Shown here: positions 1 to 64,000 of the stretch, one piece after another
Position numbering within the stretch: position 1 is the stretch's first letter
Layout: every line of letters starts with the position of its first letter
From: Thiothrix fructosivorans
Lineage (GTDB): Bacteria > Pseudomonadota > Gammaproteobacteria > Thiotrichales > Thiotrichaceae
Direction: 5' to 3'
DNA: 64,000 bases
Assembly: GCF_017349355.1 (NCBI RefSeq)
Contig: NZ_JAFMPM010000007.1
Span: forward strand, 1 to 64,000
The notes under the pieces: generated by a model
Databases searched by the model: none
What the model was told of the DNA's origin: nothing
Seen by the model: the letters and a program-made list of their open reading frames with translations, nothing else
Program-made: the position numbers and the translations under genes

Positions 1-1208
1 GACGAACACCATTACCCCAGCCGATGTGAAGCCTGTGGCAGGTCCCTGGATGCGGCTGTCTCCCGTATTTATACCGCCTATGACAGTGTGGACATCCAGT
101 TTGGCACGGATGGGAACCCGGACTGACCGTCATCACCACCCGCCACCACCTTCACGATAGCGTATGCACCTGCGGTCATGTGAGCCGCCATATCCCGCAT
201 CGCCAAGCTCCCGACCCGTTATACCCGGAGGTTGATGTGGGCGAGTGGCGGCTGATTGGGGGCAATCTGGCGGCACTTATTGTCCACCTACGGCTGCGCT
301 CACGCTTGTCACTGCGTGGCACACAAGAACTGTTGCGGGAGGTGTTGGGCATTCCCCTAAGTGTCGGGGTGTTGCAGCAATGTTTTGAGGAAGCAGCCGC
401 GAGTGCTTCTCCATTGGAAGATGCCTTGGTGGAAGGGCTGTTGGCAGAAGCCACCGCTGACGGCGGGGTGCTGTATATTGATGAAACCTCTTGGAAAGAG
501 CGTGGCGAAGCCCTGTGGCTATGGACATTCGTCACCACCCTCAGCGTTTGTTTCTACGTAGGGCAGCGCACCATTGAAATGCTCGACAACGTGATTAGCC
601 CCACTTTGGGGGCTGGCTGATGAGTGATGGCTATGCCGCTTACCGCCACCACCCCAAACGCTTGCGTTGCTGGGCGCACCTGATCCGCAAAGCCCGTGGG
701 CTGGCAGAATCACTGGACAAAGACGGGCGGACGTTTGGCAACTTCACCCTCGCTTGGCTGAGGGTATTACAGGACGACATTTACGCTTGGCGGGCAGCAG
801 GCGGCACGGTGGGGACGCAAACCGACGTGATCCGTCAACGCCATCAGGCAAAACTCCTGGAATTCAGGGCATTATGCTTGATCCATGCCGTATCTGCCCA
901 TGACAAGACGGCGGCACTGGCGAAAGAGTTCATCAATGATTGGGATGCCATTTTCCGAATCCTTGACCACCCGTGGCTTCCCTTGACCAATAATGAGGCT
1001 GAGCGGGCGTTGCGCCATTGGGTGATCCTGCGCAAAACCAACCATGGCACAAAGAGTGCTACGGGAGCCGTGCGTTTGCCATGCTGGCCAGCATCATCGG
1101 TACTTGCCGCAAACGTGGACAGTCTGCCTTGGCTTATCTTGCCAGTGTTATTACCGCTGCCCGCGCTGGCTTTGCCCTGCCCGCTTTACCGCAAGGGGTG
1201 GGATGTGA
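1..1208 (+). pseudogene. IS66-type transposase, 5'-truncated by window and frameshifted
   Basis: It encodes the middle and C-terminal parts of the same transposase that is intact at 9910-11487. Compared with that copy it lacks one base at about 120 (C run), 603 (C run), 1064 (G run) and 1200 (G run), so the reading frame changes at each point. The DDE-type catalytic region (motif YIDETSWK) and the C-terminal segment with LTNNEAERALRHW are still recognisable across the frames. As written it could not give a working transposase. Because every lesion is a homopolymer loss, sequencing error is as likely as genuine inactivation. Confidence 0.85.
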
Positions 1209-1216
1209 TCAATTAC
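1..1216 (+). mobile_element. IS66-family (ISBst12-like) element, copy 1, left part outside window
   Basis: This stretch matches the reverse complement of the complete element at 9902-11541 almost base for base. Position 1 corresponds to 11121 of the other copy, so about 420 bp of this copy lie outside the window. The shared sequence stops at TTAC (1213-1216), equivalent to the GTAA end at 9902, which sets the element boundary; GTAA termini are typical of the IS66 family. The only differences I found are four one-base losses in C or G runs. The two copies are in inverted orientation about 8.7 kb apart. Confidence 0.9.
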
Positions 1217-1757
1217 CTTCATTCCAGAAGAAACGGTACGTCGCCAAGGTGCTTGACCAACTCTGGCAAGCCCTAGGGATGCTGGACTGGGGGCTTTCAG
1301 CATAGCGTTGAGAATATGGACAGCGCGTGTTTCGAGCGCTTGTCTCCCAAATCAAGATCGGTGAGTTCGCTAGATGACCCGTTCATGGGTGAAAATTGCT
1401 TATCTTATCACTTGGGACTTGTGTATAGGAGATGGGTTTTCCGATGGAGCTACAACTAACAAGTATTGCAATAATTGTTAGCAAAACGGGAGGCGGAGAG
1501 TAGCGCAAACCATCTAGACCCATAGCAATATATACTCACTTTTCACGCATGTAATCAAAAGATTTTACCAATGCCTTTAAATTTTCTTCAAATAAATTTT
1601 TTGATATGTTCTCATGGCTTATTTATTTCGTTAATCAAGTAATTAATATCTTTTTTTGAAAATAAAAAAGGTCTTATAAAATCTTTATAGCATTGTTTTT
1701 AAAAATTATTCTTGTTTGTATTTGAATTTTCCATAAGGTTTATTTTTCGCATATATT
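1217..1757. other. AT-rich stretch without a recognisable gene
   Basis: Just outside the IS end, 1217-1305 can be read as a short open tail ending in LGMLDWGLSA, which I do not recognise and which may be a remnant of another gene. From about 1500 the sequence becomes strongly AT-rich, with many short T and A runs and no open frame of useful length on either strand. It lies downstream of the putative immunity gene on the minus strand. A short dyad at 1456-1481 is the only structured element I see. Confidence 0.5.
1456..1481. repeat. Short dyad symmetry (7-bp arms)
   Basis: The arms CTAACAA (1456-1462) and TTGTTAG (1475-1481) flank a 12-base spacer that contains the palindrome ATTGCAAT. It could be a protein-binding site or a weak hairpin. 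No adjacent gene explains it, and its function is unknown. Confidence 0.4.
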
Positions 1758-1979
1758 TTATCTCAGAAATTTTATTGTTTCATTGTGAAAATAATAGGCT
1801 ATATTTAGAGTGCCATTATCTATTGAAATTGATCGAGTACTTGTTAGCTCACCAACTAGAAACATAATAATAATAATAATTAAGGCAACAATACTACCGG
1901 AATTGTATATAACTACCATAGCTCCAGTAAATGCTATTCTAGTAATAATAATTTTTTTTAAATCTGGAAAAATTATCAT
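1758..1979 (-). CDS. Small membrane protein, candidate immunity protein of the upstream toxin
   Basis: This is a predicted protein of about 73 residues whose ATG (1979) lies one base after the stop codon of the toxin-like gene. GGATGG just upstream could serve as ribosome-binding site. An alternative ATG at 2003 would overlap the toxin gene and add 8 residues, but has no visible Shine-Dalgarno sequence. The sequence starts with a short polar stretch ending in KK, then has two hydrophobic segments (about residues 10-27 and 30-43, the second very rich in isoleucine) and a polar tail. I do not recognise a family. Position, small size, AT-richness and membrane character fit an immunity protein against a membrane-acting toxin tip. 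This is inference from context only. Confidence 0.45.
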   Translation of the reverse strand: MIIFPDLKKIIITRIAFTGAMVVIYNSGSIVALIIIIIMFLVGELTSTRSISIDNGTLNIAYYFHNETIKFLR

Positions 1980-1980
1980 G

Positions 1981-3875
1981 CTACCATCCGATAGGGCTAA
2001 CATGGTTCTGAAATAGAGTATAGCTTGCGGCAGCAACCCCACCCCAATAGCCGTATTGTACCCCCATTGCTCCGACGACCGCGCCATCCCAATCCTCTGT
2101 TTGTGCAGACCAACCAGCTCCCATGTAACTCAACGCTGGGCTGCGTATTCCAGCGACTCCGAGAAAACTATTCAGAATGATTAGGTCGCGCTGACCTGCA
2201 TCAGTCTTTACATAATCTGCAATATCACGATAATCGTTATTTGGTGCTTCCCACCAAGGTTGATTAAAGCCTCCTGAAACCCCACCATAGTTTTTTTGAT
2301 TCTCCATCCATTGATTGCTTATTTTGCTTTGAGCATGGTGAGACACAACACTCGGAACTCTTGGGTCGCTATGGTCTCTTGTAACCCAGCCATCCTCATT
2401 ATCAAAATATGTCATTTCATCATTAAATACATGGGTAATCGCCGCCGCTCTTGCTCCATCCTGAAAATCACCGCCACTGATTTCAGCAGCCAAGCCTCCT
2501 ATTAAGCCTGATAGTGCTGTGCGTTGGGCAATACCTGACATTGTGTTCACATTTGCACCTAGTTCTGCTGCGACTGCTCCCGTAAAGCCGGAGACAAATT
2601 CACCACCCCGGGCTTCTTGGAATACGCCTTGAGCAATACCGTGTGCTATTGGTTTTGCATTACCAAAGGGCGAATTACCATTATCGCCATGCCCAATATA
2701 GTTGGCTACCTTAGCACTTGTAATATCCAGCATGGCATTTTTGGGGTCATTAATGACTGTCGCTACCGTTGCTATATCACGTAGAGCGCTGGCAGTGTTC
2801 GCTATATTGGTTGAGCCAGTGAGTTTACCTGTCCCTGTTACTGCTCCAGCAGCACTTGCTAAGGCTTTAGTGATGTTGCCATCTTCAGCCGCCTGAATGG
2901 TGTCATGTGCCGCCGCCACAGTATTAAAAATAGTCGCGACAGGCGTAAGAGGGGTAAACTGCGCGATTTGTGCAACCGTGCGAATAACTGGGTTGTCAAT
3001 GACGTTTTCAATGAATCCATTAACGAAACCGCTTAAACCATGACGATCTTTGGTTGGGTCAAATGCCCCATTTTATTGTTATCCGCTCCTGCTGTATGCC
3101 CATGCTGGGTGTTTTCCGCAATGGCAGCCAACAGTTCCCCACCTGCAACGTAATGACCGCCTTGTGGTGAAGAGATTTTAATATCCTTGCTGACTTCTGC
3201 TTTGAATGCTTCCTGCGACGTTTCAAAACGGTAATTGAGTCGTTGATCGGCATAAGTCACGATATGCAGACTCTGACCATTCTTCCTTGGCGTATTGATG
3301 ATTGTAGGCTTTCGTACGGATTCAGTTTTTGGTTAATCTCATCAAGACGCCTTGACGGTTGGATTTTGATATTGTGTTGTAATTGGGCGTATTCCTCTAT
3401 GAGAGCTTTCATGTCAGCAACGTTCAATTGCTGCCCAGTGGCAGGAATTAACGCACGATAATAATCATCGGGGAGTTGCTTCAGGAATTGCTGCTCATCG
3501 TATTCAGGCGTTGCGCCTGCGTAACTATAAATGCCATGCTATTGTTATAAGCATCCTGCACTGCCATTGCCGCGTGGTCAACGCCAGTCATGGAGTAGGT
3601 TTCACTATTGGTTTTCTGATTGAGATTGGTGACAGTTTGTGCTGCTAATGCCTGATAGTCCTTGTTATCCAGTGCAGTTTTGCCGGTAGTTTGTAAGCAT
3701 TTTTCGCGCCATTGAGTGAACCCTTGCGGTGTATTGAGATCGGGCAGATTGGATGGCGGTGGGGCTGAAAGTACTTGCGTGAATTGCATCACACTGTGGT
3801 TATCAAGTGCTGTAGACGTTGCTACAGACGTATTGGTTGATAACGAACGAGAAAATTTCTAACACTGTCTACCAT
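1981..3875 (-). pseudogene. Polymorphic toxin / hemagglutinin-type protein, frameshifted as written
   Basis: Open pieces at 1981-3060, 3033-3290, about 3270-3530 and 3481-3860 run one into the next in the same order and read as one protein of about 630 residues starting near the ATG at 3875. At 3060 the join is restored by one extra G (NNKMG into AFDPTKD). No signal peptide is visible. The C-terminal third carries the pattern LIGGLAAEISGGDFQDGA followed by AAITHVFNDE, the Gly/Ala-rich pre-toxin pattern known from CdiA, Rhs and hemagglutinin-type toxins. After it comes a unique tail ending in a hydrophobic Gly/Ala-rich segment. The toxin activity is not identifiable. The breaks may be sequencing errors. 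Confidence 0.55.
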
Positions 3876-4001
3876 GACTTTAGCTCCCAGCAATTCAAAC
3901 TATTAGCAATGGCATCAATATACACGGGGCGGTAAATCCCATAGCGAATGCCATAGACCGTCAATCTGCTTTAGCGGATAAACGGAGTGAATTTAGCGCA
4001 A

Positions 4002-5749
4002 TCAATGCAAAATAATCCGTATGCTTAAACCGCTGCCATTATCCGCCGCTCCAAACGCTAATTGCGCCCCAATGGTGGCAGCGCGTTTGCGCATACTCGC
4101 CAGCCCTTTGCCCGGTTGGTAAGTGGCAGGCATCCCCATGCCATTATCGGCAATTTGCACAAAGCCGTGCTCACTCGCCGCATCCGTGCCCGTGCTGACA
4201 GTGATAGTATTGCCGCCGCTGTGTTTGATGGCGTTAGTAATCGCTTCTTGCACGATGCGTAACAGTTGCAAGGTTTTTCTGCGCCAAACCTGCGGGTGTG
4301 GCAATGTCTTCCACTGCCAGCGCAGTTCAAACCTGCTTGCTTGATCTTGCGGCTGTTACGACTGCGGAACTGCCGAGGGCGGTGGTGATGTCTTGCGAGT
4401 CAAATCAGTGATCAATCACCAGCCGCAAATCGTTTAACGCGTCTTGAATGTTTTCTTTGATGACAGAATCCGTGCATCGGGCGTTCCAGCATGGCTAAGG
4501 TGGAAATCAAATCTCCGCCAAAACCATCATGAATGTCACGCATATGCGTTCGCGTTCATCGACCACGGCTTTTTCTTGCTCCATGCCGCGAATTTTTGGT
4601 AATTAGCTTCCAATTCTTGCTCACGCGCTGCCGACGATGCTTCCAGATTGTTGGCGTAATATTGTGTTTCACGCAAGCTGCTCACAAAACGCCGCACCAC
4701 AGCACATACTGAGTGAGCAAGGTGAACATCGCCGCAAAATGCAGCAGGTAAGGGCGGGTCGAATGCCGCTCGATAATCACCTCGGTGTCATGCAGCCCGA
4801 ACACCAGCATGGCGAAACCGCACAGCACAAACAGCAAGCGTTTCGCGGTTTGGTCTTGCCAATAGAGTTGCACCACATACGCCAGCACCAGCGAAACAGC
4901 AAGGCGAGCAAACTGTACCAAACGATATGGTAGTTTGCCTGTGCTCCAGACGCATACGGCAAGATAAACAGCGGCAGTGCCAACACCAGCACGGTTGCCC
5001 ACAAATAAACAGCGGATGGGTGTAACGTCGCGGTGGTAGGTGAGTGCGGGGAACGTAGTAATACACCATTGTGACTAGCGCCAACACGCTCAACCCAATC
5101 GTAAACGGCACAGAAGCTGCCCACAGCGCATCATTCACCGGAATATCGCGGATCACCAAGTTGCTGCTGTGAATTCCCATATGCCGTACCAATCGCATAC
5201 CACAGGTATTCCTTGCGAGCGGGGTAAACAGCCAGATACCGCCGATCAACAACGCGCCAGCAAGAGCGTGGTCAGCAGCACTTTCACACTGTCTTGGCGT
5301 AGCAGATTGTTGAGGTAGTAAGCCTTTCGAGGGTTGCGCTTGCACCGAGATACACATTAGTCAGCATCAGGTATTCGGGCGGGTCGAGGCTAATTCAAAG
5401 CGCATACGCCGCCGGGTGTCAGCGCGGGTTTGTACAGCGGCAGCAACAGCGGGCGGTGTTTATTGCGGGCATCGGTGCGGTCATGCTACCGCCATCGCCC
5501 GCGAGTGTGCCGTCAGGTAATACACGGCAATATTTTGGTTGAGATTGAGATCAGCACGGGGTGTTCATCGTTGAGATTGGCAGGATACGATCGTACCCGT
5601 GCTGCGAGTAGCGTTGGGGCTATCTAACGTCACCTTGGCTTGCGGTTGCTCCGGCGCAAAGGTCAGGTGATCCAATTGTTGTGCTAGCAAATACAACGCC
5701 AGCAGTACAACGGTAACCACCAAAGACGCGTATCCCCCCAAACCTTCAT
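4002..5749 (-). pseudogene. Sensor histidine kinase, 7TMR-DISM type with NarL-class kinase core (frameshifted)
   Basis: Read across frames, the order is an N-terminal membrane segment, a periplasmic region with the character of a 7TMR-DISM extracellular domain, several hydrophobic helices (about 4690-5330), a coiled linker, a HisKA_3-type H-box (HDGFGGDLIST, about 4500-4540) and a HATPase domain (4002-4304: N-box around EAITNAIKHSGG, G1 motif ADNGMGM). The ATG at 5749 overlaps the stop of the upstream response regulator in an ATGA, so the two form an operon. One missing G in a G run near 5737 must be restored to enter the first membrane helix. At least four such breaks occur. The signal sensed is unknown. 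Confidence 0.7.
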
Positions 5750-6366
5750 AGCAGATGCCGTTTGACGGCTTCGTGTACCGCTTCGGCGCGGGTGCTGATG
5801 TGCAATTTACGGTAATGCTTTTGATGTGCGAGGTAACGGTGTGGTAGGAATGTGTTGAGATCCGCCGCTTCTTGCGCGGTGTAGCCTTTGGCGATGAAGC
5901 GCAGAATTCCAACTCGGCTTTGGTGAGCTTGATTTCGTCGGCTTCGGGGCGCAGGCGTTTCAGTAAGTGGCTGGCAACGGCGGGGCTGATCGGTGAGCCG
6001 CCTGCGCACAGTTGCACAATCGCTTGTTCCACTTCCATCGACTCGTCGTCTTGAGGATATAGCCAGTTGCGCCTGCTTCGATAGCGGTGATGACGTGCTT
6101 TCATCGCCAATACGCTGATCACCATGATATGTGTGTCGGGGTGTTGTTCGGTGCATTGGCGGATCAAGTCCAGCCCGTTGCCGTCGGGCAAACCGAGGTC
6201 GGTTAACAAGACATCGGCGTGGCTCGCGTTAATGACGCTGTGGGCAGTAGTGGCATTGCTGCACGCGGCAACCAGCGTGAAGCGTGGGTTGCTGGTGAAC
6301 ATAGTCATGAAACGGTGCAAGACGATGGGATCATCTTCCACAACATAATGCTGATGGGGTATTCAT
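5746..6366 (-). pseudogene. NarL/FixJ-family response regulator (frameshifted)
   Basis: It is the partner of the kinase gene that follows with a 4-base overlap. The receiver domain shows the acidic pocket (VEDDPIV), the phospho-acceptor in LLTDLGLPDG and the region around VISVL. The C-terminal LuxR-type HTH reads LRFIAKGYTAQEAADL and then KLHISTRAEAVHEAVKRHLL in successive frames. Length after frame repair is about 205 residues, normal for the family. The ATG at 6366 is chosen because the following codons lead into the receiver after one homopolymer correction. It would be phosphorylated by the neighbouring kinase and bind DNA; the targets cannot be told. Confidence 0.7.
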
Positions 6367-6543
6367 GGCGGGGCTACCATTGGTTGTGGGAACGGGCATT
6401 TATGCACAAGTATAGACCTTCATTTCAGCATCGGGTAATCCCCTGTTCTGGGGATTAATTGCGTAAATTCACACGTTTGTGGGATTAATAATCATCAACT
6501 TGCGTGTTAAGGTAGCGCCATCAGCAAGCGAGGGAGAGTGGGC

Positions 6544-7549
6544 ATGGCAAAGCGTTTGATGGTGTGTTGTGACGGGACCTGGCAAGCCCGGATAATGATT
6601 GCCCAACCAATATTGTGAAATTGGTGCAGGCGCTCAAAGACGTTGGCGATGACGGTTTGCATCAGGTGATTTATTACGATGAAGGTGTGGGTGCGGATAG
6701 TCATGGTATTGCGCACTACCTCAGCGGCGCGTTTGGGATTGGGCTGGATAAAATATTCTGGATGCATACCGTTTCCTGTGCCTGAATTACGCGCCGGGGG
6801 ATAAATTTGCCTGTTTGGGTTCAGCCGTGGGGCTTACACGGTGCGCAGTTTGGCAGGTTTGTTGTATTCCTGCGGGGTGTTGGAACGGCGTTGGATTGCG
6901 CTGTCCGGTGAGGCGTATCGTTTGTACCGTGACCGTAATATTCGCCCTGAAACCTCGATTGCGGCAGCGTTTCGCAGGAGTTAGCACATCCGGTTGAAGT
7001 CGATTTCATGGGCTGTTGGGATACGGTGGGTGCGTTGGGATTCCCGATGTATTGCCGTATTTTCCGCTGGATAATTTGCTGAATCGCAAGTACGAATTCC
7101 ACGACACCAAACTCAGCCCGATTGTGCGCAAGGCGCGTCATGCGATTGCGCTGGATGAACCCGCAATATTTACAATGTCACCCACATGGAATTATCCAAC
7201 AAGGCTCAACAGGCGGGGGTAGATGTGCAAGAACGTTGGTTTGTGGGGCATCACGGTGCAGTCGGCGGCGGCAAACACGAGAATCGCGGGCTTGCCGATA
7301 TTACCCTGACGTGGATGTTGGAGGAGGCGATGAGTACTGGGGTAGGGGTGGATGTCGAGAAAATCCTGACGCATTAATACCGGATGCGTGCTGCACGTTT
7401 ACCAGCAAGCTCTATCAGGTATTCGCGTTGGGGTCGGGTTTTCGGCGGGCGTTTCGTGGGGATAAAGACTGTATTCACCCCAGCGTGTTTGAGCGGGTTA
7501 AGCGGTGCCGGATTACCGACCGCGTAATATTGAGGGGTTTCTCGACTGA
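6544..7549 (+). pseudogene. DUF2235 alpha/beta-hydrolase-like protein (frameshifted)
   Basis: It starts with MAKRLMVCCDGTW, the N-terminal signature of DUF2235 proteins, a group related to the type VI phospholipase Tle1-like fold. Downstream pieces in other frames give NIVKLVQAL, YYDEGVGAD, a region that reads FGFSRGAYTVR after correction (the nucleophile elbow), then WFVGHHGAVGGG and LADITLTWMLEEA, and end at a stop at 7549. Repaired length is about 335 residues. No VgrG, PAAR or other type VI gene is visible beside it, so a secreted effector role is not supported; a cytoplasmic hydrolase is equally possible. The breaks are one-base losses in short runs. Confidence 0.65.
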
Positions 7550-7575
7550 GGTTTCACGCTCTTGGTCTGCACTTT

Positions 7576-7610
7576 GCCGCGTGGGGGACACACCTCCACG
7601 CGGCTGTTTT
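7576..7610 (+). terminator. Intrinsic terminator between convergent genes
   Basis: GCCGCGTGG (7576-7584) pairs perfectly with CCACGCGGC (7596-7604), followed by TGTTTT. It sits 27 bases after the DUF2235 stop and just before the end of the convergent gene, so it probably ends the plus-strand transcript. Confidence 0.75.
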
Positions 7611-7612
7611 GC

Positions 7613-8296
7613 TTAAACGTTGCCGAACACTTCGCGCTGCAAACCGTTCAATTGCACAGCCGTGCGTTCAATTCAGCTCAATACCACGCCACAGGAGGCT
7701 TGCCCTTCGCGGGTTTCCAGATGCCGGCATAATAGCTCTTCCACAATGTGGATGGTGGATGTCTAGTTCAATATGCCCGACAAACAATTCCAGTGCATCT
7801 TCGGTAATCCCGGCACAGTACGCAAGCCCGTGAGCAACATGCGGTAATAGGGTGGAATCGGCCATTCGCCTGCAATGCCTGCCACACCAACGGCGGCGAG
7901 CCAATCCGTGCCTTGGGTCACGCGCATCATGGTGTCGATGTAGCCTTGCTGTTCGGGCGTAATCGGCGCATTTGCCATTTCTGCTTCACTGAAATCCAGC
8001 GCCCGTAGCAGTTTGCGATACACCTCCATGTGCGAATTTGCGGGATTACCGTTGCCGTATTCGTCGTACAAAATATCGGCTAATACTGCTTGAATACGTT
8101 CGTCTGGCGTGACTCCCAGCGCATTGGCTTGGTACAAACGCGTGCGCAAAATGTGCGGGTAATACAGCAGCGCAAAGGTACGCGCTTGGGCAAACGTCAG
8201 TGGCTGCGTCGAAAATTGTTGCAGGAATGGATGGCGCAAGAAAGGGTGATTATTCACGCGTTCTTTGAGTTCTTGCAGGAAAGCAGGTGCATTCAT
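7613..8296 (-). pseudogene. TenA/PqqC-like iron-containing redox enzyme (frameshifted at its 3' end)
   Basis: The intact N-terminal 175 residues (MNAPAFLQELKERV to about 7770) have the all-helical pattern of the TenA/PqqC-like iron-containing redox family: HPFLRHPFLQQF near the start, LLYYPHILRTRL, DEYGNGNPANSHMEVY and GIAGEWPIPPYYRML. Histidines and glutamates such as those in DEYG...SHME and in HIELDIHHPH (reached after a frame change near 7790) would bind the metal. With a further correction near 7670 the protein ends LNGLQREVFGNV at 7613, about 228 residues. The substrate is unknown. It is divergent from the stress-protein gene at 8506. Confidence 0.65.
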
Positions 8297-8505
8297 GTGG
8301 TGTCATCTCCAAAAGTGTCATGGTGGCAATATATCAGGGATGTTGAGCTGGCTCGAATTATCCATAAGTTTTTGCTGATATGCTTGGTATCTCGCGCTGA
8401 AAAATAGACTTAATCCCTGTCTGCTTGATGTGTGTCATCTTAACGGAATAAAAGCTCATCAATAATATGCCTAACTAATGCCCTATAAGATGAGGATGTG
8501 TTTTT

Positions 8506-9377
8506 ATGCAGCAGTTCCGTACACTCTTTCACCCAACTGATCTCTCTGCCGCCAGTGAAGTGGCGTTCTTGCACGCGTTGAAATTAGCCGTGATGAACAA
8601 AAGCAGTTTGACGCTCTTGCATGTGGCGGGTAAACACGAACATGTACACAGCAACCACTTTCCTAGTGTGCGTGCAACCTTGGAGGGCTGGGGAGAGATT
8701 CCGTCACACAGTGATAAAGCGGCTGTTTTGCCTTGGGCGTGACAATCCACAAGGTGGTATCCAACCGGAAGACCCAGTACGCGCCTGCCAACGCTATTTG
8801 GAATCACACAGCATTGATTTGGTGATTTTGGCGGTGCATCAACACAACAGCCGGATGGGTTGGTTATATGCTTCTATCGGGCAACCTATTGTGCGGAATA
8901 CTGGCGAAACCGCGCTCATGTTGCCCCACGGGGTCAGCGGTTTTGTGGATCGTCAGGCGGGGAGCTTGTCGCTCAGGAATATCCTGATTCCGATTAGCAC
9001 ACAGCCGAATCCGCAACGGGTGGTGGATACTGTGCAGGCATTGTTGGCGACATTGCAGTTGACGGAAGGGCGGGTCATTTTGTTATACGTTGGGCAAGCC
9101 AGCGATGCGCCGCGTGTCTCTTTGCCTGCGGAGAGTGGGTGGGTGTGGGAACAGCAAGTTGCTTCTGGTGATGTGGTGGATACCATTCTGCAAGTCGCTA
9201 CGGATTCGAGCTGTGACCTCGTGGCAATGGCAACAGAAGGGCGGCACGGTTTCTTTGATGCGTTGCGGGGTAGCACGACGGAACAGGTTTGCGTCGTTTG
9301 AATTGTCGTTGTTGCTGTGCCTGCGTAAAGCTGGTATTTTTTGTGGTGTATCCTTACAAGCTTGGATGGAAGATTAG
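8506..9377 (+). pseudogene. Universal stress protein (UspA family), tandem-domain, frameshifted
   Basis: It begins MQQFRTLFHPTDLSAASEVAF, the classic first strand and helix of a Usp domain, and continues after two homopolymer corrections near 8735 and 8768. A second Usp domain starts at NILIPIST and runs through RVILLYVG, SGDVVDTILQVA and DLVAMATEGRHG. One more missing T near 9293 must be restored to reach the C-terminal LRRLNC and the end at 9377. Tandem Usp proteins of about 285-290 residues are common stress-response nucleotide-binding proteins. RBS-like GAGGATG lies just upstream of the ATG. The role in this organism is unknown. Confidence 0.7.
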
Positions 9378-9390
9378 ATGGGAATTCCCT

Positions 9391-9432
9391 CGCTCCCCAA
9401 ATCAGCGCATTTTTGTTGACAAATGGGGAGCG
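9391..9432. repeat. Inverted repeat, 9-bp arms
   Basis: CGCTCCCCA (9391-9399) is repeated in inverse as TGGGGAGCG (9424-9432) with a 24-base loop. It lies between the stress-protein gene and the truncated outer-membrane gene, 13 bases after the former's stop. A weak terminator without a T tail, or a remnant of a small element, are both possible. Confidence 0.45.
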
Positions 9433-9484
9433 GTAGAAAAATATGACTGTTTTACAGTGCTATGATCTATCGGGATTGACAAAT

Positions 9485-9901
9485 TTAAAATCCATAAGAA
9501 ATACCTATTGATGCAACAGGCCAATATTTTATTGAATCTATATCATTACGTATATTGTCAATTTCTTATTAATGTCAGTTTGTGAGACTAAGTTCTGTGG
9601 CGATACTTGCAGACTAACTTTTGGACTTCCTTGGTATAAAATACCTAGCTCTGAGGTGAGGCTAAGTCCTTTGTTACTTGCAATCGGTTGACGATAGCCA
9701 ATGCCAATATAGGGACTTGCACCATCGAAACTGATAGTTGAGTCAACTTTACCGGTATTGACTATGGTATCGCCAATATTGACACTTTTGTTACTGGTTG
9801 CAGTCGCTGACAAATCTAGTTTGTTATTGTTAACCATCATGCCACCACTAACAAAAAGCTATTGTTTACGGGATGCCAGTCCGCCAATACACTGATTGTT
9901 T
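9485..9901 (-). pseudogene. Outer-membrane beta-barrel protein, 5' part removed at IS66 insertion
   Basis: Only the C-terminal part remains, starting inside the gene at the IS end (9901) and running to a TAA at 9485-9487. Read with one extra T near 9855, it gives VLADWHPVNNSF, then VNNNKLDLSATATSN, SPYIGIGYRQPI, LTSELGILYQG and an end in ASIGISYGF. Alternating polar/hydrophobic strands and a terminal phenylalanine are the marks of an outer-membrane barrel. No 5' remnant of this gene is present on the other side of the IS (11542 onward goes straight into the hrcA region), so the insertion was accompanied by a deletion or rearrangement. The protein is non-functional as it stands. Confidence 0.7.
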
Positions 9902-9924
9902 GTAATTGATCACATCCCCACCCC
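9902..9924. repeat. IS66 terminal inverted repeat (transposase 3' side)
   Basis: GTAATTGATCACATCCCC aligns with the reverse complement of the opposite end (GTAACTGAACAGTCCCCC); identical bases include GTAA, TGA, CA and the C run. It contains the last bases of the transposase gene, including its stop. Confidence 0.75.
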
Positions 9925-11487
9925 TTGCGGTAAAGCGGGCAGGGCAAAGCCAGCGCGGGCAGCGGTAATAACACTGGCAAGATAAGCCAAGGCAGACTGT
10001 CCACGTTTGCGGCAAGTACCGATGATGCTGGCCAGCATGGCAAACGCACGGCTCCCCGTAGCACTCTTTGTGCCATGGTTGGTTTTGCGCAGGATCACCC
10101 AATGGCGCAACGCCCGCTCAGCCTCATTATTGGTCAAGGGAAGCCACGGGTGGTCAAGGATTCGGAAAATGGCATCCCAATCATTGATGAACTCTTTCGC
10201 CAGTGCCGCCGTCTTGTCATGGGCAGATACGGCATGGATCAAGCATAATGCCCTGAATTCCAGGAGTTTTGCCTGATGGCGTTGACGGATCACGTCGGTT
10301 TGCGTCCCCACCGTGCCGCCTGCTGCCCGCCAAGCGTAAATGTCGTCCTGTAATACCCTCAGCCAAGCGAGGGTGAAGTTGCCAAACGTCCGCCCGTCTT
10401 TGTCCAGTGATTCTGCCAGCCCACGGGCTTTGCGGATCAGGTGCGCCCAGCAACGCAAGCGTTTGGGGTGGTGGCGGTAAGCGGCATAGCCATCACTCAT
10501 CAGCCAGCCCCCAAAGTGGGGGCTAATCACGTTGTCGAGCATTTCAATGGTGCGCTGCCCTACGTAGAAACAAACGCTGAGGGTGGTGACGAATGTCCAT
10601 AGCCACAGGGCTTCGCCACGCTCTTTCCAAGAGGTTTCATCAATATACAGCACCCCGCCGTCAGCGGTGGCTTCTGCCAACAGCCCTTCCACCAAGGCAT
10701 CTTCCAATGGAGAAGCACTCGCGGCTGCTTCCTCAAAACATTGCTGCAACACCCCGACACTTAGGGGAATGCCCAACACCTCCCGCAACAGTTCTTGTGT
10801 GCCACGCAGTGACAAGCGTGAGCGCAGCCGTAGGTGGACAATAAGTGCCGCCAGATTGCCCCCAATCAGCCGCCACTCGCCCACATCAACCTCCGGGTAT
10901 AACGGGTCGGGAGCTTGGCGATGCGGGATATGGCGGCTCACATGACCGCAGGTGCATACGCTATCGTGAAGGTGGTGGCGGGTGGTGATGACGGTCAGTC
11001 CGGGGTTCCCATCCGTGCCAAACTGGATGTCCACACTGTCATAGGCGGTATAAATACGGGAGACAGCCGCATCCAGGGACCTGCCACAGGCTTCACATCG
11101 GCTGGGGTAATGGTGTTCGTCTGCATTGATGGGCGGATGCCATACCCGACCATAACCCGGTGCGCCGGGTTGTTTACCCGCTTTGCGTTTGGCTGGTTGG
11201 GCTGGCTTTGTGCCCGCCACAGCTTCTGGTTCCGGGGTTGGCTTTCCTCTGGCTGCACCCACCCCTTCTGTTTCGGGCAAAGCCACCGTTTTGGGTGACG
11301 TTTCCCACGGGAAACCGCTGCTGGGTGGTTTGGAGGAGTTGTTGGAGTTTTGGTTGATCTGTTCCCGCGCTTCTTTCAGGTCATGCAACAACTTGGTCGA
11401 CAGGTGCAGCAGTTCCTCCGGCGTGAGCTTGGCAAGGTACTGGCTGTTAAGCTGTTTGAGGCTGTGGTCTTTCAGTTGTTGGGTCAT
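9910..11487 (-). CDS. IS66-family transposase, intact
   Basis: This is a 525-residue DDE transposase that catalyses movement of the surrounding element. The N-terminal region has a helix-rich leader followed by SNNSSKPPSSGF and a Pro/Ala/Lys-rich linker. A zinc-binding segment follows (CEACGRSL and the CTCGHV pair), then the catalytic core with the Asp in YIDETSWK, the conserved MSDGYAAY segment (second Asp) and the Glu in TNNEAERALRHW. The order and motifs are those of IS66 TnpC. It starts at the ATG at 11487 and ends LPQGVGM inside the inverted repeat. This copy has none of the frame breaks of the left copy. Confidence 0.92.
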   Translation of the reverse strand: MTQQLKDHSLKQLNSQYLAKLTPEELLHLSTKLLHDLKEAREQINQNSNNSSKPPSSGFPWETSPKTVALPETEGVGAARGKPTPEPEAVAGTKPAQPAKRKAGKQPGAPGYGRVWHPPINADEHHYPSRCEACGRSLDAAVSRIYTAYDSVDIQFGTDGNPGLTVITTRHHLHDSVCTCGHVSRHIPHRQAPDPLYPEVDVGEWRLIGGNLAALIVHLRLRSRLSLRGTQELLREVLGIPLSVGVLQQCFEEAAASASPLEDALVEGLLAEATADGGVLYIDETSWKERGEALWLWTFVTTLSVCFYVGQRTIEMLDNVISPHFGGWLMSDGYAAYRHHPKRLRCWAHLIRKARGLAESLDKDGRTFGNFTLAWLRVLQDDIYAWRAAGGTVGTQTDVIRQRHQAKLLEFRALCLIHAVSAHDKTAALAKEFINDWDAIFRILDHPWLPLTNNEAERALRHWVILRKTNHGTKSATGSRAFAMLASIIGTCRKRGQSALAYLASVITAARAGFALPALPQGVGM

Positions 11488-11518
11488 CGGGGGAGTGTCG
11501 CAAATTTAGTGCGTTTGG

Positions 11519-11541
11519 GTAAGGGGGGACTGTTCAGTTAC
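11519..11541. repeat. IS66 terminal inverted repeat (transposase 5' side)
   Basis: This is the reverse-complement counterpart of 9902-9924, ending in TTAC at 11538-11541. It lies 32 bases upstream of the transposase start codon. Confidence 0.75.
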
Positions 11542-11589
11542 AGTTAAACAGGCTTGTATCTACGGCACTTTGCCCCTATAAATGGTGGC

Positions 11590-12648
11590 ATGACAATACG
11601 CCTGTACCCAGAACTGAACGAACGCGCCCGCCACATCCTCAAAGTGTTGGTGGAAAGCTATATCCAAGACGGACAGCCCGTCGGTTCGCGCAACCTTGCC
11701 CGTAGCAGTGGCTTGGACTTGAGCGCCGCCACCATCCGCAATGTGATGGCGGACTTGGAGGATATGGGCTATATCCGCGCCCCGCACACCTCGGCAGGGC
11801 GCATTCCCACCTCGCAAGGCTACCGTCTCTTTGTGGATGCGTTGGTGAATATCAAGCCGCTCGAACAACACGCCATGCACATCCTGCAAGGGCAGTTGAA
11901 AGCGGAACGCGACCCCGCTGCGTTAATCCAATCCGCCTCTAGTTTGCTCTCTTGTATTACCCAACTGACGGGCGTAGTGAGTTTGCCGCGTCGCAATCCT
12001 TCATCTATCCGCCAGATTGAATTCCTGAGCTTATCGAGTCGGCAAGTGCTGGCGATTTTGGTGATGAACCGCAATGAGGTACAAAACCGCATTATCCAAC
12101 TCGATGCGGATGTGAGTTCTTCGGAATTGCAACAAGCCGCCAATTTCCTCAACGAACGCCTGATTGGCAAGGATTTACAGCAAGCTCGTGCTGCCTTGCT
12201 GGAAGAAATGCGCGAACACCGCGAAGACATGAACCGCATGATGCTTTCCGCGATTGAGCTGGGCGAAAAAACTGTCGCGGATTTGGGTGATCAGAAGCAG
12301 GAAGAGGATTGCGTGATTGCGGGTGAAACCAATCTGATGGGTTACGATGACCTGTCGGATATTACCAAGCTGCGCGAATTGTTTGCCGCCTTTACCCGCA
12401 AGCGCGATATTCTGGGTTTGCTGGACAAATGCTTGCAGGCGGATGGGGTGAAAATTTTCATCGGGCGCGAATCCGGTCAGGCAGTGTTCGACGAATGCAG
12501 TTTGGTGACAGCACCGTATGAGGTCGACGGTGAGCAGTTGGGCGTACTGGGTGTGATTGGTCCCAAACGCATTCCGTATGAACGGGTGATCCCTGTTGTT
12601 GACATTACCGCGAAGTTACTGAGTTTGGCATTAAAATCACGGTACTGA
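11590..12648 (+). CDS. hrcA: Heat-inducible transcription repressor HrcA
   Basis: HrcA represses heat-shock operons by binding CIRCE operators and relies on GroEL for activity. This copy has 352 residues, the usual length. The N-terminal winged helix is clear: ERARHILKVLVESYIQDGQPVGS, then LSAATIRNVMADLEDMGYI and PHTSAGRIPTSQGYR. The middle carries the GAF-like core and the C-terminus reads FIGRESG and VIGPKRIPYERVIPVVD. The ATG at 11590 is preferred over an upstream frame extension to 11554 because MTIRLYPELNERA matches the family start. Only 48 bp separate it from the IS66 end. No CIRCE sequence or grpE/dnaK partner is visible here. Confidence 0.95.
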   Translation: MTIRLYPELNERARHILKVLVESYIQDGQPVGSRNLARSSGLDLSAATIRNVMADLEDMGYIRAPHTSAGRIPTSQGYRLFVDALVNIKPLEQHAMHILQGQLKAERDPAALIQSASSLLSCITQLTGVVSLPRRNPSSIRQIEFLSLSSRQVLAILVMNRNEVQNRIIQLDADVSSSELQQAANFLNERLIGKDLQQARAALLEEMREHREDMNRMMLSAIELGEKTVADLGDQKQEEDCVIAGETNLMGYDDLSDITKLRELFAAFTRKRDILGLLDKCLQADGVKIFIGRESGQAVFDECSLVTAPYEVDGEQLGVLGVIGPKRIPYERVIPVVDITAKLLSLALKSRY

Positions 12649-12669
12649 AGTTGCATAAAACACAATTTA

Positions 12670-12685
12670 TGTGACGATTGTCATA
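12670..12685. promoter_or_regulatory. CRP/Vfr-like site upstream of the exoprotein operon
   Basis: TGTGA-CGATTG-TCATA matches the CRP consensus TGTGA-N6-TCACA at 9 of 10 core positions and has A/T-rich flanks. It lies between hrcA and the first exoprotein gene, with a TATAAT at 12695-12700 and a TTAAAT at 12706-12711 as possible -10 boxes. The second would put the site near -40. Not tested. Confidence 0.45.
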
Positions 12686-12753
12686 AATTATTATTATAAT
12701 AAGTGGTTAAATAACAATCTAGTCAATGTATCAGCCAGTGAGGGGCTACGGCT

Positions 12754-15700
12754 ATGTTAACTTCAGTGGTAAAAATCTTGTTGCGGCTATTTGTCATCAG
12801 TCTCATGAGCCTAGGGTATGGTGTGGTTTCGCCAGCGGCTGCCGCTGTGTCGATTAAGTTGCCGGAGAATGCGTTGCCTGCTATTCCCGCGCAGCCATTA
12901 CAGCTTGTACGTCCGCAAACGGATGCAGGGGTGCGCTATGACCGTATTAGCCCTGTCGTCAATGGGCAAGCGACTTATAACCCCGCGCTGTGTAATGTTG
13001 CTGCGTACTGGTCTGCGACTCAAGTAAGTGTGGGCGGGCGGGCTATCGGTAACGGTGTAGATGTCTGCAAGGTGCAGGCGCAAACTGATGACGGTGCACT
13101 CAAATTCCTCACTAAATGGCCACTCAACAATATCCATTACCCGTTGACCCCTGCACCGGCTTGGGCGCAGTTTCGTTTTTCGATTCCGCAAGGTCATACG
13201 GCTAGCACGTTGGAATACGAATTGTCGTGGTACAAACTGTTCGGTTCTATGCCTACGCATTGCCATCCTACGGAAATCGACTCTACCACAGGGCTGTGCA
13301 AACTGGATGTGAGTACCGACTGGCAACCGGATGTACCGGCGGGCTTGTTCTTGTTGTGGGCAAAACCGGGCGATAGTCAATATACCGTCACTGGGCCACA
13401 TGACCCGATTGAGAAAATCGGCTATAGCGGTAAACAGGTGTTTCAAGCGGCTGTTCCAGAAGCCATGCGTGGCGTGGATGAAGTGATCGTGACGCTGTTG
13501 ACCTATAACCAGTACACTAAAGCGTGTGAAAAAGCTAATCCGAGTGCCTGCACCACGCACGAGAATGAAAATCTGGAACTGCATTCCGTTAGCTTGAAGA
13601 CTACCCGCGCTTTGCAGCCATTGCATCAACCCGCCCCACAACACCCACGTCTTTTGGGAAATGGTGCGGCTTGGAAAGCCTACTGGCAACCGTTTGAGTC
13701 TTTGCCTTGTGTGAACAGCGGCCTTGATGCGGATTGGGGCGTGGTCTTTAATGCCAAAAATGTCTGGGACAAAAACACCAAAGGATATGCGCCTTGTCGG
13801 GGAGGTTCACCCACTGGCTTGCAAACGTTAGCTGATGCTGCTTTCTATTTGAATCCGCCGACGGATCCCGTGTGGAATCAAGATCGTGCCTTGCGGGTAT
13901 TGTTTCTGCTGCGGCAGTTGAAGCAATGCCAAAGCGAGGGCAGCGCTTGCACGTACAGTGCTGCTGAAACCCAAGCCTTACAGGCGGCTTTTATCGCGTA
14001 TGAAATGCGGCGTTTCCCGACAGTGGTGTGGGATTGGGGCTATAAATGCTTTGATCTTGGCACAGAACCCACCATGAAATTCTGGTCGCTGTTTGTGGAT
14101 GTGTTCTGGCATGACTTAGCCGCTGCCGATAAAAAAGCCATAGATACCAAACTCGGTGCACTGGCTGATTGTTATTTACAACAATATGCAGCCAAAGATT
14201 GGTCGATTTTCAATGGCAATAACTGGACACCCGTGCTGGGCAAGGGTGCAACCTATTGGGCATTAGCTTATTACCATGAAGATCCCCGGGCGCCCGTGGT
14301 ATTGGAAAAAGTGTTGGAAAGCCTATGGTTACACCGCGATTTCTACCTGACGGATGGGGCGTATATCGAAGGCATTGTCGAATACACCAATGTTTCCTAC
14401 TCTAGCCTGCGCGAAATCAATAATCTGGTGATGCAGGGCTTTGGTGTGCCACTGGAGAGTGTGCGCTGGGAGCGTATTGCTAAAACCGCCGATTGGTATC
14501 TGGATTTTATGACACCTGACGGTAGCATGGTCGATTTCGGTGATTCTTGGGAAAAACTTGGTTGGTACACACTCGACCCGCTCCACATGCTGTTGTGGGA
14601 AGAAATGATCGGCAAAAAAGCCATTGGCACGGTTAACCTTGATGCGTGCAAGGTACAGGAGTATTTCAGCAATAAATGGTTTTCCAAAGACCTAGAAGAT
14701 CCGTGGGCAGTGCAACCGTCCATGGCACGCGATTGGATTGGGTTGGCGGCGCAATGTCAGCGCACTACCCAGAAGGGAACGCGTACCAGCCTATTTACCG
14801 AGGCGTTGACTGGTTCGCTACGTCAGTATTTGCCGGGTAGCAGTACGTTGGCACAAAAAGAGGGATTGCGTTTCAAACAAGCGGATCAAACTTATCTCGC
14901 GGTGAGTGGTGTACCCAATGATTTCCCGCACCGTGAGTTGGATTTCGGTGGGCTGATTTGGTCAGCGTATGGCAATCGTTTGTTGTACGACTTTGGTTAC
15001 GGGGATATTGCCAAAACTGCCCAAGGAAAACCGTATTTGATAAAGGATGGTACGAACGAGTTGTTTGATAATCTGCCATTGGGTGCCAATACCTTGGTGG
15101 TTGAAAATGCGACACAAACGGGTTACAGCGGCGGCAGTTACAACAATGACACCATTAACAGTAGTCAGATTTACGGTGAACGGGGGCGTTTAGCCAAAGT
15201 GAATATTGGGGGATACGACGGTCTTCACCTTGATGCACAGGCGGTGTATGGGGCGAATGATGCTGAACTGGGTTGGTTGCGTTATTTCGACCGCTGGATG
15301 TTGTCGCTGAATGATGGCAATTATTTGGTGGTGGATGCGTTTGCCGTTAAGGCTGACCGAGGCGTGGCGGATGTGCAGGAATACTGGCATACCGCTGCCG
15401 AAACCGATACGGCGACCAGTTGCAGCTTTTCTCGCCAGAATGTGGCGATGACGCTGGAGAATGCCCAAAGTTTACGGCTGACACCAGAATGTGCGCGTCT
15501 TGAGCGCAATGCTGCTTCCAGCGTGGTGGGGAGGATCAGTGCGGCGTCCTTGCAGGCGGGTGCATTCAGCCTTGAGCCACACGTCATCGCCTACCGCAAT
15601 CGTATTGGTGGCATAACTTCACGCCAGCGGGCGCGTTTTAAACCGCTGAGTCCAGTCGGTGAAGATGTACGGGTTTTCTTATTGCAAGCAGCACCGCAGG

Positions 15701-16707
15701 CAGCACAATTACAAGCCGTGAGTGTGAAGAAAATGGATTGTGGTGGAATGCCCTGTTTTGATGTGGTGATGAATGGGCAAGCGCGGCGTTTGACGTTTGC
15801 ATACGCTAATACCCAATACAGTTTGGTTAATATTCAACCCGTTGCGACCGCTTTTGAAAATCAGAATGGGGTGAAGCCAACGACTGTGGTGGAATCCAAT
15901 AGCATTCAGATCAGTGGTTTAACCAAACCCGCTGCCTTGACGATCAGTGGGGGTGAGTATCGCCTTAATGGCAGCGCTTACACCAAAGCTAAAGGCACAG
16001 TGAAAGATGGCGATACGGTTCAAGTACGGCATACGGCTTCCAGCGCCTCCAACACCACTGTTACGACGACGCTGAAAGCAGGTACGAATACTTACACCTT
16101 CAAAAGTACGACACTGGTGATGGATAGTACGCCTGACCCGATCAGTTTTGTGCCGCAAACGGGTGTGAGCTTAAGCAGTTTGGTGGAATCGGCTGTTGTC
16201 ACAGTCAGCGGCATCAATACCACGCTGGCGCTCAGTATTACGGGTGGGGAATACCGTATCAATGGTGGGGTGTATACCAAGGCTAAAGGCACGCTGCAAA
16301 ACGGGGATACGTTGCAAATTCGGCATACGGCTTCCAGCAAATCCAACACCACTGTTACGACGACGCTGAAAGCAGGTACGAATACTTACACTTTCAAAAG
16401 TACGACACTGGTGGTGGATAGTACGCCTGACCCGATCAGTTTTACGCCGCAAACGGGTGTGAGCTTAAGTAGTCTGGTGGAATCGGCTGTTGTCACAGTC
16501 AGCGGCATCAATACCACGCTGGCGCTCAGTATTACGGGTGGGGAATACCGTATCAATGGTGGGGTGTATACCAAGGCTAAAGGCACGCTGCAAAACGGGG
16601 ATACGTTGCAAGTACGGCATACGGCGGCAACCAGCTCGCGCAAATCGATAACGACAACGCTGAAACTGGGTAGTACCTCAGTTAGTTTTAAAAGCACTAC
16701 AAAATAA
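12754..16707 (+). CDS. Secreted polysaccharide lyase-like protein (heparinase II/III / chondroitinase fold) with three C-terminal repeats
   Basis: It is a 1,317-residue exoprotein with a signal peptide (residues 1-31, ending SPAAAA). Residues 35-290 form a beta-rich N-terminal domain with several Cys. Residues about 310-675 are helical and resemble an (alpha/alpha) toroid (NGNNWTPVLGKGATYWALAY, DGAYIEGIVEYTNVSY, DGSMVDFGDSW). Residues about 700-985 are a beta-sandwich of the kind following the toroid in heparinase II/III and chondroitin lyases (ELDFGGLIWSAYGNRLLYD, DRWMLSLNDGNYLVVDAF). The likely role is beta-elimination cleavage of an acidic polysaccharide, by fold resemblance only. Residues 1033-1317 are three 98-residue Ig-like repeats ending FKSTTK. 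It is the first gene of an operon, 17 bp before the next. Confidence 0.7.
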   Translation: MLTSVVKILLRLFVISLMSLGYGVVSPAAAAVSIKLPENALPAIPAQPLQLVRPQTDAGVRYDRISPVVNGQATYNPALCNVAAYWSATQVSVGGRAIGNGVDVCKVQAQTDDGALKFLTKWPLNNIHYPLTPAPAWAQFRFSIPQGHTASTLEYELSWYKLFGSMPTHCHPTEIDSTTGLCKLDVSTDWQPDVPAGLFLLWAKPGDSQYTVTGPHDPIEKIGYSGKQVFQAAVPEAMRGVDEVIVTLLTYNQYTKACEKANPSACTTHENENLELHSVSLKTTRALQPLHQPAPQHPRLLGNGAAWKAYWQPFESLPCVNSGLDADWGVVFNAKNVWDKNTKGYAPCRGGSPTGLQTLADAAFYLNPPTDPVWNQDRALRVLFLLRQLKQCQSEGSACTYSAAETQALQAAFIAYEMRRFPTVVWDWGYKCFDLGTEPTMKFWSLFVDVFWHDLAAADKKAIDTKLGALADCYLQQYAAKDWSIFNGNNWTPVLGKGATYWALAYYHEDPRAPVVLEKVLESLWLHRDFYLTDGAYIEGIVEYTNVSYSSLREINNLVMQGFGVPLESVRWERIAKTADWYLDFMTPDGSMVDFGDSWEKLGWYTLDPLHMLLWEEMIGKKAIGTVNLDACKVQEYFSNKWFSKDLEDPWAVQPSMARDWIGLAAQCQRTTQKGTRTSLFTEALTGSLRQYLPGSSTLAQKEGLRFKQADQTYLAVSGVPNDFPHRELDFGGLIWSAYGNRLLYDFGYGDIAKTAQGKPYLIKDGTNELFDNLPLGANTLVVENATQTGYSGGSYNNDTINSSQIYGERGRLAKVNIGGYDGLHLDAQAVYGANDAELGWLRYFDRWMLSLNDGNYLVVDAFAVKADRGVADVQEYWHTAAETDTATSCSFSRQNVAMTLENAQSLRLTPECARLERNAASSVVGRISAASLQAGAFSLEPHVIAYRNRIGGITSRQRARFKPLSPVGEDVRVFLLQAAPQAAQLQAVSVKKMDCGGMPCFDVVMNGQARRLTFAYANTQYSLVNIQPVATAFENQNGVKPTTVVESNSIQISGLTKPAALTISGGEYRLNGSAYTKAKGTVKDGDTVQVRHTASSASNTTVTTTLKAGTNTYTFKSTTLVMDSTPDPISFVPQTGVSLSSLVESAVVTVSGINTTLALSITGGEYRINGGVYTKAKGTLQNGDTLQIRHTASSKSNTTVTTTLKAGTNTYTFKSTTLVVDSTPDPISFTPQTGVSLSSLVESAVVTVSGINTTLALSITGGEYRINGGVYTKAKGTLQNGDTLQVRHTAATSSRKSITTTLKLGSTSVSFKSTTK
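16051..16622 (+). repeat. Near-identical tandem repeat, 294-bp period
   Basis: The units starting at 16051 and 16345 are almost identical over most of their length, so two of the three C-terminal Ig-like repeats of the lyase-like protein are a recent duplication. 294 bp is exactly one 98-residue protein repeat. The second unit diverges at about 16622, where the terminal repeat acquires its own ending. Confidence 0.85.
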
Positions 16708-16724
16708 ACGTGCCGGAGGAAAAA

Positions 16725-19700
16725 ATGCAAATCAGGTATGGTCTATGGTCAATTCTACTCTTCTGGATTCTATCGCCACTAGCGGCATGGGCAGAGGCGC
16801 TGCCCCACTACGGTGTTGGCGATATGCTGATCTATGATGGTGAAACGGGTTCTGCGCCAGTGTTGTTTGAAGATGCTGGCAATGGCAGCAACCGTTGCCT
16901 GTTCTACCTAGAATCGACCCCTAACGCAGGGCTGAATGGCAATAATGCCCTGCAACTCAAGCCTGATAAATGGCATGGCCCGGCTTACCGACTGTATTGC
17001 GGGGGCGGCTCGCGGCGTGATTTTTCTGCGCATGATATTTTGGAATTCTATTTCCGTTGTCCTGCCGGTTATAGCACCCCGCCCGTTTTCCACCTCAGTA
17101 CTTGGGATCGGAGCAGCAATACCGTGAACATCCTAGACTTTATTGAAGGGGGTGTTATCGATACGAGTTGGCGACGCGTGCAAATTCCGCTGAATAAACT
17201 GGCAACCCCCGCGTGGACACTCGGTAATGTAGAGACCCTTGCTTGGCCTACTGATGATAAGAATCGTACTTGCTATGTGGATAATATTGCCCTGCGTGAT
17301 ATTACGCGGCCTACCGTTATCACTCAGGGCGAGACGGCTCCCACGCCTGTCAGTAATCGGGTATTACGTCTGACCTTCAGCGAAGCTTATGCTGCTAGCA
17401 GTATCCGCACCTTGGCGAACTACACGCTGCATAGCACAACTGACAGTACTTACAGCAGCCCAGTACCCGCCAGCGATACGGGAATGCATTACCGTATGCA
17501 ACACTTTGACAACAGCGGCATACCCAAAAACCGTTATGACCTGTTCCTGCAATTTGCCAAGCCGTTGAAGAATGGGCAGGAATACACGCTGACCGTACAG
17601 GGTGTGCAAGACCTTTCCGACAATACGATGGCAGTAACGCAATACCGTTTTACCTACAATGACCGGCAACAATTGAATACCAATATCAAGGTGAATCAGG
17701 TCGGTTACTTGCCGGAACGCCCCAAAGTTGGTTATGTCGGTGGTTATCTGGGGGATCTCGGAGGGGGCGTTTGGGCAGTCGGCACACAGGGTAACGTTCT
17801 GTTTCATGATCCACAAAATGGCTGGCAAGCGCAGTCCACGCCTGTCACTAGCACACTGCGTGCCGTGACGGCTACCCGTGAAGATTCCGCTTGGGCAGTT
17901 GGTGATGGTGGCGTTATCTTGCACTGGAACGGGCAACAATGGACACGGGTTACTTCACCCGTCAGTACTAACCTGCTGGCAATTGCTTTCGACCCGTTGA
18001 ATCAGGGGTGGATTGTCGGTGAGGGTGGGGTTATCTTGCGCTACACCGGTAGTGCTTGGGTAACGGTGGTCAGCCCAACAGCATCCAGTTTGCGTGGTGT
18101 TTTGGCAGAAACGGGTAGTGCTGCTTGGGCAGTGGGCGACAACGGCACGATTATCCGCTGGAATGGTGTCAAGTGGGTCATGGATGACAACGTTACCAAC
18201 GTTACCCTTCACGCCGTTGGAGGCTCTAAAGCCGATGATCTCTGGGCAGTGGGGGACAATGGCACTATCCTGCAACGCCAGTATGGTCATTGGAAACCGT
18301 GGGCAGATAAACCGACGGGAACACCCCACCTGTATTCTCTCGCATGGAATCACAGTGGCGCCGTTTGGGCAGCCGGTGATAATGGCGCATTGTGGTATAA
18401 AACTGGCTTCGGCAGTAATGCCTTCACGGCACTCGCCAGTGGCAGCACCACGCATTTGCGGGCGGTGGTACGCCAAAACTCGCGTCAGTTCTGGGGCAGT
18501 GATGCCAATGGTGCATTGATTACTAACACTGGCGGCAACTGGCAAACGGCAGGCGATCTGCATAGCGGCATTAACGGCATGTTCGCCTTGCCTTATGGCG
18601 CGTTACGCCTGCCAGACGTTCTACCCAACGTCAGTATCCAGAATGCTCAGGATGGGCAAACCGTTCTGAGCGTGCCCCTGACGCTGCGTTATGCTAACTG
18701 GCATCTGTCGGGTGAAGATGTCTACCAGTTTGATTTCAGCGCCTTAACTACGGCGGGCGAATACCGTGCCTATATTCCCGGCATCGGGGTATCGGACACG
18801 TTTAAGGTTAGCAAGGATACGCTGAACTCGGTGGCTTATACCACGGCACGCGGCCTGTTCTACCAGCGTAGCGGTACAGCCTTGACCGAACCGTATGCGG
18901 AAGCCCGTTTCACCCGTCCACTCAGCCACGAATACGCTGAGAACGGGCGCAAGATTGACGGGGTTTTCGATAAATCCTTGAGCACTTCACCGCTGTACCA
19001 TAACGAATCCATTGGCGGTCTTAAGGATGTACACGGTGGTTGGCATGATGCTGGGGATTACGGCAAGTACATGCCCACTGCCGCGACTGCCCTGTGGTAT
19101 TTGCTCACCGCTTATGACATGCGCTCAGAACAGTTCCGCGATAACGCTTGGAATATCCCCGAAAGCACTAACGGTGTGCCTGATTTGCTGGATGAAGCCC
19201 GTTGGGAACTGGATTGGATTGCGCGTCTTCAGGACAGCGATGGCGGTGTTTACCACAAGGTGACGTCGGAATGCTGGTTTGGCGACATGCCGCACAAGGA
19301 AACCACACCACGTCATATCTATGCCAAAACAACCCACGACACGGCGTTAGCAGCGGCGCTGTTTGCCAGTGCAGCACGGGTCTGGAAACCCTATGATGCC
19401 ACGTTGGCAAACCGCTACCTGCAACAGGCTCGTTTGGCTTGGAGCTTTCTGCAAGCCCATCCAAGCAATACACCTGTGGGTGGCTTCAAGAATGTGGCTA
19501 ACAACTGTTCCGGTGAATACAACGATGCCGATGATTCGGACAATCGGCTGTGGGCAGCGGCAGAACTTAACCGCACGACGGGTGAAAGCGCTTTCCGGCA
19601 ATATTTTGACAACTGGTGGTCGAGCAACAGCCATACATGGGGCTGGCATGAATGGCAGCATTTTTACAAGCGGGCTTACTGGGCTTATTTACGTACTCCG

Positions 19701-22700
19701 GCAGCCAATGCCAATGCCGCCGCTCAACAGGAAATCCGCAATAAGATTATTCTGGATGCCAACAATAGTCGCATCCAGACACTTGCCAACCCTTATCAGA
19801 ACGGGGCGCGGTTGGATGTGCCGGACTGGCTGGGTTGGGGAACCTTTACCCAAAGCACGCTGTATGCCTTCCCGCTATTACAAGCATGGGCTTTGACGGG
19901 GGATGAAAAATACCGTGATACCGCCGCGTTAAACTTGGATGCGCAACTGGGGGCGAACCCGCTGGCTTTCAGTTTCATTACCGGCATTGGCAAACGTTAC
20001 CCGCATGATCCATTGCACACGGTATCCATACACGACGGTGTAGATGAACCTGTCCCTGGCATTCCTGTGTTTGGTATTTTCGCTCACATGAGCAATGGCA
20101 AGACCCCGCAACGTAAGGCGCAGGAAGATGCCAACAATTACCCCACCATGCTCAATACTGACGACCCTTACCCGATTTTACGGCGCTATACCGACGAGTC
20201 CGATTTGGTGGAAATGTCTGAATTCACCATTCAGGAAATGGCGCTTGCCACAGGGGTATTCGGGCTAATGGCTGAACCCTTGGGCGTTGATCCGCTCATA
20301 GATACGGACGGTGACGGAATACCCAATCCGCAGGATACCGATGATGATGGCGATGGTATGCCGGATACATGGGAAATCCAGTACGGTTTGAATGCGCTGG
20401 ATGCGGCTGATGCCAGTCTGGATAAAGATGGTGATGGCATTGCCAATCGTGAGGAATACCAACAAGGTACTGACCCAACGGTTAAAGATGGCAAACCTGA
20501 TTTGGTCGTTAGCATTGCACCCGTCACTAGCGTTACACCGGATACTTTTACTTCGCATGTCGTGACAGTGAGCAACACTGGCGTTAAGGCAGCGGCGGGC
20601 ATCACGCTAAACATACAGTCCCCAGATAAGGCAGAACAAGTGGCGTTCCAGCTTGAGCAAGGCGAAGCCGAATGCCCACTCAGTGTCCGTGCCGCTCTGA
20701 AGAATGGTTGCAGCCATCTACCGACAGGTGAAATGTTTTTGCTGGGCGAAATTGCCGCTGGTCAAACCGTGACCGTGACCGTTGTTAACCGTTACAGTGC
20801 CCAGACAATAGGCAGCGAGTTAAGGCTTAATGCCACGGTGACATCGAGCACACCAGAACAGAGCCTTGCCAATAATACGATCAGCTCGCTGTTTGTATTA
20901 CAGGCTAAACGTCTGCTGCAAGGCTGTGATTATCGCCAGATGGTACAGGTTTCTCCGTTCCCACAAACTGCCAATAGTCGGATTGCCAACCACTTCCATG
21001 CACTCACGTTTAGTCCCAGTAGTATCCCGCCGCTGACTTTGTTTGGTTATGGTGAAGAGGGGCAGCAAGTCATGCTTACGGGGGATGGTTTTCAATGGAA
21101 TGGGGTGGATGACTACGGTACTTATCCACCCAGCTTGTGGGCAGTCGCCAAGTCGGAAGTTGGCAATCGTCATGTTGGGGTTGCTACTCTGGGGGGGCTG
21201 TACTGGTCAGATGACCGTGTGACTTGGACACCAGCTACTTACCCCAGTACGGCACTATACGATGTCATTTATGCCAAGGGGCGCTATGTGGCTGTCGGGG
21301 CGCAAGGCACGATTCTCACCAGCAGTGATGGCAGCAACTGGCAACCTGTGCTCTCCGGCACGACTGCCAAACTGGCTTATGTCGACTATGGCAATAATGA
21401 GTTGGTGGCTGGTGGACAAGGTATTGTGCTTACCAGCCCCGATGGTTTGGTGTGGACAATTCGCACCAGCAATAGCGGAATCGATAGTGCCGCCCTCGAA
21501 TACGGCGCAGTCTGGAATGGCAGCCAATACCTGTTGTTTGATGCGGCGGGTGACACGCATGTATTGGCTGCCAATCTGACTAATCTAGCAGCAGCAACAC
21601 CATTCAGACCCACGGTAGATGGTGTAACGGAAAGCGCCACGGTACGTGCTTGGTCATCTGTCCACTGGCAGGATAACCAGTACATCGCCCTTACCAGCAA
21701 AGGTTTGCTGATTTCCAGCGATGGACATGCTTGGGTCACACAACAAGCATTGGATTATCCTTACATCTACCAGCGGCTCGGCGATAAAGCAGTGGTGGCG
21801 GGCAGTTATGGTAGCATTTGGGTCAGCGCTTGTGCGCCGATGACAACACTGCTTACGACCTTCCTTGAGCAACGGGATGTCAAACTCAGTACGCTGATGG
21901 AGTCCAACACCCTTAAGGTCAGTGGTTTAACGGGGTCAGTATCCCTCACTGTATCGGGTGGGGAATACCGCAAAAATGGTGGGGCGTACACCAAAACGAA
22001 AGGCACGGTGCAAAACGGTGATACGTTGCAGGTGCGGCATACCTCTTCCAGTAAATCCAATACGGCTGTTACCACAACCCTGAAGGCAGGTACGAATACC
22101 TACACATTCAAAAGCACGACCTTCGTTATGGATAGCACACCTGACCTCATCAACTGGATAGCCAAGACGGGGGTCACACCTACTAGTTTGGTGGAATCCA
22201 ATGTCATCACGCTGAGTGGCATTAATGTGCCTGTTGCGGTCAGTGTGACGGGGGGCGAATACCGTATCAACGGTGGGGCTTACACCAAAAGCAAGGGTAC
22301 TGCTAAAGTGGGTGATACGCTGCAACTGCGCCAGATCACGTCCAGCAAATCCAACACTACGGTGAAAACCACCCTGACGGTAGGGGGCGTAAAACCCGTG
22401 TTTAGCACCACCACGCTGGTCATTGATAGTACCCCCGATGCTTTCAGCTTCACTGCCCTTACCGGCATTGCGCTTAATAGCTGGGTCGAATCTGAAAGCA
22501 TCACCGTCAGCGGCATCAATACAGCAGTTGCCGTCAGTATCAGTGGTGGAGAGTACAGCGTTAATGGCGGCGAATACACCAAGGCTAAAGGCGTTGCAAA
22601 GGCGGGAGATACGTTGCAAGTGCGCCATATGAGTTCCAAAAGCAGCAAAAAAACGGTCACGACCAGCTTAACCGTTGGCACCGTTAAAGCAGCGTTCAAA

Positions 22701-22715
22701 AGTACCACTCAGTAA
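16725..22715 (+). CDS. Secreted GH9 glucanase with inserted beta-propeller, TSP3 repeats, second propeller and three C-terminal repeats
   Basis: It has 1,996 residues from the ATG at 16725, preceded by GGAGG at ideal spacing. A signal peptide ends AAWAE. Order: jelly-roll domain (25-205); Ig-like domain (206-318); start of the CelD-type Ig domain (KVNQVGYLPERPKVGYV, 320-337); a propeller of repeated WAVGDNGTI-type blades (344-622); rest of the CelD Ig domain (628-701); GH9 catalytic domain (702-1184) with HDAGDYGKY holding the catalytic Asp pair and EMSEFTIQEMA near the expected acid Glu; calcium-binding TSP3-like repeats (1192-1252); DUF11-like domain; a second propeller (1387-1707); three Ig-like repeats ending FKSTTQ. 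It probably hydrolyses beta-1,4-glucan or a related polymer outside the cell. Confidence 0.85.
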   Translation: MQIRYGLWSILLFWILSPLAAWAEALPHYGVGDMLIYDGETGSAPVLFEDAGNGSNRCLFYLESTPNAGLNGNNALQLKPDKWHGPAYRLYCGGGSRRDFSAHDILEFYFRCPAGYSTPPVFHLSTWDRSSNTVNILDFIEGGVIDTSWRRVQIPLNKLATPAWTLGNVETLAWPTDDKNRTCYVDNIALRDITRPTVITQGETAPTPVSNRVLRLTFSEAYAASSIRTLANYTLHSTTDSTYSSPVPASDTGMHYRMQHFDNSGIPKNRYDLFLQFAKPLKNGQEYTLTVQGVQDLSDNTMAVTQYRFTYNDRQQLNTNIKVNQVGYLPERPKVGYVGGYLGDLGGGVWAVGTQGNVLFHDPQNGWQAQSTPVTSTLRAVTATREDSAWAVGDGGVILHWNGQQWTRVTSPVSTNLLAIAFDPLNQGWIVGEGGVILRYTGSAWVTVVSPTASSLRGVLAETGSAAWAVGDNGTIIRWNGVKWVMDDNVTNVTLHAVGGSKADDLWAVGDNGTILQRQYGHWKPWADKPTGTPHLYSLAWNHSGAVWAAGDNGALWYKTGFGSNAFTALASGSTTHLRAVVRQNSRQFWGSDANGALITNTGGNWQTAGDLHSGINGMFALPYGALRLPDVLPNVSIQNAQDGQTVLSVPLTLRYANWHLSGEDVYQFDFSALTTAGEYRAYIPGIGVSDTFKVSKDTLNSVAYTTARGLFYQRSGTALTEPYAEARFTRPLSHEYAENGRKIDGVFDKSLSTSPLYHNESIGGLKDVHGGWHDAGDYGKYMPTAATALWYLLTAYDMRSEQFRDNAWNIPESTNGVPDLLDEARWELDWIARLQDSDGGVYHKVTSECWFGDMPHKETTPRHIYAKTTHDTALAAALFASAARVWKPYDATLANRYLQQARLAWSFLQAHPSNTPVGGFKNVANNCSGEYNDADDSDNRLWAAAELNRTTGESAFRQYFDNWWSSNSHTWGWHEWQHFYKRAYWAYLRTPAANANAAAQQEIRNKIILDANNSRIQTLANPYQNGARLDVPDWLGWGTFTQSTLYAFPLLQAWALTGDEKYRDTAALNLDAQLGANPLAFSFITGIGKRYPHDPLHTVSIHDGVDEPVPGIPVFGIFAHMSNGKTPQRKAQEDANNYPTMLNTDDPYPILRRYTDESDLVEMSEFTIQEMALATGVFGLMAEPLGVDPLIDTDGDGIPNPQDTDDDGDGMPDTWEIQYGLNALDAADASLDKDGDGIANREEYQQGTDPTVKDGKPDLVVSIAPVTSVTPDTFTSHVVTVSNTGVKAAAGITLNIQSPDKAEQVAFQLEQGEAECPLSVRAALKNGCSHLPTGEMFLLGEIAAGQTVTVTVVNRYSAQTIGSELRLNATVTSSTPEQSLANNTISSLFVLQAKRLLQGCDYRQMVQVSPFPQTANSRIANHFHALTFSPSSIPPLTLFGYGEEGQQVMLTGDGFQWNGVDDYGTYPPSLWAVAKSEVGNRHVGVATLGGLYWSDDRVTWTPATYPSTALYDVIYAKGRYVAVGAQGTILTSSDGSNWQPVLSGTTAKLAYVDYGNNELVAGGQGIVLTSPDGLVWTIRTSNSGIDSAALEYGAVWNGSQYLLFDAAGDTHVLAANLTNLAAATPFRPTVDGVTESATVRAWSSVHWQDNQYIALTSKGLLISSDGHAWVTQQALDYPYIYQRLGDKAVVAGSYGSIWVSACAPMTTLLTTFLEQRDVKLSTLMESNTLKVSGLTGSVSLTVSGGEYRKNGGAYTKTKGTVQNGDTLQVRHTSSSKSNTAVTTTLKAGTNTYTFKSTTFVMDSTPDLINWIAKTGVTPTSLVESNVITLSGINVPVAVSVTGGEYRINGGAYTKSKGTAKVGDTLQLRQITSSKSNTTVKTTLTVGGVKPVFSTTTLVIDSTPDAFSFTALTGIALNSWVESESITVSGINTAVAVSISGGEYSVNGGEYTKAKGVAKAGDTLQVRHMSSKSSKKTVTTSLTVGTVKAAFKSTTQ

Positions 22716-22742
22716 CAAACGTATGGACACAAGGGCAATAAG

Positions 22743-24791
22743 GTGAAAACAATACTCATCCGATTCGTAATAATGGCATGGAATATCTGCTGGGTTGGGC
22801 TAATGTCACCCGCTTATGCGGGAATTGCTATTAATCTTGAGGAAAATGCCACTGCATGGGGGGGGTATCAAGAGGGCAATCCTACTTGGGTTATCGAAAA
22901 TTCGTTGGCGAACTCCCCCACTGGCAAGGCGTTACGTTGCGGTCTGACGGGTGGCGATCCTTATTCCAATATTCACTGCTACCGTAACTTACCAGCCGAT
23001 CCAGATGCCCATTTCTTTACACTGGAGCTGGATTTTTATCTGCCTGAAACCAGCTTCAATAATCAGGGGATGCCTTCGCGTATTCAAGCGTTGGAATTCA
23101 CCATGAACCAGTGGCAAGGGGGGAAGCGCTACGAATGGGCATTGCAGTGGATGAATGTTGGTAGTAATGGCCCGCAATGGCGTTATTGGAATCCTCACCA
23201 AAGCGAACGCTGGGTGGCGACACCTATCCAGCAAGCTTTGGCGGTCAAGCAGTGGCATCACTTGCAGATGGAAGGTGAAATCCGTTCTGGTCAAGTCTAT
23301 TACCGTTATTTCATTATTGATGGTGCACGGCATGAACTGAATATGACGGTCGCCCCCGTCCTGACACCCAATGACCCTGACCGCTTGGCAGTAGCGGTAC
23401 AGGCAGATGGCAATTATGCGCAGGATGCCTATGACCTATTGATCGACAAGGTTAACTTTTATCACCATCCCAAGCTATCCATGCTATTGCCCCTGTACCA
23501 ATACCCTAGCCATTGGAATGCAAACAGCTATATCTGGGATGATGTCGCGGCGGCACAAGCCAAAGTCGATATTACAGCGATTATTAACCCTGCGAACGGG
23601 CCGGGTGCATCCGGTACACCCAATAGCGACTACCAGATAGGAATGCAGGCATTACGTACCGCAGGTGTCACCCTGTTAGGTTATGTTCCCACCTGCTGGG
23701 GCAATTCTCAAGCACAGGCTAGCTGTTATAACACCCGTTCATTGGTAGATATGAAGCGGGACATCAAAGCGTATGCCGATCATTTTGCGGTGCACGGCAT
23801 TTTCTTCGACGAGGCGGCAACTGACTCCAAGCAGGTCAGCTTTTATCAGGAACTCAGCGGCTATGCTCGTTCATTAGGATTGCCGTTGATCGTGCTGAAC
23901 CCTGGCATTACACCTGCTGCGTCTTATGTCAGTAACGATGTGGTAGCACAGAGTGCAGTTACTTTTGAATCTTCCTATGCTGAGTGGTTGCAGGCAATCA
24001 AGCCAAATGATTGGACGCAGACCACCGCCGCCCGCCAGTCTGCTTTGCTGGTTTATGACGTTCCTGCCAATGCTGTATCAGCGGTCGTCAATCAGGCACT
24101 GCAATGGAATTATGGCTACCTTTACTTCACCGACGATGGCAATGATGGCAACCCCTGGGATAGCTTGCCTACTTATTGGCATTCGTTGCTTGATTATCTG
24201 GTCAACCTGCAAACCCCGCCAAACAATACATTTAACAGCCAAATAGGTGTTAAACCGACCGCCTTGATCGAATCCAATACCATTACACTTAGCGGTTTGA
24301 GTGCTACTACTGCTCTCACCGTGACAGGTGGTGAATACCGTAAGAATGGTGGAGCGTACACCAAAGCCAAAGGTACGGTGAACAATGGCGATACTTTACA
24401 GGTGCGGCACACGGCTTCCAGTAAATCCAATACCACTGTTACCACGACGGTCAAGGTAGGCAAGAATGTTTACGCTTTTAAAAGTACGACGTTCGTGATC
24501 GACAGTACGCCTACCCCGATTAGTTTTACGCCGCAGACGGGGGTGAGTTTAAACAGTTGGGTGGAATCTGCCATTGTTACGATCAGTGGCATCAATGTTG
24601 CTATTCCTGTGACGGTCAGCAATGGGGAATACCGTCTCAACGGTGGGGCGTATACCAAAGTCAAAGGGCTGTTACAGGCGGGGGATAGCTTGCAGGTACG
24701 GCATACAGCGGCGGCTCGTGCGGGGAAGATGGTTACTACTAGCCTGAAACTAGGCAATACGTCAGTCAGTTTTAAAAGCACAACAAAATAG
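22743..24791 (+). CDS. Secreted Spherulin-4 (GH135-like) protein with jelly-roll domain and two C-terminal repeats
   Basis: It has 682 residues. The GTG start at 22743 has AAGGG seven bases upstream. A signal peptide ends SPAYAG. Residues about 27-235 form a beta jelly-roll with [15 protein letters not shown] and [11 protein letters not shown], probably glycan-binding. Residues 246-486 match Spherulin-4: [47 protein letters not shown] and PLIVLNPGI. The fungal Sph3 enzymes of this family (GH135) cut alpha-1,4-linked N-acetylgalactosamine polymers; the acidic pair in FFDEA fits the active site. Two Ig-like repeats (495-682) end in FKSTTK. It lies 27 bp after the GH9 gene in the same operon. 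Substrate is inferred from the family only. Confidence 0.8.
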
Positions 24792-24808
24792 AGACGGCAG
24801 GTAAAATC

Positions 24809-27800
24809 ATGATGAAGATGGCAACCACTTGGTTAGTAACACTGTTGTTAGGGCTTGCGCTATCTGATCTAGCGGTAGCCGAGGGTACAACGTTACGGTT
24901 GGGTAGCAATCTTGGTGGCATTTCGGATTGGTCTACTCAACGCCCGTTTACCAATTTGTTTAAGCAAGCGCGTCCGTGGCTCACTCAATGTGACAATAGC
25001 CGTGATGCTGATTGCAATGGACGCTGGGAAACCCATGAGAACGCTAAACTTGACCTCGATGCGGATGGTTGGGTGAAATCACTTCCAGACCCTGCCACAC
25101 CGGGTTATTCCATTGCTGGCACAGTGTTGGATGTACCGAAAAACTTCCCTGCCGGACGTTACTTATTGCTGTATGAGGGGGAGGGGACGCTGCATTATCG
25201 GCTGGGCGCACAAAAAATTGCTGCTGAATCCACGCGAGGGCGTGATGTACTGGATATTGACTTGAACCGTGGTCTGATTCAGATACAGATCATGGACACC
25301 GACCCGAATAAAACAGGGAATTATATCCGCAATATGCGCCTGATCCGGCAAGCCGATGAGGGTATTTACCCGCAGCAGATATTCAACCCCGATTTTATTT
25401 CCCGTATCCAGCCATACCAAACGCTGCGCTTTATGGACTGGATGAATACCAATGGCAATGCACAACAACGTTGGACAGACAGGGCAAAACCAACGGCGGC
25501 TACCTATGCCACTTACGGAAATCCGATTGGCGCTCCGCTAGAAATAATGGTGCAACTCGCTAATGAAACCCGCAAACCCGCGTGGTTCAATATGCCGCAC
25601 AAGGCGGATGATGACTACATGCGTCAGTTTGCGACCTTGGTTCGGGATACGCTTGATGCCACGCTGCCGATTTACGTGGAATATTCCAATGAAGTTTGGA
25701 ATACCCAGTTTAGCCAGCACGCGTGGATACGTGACCAAGCCAAGGCGCTGTGGTCGGGTGGCACAGACAGCGATTACACGAAAGTGATTAATTGGTATGG
25801 CAAGCGTACTGCAGAAATGTGTGACATTTGGAAAACCGCTTTTGGAGCGCAAGCCAGTCGGGTGACTTGTGTGCTAGGTGCGCAAGCGGCTAATACTTGG
25901 ACAGCTTCTGCCGCCTTGGACTGTTCGTTGTGGGATAAAAAACCGTGTAGCACCCATGGCATTGGCGCTCTCGCCATTGCACCTTACTTCGGTTACTACC
26001 TTGGTCTTCCCACCCATCAAGCCGAGGTCAATGCTTGGACGGGTGCAGCGGATGGCGGACTGGATAAGCTATTTGCCGAGCTAACCACAGGGGGCGTTTT
26101 GGCGGGCGGAGCAGCCGGTGGTGCAATCGCGGAATCATGGCGTTGGATGGATGCTTACAACACGTTGGCAAGCACCCGCCGCTTGCAATTATTAGGTTAT
26201 GAGGGCGGACAACACTTGGTTGGTGTGGGTGGTGTGGAAAATGACAGCGCATTAACCAATCTCTTCATCAATGCTAACCGCGACCCGCGCATGGGGGCGT
26301 TGTATCTCGATTACCTGCGTGGTTGGGAGGCGCGTGGCGGTGGCTTGATGATGAATTACACCGACATTGGCATTCCCAGCAAATGGGGCAGTTGGGGTGT
26401 ACTGGAGCATGTGCTACAAACCCATTCCCCCAAGTACGATGCTTTGTTGGATTATCTCAACGGTACGGATTATGAAGCGGTGGTGACGCTGACTGCTTCT
26501 GCTACAGGCATGTCCGAAAAAGGCGGTAGTGTGACGTTGAGCGCACACTTGGATAAAGCCGTTGCCACATCCGTTACGCTCGCTCTGAATGTTGCGGGTA
26601 CAGCAACCCAAGGAACTGATTACCGTCTTGCTACCGCATCGTTGTTGATTCCCGCCGGTAGTACGAGCGGCACAGTACGACTGGATGCTATCGACGATAG
26701 TTTGATTGAGGCCAGTGAAAAGATCACTGTCACGATTGGCACTATTGTCGGTGATGCACGCACCATCTCATCCAGCTTGCAAATCAGTCTGACACAGGAG
26801 GATAGCGATGTTGATGGGATGTCGGATGACTGGGAACGCCATTACGGTTTAAATCCTAACGATGCGGCTGATGCCAAGCTGGATTCCGACGGGGACGGTA
26901 CGAGTAATCAGGCGGAGCATTTGGCTGGCACTGATCCCAAAACACGCGACAGTGCTGCATCGTTGTTAGGCACTAACCTCAGCGGTGTGTCGGACTGGAG
27001 TTCGCAAATGCCGTTCCTTGATCTGTTCAAAATGTCGCGTACTTGGATTACTCAGTGTGCTTATTGGGTGGCAAAACCTGATCCCGGCTGTACCGGACAG
27101 TGGGATACGGGCGAACAGGCGCAGCTTAATCTGGATGCGGAGGGTTGGGTGAAGTCCCTGCCAAAATCGGAAGATGCGCCGATTTTTACCCGTGTGGCCA
27201 CTTACTGGGCGATGTACCCTGAATTCAAAGGCGGGCGCTACGTGGTGTTGTATGACGGCGAAGGCACGCTCCAGTACCACTTTTCTGCCCACAAACTGGA
27301 GGCAGAATCCAGAACAGGGCGTGATGTCATTAATATTGTGCCGGATAAGAATAACGGTACGGCTATTTTGATGACATTGACGGCGACTGACCCGCAACAT
27401 AATGGCAATTACTTACGCAATATCCGCATGATTCCAGAAGCGTATGCCACTACTTACGCCCAACATGTATTCAACCCCGATTTTCTGGAACGTACCCGCC
27501 CGTTTCAGGTATTACGTTTTATGGATTGGATGGCGACTAATGGCAGTACGCAGGAACATTGGACGGAGCGCCCGTTACCCAGTGATGCTCGCTATGCACA
27601 TTACGGCTATCAATCCGGCATTCCGCTGGAAATCATGTTGCAACTGGCGAACGATTTGGATAAATCCGCGTGGTTCAACATGCCGCACAAAGCCGATGAT
27701 GATTATATACGCCAGTTTGCGATCCAAGTGCGTGACAATCTGAAGTCGCACAATAAGGTGTATGTGGAATATTCCAACGAAGTTTGGAACAGCATTTTTG

Positions 27801-29386
27801 CGCAAAGTACTTACGCGCTCCAGCAAGGTCGGGCGTTATGGCCTGATACAGTTGCAGACGATCATACGGTACGCCTTAACTGGTACGGTAAGCGCAGTGC
27901 GGAAATGTGCCACATTTGGAAAGAGGTGTTCGGCAATAATGCCAACCGTGTGGTATGCGTGATGGGCGGGCAGGCAGCGTGGACATACCCAGCGGAACAG
28001 GCACTAGCTTGCCCTTTGTGGAAAGAAGGTCCTTGTAGCCACTACGGTATCGACACCCTAGCGATTGCACCGTATTTCGGTGGACATTTGGGCGATCGGA
28101 CAGTGACTGCGGAACTGGATGGCTGGTTAAAAGATGCGGACGGTGGCATGGGCAAATTGTTCGAGGAATTGCAGCACGGCAATGTACTTAGTAATAGCCC
28201 AGATACCAGTGCTATCCAACAAGTAGCTGGTTGGATCAACAACCATCAGCAGTTAGCGCAACAACACGGCTTGCACCTGATTTCTTATGAAGGTGGGCAG
28301 CATATCGCCGACATTTGGGGAACACTCAGCACGGGGGTGATTAACCTGTTTACACAAGCCAACCGTGATCCGCGTATGGGGCAGCTTTATAGCGAGTATT
28401 TGGCAGCGTGGAAACAGCAAGGCGGTGGGTTATTTACGCATTTTACCGACATCGGTACGCCGGGGCGCTACGGAGCATGGGGGGCGTTGGAGCATGTTGG
28501 GCAAACCACGTCACCCAAATATGCAGCCTTGCTGCAATATCTGACCGACAATAATACTGATCGTGACGGTGATGGTGTGCCTAATGAACTGGATGCATTC
28601 CCGAATGATCCTGCTGAATCCGTGGATACCGACAAGGATGGCATGGGTAATAATGCTGATAGTGATGATGATAATGACGGGATGCCGGATAGTTGGGAAA
28701 CCCTGTATGGTTTGAATCCGTTGGATGCCAGCGACGCTAGTAGCGATAAAGATGCCGATGGAGTCAGCAACCTCGCTGAGTATAAACAGGGTTCTAACCC
28801 GTTAGTCCCAGACAGCAAATTGGCTTTTATCGAGCAAACGGGGGTTTTACCTTCGACCCTGATTGAATCAAACACTCTTACACTCAGAGGATTGACGAGT
28901 GCTACGGTTATTAGCATTACGGGGGGGGAATATCGCAAGAATAGTGGGGTATACACTAAGGCGAAAGGTACAGTTCAAAATGGTGATAACGTGCAAATAC
29001 GGCATACGTCTTCCAGCAAGTCCAAGACAACGCTGACGAGCACTGTGAAACTGGGTAAGCAAACGCTGACATTTAAAAGCACTACGCTGGTGATTGATAC
29101 GACACCAGACATTTTTAGCTTTGCTGCTAAAACCTCCGTAGCCCTGAACACTTGGGTAGAGTCTGCTCCTATTACCATCAGTGGTATCAATGTGCCTACA
29201 GCAGTCAGTGTCAGTGGTGGGGAATACAGCGTTAATGGCGGTGCTTACACCAAAGCCAAAGGTATGCTTAAAGCCAGCGATGTCTTACGAGTACGGCACT
29301 TGAGTTCCAAAAGTGCCAAGAAAACCGTAACCACGACCCTAACAGTCGGCAAGACCAAAGCAACTTTCAAAACTACAACAAAATAA
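24809..29386 (+). CDS. Secreted protein with two clan-A glycosidase-like modules and two C-terminal repeats
   Basis: It has 1,525 residues and a signal peptide ending AVAEG. It contains the same 520-residue module twice (28-555 and 716-1249). Each begins [11 protein letters not shown] or [10 protein letters not shown], passes [13 protein letters not shown], has [10 protein letters not shown] with the Asn-Glu pair expected of a clan GH-A acid/base, and later YEGGQH with a candidate nucleophile Glu (about 463 and 1160). Both copies keep both Glu residues. Between them are a Calx-beta-like domain (556-660) and a calcium-binding TSP3-like segment; a second TSP3 segment follows module 2. Two Ig-like repeats end FKTTTK. 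No GH family number can be assigned safely. Confidence 0.75.
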
Positions 29387-29446
29387 GCGGTTTCTGATAA
29401 GGGGTACCTGAGGTTGTTAGCATCCCTCAAACAGTCATTAATTTGT

Positions 29447-29466
29447 TTTGTTTTATATAAAACAAA
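29447..29466. promoter_or_regulatory. Perfect 20-bp palindrome, possible operator
   Basis: TTTGTTTTAT (29447-29456) is followed directly by its reverse complement ATAAAACAAA (29457-29466). It lies in the gap between the double-glycosidase gene and the CAP lipoprotein gene, about 80 bp before the latter. It could be a regulator-binding site or a hairpin. Confidence 0.45.
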
Positions 29467-29543
29467 TGTATATTCAGTGTGTGAATGAGTTTGGGTGAAT
29501 TATGCTCATCGACGATCATGGGCAAGTAAGGGGGGCTTTTAAC

Positions 29544-32500
29544 ATGCAGGTATTCTCAGTCGTTAAGCGGTTTGCTGTTGTCAGTATTATCGCTACATTC
29601 TTATTGTCAGCTTGCCAAGAAGGTAAGTTGTCTTCCTATCAAGGTGATGCAAGACCCAGCGTATTGCTAACATCCGAGGTGTTAGGGGATGCCCCTAATT
29701 ACCCCGCGTTGCAGCCATACCCGTTGTCAGAGGAATTGGAAGCCGCTTGGCGTGTGCCATCCTCTAATACCGGCGGTTGGACAGTTAATCCCAGTAATCG
29801 TCAGTTGGCACGCGCTTTTTACAATAGCGTTTATTCAGCCTCACTCAACACACCTATTGAATGGACGGGTAATCATGCCGCTTGTAATGCAGGCGCGACC
29901 AGCAGTGCATTTAAAGATTCTGTCCTAGCTCGCATCAATTACTTCCGTGCGATGGCTGGTGTTCCTGCCAGCGTAACGCTATCGAATACGTTCAATACGA
30001 AAGCACAGCAAGCTGCTTTAATGATGAGTGCCAATAATTCACTAAGCCATACTCCCCTAGTTCATGGCGGTGTTATACCGCAGATGGGTATACCGCTGCG
30101 AGCAGTTCTAACATTTCTTTGGGGCACAACGGTTGGGATGCTGTTGGCGGACAAATGCGTGACAACGGTACTAACAATACGGTGGCTGGGCATCGCCGTT
30201 GGCTGCTATATCCACAGACTCAGCAAATGGGCACTGGCGATGTGCCAGCAATCGATACTTACAGCGCCGCTAACGCTGTTTGGGTATTTGATGGGCGTTT
30301 TGGCTCAGCTAGACCGACCACCCGCGACGATTTCGTGGCATGGCCCACGAAAGGTTTTAATCCTTATCAAGTTGTGCCAGTACGTTGGTCTTTTGCTTAT
30401 CCGGGTGCAAATTTTGCAAACGCCACCGTCTCCATGAAGCAAGGTAGTGTCAATGTTCCGGTAACATTGGAAACGCCTACCAATGGTTATGGGGAAAATA
30501 CCTTGGTATGGCGACCTAATAATATGACCCCTGATCAAGACTGGCCTAAACCTGCTGCGGATACCAGTTACCAAGTAAGCGTCAATAACGTGACGGTTAA
30601 TGGTAGTTCGCGGAATTTTAGCTATACCGTGACGGTCATTGATCCCCAATCAGTGGGGACATCGGAAGAGCAGGTTCAAGTCAGTGGCAATACCAATCCG
30701 GTGGGTGGTGCGTTGGCGACATATACATTTAACGCCGTTTCCCTTGCCCAACAATATGAAGCCTATGTGGCAGAAATTTCAGAGGCTACGGGGAGTTATA
30801 ATGCGGAAAGCGATAGTTTGAATGTGACGGATGGTACGGATGCTTCCTATGACCTGATTTATTCAGATTCAGACATTAGCGATACGGCGGTTTACCGTTT
30901 AGCACCTGTCACATCATCTGAAACAGTTGAATTCCCTATTACCTATATTCCCTCTGGCGACAGTATTTTACAGTTTGATTCTAAACTGGGTTATGCAACG
31001 GATGGGCAAACGGCTGCTCTACAAATTAGTGTGGATGGTGGTGCAAGTTGGCGAGACATTTACAGTAAAACGGGTACATCTTCAGGCAATGAAGAAGAGT
31101 CGGCATTTTCTACAAAAACGCTTTCATTAAGTGCCTATGCTGACAAATTGGTAAAATTCAGGGCGCAATACCGTCACAATGGTTACCGTTACGTGGGTGT
31201 AACGTCTGATGTTAGTTTTTTGGTTGATAATGTACAAATCAGCAATGCTCAACAAGTTGTTGCAGAATCTATTCAAAATACGGGTAGCGCTACCAGCTTC
31301 AGTTTTACTCCTGCGAATGGTAAACGTTATGCCTTGGCGGGACGCGCTATTCCTTGGGTCGGTTATCCGGGGTTAGACTGGGGAGCAGTGTTGTATAGTG
31401 ACGCGGCGCATGGTGTTGATACTCAACCGGATGCTTTTAGCTTCACCGCACAAACTAACGTGGCACGTTCCAGCTTGATGACATCCAATGAAGTGACGGT
31501 CAGTGGTATTGAGGTTGCCGTTGCGATGAGTGTGGCGGGTGGGCATTACAGTATTAACGGTGCAGCATTCACTAATACGCCACGTTTGGTAAGCAATGGA
31601 GACAGAGTACGCGTACAGCACACCTCCGCTACTGGGTATGCGACCAAAGTGGATACAACCCTAACGATTGGCGGTGTCGATGGTACGTTTAGTAGTACAA
31701 CCTTGACTGAACCCGTTGATACAACGCCGGATGCGTTCAGTTTCACCGCGCAAACCAATGTAGTACGTTCTAGTGCAATGACATCCAACAGCATCACCGT
31801 TGGTGGGATTAATGCGCCAGCAGCGATCAGCGTTGCTGGTGGCAGCTATAGCATTAATGGTGGCGCATTCACCAGCACGGCAGGAACGGTGAGCAATGGC
31901 GCAACGGTGCGGGTACAACACAATGCTTCAGCCAATTACGCGACCAAAGTGGATACAACGCTGACGATTGGCGGTGTTAGCAGTATGTTTAGCAGCACGA
32001 CTTTGGCTGAACCCATTCCTATGATATTCAGTGAAAAAACGGATGTGTTACCTAGCACTTTGATGACCTCCAACAGTATTACGGTCAATGGTTTGACTGC
32101 GCCAGTGGCGCTGACTATCACCGGTGGTGAGTACAGCAAGAATAGTGGTGTTTACAGCAAAGCGAAGGGTACGGTGCAAAATGGTGATCAGTTAGTAGTA
32201 CGGCATACATCTTCGAGCAAGTCCAAGACTGCGGTGACGACAACGGTGAAGCTTGGAGCACAAACGCTGACGTTTAAAAGTACCACGCTGGTGATTGATA
32301 CTGCGCCCGATGCCTTCAGTTTTGCGGAACTCACGAATGTATTGCCAGCGACAGTGCTTGAATCTGAGCTGGTTACGCTGACTGGGATGAATGCGCCAAC
32401 CGCAGTGAGTATTAGCGCTGGTGAATACAGCCTCAATGGTGGAGCGTATACGAAAGCCAAGGGTACGGCTAAGACGGGCGATACCTTGCGGGTTCGTCAT

Positions 32501-32881
32501 GTGTCCTCAAGCAAGTCACAAGGCAAAGTGACCACTGCACTAACAGTAGGCGGTGTCAAGGCGAGTTTCGTGAGTACGGTCATGTTGCTGGATACCGTGC
32601 CGGATGCTTTCAGTTTTCCAGCCAAAACCGCCGTCGCTTTGAACACGGTGGTGGAGTCTGACCCTGCGACCATTGCTGGCATTAACGTGCCAACCGCTGT
32701 GAGTGTTAGTGGCGGGGAATACAGCCTTAATGGTGGTGCTTATACCAAAGTTAAGGGGGCGCTCAAAGCAGGGGATATTCTGCGCGTGCGCCACTTGAGT
32801 TCTAAAGTTGCAAAGAAGACAGTGACCACGACGGTTATGGTCGGTACGATTAAAGCGGTGTTCAAAAGCACTGCTCAGTAA
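29544..32881 (+). CDS. CAP-domain lipoprotein with five C-terminal repeats (one frame break near 30055)
   Basis: The ATG at 29544 has GGGGGG nine bases upstream and gives a lipoprotein signal with the lipobox LLSAC (Cys24); an upstream ATG at 29502 would precede it without improving the signal. The CAP/SCP domain runs from LARINYFRAM to LGHNGWDAVG and AGHRRWLLYPQ, which hold the paired His of the family. The frame is lost at about 30055 in a C run; one extra C restores HTPPSSWRCYTADGY into SLGHNGWD. A beta-sandwich and a choice-of-anchor-like domain follow, then five Ig-like repeats (two YATK-type, three YTKAKG-type) ending FKSTAQ. Repaired length is about 1,113 residues. It is probably an envelope-anchored member of the same exoprotein set. 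Confidence 0.75.
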
Positions 32882-32897
32882 ACCCGCCTATGAAGAT

Positions 32898-32925
32898 GGA
32901 TGCCTGCCACGCTTGGTGGGCATCC
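32898..32925 (+). terminator. Hairpin after the CAP lipoprotein gene
   Basis: GGATGCC-T-GCCA (32898-32909) pairs with TGG-TGGGCATCC (32914-32925) around a 4-base loop, 17 bases after the stop codon. There is no clear T run, so termination strength is uncertain. Confidence 0.5.
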
Positions 32926-32987
32926 CTTCCACGCTCTGCTATTCTACGTCTACCCACCACCATACTTAACATGACAACGAGGTAGGC

Positions 32988-34430
32988 ATGGACACCACTC
33001 CCAGCAATATTGGCTTAATCGGTCTCGGCGTAATGGGGTCAAACCTTGCGCTCAACCTGAATGATCACGGCTATTCCCTTAGCGTATATAACCGCACCTA
33101 TTCCCTCACCGAACAATTCATGGCGCAACAGGCACAGGGGCGCACGATCCAAGCCGCGCCAACCTTACCCGAATTCGTCAATCAGCTTGCACAGCCACGC
33201 ATTATTATGCTGATGGTCACGGCAGGGCGGGCTGTCGATGCGGTGATCGAGCAATTGCTACCGCTGCTCAACCCCAACGACATTATTATCGATGGTGGCA
33301 ATTCCAACTACAAAGATACCACGCGCCGCTGGCAGGAACTGACCGCAAAGGCTATTCATTTTGTCGGCATGGGCGTATCTGGCGGTGAAGAGGGCGCACG
33401 GCACGGCCCTTCCTTGATGCCCGGTGGTGCAGTCGAAGCATGGTCGGACATTCGTGAGATGTTCCAAGCCGTTGCTGCCAAAGCGGACGGTGTTGCCTGT
33501 TGCCAATGGCTCGGTGAAGGCGGAGCGGGGCATTACGTCAAAATGGTGCATAACGGCATCGAATACGGCGATATGCAACTGATTGCCGAAGCCTGCCACC
33601 TGATGCAACATGCTTTGGGCATGGATTTCGACGCAATGGCGGATACGTTTGCCGTGTGGAATCAAGGCAAGCTTGAATCGTATCTGATCGACATTACCAG
33701 CCAGATTTTGCGCCAGAAAGACGTGGACGGTAGCCCACTTGTCACCAAAATCCTCGACCGTGCCGGGCAAAAAGGCACGGGGTTATGGACGGCGCAAGAC
33801 GCGCTCGAACATGCCGTGCCACTGACCCTGATTGGCGAAGCCGTTCATGCACGGATGTTGTCGGCGCGTAAGGATGAACGTGTCGCTGCTTCTCAACTTT
33901 TGGGCGGTTTAGCCGCACCCGTGGCGGCAGATCAGCGGCAAGCCTATCTCGATGCTATTCATGATGCGCTGTATGCGGCAAAACTGGTGTCGTATGCGCA
34001 AGGTTTCATGCTGATGCAAACGGCGGCGGCGCAAAATGGTTGGAATTTGCCTTATGGCGACATTGCCTTGCTGTGGCGGGCGGGTTGCATTATTCGCAGC
34101 CGTTTTCTTGGCGACATTAAAGCCAGTTTTGAACGCGAACCTGTGCCGCAAAGCCTGTTGCAAGATGCGTTTTTTGCGGTGGAACTGAAGCAAGCGGAAA
34201 GTGGTTGGCGTAAAGCGGTGGCGTTAGCGGTGATGCAAGGTGTGCCAGCTCCGGCATTATCTTCCGCGTTGTCATTCTATGACGGCTACCGTTGTGCAGA
34301 CGGTTCGGCGAATATTTTGCAAGCGCAACGCGATTTCTTTGGGGCGCATGGCTACCAGCGAGTTGATCGCGACCCGGCACTGCATTTCCACACGCATTGG
34401 GGCACGGATCGTGCAGAGGAGCTGTTATGA
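32988..34430 (+). CDS. gnd: 6-phosphogluconate dehydrogenase, decarboxylating
   Basis: It catalyses 6-phosphogluconate to ribulose 5-phosphate plus CO2 with NADP reduction, the last oxidative step of the pentose phosphate pathway. It has 480 residues, the full family length. The nucleotide-binding motif is GLIGLGVMGSNLALNL; substrate and catalytic segments are GVSGGEEGARHGPSLMPGG and KMVHNGIEYGDMQ (catalytic Lys). GQKGTGLW and the C-terminal RVDRD are also present. It is the first gene of gnd-zwf-pgl; its stop overlaps the next start as ATGA, giving translational coupling. Confidence 0.97.
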   Translation: MDTTPSNIGLIGLGVMGSNLALNLNDHGYSLSVYNRTYSLTEQFMAQQAQGRTIQAAPTLPEFVNQLAQPRIIMLMVTAGRAVDAVIEQLLPLLNPNDIIIDGGNSNYKDTTRRWQELTAKAIHFVGMGVSGGEEGARHGPSLMPGGAVEAWSDIREMFQAVAAKADGVACCQWLGEGGAGHYVKMVHNGIEYGDMQLIAEACHLMQHALGMDFDAMADTFAVWNQGKLESYLIDITSQILRQKDVDGSPLVTKILDRAGQKGTGLWTAQDALEHAVPLTLIGEAVHARMLSARKDERVAASQLLGGLAAPVAADQRQAYLDAIHDALYAAKLVSYAQGFMLMQTAAAQNGWNLPYGDIALLWRAGCIIRSRFLGDIKASFEREPVPQSLLQDAFFAVELKQAESGWRKAVALAVMQGVPAPALSSALSFYDGYRCADGSANILQAQRDFFGAHGYQRVDRDPALHFHTHWGTDRAEELL

Positions 34431-35926
34431 GTTGTGGTTGTGTGGGGATTTCGCACGCCTACGTTATTTTTGGGGCGACGGGCAATCTGGCGGTGCACAA
34501 GTTATTGCCAGCACTCTACCAACTGCATTGCATGGGTCATTTGGCGGATGATGTGGAAATTCTTGGCTGTGGACGTACCCCCTTTACGCAGATTTCTTGG
34601 CAGGTAGAAGTACGCCAGCAATTGCTGAAGCAAGGTGTGGCAGAAGATGCAGCGTTAGAAAGCTTCATTCAGCGGCTGGATTATTTGGCGGGAAGTTTGA
34701 CGGAGGCGACGTTCTACCAAGCCTTGGGTGCATGGATTCAAAATGATGGCGAATGCGCCAACAACGTGATTTTTTACCTTTCCGTCAGCCCCGATTTGTA
34801 CGTCACTGTCACCGAAGGGCTGGCGGCGGCGCAATTGTTGGATGAGGTGCAAGGTTTTCGGCGCATGGTGATCGAAAAGCCGTTTGGTCACGATTTGGAA
34901 TCGGCGCGTACCTTGCAGCACAGCCTCAGCGAGCATCTTAAGGAAGAACAGATTTACCGCATTGACCATTACGTGGGCAAAGAAGCGGTGCAAAACTTGC
35001 TGGTGCTGCGTTTCGCTAACCTGATTTTAGAGCCGTTGTGGAATCGTTATCACATTGACCACATTCAGATTACCCACGCGGAAACGGTGGGAGTGGATGG
35101 GCGTGCCAGCTATTACGATAAGAGCGGCGGTGCGGTGCGCGACATGATCCAAAGCCATTTGCTGCAAGTGATGGCCTTGCTGGCAATGGAGCCGCCCGTG
35201 TCGCTGGAAGCGGAAGCCTTGCGCAATGAAAAGGTCAAGGTATTGCAATCCATTCGCCCGGTGAATCTGGAGCAGCTTGCGACTCATGCGATTCGTGGGC
35301 AATACGCGGCGGGTGAGGTGAAGGGTGAAGCTGTCCCCGGTTATTTGCAGGAAACGGGGGTGGCAGCGGGTAGCCATACCGAATCTTACGCGGCGATGAA
35401 GCTGTATATCGACAATTGGCGTTGGAAGGATGTGCCGTTTTATTTGCGTACTGGCAAGCGGTTGAAAGAGCGGCGTTCGTTGGTGGCGGTGCGTTTTAAG
35501 CAGCCGCCGATGCAATTGTTTAAGGGCAGCGGGGTGTATCAGCCGCATCCGAATTGGTTGTTGATTGGGATTCAGCCGGAAGATGCGGTGCGCATGGAGA
35601 TTTCTGCGAAAGTGCCGGGGCTGGAAATGCACACGCGCCAGATTGTGATGGATGCGTCGGTGAGTACGCCGGGTGAGCGCAAAGCCGAAGCGTATGAGGA
35701 ATTGTTGCTGGATGTGATCAAGGGCGATAGCTCGCTGTTTTTACGTTATGACGAGGTGAAAGCGGCTTGGACGGTGGTTGACCCGGTGATGCAACGTTGG
35801 GCAGAAGACGAGCAATTGCCCTTGCAATACCCGGCAGGTGGCTGGGGGCCGAAGGCGGCAGAAAAGATTTTTGGGGATTCGGATAGAGCGTGGCGGCACA
35901 CCTTGTCGTGCAATGGAGGTGAGTGA
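34427..35926 (+). CDS. zwf: Glucose-6-phosphate 1-dehydrogenase
   Basis: It oxidises glucose 6-phosphate to 6-phosphogluconolactone, feeding NADPH production. From the ATG at 34427, which overlaps the gnd stop, it has 499 residues. The frame is open upstream to 34397 but that extension lies inside gnd and does not add conserved sequence. The coenzyme-binding motif is FGATGNLAVHKL, and the active-site segment is RIDHYVGKEAVQN with the conserved His and Lys. LRTGKRL and VIKGDSSLF are typical later motifs. It ends GGE just before pgl, with the stop overlapping the next ATG. Confidence 0.97.
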   Translation: MSCGCVGISHAYVIFGATGNLAVHKLLPALYQLHCMGHLADDVEILGCGRTPFTQISWQVEVRQQLLKQGVAEDAALESFIQRLDYLAGSLTEATFYQALGAWIQNDGECANNVIFYLSVSPDLYVTVTEGLAAAQLLDEVQGFRRMVIEKPFGHDLESARTLQHSLSEHLKEEQIYRIDHYVGKEAVQNLLVLRFANLILEPLWNRYHIDHIQITHAETVGVDGRASYYDKSGGAVRDMIQSHLLQVMALLAMEPPVSLEAEALRNEKVKVLQSIRPVNLEQLATHAIRGQYAAGEVKGEAVPGYLQETGVAAGSHTESYAAMKLYIDNWRWKDVPFYLRTGKRLKERRSLVAVRFKQPPMQLFKGSGVYQPHPNWLLIGIQPEDAVRMEISAKVPGLEMHTRQIVMDASVSTPGERKAEAYEELLLDVIKGDSSLFLRYDEVKAAWTVVDPVMQRWAEDEQLPLQYPAGGWGPKAAEKIFGDSDRAWRHTLSCNGGE

Positions 35927-36573
35927 TGTTACCCAGTGATACGCAAGTGTTGGTGGATGCGGAAGCGGTAGCGCAGCGGGCGTGCGAGTGGATTGCAGCG
36001 GCGGCTCAGGTGGCGATTCGCGAACGTGGAGTGTTTCGCTTGGTGTTAGCAGGGGGCGGTACGCCGCAGCGGGCGTATGATTTGCTGGCAGATACACCGC
36101 AGGATTGGGATAAGTGGGAGATTTTTTGGGGGGATGAGCGGTGTTTGCCGGTTGAGCATGTGGAACGCAATTCGCGGATGAGCTTGCCGACTGAACGGCG
36201 TTTTCCGATTCCGGCGGAGTTGGGGGCGGAAGCGGCGGCGGAGGCTTATGCGCAGACTATCCACGATAAATTGCCGTTTGATGTGGTGATGTTGGGGATG
36301 GGCGAAGACGGGCATACGGCGAGTTTGTTTCCGGGGTTTGAAGAGGGGAAATCCCTAACCGTTGCGGTGTTCGATGCGCCGAAGCCGCCGCCGGAGCGGG
36401 TGAGTTTGAGTGTGGCGGCATTGCAGGCGTGTCGGCAGCAATTGGTGTTGGTGACGGGGGCGGGGAAGGTTGATGCGCTGGCGCAATGGCGTAGCGGGGC
36501 ATGTTTGCCGATTGTGTTGGCGGTGCGGGAGGATGCTTGTTTGTTGGTGGATGCGGCGGCATACGGAGAATAG
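35926..36573 (+). CDS. pgl: 6-phosphogluconolactonase
   Basis: It hydrolyses 6-phosphogluconolactone to 6-phosphogluconate, between the two dehydrogenases encoded upstream. It is a 215-residue DevB/SOL-type enzyme with LAGGGTPQRAYDLLA, FWGDERCLPVEHVERNSRM and LGMGEDGHTASLFPG. The ATG at 35926 overlaps the zwf stop (TGATG). The gene ends 10 bp from the stop of the convergent gene on the other strand. The three-gene cluster gives the complete oxidative branch from glucose 6-phosphate to ribulose 5-phosphate. Confidence 0.95.
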   Translation: MLPSDTQVLVDAEAVAQRACEWIAAAAQVAIRERGVFRLVLAGGGTPQRAYDLLADTPQDWDKWEIFWGDERCLPVEHVERNSRMSLPTERRFPIPAELGAEAAAEAYAQTIHDKLPFDVVMLGMGEDGHTASLFPGFEEGKSLTVAVFDAPKPPPERVSLSVAALQACRQQLVLVTGAGKVDALAQWRSGACLPIVLAVREDACLLVDAAAYGE

Positions 36574-36583
36574 GCAGAGTGCT

Positions 36584-38125
36584 TTAGATTTTCTCCCACT
36601 CAAACCCGACGATATTGCGGGTTTGTTTACTGAATTCGATGCCCACCAGATATAACTCGCGCCCGTCGCGGTATTTGTCAGCGTAGCGTTTGGCTTTGAT
36701 TTGTGCCAATGCTGCGCCATTGCCCTGTTCTGTGTCGATAGCCTTGAACTCGAAAATAAATACCTTGTTTTCTACGATAGCGGTTAGGTCAATTTGTCCC
36801 GTGGCGGTGACATCTTCCGCAATGGTGGTAGCACCACAAGCGACCATGTGAGCGTAGAACAGGCTGGCGTAATAACCTTCGTACTGATCAATATTGTTAT
36901 TGCGATACCAATCGTGGGGGATGCTAGCGAAGAAGCGTTTGAGGGTATCTCGTAGCCCGTCCATGTCTGCTTTTGCCAATAGGCGGTAGATTTGTATGCT
37001 GGTTTGGGGGGCGCGGCTGTTGGTTGGGGTTAGGTAGCTCAGTAAATGGGTGGTTAGGCTGAGTTTGACTTCAAGGTTGGGGTAGCCTAAGACGAAACCC
37101 AATTGGTTGCCCATTTGCAGGGTTTCGTGGATGGTGAGGTAGCCTGTCTGGAATAGCAGCACTTCGGCGGGGATATTGTCGATGTCAATGCTGCCAAGGC
37201 TGGACTCTTGGACTTCGAGGTATTCCAGTTGCGGCAGGTAGTAATGTCCGGTTTTGAGCAAGGTCAGCAGAAAGCTGGGGGTGGCGGTTTCAAACCAGTA
37301 ACTGCGAAACTGTTGCCCTTTATCGACAAATAACAAGATGTCAAACGGGTTGTAAACGGATTCTCCTAACCAATTGTAGCCGTTGTACCATGCCCTCACT
37401 CGTGCCATATCCGCGCCTTTTAGATGGTCATGGAAATGGTGTTCCAGTTCGCTTTGGGTGTAGCCGCACAGGGCGCTGTAACGCGCATCCAACGTGATGT
37501 CGTTGAGGTTGTTTAACCCGCTGAAGAGTGAGACTTGGGAAAATTTGGATACGCCGGTCAGTAGTACAAAGCGCAGCAGGGTGTCGCGCCCTTTCAGCAC
37601 GGAATAAAGGTTTTTCAGCCCGTCACGCAATTCTGTGGCGCGTTGGCTGTCCAGAATTTGGTCGAGGATGGGTTTGTCGTATTCGTCGATCAGTACTACC
37701 GCAGGTTGTGAGTAGGCTTCTACGCTGTCTTCAATCAATTGCGCAAATTGTTGTGAAATAAGCCCTTCTTGTAATTTGACTCCTAGTCGTTCGGCATTCT
37801 TTTTGAGTTGCCCGATTATGAGGGTGTCAAGTTGTGTGCGGTCGGTATGTACGCCGTCGTTGAAGGTGATGTGGATGACGGGGTGTTGTTTTGTCCAGTC
37901 CCATAACGGGTGAATGGCTAAGCCTTGGAATAGGGGTTCGTTACCCTCGAAGAGTTCTTTGAGGGTGTCAACCAGCAGGGATTTACCGAAGCGGCGTGGG
38001 CGGGAGAGGAAGTGATAGCGACTGGTTGTCACCAGTTGGTGGATCAGGGCGGTTTTGTCGACGTAGACGCAGCCGTCGTTGAGGATGCTGCTGAGGGTGC
38101 TGATGCCGATGGGGAGTTTTTTCAT
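36584..38125 (-). CDS. AAA-ATPase-like protein with C-terminal PD-(D/E)XK nuclease domain
   Basis: This is a 513-residue protein of the widespread AAA-ATPase_like plus PDDEXK_9 type. The N-terminus reads MKKLPIGISTLSSILNDG, then VDKTALIHQL and the nucleotide-binding loop SRPRRFGKSLLVDTL (about 41-55). VLIDEYDKPILD is the Walker B-like element. The C-terminal nuclease fold is seen in GQIDLTAIVENKVFIFEFK (the D...E-x-K triad) and QIKAKRYADKY. Such genes are abundant and often multicopy in some bacteria and Thiotrichales-like genomes; their function is unproven, with mobile-element or defence roles suggested. It stands alone, convergent to pgl. Confidence 0.85.
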   Translation of the reverse strand: MKKLPIGISTLSSILNDGCVYVDKTALIHQLVTTSRYHFLSRPRRFGKSLLVDTLKELFEGNEPLFQGLAIHPLWDWTKQHPVIHITFNDGVHTDRTQLDTLIIGQLKKNAERLGVKLQEGLISQQFAQLIEDSVEAYSQPAVVLIDEYDKPILDQILDSQRATELRDGLKNLYSVLKGRDTLLRFVLLTGVSKFSQVSLFSGLNNLNDITLDARYSALCGYTQSELEHHFHDHLKGADMARVRAWYNGYNWLGESVYNPFDILLFVDKGQQFRSYWFETATPSFLLTLLKTGHYYLPQLEYLEVQESSLGSIDIDNIPAEVLLFQTGYLTIHETLQMGNQLGFVLGYPNLEVKLSLTTHLLSYLTPTNSRAPQTSIQIYRLLAKADMDGLRDTLKRFFASIPHDWYRNNNIDQYEGYYASLFYAHMVACGATTIAEDVTATGQIDLTAIVENKVFIFEFKAIDTEQGNGAALAQIKAKRYADKYRDGRELYLVGIEFSKQTRNIVGFEWEKI

Positions 38126-38185
38126 ACAAGGTGCTTGCAGGCTGAGAACAAGGTTTAAGTATAGCGGAAACGTTGGGGCAGGGTG

Positions 38186-38836
38186 TCATAGTGAGAAGAC
38201 CTTAACCATGCAGGTGAGCGGGGCATTGTTGGGGAAGCAGTAGTTGCCTTGGGAGTCGATCATTTTCCAGTGGGAGATGACGGTGCTGGGGTAGTTGGGG
38301 GCGGTGAAGGTGATGGCGATTTCGATTTGTCCGTTGGGTGGGGTGTCAGGTAGTGGGTAATGGTTTTGGGGGGATTTGAGACCGTGTTTTACGATTGTGC
38401 CGTCGGGGTGGCGCACTTGCAGGAGGTCATCAATGCAGATGAGACTACGCCCTTGCCAGTGGACTGTGCCGGTGTTCTGAATCAGCCATTTTTTGACGAA
38501 GGTGGTGTTGATAGAAACCATGTCGCCATCGGGAAAGGTCACATCCTTGACGAAGCCGATGTCGTCCCCGGTGGTGGAACTGGATGTACGGCATTCTGTG
38601 CCGGTGTGGCAGGCAAAGTCAGCGTAGCGGAAGTAGGCACTGATCAGTTCCATTGGGTGGATGTTGAGTGCATCGGCAATTTTTATCAGCGTTTTGAACT
38701 TGGCTTCTTCTACGCTGCCGTCTAGCAGATTGTGGACGGCTTTGCGGCTGAGTCCTACTTCTTCTGCGAATTTGCTAATGGATATTGATTTTTCAAGGAT
38801 TTTTCGGCGTAGGAATATGCCAAAGTCTGTTTGCAT
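38186..38836 (-). CDS. XRE-family regulator with NBR1-like Ig domain
   Basis: From the ATG at 38836 (MQTDFGIFLRRK) it has 216 residues; an upstream start at 38884 adds 16 residues with no family resemblance. Residues 1-62 are an XRE/Cro helix-turn-helix (ISKFAEEVGLSRKAVHNLLDG). Residues about 85-205 have the NBR1-type Ig pattern: FVKDVTFPDGDMV, then FVKKWLIQNTGTVHWQG and IEIAITFTAPNYPSTVISHW. In eukaryotes that fold binds proteins in autophagy; bacterial XRE-NBR1 fusions exist but their ligand is unknown. It may repress itself or the neighbouring lipase-giant pair, which starts about 430 bp away in the opposite direction. Confidence 0.75.
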   Translation of the reverse strand: MQTDFGIFLRRKILEKSISISKFAEEVGLSRKAVHNLLDGSVEEAKFKTLIKIADALNIHPMELISAYFRYADFACHTGTECRTSSSTTGDDIGFVKDVTFPDGDMVSINTTFVKKWLIQNTGTVHWQGRSLICIDDLLQVRHPDGTIVKHGLKSPQNHYPLPDTPPNGQIEIAITFTAPNYPSTVISHWKMIDSQGNYCFPNNAPLTCMVKVFSL

Positions 38837-39019
38837 GGTTAGGTCTCGTGCTGTGATAGTGTGAAATTGAGTAGTCAAGTACACAGTTTAACCCTACAAG
38901 TAAACCTTTTGTCCAATAAGTAAAAGAAATGGGTTAACATCGAATTGTCAAGTACCAATAATCACCGTTTATCGGATAATTCTGTACACGACAAACAATT
39001 CTGACAACTTGTAACCAAT

Positions 39020-39244
39020 TTATAATTTTTTTGATAGGAATAGGACTTGCGCATTGACGGCGACCTGAAATTGTGGGTTAAGGTGCTGCTTACCTTGCAT
39101 GAAGTTTCTGACGAAAGCGGCGATCACCTTTGTGTGCAAATTGCGTTGCCACTGGTAGGCATTGCTGATGATGTCAACAAACCTCATCTGCTGGAGGTGG
39201 ACATAACTGCACAAGGCAGCAAAGATATGGTTGCGTATCGGCAC
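39020..39244 (-). pseudogene. Transposase C-terminal fragment
   Basis: The minus-strand frame carries KVPIRNHIFAALCSYVHLQ and WQRNLHTKVIAAFVRNFM, then HLNPQFQVAVNA. This is the C-terminal end of an IS4/IS5-like DDE transposase. The catalytic region is missing and the fragment ends abruptly before the lipase start, so it is a scar. It sits at the left edge of the AT-rich lipase and giant-gene segment and may mark how that segment arrived. Confidence 0.6.
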
Positions 39245-39261
39245 TTTTAGGAGATTTAAGT

Positions 39262-40424
39262 GTGTTGAACAAAAATTATTTCTCGTCGTGGAGTAACACA
39301 TATCGAGCAGTTGCCTTTTTTCTGATTGTGTTATTTAAGATAGATATTGCCTTTGCTGATGATGGCTGGGCTATGATAAACAATACTCAGGCATCTGAAG
39401 CTTTGCCCTATGCTTTGCTAAGTCAATCAGTTTATTCCGATGCAGTATCTGTTGCTGACTGGATAAGAGTAGATGTTAATGAAGGTATTGAAGCGAAGGT
39501 ATGTTTGAAAATACCTCGTAAAGCACTTGGCACTGATAGTATTTTCAAAACACCTAAAAGAAATCAAAAAATGACTTAAATGTCTCTGACACTGTATGTT
39601 CCTCTTTGAACTTATGGGGTTTTTATGCAGCTACATATAAAAAGAGAGATGAATATGTTATAGCTTTTAGGGGTACATCGCTAACATCAATAAATGATTG
39701 GATGAATAATTTACATGTCATTCCTTTGCCTACACAATATATAGCAGCGCAGGAGTATGCTCTAAAGGTTATTAAAGAACACCCAAAAAATAAAGTTACT
39801 CTAACTGGTCATTCATTAGGCGGTGGATTGGCGGCTTATGTAGCAAAAAAATTATCCATTCCAGCTTATACTTTTAATCCAGCTCCTTTATGGGGCTTAA
39901 CCAATCCAAAGCTTATCGCAGACTATAAGGGAATTAATAATTTTATTTTAATTAATAATGAAACTTTTGAAATGGATGTTGTTTCGACGACATTAGGTTT
40001 TCCTCCGACATTACTGGGAAAAGTATTTATTATACCATCAAGCATAACCGGTAAAGAAAACTTGCATAAGATAGAGAATATATATAATCGTCTTGAGTCA
40101 ATTTCTGCAACTGCTCGGACAGAAGCAGAGAAACATCTTGATAGATGTATTTCCATGTTTCAAAAAATGGATTTAAGGGGGGTTATGTATAATGGGAAAA
40201 GAAAATATGATAAAGATTATGCAATGGGGAGCAAGGTTGGTGGGGTGGAAGCTCAACAAGGAGGGTATTTCTGTCAAAAGACATCACTAGATCAAGGTGT
40301 TCTTGGTGGCTTGTGTTTTAAAGCAGAAAAAAGCTCTTATTGGCGAGGAATTTATCCACCTATAGGTGGAATTGACTGGCTTGATGTTCAAAATATCAAG
40401 TTGCCTAGTGCCTGCTATTTATGA
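39262..40424 (+). CDS. Secreted class-3-type lipase (one frame break near 39573)
   Basis: The GTG at 39262 has AGGAG eight bases upstream. An N-terminal signal peptide ends DIAFAD. The first part stops at 39579, but restoring one A in the A run near 39573 joins KTPKRNQK to NDLNVSDTVCSSLN and gives one protein of about 387 residues. The lipase core is YVIAFRGTSLTSINDWMNN followed by VTLTGHSLGGGLAAYVAKK, whose GHSLG is the nucleophile elbow; the Asp and His of the triad should follow. The gene is AT-rich relative to most of the window. It ends 10 bp before the giant gene, so the two are probably co-transcribed. Confidence 0.75.
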
Positions 40425-40434
40425 GGTATGACTT

Positions 40435-43400
40435 GTGAAAATCTCATTATTAATATTATTAATGTTGCTTTTTCCTCCTATTTTGAAGGCTGATTCATTA
40501 AATGATTTGTTTGGGAAAGGTGAGCAAAGTGAAGATTTTGATATTTTTATAGAGATTGCAAGTGCAACAGCGAAAATAAATAGCAAACTCATTACGCATA
40601 CAATAATTCTTAAAAATAATGGGGCAACTCCAAGAGCTATAAATATCAATTGTTATCTATATAAAAACAGAACCAATACGAATCCTATTAATAGCTATTA
40701 TGAATCAATTAATGTAGGCGCATATGAAAATTTTGTTTTTGAAAGATCAATAAATGCTAGCAACGAAGGCTTGCATACATTGAGCTGCATAGCAGATGAA
40801 GAAAATTCTTTTTTAGAGAAAGATAGAACCAATAATTACTCAAGTTTGGTTGAAACTATAGTCTATAGTACCACTAGTGATTTTGATGCTGATCAAATTA
40901 GCGATTACTGGGAAATTGAACATGGTCTTAATCCAGAAGACAAAACGGATGCGATGCTAGACTCTGACGGTGATGGCGTTTCAAATAAAATAGAGTTTAA
41001 CTGGGGGACTTTGCCAAATAATAAAGATTCTTATATTTCTCCACAAATTCTATATAGCAAAATTCATACTATAAGCGATAATTATTTTATTGTCGATATA
41101 GCATCAACTATCATTGGAAGTAATTTTGATGAGATGAATAAGAGGTTTTCAGTAAGTTTTGGCTTTAGTAAGGATAAGCTAGACAGAAAGAGTGATATTA
41201 TTTATGACTCATTTTTTGATAACAAGGACGTTTACCATGTTTTGATTAAAGTTTTAGTTAATGAGTCGCAATTATATTTGTACAGGCCATCTTTTATATT
41301 CGATAAAAACATTACTATTGAGGGGGAAATAAAAAAATACTTCCACCAATCTACATGTAGTTATAGTGAATGGGGGGTGGGTCATGCATTTGATGCTCAA
41401 ATTAATAAATTATGGTTTAATGAAGAAATTAGGATAGCCATTTCAAATGATTCTATCTATACATCAATAGATGGAGTTAGTTGGGAGCTTTCTTATAAGA
41501 AAAACAACGCATTGTTTATTGATATTTTTTGGGATGGCGCACAGTTTTTAGTATTAAACAACATAGATAAAAATATATATGCTAGTGTTGATGGTAAGGT
41601 TTGGCAAGTATATGACACCAATTTGTCTTTTAATCCTATTGCAATTTCTTGGAATGGCAAAGAATATATTGTCGTTGGTAACAATGGTGGAATTGCTTAT
41701 AGTAGAAACTCTCAAGATTGGGTTGATGTTGACTCAAAAACAAATAATCATTTGACAGATGTAACTTGGTATGGAGATGAAAAAATTTTCTTGGTTTCTG
41801 GAGGTAATGGTACTGTCTTAAAAAGCCAAGATGGAAAAGAATGGACTCCTGTTTTATTTCTAAATTCGAACGCCATTCTTCAACTTGAATCAAATGGAAA
41901 GAGTATTGTTGCCACTGACCATGTTTTCGGGATTTATTTTTATCAAAATGGCAAATGGAACGATACAGGTTCTAGAGCAAGTGGGTATCGCATTGCTTGG
42001 GATAATTACCATTATGTTATCCCAGGAACTCAATACACTCTTATTAGTGATGATGGTCAGCTTTGGAGGCGCGTAACTGCGATACAAAGCGATCCTTATG
42101 GTGTTCACTTTGATGGTGAATATATGTATGTAGCTGGACGGTCTGGTATTCTATACCAAAACAGGTGTGATGTTGCTGCTAATGATAGGGATGGAGATGG
42201 AGTTCCCAATGACCAAGATAGCTTCCCAGATGATAAAAATGAGTCAAAAGATAATGACAAAGATGGGTTTGGCGATAATGCTGATACTGACGACGATAAC
42301 GACGGTATGCTGGATACATGGGAGCAGCAATACAGTTTTGACCAATTAAACAGTGCAGATGCGGGGACGGATGCTGATAATGACGGGTTCACCAATAAAC
42401 AGGAACATGATGCCAACGCACACCCGCGTGATGCTAAATCTTACCCTGTAAAGGCAAAGGTAAGCACTGTTATCCCAGAAACAGCGAATGTGGGTGAAAA
42501 AATCACTGTCATCGTCACGGGTACAGACTTGCCCGATACCTTGGATATGCAGCTTGCAGATTGCGCGGGCATCCAAAAGTTAGCAGGTGCAACGGCAACA
42601 GAAGTGAAATTCACTTGTACGTTCTCCAGTGCAGGCACAAAGTCCGGCACGATTAAAGACAAAGCAGGCAGCAACTATACCCTGAAAACATTTTCACTGA
42701 ATGTAAGCGAGGTCTTGCCTGATTTGCGCCCCGTCAATTTACAGATTCCTGCATCTGTGAAAGCAGGTGCATCCATCAATGTCAGCGTAGACATAGAAAA
42801 CATTGGCGGCACTGCAACTCCAGCTTCTTCATTGGGTGTCTGGTTATCAGAAGATGATGTCTTGTCAGGTAATGAAGCATTACCACCTGTTCCGATTCCG
42901 GCGGTATTGACTAGCACCAGTGCCAACGTGTCGTTTGATGTTTATATCCCGGAACACATCACTAGCAATTATCGGCTGTTCGTTAAGGCGGATGCTGCTC
43001 AGGTCGTTACTGAATCCAATGAAGACAATAACCAGATTACTGCCAACTTAGTAATGGAAGAAAGTTGTATCGCATACAATGAGCCAGACTCGCAGTTCAC
43101 AGCAATTCCCATCGGCTTAAATACCAGTATTCAACGCTCAATTTGTCCAGCAGGTGATGTGGATTGGTTAACCTTTACGTTGCCATCACCCTCTAGTTTA
43201 AGGTTGGAAACCAGTGGTGCGAGTGGTCACGATACCTTTATGACGCTCTATGATTGGAAGTTTGACTCGAATACCGCCAAATCTGACGATGATAGCGGCG
43301 AAGGTTATTACTCCAAATTGTTATTTGATTGCACAGCACCGCTACCTGCTGGGAAATACATCGTTAAGATTAATCAATACGCTGATAATGCAAGAATTCC

Positions 43401-46400
43401 TGACTACTCGTTGCATCTGCAAGACGTAAAAGCCTGTGTTACCGACTCCGATGGCGACGGTTTCCTAGATGACAACGACGCATTCCCCAATGACCCGAAA
43501 GAGTGGCTGGATACGGATGGTGATGGTAGCGGTAACAATGCAGACTCTGACGACGACAACGACGGAATGCCTGATACGTGGGAAGAACAACACGGTTTTG
43601 ATTCTTTGAACAAAACAGATGCCGATCAAGATGCTGATAATGATGGTTTTACCAATAAGCAAGAACACGATGCAGGCACTGATCCGAAAGATGCGAAGTC
43701 TTATCCCATTACTGCAAAGGTCTATTCTGTAGAACCGTTAGTTGCGGATGTAAACGAGAATACGGTCTTTACCGTAAAAGGCATAAAGCTACCAAATACG
43801 TTGGCTTTCTGGATTGGGTATTGTGAGGGTCTGACAAAGTTGCCAAATGCTACTGAAACTCAAGTTCAGTTTAGTTGTACGCCTAGCCGCGCTGAAAAAT
43901 TACAAGGATTGGTTAAAGATAAGTCTGGTGGCTCATTGCTAATGGAGTTTTTTGTAGAGGCATCGGTACTGGATAAGGATCAGGATGGCATAAAAGATAC
44001 CTTGGATAATTGCCCAGAAATTAAAAACACTGACCAGAAGGATTTGGATCGTGACAAAATCGGTGATGTTTGTGACACAGACCGTGATGGTGACAGTGTG
44101 TCAAATGATCAGGATGCTTTCCCCGATGATAAAGCCGAGTCCAAGGATAATGACAAGGATGGCATTGGTAACAACGCAGACCCCGACGACGACAACGACG
44201 GAATGCCTGATACGTGGGAAGAACAACACGGTCTTGATCCTCTGAATTCAACAGATGCAACGCAAGATGCTGATAAGGATAGCTTCACCAACAAACAGGA
44301 ATATGACGCTGGCACTGACCCGAAAAACGCGAAATCATACCCCGTGACCGCAACCATCAGTTCTGTAACACCCAATACAGCTATTGTTGGAAAACGGCTG
44401 GAACTGGTGATTACAGGGAAAAACTTAACAGGTAGCATAGATGTTACTTTGTCAGGCTGTGACGACATGCAGATACGGACAGATGGTGTCTATCCCCAAT
44501 TGTCGCCGAAGAGCGCTCTGAAGAATGCTGTAGCTCCCCCGACTGCTCCGCCACCACCACCAGGTACGCTACCGCCATTGCCCGGTGTCGGTGATTTGGT
44601 GAACCAGTTTACTGCTAGTTGTATGCCGACAGCGGCAGGTTTGAAAACTGGCGTTATCCGCGACAAGGCAGGCAGTGATTACATTCTCAAACAGTTTGAG
44701 GTAACTGTGGCTAATGTGGACACAACACCTGAGCCATTCCCTTTCACTCATCAGACAGGCGTAGCCTTGTCGGCTCTCATTTCGTCAAATGAAATCACAG
44801 TCAGCGGTATCAATACTGCTACAGCAATTTCTGTGACTGGCGGGAAGTACAGCATCAACGGCGGGGCGTATGTCAGCACTGCCGGGACGGTTAGCAACGG
44901 CGATAAGGTAAAGGTGCAACATACGTCTTCTGCCAGCTATGCAACCAAGACAGAGACAGTCGTGACAATTGGTGGTATAGCCGAAACCTTTATATCCACT
45001 ACGAAGGTCAATAATGCGCCTACTGCCAATGCGGGCATTGACCAGACCGTGGACTCAGGTGCAAATGTCACCCTGACAGGCAGTGGGGCAGATGTGGATG
45101 GCGATGCCATTGCCCATAACTGGGTACAAACTGCTGGTACACCCACTGTTTCCCTCATGGGGGCAGCAACCAGTTCACCATCGTTCACTGCACCCCAAGT
45201 CAGCCAAGATACCAAATTTACTTTTACCCTGACGGTTAGCGACGGTAAGGGCGGTACGATGAGCGACACCGTGGATGTGACGGTCAAGGCGGCAGTGGAT
45301 ACTAAGCCTGATCTATTTACGTTCACTGACCAGATTGGCGTGGCGTTTTCCAGCATCATGACATCCAATGAAATCACGGTCAGTGGTATTAATACGGCCA
45401 CGGCAATTGCTGTGACCGGCGGAAAGTACAGCATCAACGGCGGAGCGTATGTCAGCACTGCCGGGACGGTGAGCAACGGCGACAAGGTGAAAGTGCAACA
45501 TATGTCTTCTGCCAGCTACGCAACCAAGACAGAGACAGTCGTGACGATTGGCGGTATAGCCGAAACCTTTATATCCACCACGAAAGTCAATACCCCGCCA
45601 ACGGCGCAAGGCAGTGATGAAACACTCAATGAGGATACTCCCAAAACGATCACGTTGATTGCGACAGATTCAGAAGACGACAAGTTGACTTACACCATTG
45701 TTACTCAACCTAAAAATGGTCAAGCACCGCTTATTGGCAATACCGTGACGTATAAACCGAATACCAATTTTAATGGTAAAGATAGTTTCACGTTCAAAGC
45801 TAATGATGGCAATACAGATTCTGCTGTGGCTACGGTTAATCTGCAAATTAATGCTGTTAACGATGCACCTACTGCTAATGCGGGCATTGACCAGACCGTG
45901 GACTCAGGCGCAAATGTCACCCTGACAGGCAGTGGTGCAGATGTGGATGGCGATGCCATTGCCCATAACTGGGTACAAACTGCTGGTACACCCACGGTTT
46001 CCCTCATAGGGGCAACAACCAGTTCACCATCGTTTACTGCACCCCAAGTCAGCCAAGATACCAAATTTACTTTTACCCTGACGGTTAGCGACGGTAAAGG
46101 CGGTACGATGAGCGACAGCGTGGATGTGACGGTCAAGGCAGCAGTGGATACTAAGCCTGATCTATTTACATTCACGGATCAGATTGGTGTGGCGTTTTCC
46201 AGCATCATGACATCCAATGAAATCACGGTCAGCGGTATTAATACGGTCACGGCAATTGCTGTGACCGGCGGGAAATACAGCATCAACGGCGGGGGGTATG
46301 TCAGCACTGCCGGGACGGTTAGCAACGGCGATAAGGTAAAGGTGCAACATACGTCTTCTGCCAGCTACGCAACCAAGACAGAGACAGTCGTGACGATTGG

Positions 46401-49272
46401 CGGTATAGCCGAAACCTTTATATCCACCACGAAAGTCAATACCCCGCCAACAGCAAAAGATCAGGTGTTGTCAGTGACTGACGGTAAGGCATTGGCATTT
46501 ACCTTGGAAGGCAGTGATACTGATGGTGATACTCTCACCTACAAGATTACCCAATCTGCTACCAATGGCACACTGCTAGGCTCTGGTAATCAGTTTACCT
46601 ACACACCGCAAGCCAAGTGGAGTGGCACAGAGGTAATCACGTTTACGGTCTCAGATGGCAACGCCGTTTCTGCCCCCGCAACCATCCGTATTACGGTAAC
46701 GGCAGTGGATACAACCCCTGATGCGATAGTATTCACACCAAAAACCGATGTGGATTTGTCATCCCTGATGGAATCCAATGCTGTCAAGATCAGCGGCATC
46801 AACACAAACGTGCCGATTAGCATCACTGGCGGTGAATACAGTATTGACGGGGCGGCTTATACCAGTGCTAGTGCCACCGTCAGCACTGGTGCAACGCTCA
46901 AAGTACGGCACACCAGTGCAGCCAGTCATGCCAGCAAAACCGAGACAGTCCTAACAGTTGGGGATGTCAGCGCAACCTTCACGTCGTTGACCCGTGCTGA
47001 ACAGACAAAAGCCGATTTGGTGGTGTCTGTTACAAATCAGCCCAATGTAACCCCAGATGAGTTTACGTCTCACCTTATTCGTATTACCAATCAAGGTAAT
47101 GCCACGGCGGAGGATGTCATCGTTAAGGTCATGTCTCCCGCTGATGCAAATGGTGATGGTAAATTATTGACCGAGTTTGTTGCCCGTAACGCCAGTCAAG
47201 GTACATTGGATTGTCCACTTAGCCATACCGACAGTAACAGCAAAGATTGTTTGGTTTCTCCACCGACTAAATTGGACACGTTTATGGTGGGTACTATCCC
47301 CGCAGGTCAAACCGCCACGGTCGAAGTCATTAACCGCTATTCCGGCTACACCGCAGGCAACATGCTCAACGTGAGTGCTAACGCGACCACCAGCACAGCG
47401 GAAACCGTTACCACCAACAACACCAGCGCCCAAGCCTTCACCCTACAGGCAAAACGGCTGGTGCAAGGCTGCGACTACCGCAACATGGCGAATGTTTCCC
47501 CCTACCCACAAACCGAGTCACGCATCGCCAACCACTTCCACGCCCTAACGTTTGCGAGCAAAGACACTAACCCAATCACTCTGTTCGGCTACAGCGACAC
47601 AGGCGAACAAGCCATTCTCAACGGTGACGGTTTCCAATGGAGCGGCATTCTCCAAAACGGCACATACCCCAGCAATATCTGGGCAGTTGCCAAAGCCGAC
47701 ACCGGCACACATCACGTTGGCGTATCGCTGCTCGGTGGTTTGTTCTGGTCAGACGACCGCATCACTTGGACACCCGTCACTGCTTTCCAAGGCAACGCCC
47801 TCAACGACATCGCCTACGCGAAAGGTCGTTACGTTGCCGTTGGCGCACAAGGCACCATCCTCACCAGTGTGGACGGCATCAACTGGCAGCAAGCCACCTC
47901 TGGCACGACAGCGAAACTTGCTTACGTTGATACGGGCAACAACGAGTTCGTGGTCGGTGGGCAAGGCATTATCCTCTCCAGTACCGATGGTTTGGTATGG
48001 ACAACCCGCGCCACCAACACAGGGCAAGATGCCTCGGCACTAGAACACGGCGCGGTTTGGAACGGTAGCCAATACTTGTTGTTTGACTCCGCAGGCAATA
48101 GCCATCTCATGGCTGCCAACCTCAGTAGCCTTACTACGACCGCCGCCATCAAGCCAACTGTGGACGGTGTGACAGAAGTCGCCACTGCCCGCACATGGTC
48201 AGCAATCTACTGGCAAGACAACCAGTACATCGCACTGACTACCCAAGGCTTGCTCACCTCCAGTGACGGACGTGCATGGACAACGCAACAAGCGATAGCA
48301 TACCCCTACACCTACCAACGCCTCGCCGACAAAGCCGTCATTGCCGGTGCTCACGGTAGTATCTGGGCAGCAGCCTGTGCGCCAGTTAGCGTCACGCCAC
48401 CACCAACGCTGAACTACTTCGTTGAACAAAAAGACGTGTCCCCTGCTACCTTGCTGGAGTCCAACACCCTCACCGTTAGTGGGTTAGCAGGTGCAACAAC
48501 GCTCACCATCACTGGTGGTGAGTACCGTAAAAATGGCGCGGCATACACCAAAGCCAAAGGCACGGTACAAAATGGTGATACCTTGCAAGTGCGTCACACT
48601 ACATCCAGCAAGTCCACCACTGCTGTCACAACCACGCTAAAGCTAGGGAAAGTGGCGATTGCCTTCAAAAGCACTACTCAGGTGATTGATAGTGTGCCGG
48701 ATGCCTTCAGCTTCAATAGTCAGACGGATGTGCCATCGTTGACATGGATGGAGTCGAATGTTGTCACCGTCAGCGGCGTAAATGCACCCATCGCTATTAG
48801 TATTAGCGGTGGCGAATACCGTATCAATAACGGCAGTTATACTAAAGCCAAAGGTACGGTACGTAACGGCGATACCTTGCAAGTACGTCACGCCTCATCC
48901 ACTAAATCCAAGACGACAATAACCACGACCTTGAAACTGGGTACGCAATCATTCACTTTTAAAAGCACGACGTTGGTGATCGACAGTGTACCGGATGCGC
49001 TTAGCTTCAATGCACTAACGGATGTTGCGCGTAACGCTTGGCAAGAATCTGCCAGTGTTACGGTTAGCGGCATCAATGCGCCGCTTGCGATCAGCATCAG
49101 TGGTGGTGAATACAGCATCAACAAGGGGACTTACACCAAGGCAAAAGGCATGGTGAAAGCAGGGGATACCTTGCAAGTGCGGCATTTGAGTGCTAAAAGT
49201 GCGAAAAAATCGGTCACTACCACATTAACGTTAGGCAAAAGCAAGGTGGTATTCAAAAGCACTACCCAGTGA
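40435..49272 (+). CDS. Giant secreted multidomain adhesin-like protein (2,945 residues) with shared C-terminal repeats
   Basis: The GTG at 40435 has GAGGT upstream; the signal peptide ends LKADS. Order by position: CARDB-like Ig (40.56-40.88 kb), TSP3-like segment, YCF48-type propeller (41.3-42.2 kb), TSP3, IPT-like domain, CARDB domain (42.7-43.05), pre-peptidase C-terminal domain (43.06-43.43), TSP3 and IPT-like units again to 44.7 kb. Then Ig-like repeats alternate with PKD-like (TANAGIDQTVDSGANV) and cadherin-like domains to 47.0 kb, followed by a DUF11-like domain, a second propeller (47.45-48.4) and three Ig-like repeats ending FKSTTQ. The last 850 residues parallel the end of the GH9 protein. 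No catalytic domain is recognised. Its first 1.7 kb is much more AT-rich than the rest. Confidence 0.85.
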   Translation: MKISLLILLMLLFPPILKADSLNDLFGKGEQSEDFDIFIEIASATAKINSKLITHTIILKNNGATPRAININCYLYKNRTNTNPINSYYESINVGAYENFVFERSINASNEGLHTLSCIADEENSFLEKDRTNNYSSLVETIVYSTTSDFDADQISDYWEIEHGLNPEDKTDAMLDSDGDGVSNKIEFNWGTLPNNKDSYISPQILYSKIHTISDNYFIVDIASTIIGSNFDEMNKRFSVSFGFSKDKLDRKSDIIYDSFFDNKDVYHVLIKVLVNESQLYLYRPSFIFDKNITIEGEIKKYFHQSTCSYSEWGVGHAFDAQINKLWFNEEIRIAISNDSIYTSIDGVSWELSYKKNNALFIDIFWDGAQFLVLNNIDKNIYASVDGKVWQVYDTNLSFNPIAISWNGKEYIVVGNNGGIAYSRNSQDWVDVDSKTNNHLTDVTWYGDEKIFLVSGGNGTVLKSQDGKEWTPVLFLNSNAILQLESNGKSIVATDHVFGIYFYQNGKWNDTGSRASGYRIAWDNYHYVIPGTQYTLISDDGQLWRRVTAIQSDPYGVHFDGEYMYVAGRSGILYQNRCDVAANDRDGDGVPNDQDSFPDDKNESKDNDKDGFGDNADTDDDNDGMLDTWEQQYSFDQLNSADAGTDADNDGFTNKQEHDANAHPRDAKSYPVKAKVSTVIPETANVGEKITVIVTGTDLPDTLDMQLADCAGIQKLAGATATEVKFTCTFSSAGTKSGTIKDKAGSNYTLKTFSLNVSEVLPDLRPVNLQIPASVKAGASINVSVDIENIGGTATPASSLGVWLSEDDVLSGNEALPPVPIPAVLTSTSANVSFDVYIPEHITSNYRLFVKADAAQVVTESNEDNNQITANLVMEESCIAYNEPDSQFTAIPIGLNTSIQRSICPAGDVDWLTFTLPSPSSLRLETSGASGHDTFMTLYDWKFDSNTAKSDDDSGEGYYSKLLFDCTAPLPAGKYIVKINQYADNARIPDYSLHLQDVKACVTDSDGDGFLDDNDAFPNDPKEWLDTDGDGSGNNADSDDDNDGMPDTWEEQHGFDSLNKTDADQDADNDGFTNKQEHDAGTDPKDAKSYPITAKVYSVEPLVADVNENTVFTVKGIKLPNTLAFWIGYCEGLTKLPNATETQVQFSCTPSRAEKLQGLVKDKSGGSLLMEFFVEASVLDKDQDGIKDTLDNCPEIKNTDQKDLDRDKIGDVCDTDRDGDSVSNDQDAFPDDKAESKDNDKDGIGNNADPDDDNDGMPDTWEEQHGLDPLNSTDATQDADKDSFTNKQEYDAGTDPKNAKSYPVTATISSVTPNTAIVGKRLELVITGKNLTGSIDVTLSGCDDMQIRTDGVYPQLSPKSALKNAVAPPTAPPPPPGTLPPLPGVGDLVNQFTASCMPTAAGLKTGVIRDKAGSDYILKQFEVTVANVDTTPEPFPFTHQTGVALSALISSNEITVSGINTATAISVTGGKYSINGGAYVSTAGTVSNGDKVKVQHTSSASYATKTETVVTIGGIAETFISTTKVNNAPTANAGIDQTVDSGANVTLTGSGADVDGDAIAHNWVQTAGTPTVSLMGAATSSPSFTAPQVSQDTKFTFTLTVSDGKGGTMSDTVDVTVKAAVDTKPDLFTFTDQIGVAFSSIMTSNEITVSGINTATAIAVTGGKYSINGGAYVSTAGTVSNGDKVKVQHMSSASYATKTETVVTIGGIAETFISTTKVNTPPTAQGSDETLNEDTPKTITLIATDSEDDKLTYTIVTQPKNGQAPLIGNTVTYKPNTNFNGKDSFTFKANDGNTDSAVATVNLQINAVNDAPTANAGIDQTVDSGANVTLTGSGADVDGDAIAHNWVQTAGTPTVSLIGATTSSPSFTAPQVSQDTKFTFTLTVSDGKGGTMSDSVDVTVKAAVDTKPDLFTFTDQIGVAFSSIMTSNEITVSGINTVTAIAVTGGKYSINGGGYVSTAGTVSNGDKVKVQHTSSASYATKTETVVTIGGIAETFISTTKVNTPPTAKDQVLSVTDGKALAFTLEGSDTDGDTLTYKITQSATNGTLLGSGNQFTYTPQAKWSGTEVITFTVSDGNAVSAPATIRITVTAVDTTPDAIVFTPKTDVDLSSLMESNAVKISGINTNVPISITGGEYSIDGAAYTSASATVSTGATLKVRHTSAASHASKTETVLTVGDVSATFTSLTRAEQTKADLVVSVTNQPNVTPDEFTSHLIRITNQGNATAEDVIVKVMSPADANGDGKLLTEFVARNASQGTLDCPLSHTDSNSKDCLVSPPTKLDTFMVGTIPAGQTATVEVINRYSGYTAGNMLNVSANATTSTAETVTTNNTSAQAFTLQAKRLVQGCDYRNMANVSPYPQTESRIANHFHALTFASKDTNPITLFGYSDTGEQAILNGDGFQWSGILQNGTYPSNIWAVAKADTGTHHVGVSLLGGLFWSDDRITWTPVTAFQGNALNDIAYAKGRYVAVGAQGTILTSVDGINWQQATSGTTAKLAYVDTGNNEFVVGGQGIILSSTDGLVWTTRATNTGQDASALEHGAVWNGSQYLLFDSAGNSHLMAANLSSLTTTAAIKPTVDGVTEVATARTWSAIYWQDNQYIALTTQGLLTSSDGRAWTTQQAIAYPYTYQRLADKAVIAGAHGSIWAAACAPVSVTPPPTLNYFVEQKDVSPATLLESNTLTVSGLAGATTLTITGGEYRKNGAAYTKAKGTVQNGDTLQVRHTTSSKSTTAVTTTLKLGKVAIAFKSTTQVIDSVPDAFSFNSQTDVPSLTWMESNVVTVSGVNAPIAISISGGEYRINNGSYTKAKGTVRNGDTLQVRHASSTKSKTTITTTLKLGTQSFTFKSTTLVIDSVPDALSFNALTDVARNAWQESASVTVSGINAPLAISISGGEYSINKGTYTKAKGMVKAGDTLQVRHLSAKSAKKSVTTTLTLGKSKVVFKSTTQ
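45019..45602 (+). repeat. Long direct repeat, copy 1 (584 bp)
   Basis: It encodes one PKD-like domain plus one Ig-like repeat and is nearly identical to 45868-46451, with only scattered single-base differences. The Ig-like half has a third close copy at about 44746-45008. Confidence 0.85.
45868..46451 (+). repeat. Long direct repeat, copy 2 (584 bp)
   Basis: This is the second copy of the PKD-like plus Ig-like unit of the giant gene, separated from copy 1 by a single cadherin-like domain. High identity makes this region prone to recombination and to assembly collapse. Confidence 0.85.
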
Positions 49273-49285
49273 ATCACGCGGAACG

Positions 49286-49323
49286 TCGGGGGATGCAGCC
49301 GCCAATAGTTGGCATTCCCCCGA
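49286..49323 (+). terminator. Hairpin after the giant gene
   Basis: TCGGGGG-ATGC (49286-49296) pairs with GCAT-T-CCCCCGA (49312-49323) with one bulged base and a 15-base loop, 14 bases after the stop. It is GC-rich and stable but lacks a T run. It lies 46 bp before hemB. Confidence 0.55.
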
Positions 49324-49339
49324 CAAACGGGCAAAATAA

Positions 49340-50374
<1,035 letters not shown>

Positions 50375-50509
50375 ATGCCTTATTCTGGTGCGCATTTCCC
50401 CATGCACTCCCTGAATTAGCGCATTCTAATACAGTATCGCTTTCCTCTTGCTTCCTTCACTCCTTGTGGGGGAAGGGTTGGGGAAGGGGGGAATGTGGCG
50501 TAGCCGTCT

Positions 50510-50526
50510 TTGGCACAACCTTTGCA
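50510..50526 (+). promoter_or_regulatory. Sigma-54 (RpoN) promoter of nirB-nirD-nasA
   Basis: TTGGCACAACCTTTGCA has the -24 GG and -12 GC exactly 10 bases apart and matches the consensus TGGCAC-N5-TTGCA at every conserved base. Transcription would start near 50537, leaving a leader of about 150 bases before nirB. This predicts NtrC-type activation under nitrogen limitation. No enhancer site was identified. Confidence 0.8.
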
Positions 50527-50579
50527 TAATTTCCCACAACAAGCTGCTCCACGGTCAACGGCGACCGTACCGCAGTACC

Positions 50580-50627
50580 CACGCACCGTTGCGTGACGAC
50601 AACTTATTCGGGTAACGAAGCCCTGAA
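50580..50627 (+). promoter_or_regulatory. ANTAR-type antitermination leader (P1 and P2 hairpins)
   Basis: P1 is CACGC-[ACCGTT]-GCGTG (50580-50595) and P2 is TTCGGGT-[AACGAA]-GCCC-T-GAA (50607-50627, one bulged T). Both loops have six bases with A at position 1 and G at position 4, the recognition feature of ANTAR RNA-binding antiterminators. P2 uses the left arm of the following terminator, so the two structures exclude each other. This matches the known nitrate/nitrite-controlled leaders of nas operons (NasR, NasT). The regulator gene itself is not in the window. Confidence 0.8.
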
Positions 50628-50668
50628 CCTTCTGGTCTATTTCCGACCTTGAGGTTCAGGGCTTTTTT
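50618..50668 (+). terminator. Leader terminator upstream of nirB
   Basis: AGCCCTGAACCT (50619-50630) pairs perfectly with AGGTTCAGGGCT (50652-50663), followed by a run of six T. It ends 19 bases before the nirB start codon, so it attenuates the operon unless P2 forms. Confidence 0.9.
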
Positions 50669-50687
50669 GTTTTCAGGAGACGCAACA

Positions 50688-53129
50688 ATGCTGAAAGAAA
50701 ATTTGGTACTGATCGGTAACGGCATGGCAGGGGTACGCACCCTCGAAGAATTGCTCAAACTTGCCCCCGACCATTACAACATCACGGTATTTGGTGAAGA
50801 GCCTTACGGTAACTACAACCGCATTATGCTTTCGCCTGTGCTGGCGAGTGAAAAGACCATCGAGCAAATCATGCTCAATAGTGAAGATTGGTACGTCGCC
50901 AACGGCATTACCCTGCACAAAGGTAAAAAAGTTGGAGAAATCAACCGCGCCCGCCGCGAAGTCATCGCCACCGATGGCACGGTAGCGCATTACGACCGCC
51001 TTATCATTGCCACGGGTTCCGTGCCGTTCATGCTGCCCTTGCCCGGTGCGGATAAAGCGGGCGTAATCGGTTTCCGCGACATCAAAGACGTGGATACCAT
51101 GCTCGACACTGCCAGCCGCTACCAACACGCGGTCGTCATCGGAGGCGGCTTGCTGGGGCTGGAAGCGGCGAATGGCTTAATGAAACAAGGCATGAACGTC
51201 ACTGTCGTCCACCTACTCGACACCTTGATGGAACGCCAGCTCGACAAACCAGCGGCTGCCATGCTGCAAAAGTCCCTCGAAGCGCGTGGCATGACCTTCC
51301 TGATGGAACACAGCACTGCTGAAATCATCGGTAATCAGCGCGTTATCGGAGTACGTTTCAAAAACGGCACGGAAATCCCTGCCGATCTCGTGGTCATGGC
51401 AGTCGGCATCAAACCCAATACCGAACTCGGTAAATCCGCAGGCTTGTATTGCGAACGCGGTATCGTGGTCAGCGACACCCTGCAAACCATTACCGACCCG
51501 AAAATTTACGCGATTGGTGAATGCGTACAACATCGCGGTATTGCTTACGGCTTGGTCGCGCCGCTGTTCGAGCAAGCCAAAGTGGCTGCCAATCATCTCG
51601 CCAAACACGGTATTGCCCGTTATGTCGGCACAGTCACCTCCACCAAGCTGAAAGTCACCGGGATTGAATTGTTCTCGGCGGGCGACTTTATCGGCAACGA
51701 TAAAACCGAAGACATTGTGTTTAAAGACGCAGCATCCGGCACGTACAAAAAGATCGTGCTACAAGACAATCAGATCAAGGGCGCGGTACTGTACGGCGAT
51801 ACCGTCGATGGCAGTTGGTATTTCCAGCTCATGAAAGATGGCACGGACATTTCTGCCTACCGTGACACCTTGTTGTTTGGGCAACACCATTTGGGCGATT
51901 CTGGGCATAACCCTGACACCCGCGTTGCCAGCTTGCCGGACAATGCCGAAATTTGCGGCTGTAACGGCGTGTGCAAAGGCGACATCGTAAAAGCCATCAC
52001 TGAGAAAAAATTGTTTACGCTGGATGAAGTGCGGGCGCATACCAAGGCATCAGCTTCGTGCGGCTCGTGTACTGGCTTGGTCGAATCCTTGCTGGCGCAC
52101 ACCGTTGGCGGCGACTATTCCGCCACGCCGAAGACCAAACCGCTGTGCAAATGCACCGATTACACTCATGACGACATCCGTCACGGGATTATTCAGCACA
52201 GCCTAAAAACCATGCCGGAAGTGCGTAGCCATTTCGAGTGGGAAACGCCGGATGGTTGCCCGTCGTGCCGGAACGCGCTCAACTATTACTTGCTGTGCGC
52301 GTTCCCTACCGAATACGTGGACGATGCGCAATCGCGCTACATCAACGAACGCGCTCACGGCAATATCCAGAAAGACGGGTCGTATTCGGTCGTGCCGCGC
52401 ATGTTTGGCGGGATGTGTACCTCTGATCAATTACGCGCCATTGCGGATGTTGCCGACAAATACCAAGTGCCGACCATGAAGGTCACGGGCGGGCAGCGCA
52501 TTGATATGTTCGGCATCAAAAAAGAGCAGTTGCCTGCGATGTGGAAGGATTTGAGCGCGGCGGGTTTCGTGTCGGGCCACGCTTACGGCAAGGCAATGCG
52601 TACCGTGAAAACCTGCGTCGGCAGCGAATGGTGTCGTTTTGGCACGCAAGATTCCACCGGACTCGGCGTAAAGCTGGAAGAACTGACGTGGGGTTCGTGG
52701 ATGCCGCACAAGTTCAAGCTGGCAGTGTCGGGTTGCCCGCGCAACTGTGCGGAAGCGACCATTAAGGACATCGGCGTGGTGTGCGTGGATTCTGGTTACG
52801 AGCTGCATGTTGGCGGTAACGGCGGTATCAAAGTGCGCGTCACCGACTTGCTATGCAAGGTTGAAACCGAAGCGCAAGTGTTGGAATACACGGGCGCATT
52901 CTGCCAATTCTACCGCGAAGACGCGCATTATCTGGAACGTACTGCGCCATGGATTGAGCGGGTTGGCTTGGAAAAGGTCAAGAAAGCCGTGGTGGATGAT
53001 GCCGCCCAGCGCAAAGCCTTATATGAACGTTTCCTGATTTCGCAACAACCTGCGCAAATCGACCCTTGGAAGGAACGTGCCGACGGTGCCGAAGCTGCCG
53101 AATTCACCCCAATTATGATCGAAGCCTGA
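50688..53129 (+). CDS. nirB: Assimilatory nitrite reductase [NAD(P)H], large subunit
   Basis: It reduces nitrite to ammonium in the cytoplasm using NAD(P)H, FAD, iron-sulfur clusters and siroheme. From the ATG at 50688 (AGGAGA upstream) it has 813 residues; the frame is open to 50649 but that part lies inside the terminator. Domains: FAD/NAD oxidoreductase with IGNGMAGVRTLEEL (7-20) and VVIGGGLLGLEAANGL (about 148-163); BFD-like [2Fe-2S] segment with CGCNGVCKGD and ASCGSCTG (about 424-462); sulfite/nitrite reductase half with TCVGSEWCRFGTQ and SGCPRNCAEATIKD (about 643-695), binding the 4Fe-4S/siroheme pair. It is the first gene of nirB-nirD-nasA. Confidence 0.97.
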   Translation: MLKENLVLIGNGMAGVRTLEELLKLAPDHYNITVFGEEPYGNYNRIMLSPVLASEKTIEQIMLNSEDWYVANGITLHKGKKVGEINRARREVIATDGTVAHYDRLIIATGSVPFMLPLPGADKAGVIGFRDIKDVDTMLDTASRYQHAVVIGGGLLGLEAANGLMKQGMNVTVVHLLDTLMERQLDKPAAAMLQKSLEARGMTFLMEHSTAEIIGNQRVIGVRFKNGTEIPADLVVMAVGIKPNTELGKSAGLYCERGIVVSDTLQTITDPKIYAIGECVQHRGIAYGLVAPLFEQAKVAANHLAKHGIARYVGTVTSTKLKVTGIELFSAGDFIGNDKTEDIVFKDAASGTYKKIVLQDNQIKGAVLYGDTVDGSWYFQLMKDGTDISAYRDTLLFGQHHLGDSGHNPDTRVASLPDNAEICGCNGVCKGDIVKAITEKKLFTLDEVRAHTKASASCGSCTGLVESLLAHTVGGDYSATPKTKPLCKCTDYTHDDIRHGIIQHSLKTMPEVRSHFEWETPDGCPSCRNALNYYLLCAFPTEYVDDAQSRYINERAHGNIQKDGSYSVVPRMFGGMCTSDQLRAIADVADKYQVPTMKVTGGQRIDMFGIKKEQLPAMWKDLSAAGFVSGHAYGKAMRTVKTCVGSEWCRFGTQDSTGLGVKLEELTWGSWMPHKFKLAVSGCPRNCAEATIKDIGVVCVDSGYELHVGGNGGIKVRVTDLLCKVETEAQVLEYTGAFCQFYREDAHYLERTAPWIERVGLEKVKKAVVDDAAQRKALYERFLISQQPAQIDPWKERADGAEAAEFTPIMIEA

Positions 53130-53143
53130 GAGAGGACACTACA

Positions 53144-53452
53144 ATGAACAAATGGATAGAAGTAGTCGAATTAAACAAAATTCCGGTACTCGGTTCGCGC
53201 CTGATCAAAACCCGTGACACTGCCATTGCAGTGTTTCGCGGCTCAGACGATCAGGTGTACGCGATTCGCGACGCTTGCCCGCACAAAGGTGGGCCATTGT
53301 CGCAGGGGATTATGCACGGCTCGACCGTCACTTGCCCGCTGCACAACTGGAAGATCGACTTGAGCAGTGGCAACGCGCTTGCGCCGGATCATGGGTGTAG
53401 CAATGTGTTTGCGGTGAAGGTGGAGGGGGGCAGGGTGTATTTGCAACTATGA
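53144..53452 (+). CDS. nirD: Nitrite reductase [NAD(P)H], small subunit
   Basis: It is a 102-residue Rieske-type partner of NirB. The ATG at 53144 has GAGAGGA upstream; the frame is open to 53066 within nirB but the true start is the ATG giving MNKWIEVVEL. The Rieske ligands are present in CPHKGGPL and CPLHNWKI, so it should hold a [2Fe-2S] cluster, which some NirD proteins have lost. It follows nirB by 14 bp and its stop overlaps the nasA start as ATGA. Confidence 0.95.
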   Translation: MNKWIEVVELNKIPVLGSRLIKTRDTAIAVFRGSDDQVYAIRDACPHKGGPLSQGIMHGSTVTCPLHNWKIDLSSGNALAPDHGCSNVFAVKVEGGRVYLQL

Positions 53453-56106
53453 AAACAACCAAAACCACCTGCCCCTACTGCGGCGTAGGCTGCGGCGTAC
53501 TGGTACAGCAGGACGACAACGGCAACATCAGCGTTAAACCGGACAAGGAACACCCTGCCAACTTCGGCAGGCTGTGTTCCAAAGGCACGGCATTAGCGGA
53601 AACGCTCGACCATCCGCAACGCTTGCTCTACCCCGAAATCGACGGACAGCGCGTGTCGTGGGATGTGGCAACATCGACCATCGCCAGCCGTTTCCAGCAG
53701 ATTATTGCGGCACACGGCGCGGAGGCGGTAGCGTTCTACGTTTCCGGTCAATTGCTGACGGAAGATTATTACGTTGCTAACAAGTTGATGAAAGGTTTTA
53801 TCGGTACGGGCAATATCGACACCAATTCGCGCCTGTGCATGTCGTCGGCAGTGGCGGCGTACAAACGGGCTTTCGGCGAAGACCTCGTGCCGTGCAGTTA
53901 CGCAGATTTGGAAGCGGCGCAACTGATCGTGTTGGTGGGCAGCAATGCCGCATGGTGTCACCCCGTGCTGTATCAGCGCATGGTCAAGGCAAAAAAAGCG
54001 AATCCGGCCCTGCAAGTCATCACCATTGACCCGCGCCGTACCCAAACGGCTGATCTTGCTGATTTGCACTTGGGGCTTGCGCCGGGGACGGATGCGATCC
54101 TGTTCAACGGCTTGCTGGCATGGCTCGCGGAAAACGGGCATACCGATCACGCTTTCGTCAGCCAATCCACCGCAGGCATGGAACAGGCGGTAGACATGGC
54201 GAAAAGCACTACGCCTAACGTGCAAGTGGTGGCGGAACAGTGCCGTTTGCCGGTGGAAGATGTGCAACGCTTTTATGCGCTATTCGGGACAACTGCGCAA
54301 GTGGTGACGGTGTTTTCGCAAGGCATCAACCAATCCGCCAGTGGGGTTGACAAAGGCAACGCACTGATCAATTGCCACCTGCTGACGGGACGTATTGGCA
54401 AGGTGGGGGCGGGGGCGTTTTCCTTCACGGGGCAACCCAATGCAATGGGGGGGCGTGAAGTCGGCGGGCTTGCCAATCAGCTTGCCGCGCACCTCGACAT
54501 CGACAACGCAGAACACCGTGCGTTGGTGCAAGACTTCTGGCAATCACCCACGATGGCACAGGGCGCGGGCTTGAAAGCGGTAGACCTGTTTCAAGCGATT
54601 GGCGCGGGTAAAGTAAAAGCGGTGTGGATCATGGGGACAAACCCCGTGGTGAGCCTGCCGGACACTGAGCAAGTACGGGCAGCGTTAGCGCAATGTGAAC
54701 TGGTGATTGTGTCCGATTGTGTGAGTCACACTGATACGTTGGAACTGGCGCACATTCGCTTACCTGCCCTTGGTTGGGGGGAACGTAACGGCACGGTGAC
54801 GAATAGTGACCGCACGATTTCACGCCAAGCGCCATTTTTGCCTGCACCCGGCGAGGCAAAGCAGGATTGGGAAATCCTCACCGCTGTGGCGCATAAGTTG
54901 GGTTTTGCAGCACATTTTCCGTATCAGGCGGCGCATGAAATTTTCCGTGAACATGCGGCGTTGTCTGCTTACCATAATGCGGGGACGCGTTGTTTTAATA
55001 TCGGGGCGTGGCAGGATGTGACGGTGGCGCAATACGATGCCTTGCTACCGACGCAATGGCCGTTGAATGCTGCTGGGCAGGGTACGGTACGTTTGTTTAC
55101 GGATGGCAAGTTTTTTACGGCATCCGGTAAGGCGCAATTCATCGCCGTGCAGCCGCGTTTACCGCAAGCGATACGTAGCGCTGCATTGCCGTTTGTGCTG
55201 AATACAGGAAGGGTGCGTGACCATTGGCATACGTTGACACGCACGGGGATTTCGCCGCGCTTATCGGCACATATTGCCGAGCCTTACGTGGAAATACATC
55301 CATGCGATGCGCGTGATCAATGCTTACAGGAAGGGGGGATTGCCCGTATCCACAACGGTATGCAGCACATTCTGGTCAAGGTCAAAACCAGTCGTGATCA
55401 GCAACGCGGTAGTTTGTTTGTGCCGATACACTGGAGCGGACAATTCAGTGGCGCGGCGGGGGTAGGGCGCTTAATTCCGGCAGTGGTAGACCCGATTTCG
55501 GGGCAACCGGAGAGTAAGCACGCGACGGTGGCGATTGAACCGTATCAGGTGGTGTGGCAGGGTTTTCTGATTTCGCGCAGAAAGCTGACCCCAAAAACGG
55601 ATTATTGGACGGCTATTCGTACTGAACACGCTTGGCGTTATGAGTTTTTCAGTGCTAGCTCGATTGATGATTGGGCTGCGTTCGCTCGTGATTTGCTGTG
55701 TCAACCTGCCGACGGGGTGAATTGGACGGAATACTTGGATACTGCCCGTCAAACCTACCGTGCGGCACGTTTTACGGGGGCGCAATTGGAAAGTTGCCTG
55801 TTTATCAGCGCAGATGGGGGCGCATTGCCAGCACGAGATTGGCTGGTGAGCTTGTTTGCGCATGAGCAATTGCCTGCGGCGGAACGTACCAGCTTGCTGC
55901 TGGGTAAACCGGCGGTGGCAGGTGAAGACAAGGGGCGAACGGTGTGCGCGTGCTTTAACGTGGGTGAAAAGACCATTCGCAAAGCGATTGCGGAGCAAGC
56001 GCTGGATTCGGTGGAAAGTATCGGGCGTTGTTTGAACGCAGGAACGAACTGCGGCTCGTGCATCCCCGAATTACGCACGTTGTTGGGGGTAAGCGCTACT
56101 CGTTAG
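53449..56106 (+). CDS. nasA: Assimilatory nitrate reductase, catalytic subunit
   Basis: It reduces nitrate to nitrite, supplying NirBD. It has 885 residues. The N-terminal [4Fe-4S] ligands are in CPYCGVGCGVLV and LCSKGTALAE. The molybdopterin domain shows NTNSRLCMSSAVAAYKRAFG, GTNPVVSLPD and later NTGRVRDHWHTLTRTG. The C-terminus adds a BFD-like [2Fe-2S] domain with CACFNVGEKTIRKAI and GTNCGSCIPELR (about 834-875), as in NasA proteins that take electrons through that cluster. Translation is coupled to nirD by a 4-base overlap. Its 3' end overlaps the convergent regulator gene by 11 bp. No nitrate transporter lies in the operon as seen here. Confidence 0.96.
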   Translation: MKTTKTTCPYCGVGCGVLVQQDDNGNISVKPDKEHPANFGRLCSKGTALAETLDHPQRLLYPEIDGQRVSWDVATSTIASRFQQIIAAHGAEAVAFYVSGQLLTEDYYVANKLMKGFIGTGNIDTNSRLCMSSAVAAYKRAFGEDLVPCSYADLEAAQLIVLVGSNAAWCHPVLYQRMVKAKKANPALQVITIDPRRTQTADLADLHLGLAPGTDAILFNGLLAWLAENGHTDHAFVSQSTAGMEQAVDMAKSTTPNVQVVAEQCRLPVEDVQRFYALFGTTAQVVTVFSQGINQSASGVDKGNALINCHLLTGRIGKVGAGAFSFTGQPNAMGGREVGGLANQLAAHLDIDNAEHRALVQDFWQSPTMAQGAGLKAVDLFQAIGAGKVKAVWIMGTNPVVSLPDTEQVRAALAQCELVIVSDCVSHTDTLELAHIRLPALGWGERNGTVTNSDRTISRQAPFLPAPGEAKQDWEILTAVAHKLGFAAHFPYQAAHEIFREHAALSAYHNAGTRCFNIGAWQDVTVAQYDALLPTQWPLNAAGQGTVRLFTDGKFFTASGKAQFIAVQPRLPQAIRSAALPFVLNTGRVRDHWHTLTRTGISPRLSAHIAEPYVEIHPCDARDQCLQEGGIARIHNGMQHILVKVKTSRDQQRGSLFVPIHWSGQFSGAAGVGRLIPAVVDPISGQPESKHATVAIEPYQVVWQGFLISRRKLTPKTDYWTAIRTEHAWRYEFFSASSIDDWAAFARDLLCQPADGVNWTEYLDTARQTYRAARFTGAQLESCLFISADGGALPARDWLVSLFAHEQLPAAERTSLLLGKPAVAGEDKGRTVCACFNVGEKTIRKAIAEQALDSVESIGRCLNAGTNCGSCIPELRTLLGVSATR

Positions 56107-56713
56107 AGGCTGCCGCTTCTCGCGCCATGTTCACCAATTCAATGAGTGACGTGGCGTGCATTTTATCCATCATGTGGCTGCGGTGAAATTCGACCGTTTT
56201 GATGCTTACGCCGAGTTTGGTAGCAATTTCTTTGTTGGAATGGTTGTCGATGACCAAATCCATGACTTCGCGTTCACGCTCGGTCAAATTTGCAATCCGT
56301 GCTTGGATCATGGTGAGGCGAATGCGCGATTGTTGGTTGTCATGATCCAATGTCAACGCTTCGTGCACGTAATCCAACAGCACTTGGTCTTCAAATGGCT
56401 TTTCCAGAAAATACATCGCGCCCGCCTGCATGGCACGCACTGCCATTGGAATATCGCCATGCCCCGTGATGAACAAGATGGGTAAAGAATGTTTTTGTTT
56501 GGTCAAGAATTGTTGTAATTGCAAGCCGCTCATACCCGGCATCCGCACATCCAGAATCAAGCAGCCAATCATGTGCATGGTATAAAACTTTAGGAATTCT
56601 TCGGCAGACCCAAAAGTAGCAACTTTCAAACGCATGGATTCGAGTAACCAGCGTAAGGAATCGCGCACTGCGGGGTCGTCGTCAACAATGAAAACAGTCG
56701 GTTCATAATTCAT
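56096..56713 (-). CDS. FixJ-family response regulator
   Basis: It has 205 residues: receiver domain with the acidic pair in FIVDDDPAVRDS, the phospho-acceptor Asp in LILDVRMPGMSG (about 54) and the Lys in FLEKPFED; then a LuxR-type HTH (about 138-200) with NLTEREREVMDLV and NKEIATKLGVSIKTVEFHR. This is the FixJ/TodR arrangement. Its ATG overlaps the stop of the upstream kinase gene (ATGA), so they are a pair. Its 3' end overlaps nasA tail to tail by 11 bp, so the two messages are antisense there. Targets are unknown; the position beside nas genes is suggestive only. Confidence 0.93.
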   Translation of the reverse strand: MNYEPTVFIVDDDPAVRDSLRWLLESMRLKVATFGSAEEFLKFYTMHMIGCLILDVRMPGMSGLQLQQFLTKQKHSLPILFITGHGDIPMAVRAMQAGAMYFLEKPFEDQVLLDYVHEALTLDHDNQQSRIRLTMIQARIANLTEREREVMDLVIDNHSNKEIATKLGVSIKTVEFHRSHMMDKMHATSLIELVNMAREAAASNE

Positions 56714-59700
56714 CTATGAGAAGTTCCTTTTAGGGGCAGCGTGAAGCTGAAGGTAGCGCCTTTAGTATTGTTATTACTGGCTTCAAGTTTACCACCGTGT
56801 GCTTCGATAATGGAACTACTGATCGGCAGCCCCATGCCCATGCCGCTTTTTTTGCTGGTGTAAAACGGGCGGAAAATTTTGCTGGCAAAGTCTGTCGGTA
56901 AGCCCGTGCCTTCGTCGATCACGGCAACCCGCACGGTTTGTTCGCCCACGCGTTCGGTGCGGATGTGTAATGTACCAGCGGTGGCAGCGGATTCTTCCAT
57001 CGCATCCAGTGCATTCAAAATCATATTGACCAGTACTTGCTCGATTTGAATTTTGTTCACATTAACCATGCCCAGATGTGGGTGCAGTTCTTTGGTTAAC
57101 TGCACTTGCTTGAATTGCTCGGTGGTATCCAATAGGTGCAAGGTTTCGTCAATAATGACGTTGATGTCGTGTTCGTGCCATTCCACGTCCTGATCTTTGC
57201 GGGTGAAGTCTTTGGCGTAACGCAGGATTTCCCCCGCACGGCGCACTTGCGTGCTCACCAGCTTCATGACTTCGCCAATGTCGGTGAGGCTGCACGCGTC
57301 ATCTTTCATGCGCAATTCACACCCTCGGATGTAGTTGGCAATGGCTGACAGCGGTTGGTTGAGTTCGTGCGCAATGCCGGATGCCATTTCGCCTAAGGTG
57401 TTGAGGCGCATAATGTGTGCCAATTCTTGTTGGCGGTCGGCGAGTAATTGCTGGGCAATGACGCTATCCGTGTGATCCACAATAATCGACATAATGCGCA
57501 GCTCATCGTTGTCGAGATGGATGAGCACGGGGCGGATTTCCAGCCAGCGAACATTGCCTTTGAAGGTTCTAACTTTGACTTCGCGGGCATGGAATTCACC
57601 CGTTTGGGCAATTTTAGTGATGCAGGTATCGACATCGGCGCGGTATTCAGGGAAGACAAATTCTTTGAGCGACTGCCCAATCAATTGAGCGGGGTGTTTG
57701 GCTTCCATGATGAATAGCCCCGCCGGATTGATTTCCTGAATTGTGCCGTCTAAGTCGCAAATATTGATCCAGTTTGGCTGGCTTTGGAAAATTGTATCCA
57801 GCTTGGCACGTTCAATTTCTAAACGGGCTTCTGCCCATTTACGCTCTTCAATTTCATGCAGCAATTGTTCATTGGTATTTTTAAGTTGCAGATTGGCAGC
57901 TTCGAGTTCACTGCTTTTAACGCTCACTTCTTGGTTAACGGTACGCAATTCTTCATTGGTGGATTGCAGTTCTTCGTTGGAGGTCTGCAATTCCTCGCTG
58001 GACGTGTAGAGTTCTTCGTTGGTGGATTGCGCTTCTTCGTAAGTCGATTGCAATTCTTCGTTAGAGGTTTCCAGCTCTTCAATGGTGGTTTGCAAACTTT
58101 CGCGGACTTCGCGTAACTCTTCTTCCAGCTCTTTAATGCGCATGGAATCGCTGACATTTAAAGCATCTTGTTCAGCATTGGTGAGGTAGTCACTGGCGGG
58201 TAACACTTCAAAAATGACGACGCTGACATCCGTTTCGGTCAATTTACCCGCTGGGAAGTAACGCGCCCGCATGACAATGCGTACTGGTTCGTCCTTCAGT
58301 TTGAAATGAATGCGGCGGCTCATAATGGTTTCATCGGTGCGGCGTGCTTTGTAAATCAGGCCACGCAAATCTTGGCGCAATTCGGTACGAATCAAATCCA
58401 ATACCCCTAAGCCAGCCCGCCCTTCGCCAAAGCCGAGGAAGGGGTCGACATTGCCGCGCACGTAAACAATTTCTTGGCGGTCATCCAGCATGATACAAGC
58501 GGGTTGGTAAATATTAACCAGTAATTTGTCGATAGAATCTTGTAACTTGGCGCGGGGTTTTTCGCGTGTTCCGCCGTTGTAGGGTGCATTGCGTTGTTCA
58601 CGTAATGAGCGATTTTGTAATAAATAGGGCAAGTGACCTTTGATGTCGCTGCGGCGGCGGTAAAGCCGTGCTTTGCGATCGAGCGTCACAAACAAGCGGT
58701 CGCTGCCGCCGATGGTTTCGGATTTGCCGAGAAACATAATACCATCCGGTTCTAGCCCGTAATGGAACGATTCCAGTACATTGCGTTGTAAGGTCTGATT
58801 GAAGTAAATCAAGACATTGCGGCAGGAAACTAAATTCAAATGGGAGAAAGGCGGGTCACGTACCAAATCATGCCGTGCAAACAGCACCATATTGCGAATC
58901 GTTTGGGTGAGTTGGTATTCACCGTCTTTTTGGATGAAATATTTATCGAGAATACGCGATTCAATCCCCGCGACCGAGGCTTTGGAATAACGCGCTTGGC
59001 GGGCAATCGTCAACACGCTGTCGTACAAATCTGTTCCGAAAATCTGTACTTTGTAACGTGCCAGCCGATTGCCGAGGTATTCCGCGAGCATAATGGCAAT
59101 GGAATAGGCTTCTTCGCCCGTGGCACAACCCGCAATCCATATACGAATCTCGTGCCCACCTTGGGGTACAACATCGTCCAACACGCGTCGTAACGCCAGA
59201 TACGCATCGGTGTCGCGGAAAAAACTGGTGACGGAAATCAGTATATCGTTGTGTAATTCGTACAGTTCTTCCGGTTTTTGTTTAAGAAATGCCGCGTATT
59301 CGCTGAGTTGTTTGCATTTATGCACCGTCATGCGCCGTTCGATGCGGCGCAGCAGAGTATTGCGTTTGTAATCGCGAAAATCCGTGCCGGTTTGATCCAG
59401 CAGCATTTTCAAAATTTCCTGAATTTCGCTTTCGCTAGGCTCAAGTTTGTGGGCAAACAGAAACGAAATATCCGGTTGCGCCAGCATGTCGTGGATTTGT
59501 TGCGCAATGTCTTCGGGGGGCAAAGCTAAATCGACGTGCCCTGTGCCAATCGCCGAACGCGGCATACTGTCGAAACGTGCGGTGGATTCGAGTTGCGCAA
59601 TGGTGATCCCGCCCTCCGCTTTAATGGCGCGAATACCGTGCGTACCATCTGTGCCTGTGCCGGATAGAATAATGCCGACCGAATTTCTGCCATGATTTTC

Positions 59701-60081
59701 AGCCAGTGATGCAAATAAGCGATCTACCGAAGGTTTGGGGCCAATTCCCGTGGCTTTTTCCAAATGAAAGCGTCCAGCGGCGTAGAAAGCATCCATTGCG
59801 GGGGGAATAATGTAAAACGTACCCGTTTTCAGCACTTGCTTGTCTTGCAATTCGGCAATGGGCAGATGGGTTTCACGCGCCAAGATAGGCACCATCATGC
59901 TGCTGTGCTTAGGGTCTAGGTGTTGGGCAAGGATATACACGACCCGATCATTGATCGGCAGGTTTGGAACTAAAGCACGAAGGGCTTCTAATCCGCCTGC
60001 GGATGAGCCAATGCCCACGATAATGAGGCGATTTTCTTCCTCCTTGTGATCAACTTGTTCTGATTCGCTGTCGGTCGTCAT
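56710..60081 (-). CDS. CheB-CheR-PAS hybrid sensor histidine kinase
   Basis: It has about 1,123 residues from the ATG at 60081, which has AGGGA nine bases upstream; ATG 60090 and TTG 60108 are alternatives. Order: CheB methylesterase domain with the triad segments GSSAGGLEAL, AQHLDPKHSS and SGTGTDGTHG; CheR methyltransferase with NTLLRRIERRM, WIAGCATGEEAYSIA (SAM site) and SCRNVLIYF; a middle domain; a long coiled coil of repeated EELQTSNEEL-type heptads; a PAS domain (TIFQSQPNWINICDLDG); and a FixL-like kinase core with the H-box GIAHELNQPLSAI and ATPase motifs NALDAM and GMGMGLPISSSIIEAHGG. No transmembrane segments. It phosphorylates the adjacent FixJ-type regulator in all likelihood. Confidence 0.93.
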   Translation of the reverse strand: MTTDSESEQVDHKEEENRLIIVGIGSSAGGLEALRALVPNLPINDRVVYILAQHLDPKHSSMMVPILARETHLPIAELQDKQVLKTGTFYIIPPAMDAFYAAGRFHLEKATGIGPKPSVDRLFASLAENHGRNSVGIILSGTGTDGTHGIRAIKAEGGITIAQLESTARFDSMPRSAIGTGHVDLALPPEDIAQQIHDMLAQPDISFLFAHKLEPSESEIQEILKMLLDQTGTDFRDYKRNTLLRRIERRMTVHKCKQLSEYAAFLKQKPEELYELHNDILISVTSFFRDTDAYLALRRVLDDVVPQGGHEIRIWIAGCATGEEAYSIAIMLAEYLGNRLARYKVQIFGTDLYDSVLTIARQARYSKASVAGIESRILDKYFIQKDGEYQLTQTIRNMVLFARHDLVRDPPFSHLNLVSCRNVLIYFNQTLQRNVLESFHYGLEPDGIMFLGKSETIGGSDRLFVTLDRKARLYRRRSDIKGHLPYLLQNRSLREQRNAPYNGGTREKPRAKLQDSIDKLLVNIYQPACIMLDDRQEIVYVRGNVDPFLGFGEGRAGLGVLDLIRTELRQDLRGLIYKARRTDETIMSRRIHFKLKDEPVRIVMRARYFPAGKLTETDVSVVIFEVLPASDYLTNAEQDALNVSDSMRIKELEEELREVRESLQTTIEELETSNEELQSTYEEAQSTNEELYTSSEELQTSNEELQSTNEELRTVNQEVSVKSSELEAANLQLKNTNEQLLHEIEERKWAEARLEIERAKLDTIFQSQPNWINICDLDGTIQEINPAGLFIMEAKHPAQLIGQSLKEFVFPEYRADVDTCITKIAQTGEFHAREVKVRTFKGNVRWLEIRPVLIHLDNDELRIMSIIVDHTDSVIAQQLLADRQQELAHIMRLNTLGEMASGIAHELNQPLSAIANYIRGCELRMKDDACSLTDIGEVMKLVSTQVRRAGEILRYAKDFTRKDQDVEWHEHDINVIIDETLHLLDTTEQFKQVQLTKELHPHLGMVNVNKIQIEQVLVNMILNALDAMEESAATAGTLHIRTERVGEQTVRVAVIDEGTGLPTDFASKIFRPFYTSKKSGMGMGLPISSSIIEAHGGKLEASNNNTKGATFSFTLPLKGTSHR

Positions 60082-60106
60082 TGATTTCATCCCTGTTTTC
60101 AATGCC

Positions 60107-60141
60107 AAAAAATAAGGGAGTCAAATTCCTCTGACTCCCTT
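60107..60141 (-). terminator. Intrinsic terminator in the leader of the CheB-CheR kinase gene
   Basis: On the minus strand AAGGGAGTCA (60141-60132) pairs perfectly with TGACTCCCTT (60123-60114) around an 8-base loop and is followed by ATTTTTT. It ends only about 25 bases before the kinase start codon and lies downstream of a good promoter, so it would act as an attenuator for the kinase operon. It could also end transcripts from the DUF4124 gene. Confidence 0.8.
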
Positions 60142-60238
60142 CAGTATTATTATGGTTTCTTCAGTCTCTGTCATCGGTATTTGCGTTTTCTCCTAGCGTC
60201 GCCTGTAGGCGGGATGATTACTGCAAACACTGAGAGGT

Positions 60239-60267
60239 AGTATAATTAGTATTTGCTAATAAGCCAA
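60239..60267 (-). promoter_or_regulatory. Sigma-70-type promoter for the kinase-regulator operon
   Basis: On the minus strand TTGGCT (60267-60262), a 17-base spacer and TATACT (60244-60239) match the -35 and -10 boxes well. Transcription would start near 60232, giving a leader of about 150 bases that includes the terminator at 60107-60141. Confidence 0.6.
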
Positions 60268-60331
60268 TGCGAAGTGCTGTGGGGTAATAAGTGGTTTCCT
60301 AAGGGTTTTCACTAGGTTACGCCACTTTTTC

Positions 60332-60345
60332 TTGATTTAAGTCAA
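60332..60345. promoter_or_regulatory. FNR/Anr-like box
   Basis: TTGATTTAAGTCAA differs from the FNR consensus TTGAT-N4-ATCAA at one position. It is 5 bp beyond the DUF4124 stop and about 65 bp upstream of the kinase promoter's -35 box. It might link the kinase operon to oxygen or redox state, but the spacing is not a standard activating one. Confidence 0.4.
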
Positions 60346-60349
60346 GCGA

Positions 60350-60985
60350 TTAATCGGCAGCAGGAAGCATCGCCGCAGCACTGGGGGAAGTAGTGGTATT
60401 ACCTTGTGGGTTAGCCGCTGGGTTATTGCCTTGAGTCGAGGCATTGCTTTTACTGATGGCTGATGTGTCGGTTGCTTGATTCAAGCGGGCATCGAGCGTT
60501 TTTTCGGTTTGGCTAGTGGGTTTGTCGGCTGTTTTGTTGAACATTTCAGGCTTGCACATGCTATCAATATTGTTCTGCATATCCTTCATCTTGCCCGTTT
60601 TTTCTTCAGCCGTTAAGAAGCGTTCACCTTTTTCGTCTTTCCATTTAATCAAGGCATTCTCGGTCATCTGTTTGAGGGCGGCTTCTTGTTGCGCACAGAA
60701 ATCGCGGTGCTTCTTATCACTTTTTTCACCGGCTTCGCGGGCTTTTTCCTTGTCGTCTTTGGTGGCGTTCTTATCGGCTTGCGCAGGAATGTTATTGCCT
60801 AATTTTCCTGTTGAGAGCCGAATGTCCTCTTCAATGTCTTTGCCTTTGGCATCCGGCGGCGGTGGCGTTTGGGTGTAGTGAACTTCGCCGCGTTTATCTG
60901 TCCATTTGTACATTTCAGCGGATGCGTTTAGTGTAAAAAATACGCTAACCAGCAATACAACTGGCATAAAGATTGCTTTTTTCAT
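60350..60985 (-). CDS. DUF4124 domain-containing periplasmic protein
   Basis: It is a 211-residue exported protein. The signal peptide is residues 1-23 (VVLLVSVFFTLNASA). Directly after it comes the DUF4124 signature MYKWTDKRGEVHYTQTPPP, a short domain common in gammaproteobacterial envelope proteins and of unknown function. The rest is Lys/Asp-rich, contains two Cys (FCAQQEAAL and SMCKPEM), and ends in a low-complexity Asn/Thr/Ser/Gln/Ala tail. It is transcribed divergently from the efflux gene at 61085, with about 100 bp of AT-rich promoter space between them. Confidence 0.85.
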   Translation of the reverse strand: MKKAIFMPVVLLVSVFFTLNASAEMYKWTDKRGEVHYTQTPPPPDAKGKDIEEDIRLSTGKLGNNIPAQADKNATKDDKEKAREAGEKSDKKHRDFCAQQEAALKQMTENALIKWKDEKGERFLTAEEKTGKMKDMQNNIDSMCKPEMFNKTADKPTSQTEKTLDARLNQATDTSAISKSNASTQGNNPAANPQGNTTTSPSAAAMLPAAD

Positions 60986-61084
60986 GGATCACCTTGTGAT
61001 GTTATCGTTTTACTACATATTAGTGTTATCTAATATTCTCTGCTAGGATACAGTAACGTTTAGTTTTTTTAAGGTAAGTATGCC

Positions 61085-62185
61085 ATGAAAATGTTACCAA
61101 AGTGGGTACTGATCGTCGGATTGTCGGCGTTGTCGGCTTGCGGTAAAGCAGAACAAGCTCCCGCTGTGACGACAGATAACGTAGTGAAAGCGGCGTTGCC
61201 CACCGTCAAGGTCGGTGCAGTCGGTACGCCGGAATTACAATATTTGGATGGTCATGTGGAAGCGATTAATGAAAGCACCATTTCTGCCCAAACCAGTGGT
61301 GTCATCGAGAAGCTGTTTTACGATGTGGATGATTACGTTGAGCCGGGTAAGGTTATCGCACGAATTAAATCCAAAAATCAGCAAGCCGGGGTAGCGCAAG
61401 CCCAAGCCTCGTTGGATGAAGCGCAAGCCCGTTATGCCGAAGCGCAAACCGATTTCCAACGGATTAGCGAGATTTACGCCAAACGTCTTGTGCCTAAGGC
61501 GGACTATGACGCAGCACAAGCGGGCTTGAAAGCCGCCGAGGCGCGTTTAGCGGCGGCAAAAGCACAAGTGACGCAAGCGGGTGAACAATTGGGGTATACC
61601 ACCTTGATTGCGCCCTATGGCGGTATCGTCACCAAGCGGCACGTCGAATTAGGCGAAGCGGTCAACCCCGGTACGCCTGTCATGACGGGCATTTCATTGG
61701 ATCAACTGCGCGTAGTGGTTGAAGTGCCACAACGTTTGATCGGTAAAGTGCGTCAGGAAAAGAAAGCGTTTGTATTTCAAGACGGTTCTAACAAATCACT
61801 GGCGGTCAAATCGCTGACATTTTTCCCCTACGCCGATCCCAAAACCAATGCGTTCAAAGTACGTATTGAGTTGGCAGAAGGGGCGCAAGACCTCTTCCCC
61901 GGTATGTTTGTGAAGGTGGCGTTTGTCATTGGTCAGCAAACGGGTGTCGTGAGTGTGCCGGAAAGTGCGGTGGTGGTGCGTAGTGAAGTCATTGGCGTTT
62001 ACGTTATCAATGCGGAAGGCAAACCGGCATTACGCCAAATCCGTTTGGGCAAGAAGCTGGATGATAAGACGATTAGCGTACTTGCGGGGGTGGATGCAGG
62101 TGAAACGATTGCGGTCGATCCGGTGCAAGCGGCTATTTTCTTGAAGCAGCACAGTATGGAAAGCACGGAGGCAAAACATGAGTGA
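61085..62185 (+). CDS. RND efflux periplasmic adaptor (membrane fusion) lipoprotein
   Basis: It has 366 residues and a lipoprotein signal with lipobox LSAC (Cys19). The HlyD/AcrA pattern is clear: lipoyl half-motif EAINESTISAQTSGVIEKL, a coiled-coil hairpin rich in Ala/Gln (QAGVAQAQASLDEAQARY to ARLAAAKAQVTQAG), the second lipoyl half with TLIAPYGGIVTKRHVELGEAV, a beta-barrel (DLFPGMFVKVAF) and the membrane-proximal part. It connects the inner-membrane pump encoded next to an outer-membrane channel not seen here. Its last codons overlap the pump start by 8 bp. Confidence 0.93.
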   Translation: MKMLPKWVLIVGLSALSACGKAEQAPAVTTDNVVKAALPTVKVGAVGTPELQYLDGHVEAINESTISAQTSGVIEKLFYDVDDYVEPGKVIARIKSKNQQAGVAQAQASLDEAQARYAEAQTDFQRISEIYAKRLVPKADYDAAQAGLKAAEARLAAAKAQVTQAGEQLGYTTLIAPYGGIVTKRHVELGEAVNPGTPVMTGISLDQLRVVVEVPQRLIGKVRQEKKAFVFQDGSNKSLAVKSLTFFPYADPKTNAFKVRIELAEGAQDLFPGMFVKVAFVIGQQTGVVSVPESAVVVRSEVIGVYVINAEGKPALRQIRLGKKLDDKTISVLAGVDAGETIAVDPVQAAIFLKQHSMESTEAKHE

Positions 62186-64000
62186 GCCAACGTTAGGCGT
62201 TTCTGGCGGGATTGCAAAAAAATTCCTGATCACGGAAATCACGCCATTGCTGGCAATGGTTGGTTTGCTGCTGGGCTTGTTTGCGGTAATGGTGACACCC
62301 CGTGAAGAAGACCCTCAGATCAACGTGACCTTTGCCAATGTGTTTATCCCGTTTCCGGGGGCGAGTGCAGAACAAGTGGAAAGTTTGGTGAGTACGCCTG
62401 CGGAACAGGTACTTTCCGAAATTGAAGGATTAGAACACATTTATTCCACCTCCTTGCCCGGTATGTCGGTTGTTACCGTGCAATACAAGGTTGGCGAAGA
62501 CAATACGGCGGCATTGGTGCGTTTGTACAATAAGGTTGCGTCGAATCAAGATTGGTTGCCGCGTAATCTGGGTGTCGGGACACCGCTGATTAAGCCGAAA
62601 GGTATTGATGATGTGCCGATTGTGGCGCTGACTTTGTGGACAGAGGATGAGACGCGTGGTGCGTATGAGCTGAATCAAGTGGCTCATGCGATTGAATCGG
62701 AATTGAAACGCGTCTCCGGTTCGCGTGATATTTACACCATTGGCGGGCCACAACAGGTTGTACATGTTTTGTTGGATGCGGAAAAACTCGCAGGTCACAG
62801 CATTTCCTTAGCCGATTTACGTAATGCCTTGCAGGCCAGCAATTCAGCACGGGATGCGGTATCGCTCGTCAATAACAACGAAGAGATCCAAGTGCAGGCA
62901 GGGACATTCCTGATGGATGCCTCTGAAGTGGGCGAGTTGATGGTCGGCGTATTCGACGGTAAACCGGTGTTCCTTAACGATGTGGCGGAAGTCAAGCGGA
63001 CTTCGGATTCACCACAAGCCTATGTCAGCTTTGGTACAGGTGTGGCAGCGTCGCACAAGGGGCTAACGACTGGCATTCATTCGCCTGCGGTGACGATTGC
63101 GGTGGCAAAACAACCGGGTACGAATGCGGTGGATATTGCCAATAACGTAATTGACCGTTTCGAGAAATTGCGCGGTACGTTTGTGCCAGAAGGCGTGAAT
63201 GTCACGGTAACGCGTAACTACGGCGAAACGGCACAGGCGAAATCCGAGAAGTTAATCCACAAATTGATCATTGAAACTATTGCGGTGGCGTTATTGATTT
63301 GGTTTGCGCTGGGTTGGCGGGAGGCGTTGATTGTGGGTGCGGCGGTGGTGATTACCTTAGCGGTAACGCTGTTTGCGTCGTGGGCGTATGGGTTTACCTT
63401 GAATCGCGTCTCGTTGTTTGCACTGATTTTCTCTATCGGGATTCTGGTCGATGACGCGATTGTGGTAGTGGAAAACATTCACCGTCACATGCAGAAGGGT
63501 GGCAAGAAATTGCTGGAGGTGATTCCGTTGGCGGTGGATGAAGTCGGTGGCCCTACGATTTTGGCAACCTTTACGGTGATTGCGGCGCTGTTGCCGATGG
63601 CGTTTGTGTCGGGTTTGATGGGGCCGTATATGTCGCCTATCCCGATCAATGCAAGCATGGGGATGTTGGTTTCCTTGGCGGTTGCTTACGTGGTGACACC
63701 GTGGATGACAGGGAAAATGTTGGCAAATGTGGATTTCAGCCATCACCATGAGGGTGAAAACAAGCTGTATGGCTTTTTCAGCCGTATTATGTCGCCGTTT
63801 TTGGATGAGAAGAAAGGCGGGAAACGGCGCGTGGGTTTGTTTGCGGTGATTACCTTGCTGATTGTATTGTCGGCATCGTTAGCCGTGGTCAAATTGGTGG
63901 TGTTGAAGATGCTGCCGTTTGATAACAAATCGGAGTTTCAGGTGATTTTGGATATGCCGGAAGGAACGTCGTTAGAGCAAACCTCGCGAGTGCTCAATGA
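62178..64000 (+). CDS. RND efflux transporter permease, partial (runs off the window)
   Basis: The ATG at 62178 overlaps the adaptor stop and gives MSEPTLGVSGGIAKKF; at least 607 codons are present without interruption. TM1 is followed by the first porter loop (NVFIPFPGASAEQVESLVS, then SLPGMSVVTVQYKVG), then TM2-TM6 from about residue 365. TM4 carries GILVDDAIVVVENIHRHM with the Asp pair of the proton relay. The sequence ends within the second large periplasmic loop (DMPEGTSLEQTSRVL). It is an AcrB-like proton antiporter of the hydrophobe/amphiphile type by overall pattern, but the substrate cannot be predicted. Confidence 0.95.
   Translation, partial: MSEPTLGVSGGIAKKFLITEITPLLAMVGLLLGLFAVMVTPREEDPQINVTFANVFIPFPGASAEQVESLVSTPAEQVLSEIEGLEHIYSTSLPGMSVVTVQYKVGEDNTAALVRLYNKVASNQDWLPRNLGVGTPLIKPKGIDDVPIVALTLWTEDETRGAYELNQVAHAIESELKRVSGSRDIYTIGGPQQVVHVLLDAEKLAGHSISLADLRNALQASNSARDAVSLVNNNEEIQVQAGTFLMDASEVGELMVGVFDGKPVFLNDVAEVKRTSDSPQAYVSFGTGVAASHKGLTTGIHSPAVTIAVAKQPGTNAVDIANNVIDRFEKLRGTFVPEGVNVTVTRNYGETAQAKSEKLIHKLIIETIAVALLIWFALGWREALIVGAAVVITLAVTLFASWAYGFTLNRVSLFALIFSIGILVDDAIVVVENIHRHMQKGGKKLLEVIPLAVDEVGGPTILATFTVIAALLPMAFVSGLMGPYMSPIPINASMGMLVSLAVAYVVTPWMTGKMLANVDFSHHHEGENKLYGFFSRIMSPFLDEKKGGKRRVGLFAVITLLIVLSASLAVVKLVVLKMLPFDNKSEFQVILDMPEGTSLEQTSRVLN

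Follow-up and report, generated by a model that had tools for sequence, protein, structure and literature searches.

To our knowledge, and after a limited literature search, there is no settled account of how filaments with a sheath position and remodel the enzymes working on that sheath. The question is raised by a locus of Thiothrix fructosivorans in which six putative exoproteins share one C-terminal repeat. We analyzed the 64,000-nucleotide stretch of DNA that carries this locus (hereafter the window) together with related genomes. A preliminary description, made from the letters of the window alone, had supposed a sheathed, Thiothrix-like host. The species name agrees with this, as an excerpt of PMC8570282 ascribes filaments and a mucous sheath to the genus Thiothrix. 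Over its first 11,000 bases, contig C4 of the genome (153,578 bases) is 100.0% identical to the T. fructosivorans plasmid pTfr153 (NZ_CP072750.1; 153,331 bases). According to a section of PMC3368414, the structure of the sheath layers of Thiothrix nivea was called unknown as of 2011.

The six proteins (P1 to P6) have different bodies and one kind of tail (Table 1). The genes for P1 to P4 form one tight run, as had been described, with intergenic gaps of 2, 27, and 17 nt by ORF coordinates; P5 starts 115 nt after P4, and P6 lies another 7.6 kb on, behind gnd-zwf-pgl and other genes. The enzyme identities proposed earlier fared unevenly. Pfam confirmed the GH9 domain of P2 (PF00759, 200.5 bits versus a cut-off of 27.7) and the Spherulin4/GH135 type of P3 (PF12138, 160.9 versus 30.2 bits), and the CAP domain of P5 came just over its cut-off in the first frame only (PF00188, 21.6 versus 21.1 bits). 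The lyase-like nature of P1 is suggested by a phmmer match to the heparinase II/III-like PDB entry 8khv (E = 1.1e-4 over 162 residues), and residues 1 to 1030 gave no Pfam match at E ≤ 0.1, the heparinase II/III-like family profile included. P1 itself turned up in a single class genome out of 274, namely its own (E ≤ 1e-20). The double glycosidase of P4 had no Pfam match over the cut-off and is considered separately below. P2 and P6 share a C-terminal block with 60.5% identity over 755 columns, which comprises DUF11-like and, by eye, BNR-like parts and three repeats.

Table 1. Positions of the six proteins, their tails, and associated features in the window
Feature	Position	Strand	Description	Basis
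P1	12754..16707	+	Lyase-like protein, 1317 aa; heparinase II/III-like middle part; tail of 3 repeats	Export signal by eye
P2	16710..22715	+	GH9 enzyme, 2001 aa; CelD_N, PSII_BNR, TSP3, DUF11; tail of 3 repeats	Pfam
P3	22743..24791	+	Spherulin4 (GH135-type) protein, 682 aa; tail of 2 repeats	Pfam
P4	24809..29386	+	1525 aa; two unnamed glycosidase-like units, Calx-beta and TSP3 linkers; tail of 2 repeats	
P5	29502..32881	+	CAP lipoprotein; two frames (29502-30437, 30119-32881); 2 generic and 3 tail-type repeats	
P6	40435..49272	+	Giant adhesin-like protein, 2945 aa; CARDB, PPC, TSP3, PKD, cadherin-like domains; 4 internal generic repeats and tail of 3	
HTH regulator	38186..38884	-	Regulator with NBR1-type Ig domain	Pfam
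P1 tail cassette	15844..16707	+	3 copies, ends FKSTTK-stop	
P2 tail cassette	21852..22715	+	3 copies, ends FKSTTQ-stop	
P3 tail cassette	24222..24791	+	2 copies, ends FKSTTK-stop	
P4 tail cassette	28820..29386	+	2 copies, ends FKTTTK-stop	
P5 tail cassette	32021..32881	+	3 copies, ends FKSTAQ-stop	
P6 tail cassette	48412..49272	+	3 copies, ends FKSTTQ-stop	
P4 unit 1	24884..26488	+	NE and YEGG motifs conserved	
P4 unit 2	26954..28540	+	NE and YEGG motifs conserved	

The picture of six intact exported proteins held for the tails and needed correction elsewhere. Export signals of P1 to P6 were judged by eye and not by a prediction program, and the CAP gene is not an intact ORF as assembled. Its orthologue in genome G013 (L071 9014-12431) is also frame-broken, at a different place than P5, and the gene is in a single frame in G002, G008, and G014; the frame break is either an assembly error or repeated decay.

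With a profile built from the window's own copies, we found 22 significant copies of a domain of approximately 98 residues in the six proteins (i-E 9.1e-47 to 1.1e-37), distributed as 3, 3, 2, 2, 5, and 7 from P1 to P6, where P5 has two generic copies and three of the tail type and P6 has four internal copies and three in the tail. At the DNA level, the core motif GGEY[RS] occurs 15 times versus 0.05 expected in shuffles. Consistent with the earlier claim that all six proteins end in this repeat, in 6/6 cases the last copy runs to profile position 92, ending in FK[ST]T[TA][KQ], and the stop codon follows. The tail is an ordered cassette: the first copies across unrelated proteins are closer to each other (57 to 71% protein identity) than to the last copies of their own proteins (42 to 52% between first and last within one protein). 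In a tree, all eight first copies of the island (six from the window, two from G013) form one clade with support of 100/96, and the last copies of six of the eight island proteins cluster weakly (98/31). The dN/dS of tail copies between the host genome and G013, from two orthologue pairs, was low at 0.08 to 0.20, a rough value with dS of P4 near saturation.

A structure model of a two-copy tail (pLDDT 95.2) is all beta, with its last strand at residues 181 to 189 of 190; the model shows the tail copies as predicted Ig-like domains, with the last strand of the stack meeting the stop codon. Ig-type tandems were also among the best matches. The tails resemble generic bacterial Ig-like repeats in fold and tandem use, but no Pfam family of that kind covers them in the scans of P1 to P6. 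One candidate, Ig_TRAPPC10, reached 27.8 bits versus 27 in P5 without any single stretch passing and stayed under the cut-off in P1 and P6, and we took it as chance.

Outside the window, the profile gave 20 of its 42 matches in the host genome, of which 13 lie in four further proteins (a C39-like peptidase with four copies, two GH5 proteins with five and three, and a protein papain-like by eye with one) and seven are fragments from a noisy second copy of part of the window at a contig end. The Ig tails of the C39-like peptidase and the two GH5 proteins fall in other parts of the tree than those of the island. The repeat is present in 10 of 16 genus genomes, the host included, and was not found in the other six at E ≤ 1e-5; it is therefore not needed for the way of life of the genus in general. 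In the host family, it occurs in 11 of 63 genomes. The preliminary description had asked whether the repeat is always C-terminal on exported enzymes, which it is not: of the 24 family carriers that we read, 16 have their C-terminus within four residues of the last copy, exactly at its end in 12 cases, and in 8 the repeat is not C-terminal. It had also named occurrence at random positions in unrelated cytoplasmic proteins as evidence against its interpretation, and we found a different pattern, as the 18 carriers that we read outside the window were, by eye, mostly exported-looking hydrolases and peptidases. One of them, an 840-aa protein of G012, lacked both a clear signal at the chosen start and a recognized enzyme.

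A wider profile, with up to 13 candidates scored per genome, matched at least 20 of 369 class genomes, of which two belong to the host's own family; we read 18 carriers from 17 of the other 18, one of which runs off its contig. None of the 17 readable carriers from these Gammaproteobacteria ends in the naked repeat, and there the repeat also sits mid-protein or near the N-terminus; seven of them end in hydrophobic and basic tails of CTERM look, by eye. All but one of the 24 family carriers belong to the genus, and 16 of these 23 end in the repeat. Because of this difference (0/17 versus 16/23), we conclude that the generic repeat is a common extracellular Ig-like module scattered over Gammaproteobacteria and no private address, and that ending a protein in the bare repeat is, in the genomes sampled, a habit of the genus Thiothrix.

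A comparison of matching loci showed that the tail can be exchanged. The G013 locus keeps the order P4, CAP, gnd, zwf, pgl, hemB, with the Ig cassette on both P4 and CAP. In G014, another Thiothrix, the locus runs from hrcA through a GH9 protein, RCC1 and Lcl_C proteins, the P4 orthologue, a protein with the P3 N-terminal domain and GH5, an M12B peptidase, a subtilase, an HTH regulator (by eye), a protein with M23 and SLH matches, a P6-like protein with an SLH match, and an AAA-ATPase to gnd, zwf, and hemB. Its GH9 protein is 78% identical to P2 residues 8 to 1264, its P4 orthologue 80% identical to P4 residues 29 to 1334, its P6-like protein 83% identical to P6 over 213 aa, and its GH5 fusion 70% identical to the P3 N-terminal domain over 221 aa. 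Six of these proteins (GH9, P4, P6-like, GH5 fusion, M12B peptidase, and subtilase) end in xPIIMxLLxx-stop. The swap between the Ig cassette and this PIIM tail is seen directly in three bodies (P2, P4, and, in part, P6), the other three being different cargo. Since P4 is about as identical to its counterpart in G014 (80%) as to that in G013 (81 to 83% for the units), the tail change does not come from greater distance.

The exact PIIM pattern matched six times in G014, 6/6 within 27.6 kb, twice in G007, and not at all in the host genome or G013. Across the genus, the other 14 genomes had no match once three TGG-ended matches were dropped, and a backwards control gave one match in all. Upstream of the PIIM tails of G014 are TSP3 repeats in five proteins and a weak Lcl_C-like stretch in one; TSP3 repeats precede both kinds of tail, namely, the Ig cassette in P4 and PIIM in its G014 orthologue. 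The tail of CAP goes with its place, as the protein carries the Ig cassette in the island (host genome and G013) and cysteine-bearing repeats at another locus (G002, G008, and G014). The two PIIM tails of G007 are on a small TSP3-rich protein (L197 4322-4951) and a 1334-aa protein, SLH-bearing by eye (L198 4594-8598).

The two glycosidase-like units of P4 are 52% identical to each other. The P4 unit had no Pfam match over the cut-off; PDB sequences gave none at E ≤ 1, and NCBIfam none for unit 1 at E ≤ 0.1. Two glutamates, Glu 270 of the NE motif and Glu 440 of YEGG (counting from the start of unit 1), are invariant in 18/18 rows; in the TIM-barrel glycosidases of clan GH-A such residues are the acid/base and the nucleophile, which is their predicted role here. 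The unit occurs in 63/63 host-family genomes, with 3 to 14 matches each (E ≤ 1e-10). In the class sample, where the best four candidates per genome were considered, so that copy numbers are minima and a few weak carriers may be missed, it was found in at least 11 of 369 genomes (E ≤ 1e-30), three of the host family, or at least 8 of the 366 others.

Named genomes yielded 25 P4-unit loci, with hosts including Crenothrix polyspora, Methylococcaceae, Hydrococcus, an Oscillatoriales cyanobacterium, Anaerolineae, Pseudomonadales, Marinagarivorans, and alphaproteobacteria. Neighborhoods were listed for 7 of the 25, and five of these seven, all but L129 and L130, are polysaccharide clusters. Pfam identified Wzx-type, WecG, GT2, GT4, hexapeptide, and sulfotransferase proteins among 20 neighbors at four of these loci, one neighbor being unmatched, and the fifth cluster, L137, matches L138 in gene order by eye. 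Five further loci in the host family have housekeeping neighbors by eye, with one glycosyltransferase-like fragment at an edge. The P4 unit is a glycosidase-like family outside Pfam (over cut-off), NCBIfam, and PDB sequences, and in unrelated bacteria its genes neighbor those for polysaccharide synthesis. A relative of the unit from Thalassovita (L142 5020-7887) ends in RTX calcium repeats, and the family therefore takes different C-terminal modules in different groups.

We propose that the six proteins would form an exported set that works on cell-surface polysaccharide and matrix in a sheathed filament. Each combines a different body with one exchangeable C-terminal module of two to three ordered Ig-like domains. 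The Ig stack would keep the enzymes and the adhesin at one extracellular place, most likely the producer's own surface polysaccharide, and the enzymes may trim or remodel this polymer near the cell, as is thought for the Ra/CHDL domain of the Ply glycanases and Rap lectins of Rhizobium. Their way out of the cell may be Sec and type II secretion, as suggested by the N-termini read by eye and by two secretins over the cut-off in the host genome. We give the proposal of an exported set with an exchangeable Ig stack that holds enzymes and adhesin at the own surface polysaccharide about an even chance of being right. The docking place would plausibly be the sheath, and no binding partner or ligand of the stack was found. 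Docking at one place was the central suggestion of the preliminary description, and it survives in part: a shared place is more likely because the tails of unlike bodies differ as a set at the corresponding G014 locus, and the polysaccharide clusters around P4-unit genes also speak for it, but the generic repeat is common and often not C-terminal.

The closest analogue of this set appears to be the Rap/Ply system of Rhizobium leguminosarum, in which, according to the part of PMC9298526 at hand, one beta domain of 100 to 120 residues (Ra/CHDL) is common to beta-1,4-glycanases (in the C-terminal region of PlyA and PlyB) and adhesive lectins. The same part of that source states that RapA2 binds the producer's own polysaccharide and that the action of the Ply glycanases is confined to the cell surface. 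In both systems one beta domain unites glycanases and adhesins, a likeness of general architecture. However, the window tails had no cadherin-type Pfam match (no cadherin family in the scans of P1 to P5, and the best-scoring cadherin stretches of P6 outside its tail), the N-termini look Sec-type by eye whereas Rap/Ply proteins use PrsDE type I secretion, and the window has an ordered multicopy stack running to the stop codon, clustered genes, and another shared tail in a sister species. We treat Rap/Ply as an analogue, with a membership that is at most putative.

The main rival on the tail is a passive stalk, in which the Ig domains are spacers that lift or stabilize the enzymes, neighboring genes convert each other, and no common docking place exists. 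Gene conversion between neighbors alone could be enough to make the tails alike, yet a spacer accounts neither for the end at the stop codon in half of the family carriers nor for a short hydrophobic tail on the same bodies and on unlike neighbors in G014, and the copy order kept across bodies also argues against it; we consider the stalk unlikely. Another alternative, compatible with any reading of the tail, concerns the substrate: the enzymes may scavenge foreign plant, algal, or microbial polymers, with the tail keeping them on that food or on the cell. GH9, GH5, and lyase folds are common among organisms that feed on polymers, and a GH5 with related repeats sits on plasmid pTfr153. We nevertheless find scavenging somewhat unlikely, given that P4-unit relatives lie in polysaccharide-synthesis clusters at most of the named loci examined and that the unit is present throughout the host family; moreover, no sugar-uptake gene was recognized among the longer window ORFs, which were read by eye and not searched.

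It is also conceivable that the last Ig-like domain serves as a C-terminal export signal for an outer-membrane secretion machine, in the manner of the CTD and the type IX system (T9SS). T9SS CTD proteins are Sec-type cargo with an Ig-like last domain, according to an excerpt of PMC4804311, and the window proteins, unlike in body and Sec-type by eye, likewise finish in such a domain, all beta in the model (pLDDT 95); most of their last copies cluster, though weakly. However, the host is a gammaproteobacterium, no T9SS family, sorting domain included, was among the NCBIfam matches of P1 to P6 at E ≤ 1e-3, each window protein has several copies, and P6 and many relatives carry the repeat inside the protein. 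SprA_N had no matches in the genome, but no control genome matched either. Taken together, an export signal of this kind seems very unlikely.

Two other systems offer partial parallels to the exchangeable stack that we favor. Dockerins of cellulosomes are a common C-terminal module on many unlike glycan-active enzymes, and TSP3-type calcium loops before both tail kinds in P4 and its G014 orthologue add to the likeness; however, dockerin and cohesin families were absent from the Pfam scans of P1 to P6 and the six G014 proteins, and no scaffold was found. GlyGly-CTERM and PEP-CTERM are interchangeable C-terminal sorting tails on exported proteins, and, as noted above, some repeat-bearing proteins of other bacteria seem to end this way. 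The C-termini of P1 to P6, read by eye, differ in having no Gly-rich motif, membrane helix, or basic end.

A bolder form of our proposal, which we think quite improbable, is that the tails would be species-specific address tags. The island would label surface enzymes and an adhesin, related species would swap the whole tag set (Ig stack versus PIIM), each fitting its own sheath or outer-membrane partner, and the P4 unit would be a new family of self-polysaccharide glycosidases throughout the host family. If true, Gammaproteobacteria would have a docking or sorting system of a new kind. The locus offers testable parts in a named species, i.e., a detachable tail, six cargos, and a natural tail change in a sister species.

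Some further features of the window concern its assembly and neighboring genes. Positions 10431-19007 recur at the end of contig C8 (G000:C8:1459000-1467533, L043) at 99.5% identity in an indel-rich copy, and the two contigs therefore seem to overlap; P1 has a broken frame in this copy, which seems to be an artefact of assembly. IS66-type transposase stretches at 1-689 and 9910-11487 are nearly identical to each other, and the element is also present on plasmid pTfr153 at 99.9% identity. The HTH regulator with the NBR1-type Ig domain adjoins genes for tailed exoproteins in three genomes: in the window, at L184 2940-3590 (G014), and at L198 12277-12942. It has Pfam support in the window and L198 and was recognized by eye in L184, and the relative in G007 is 55% identical.
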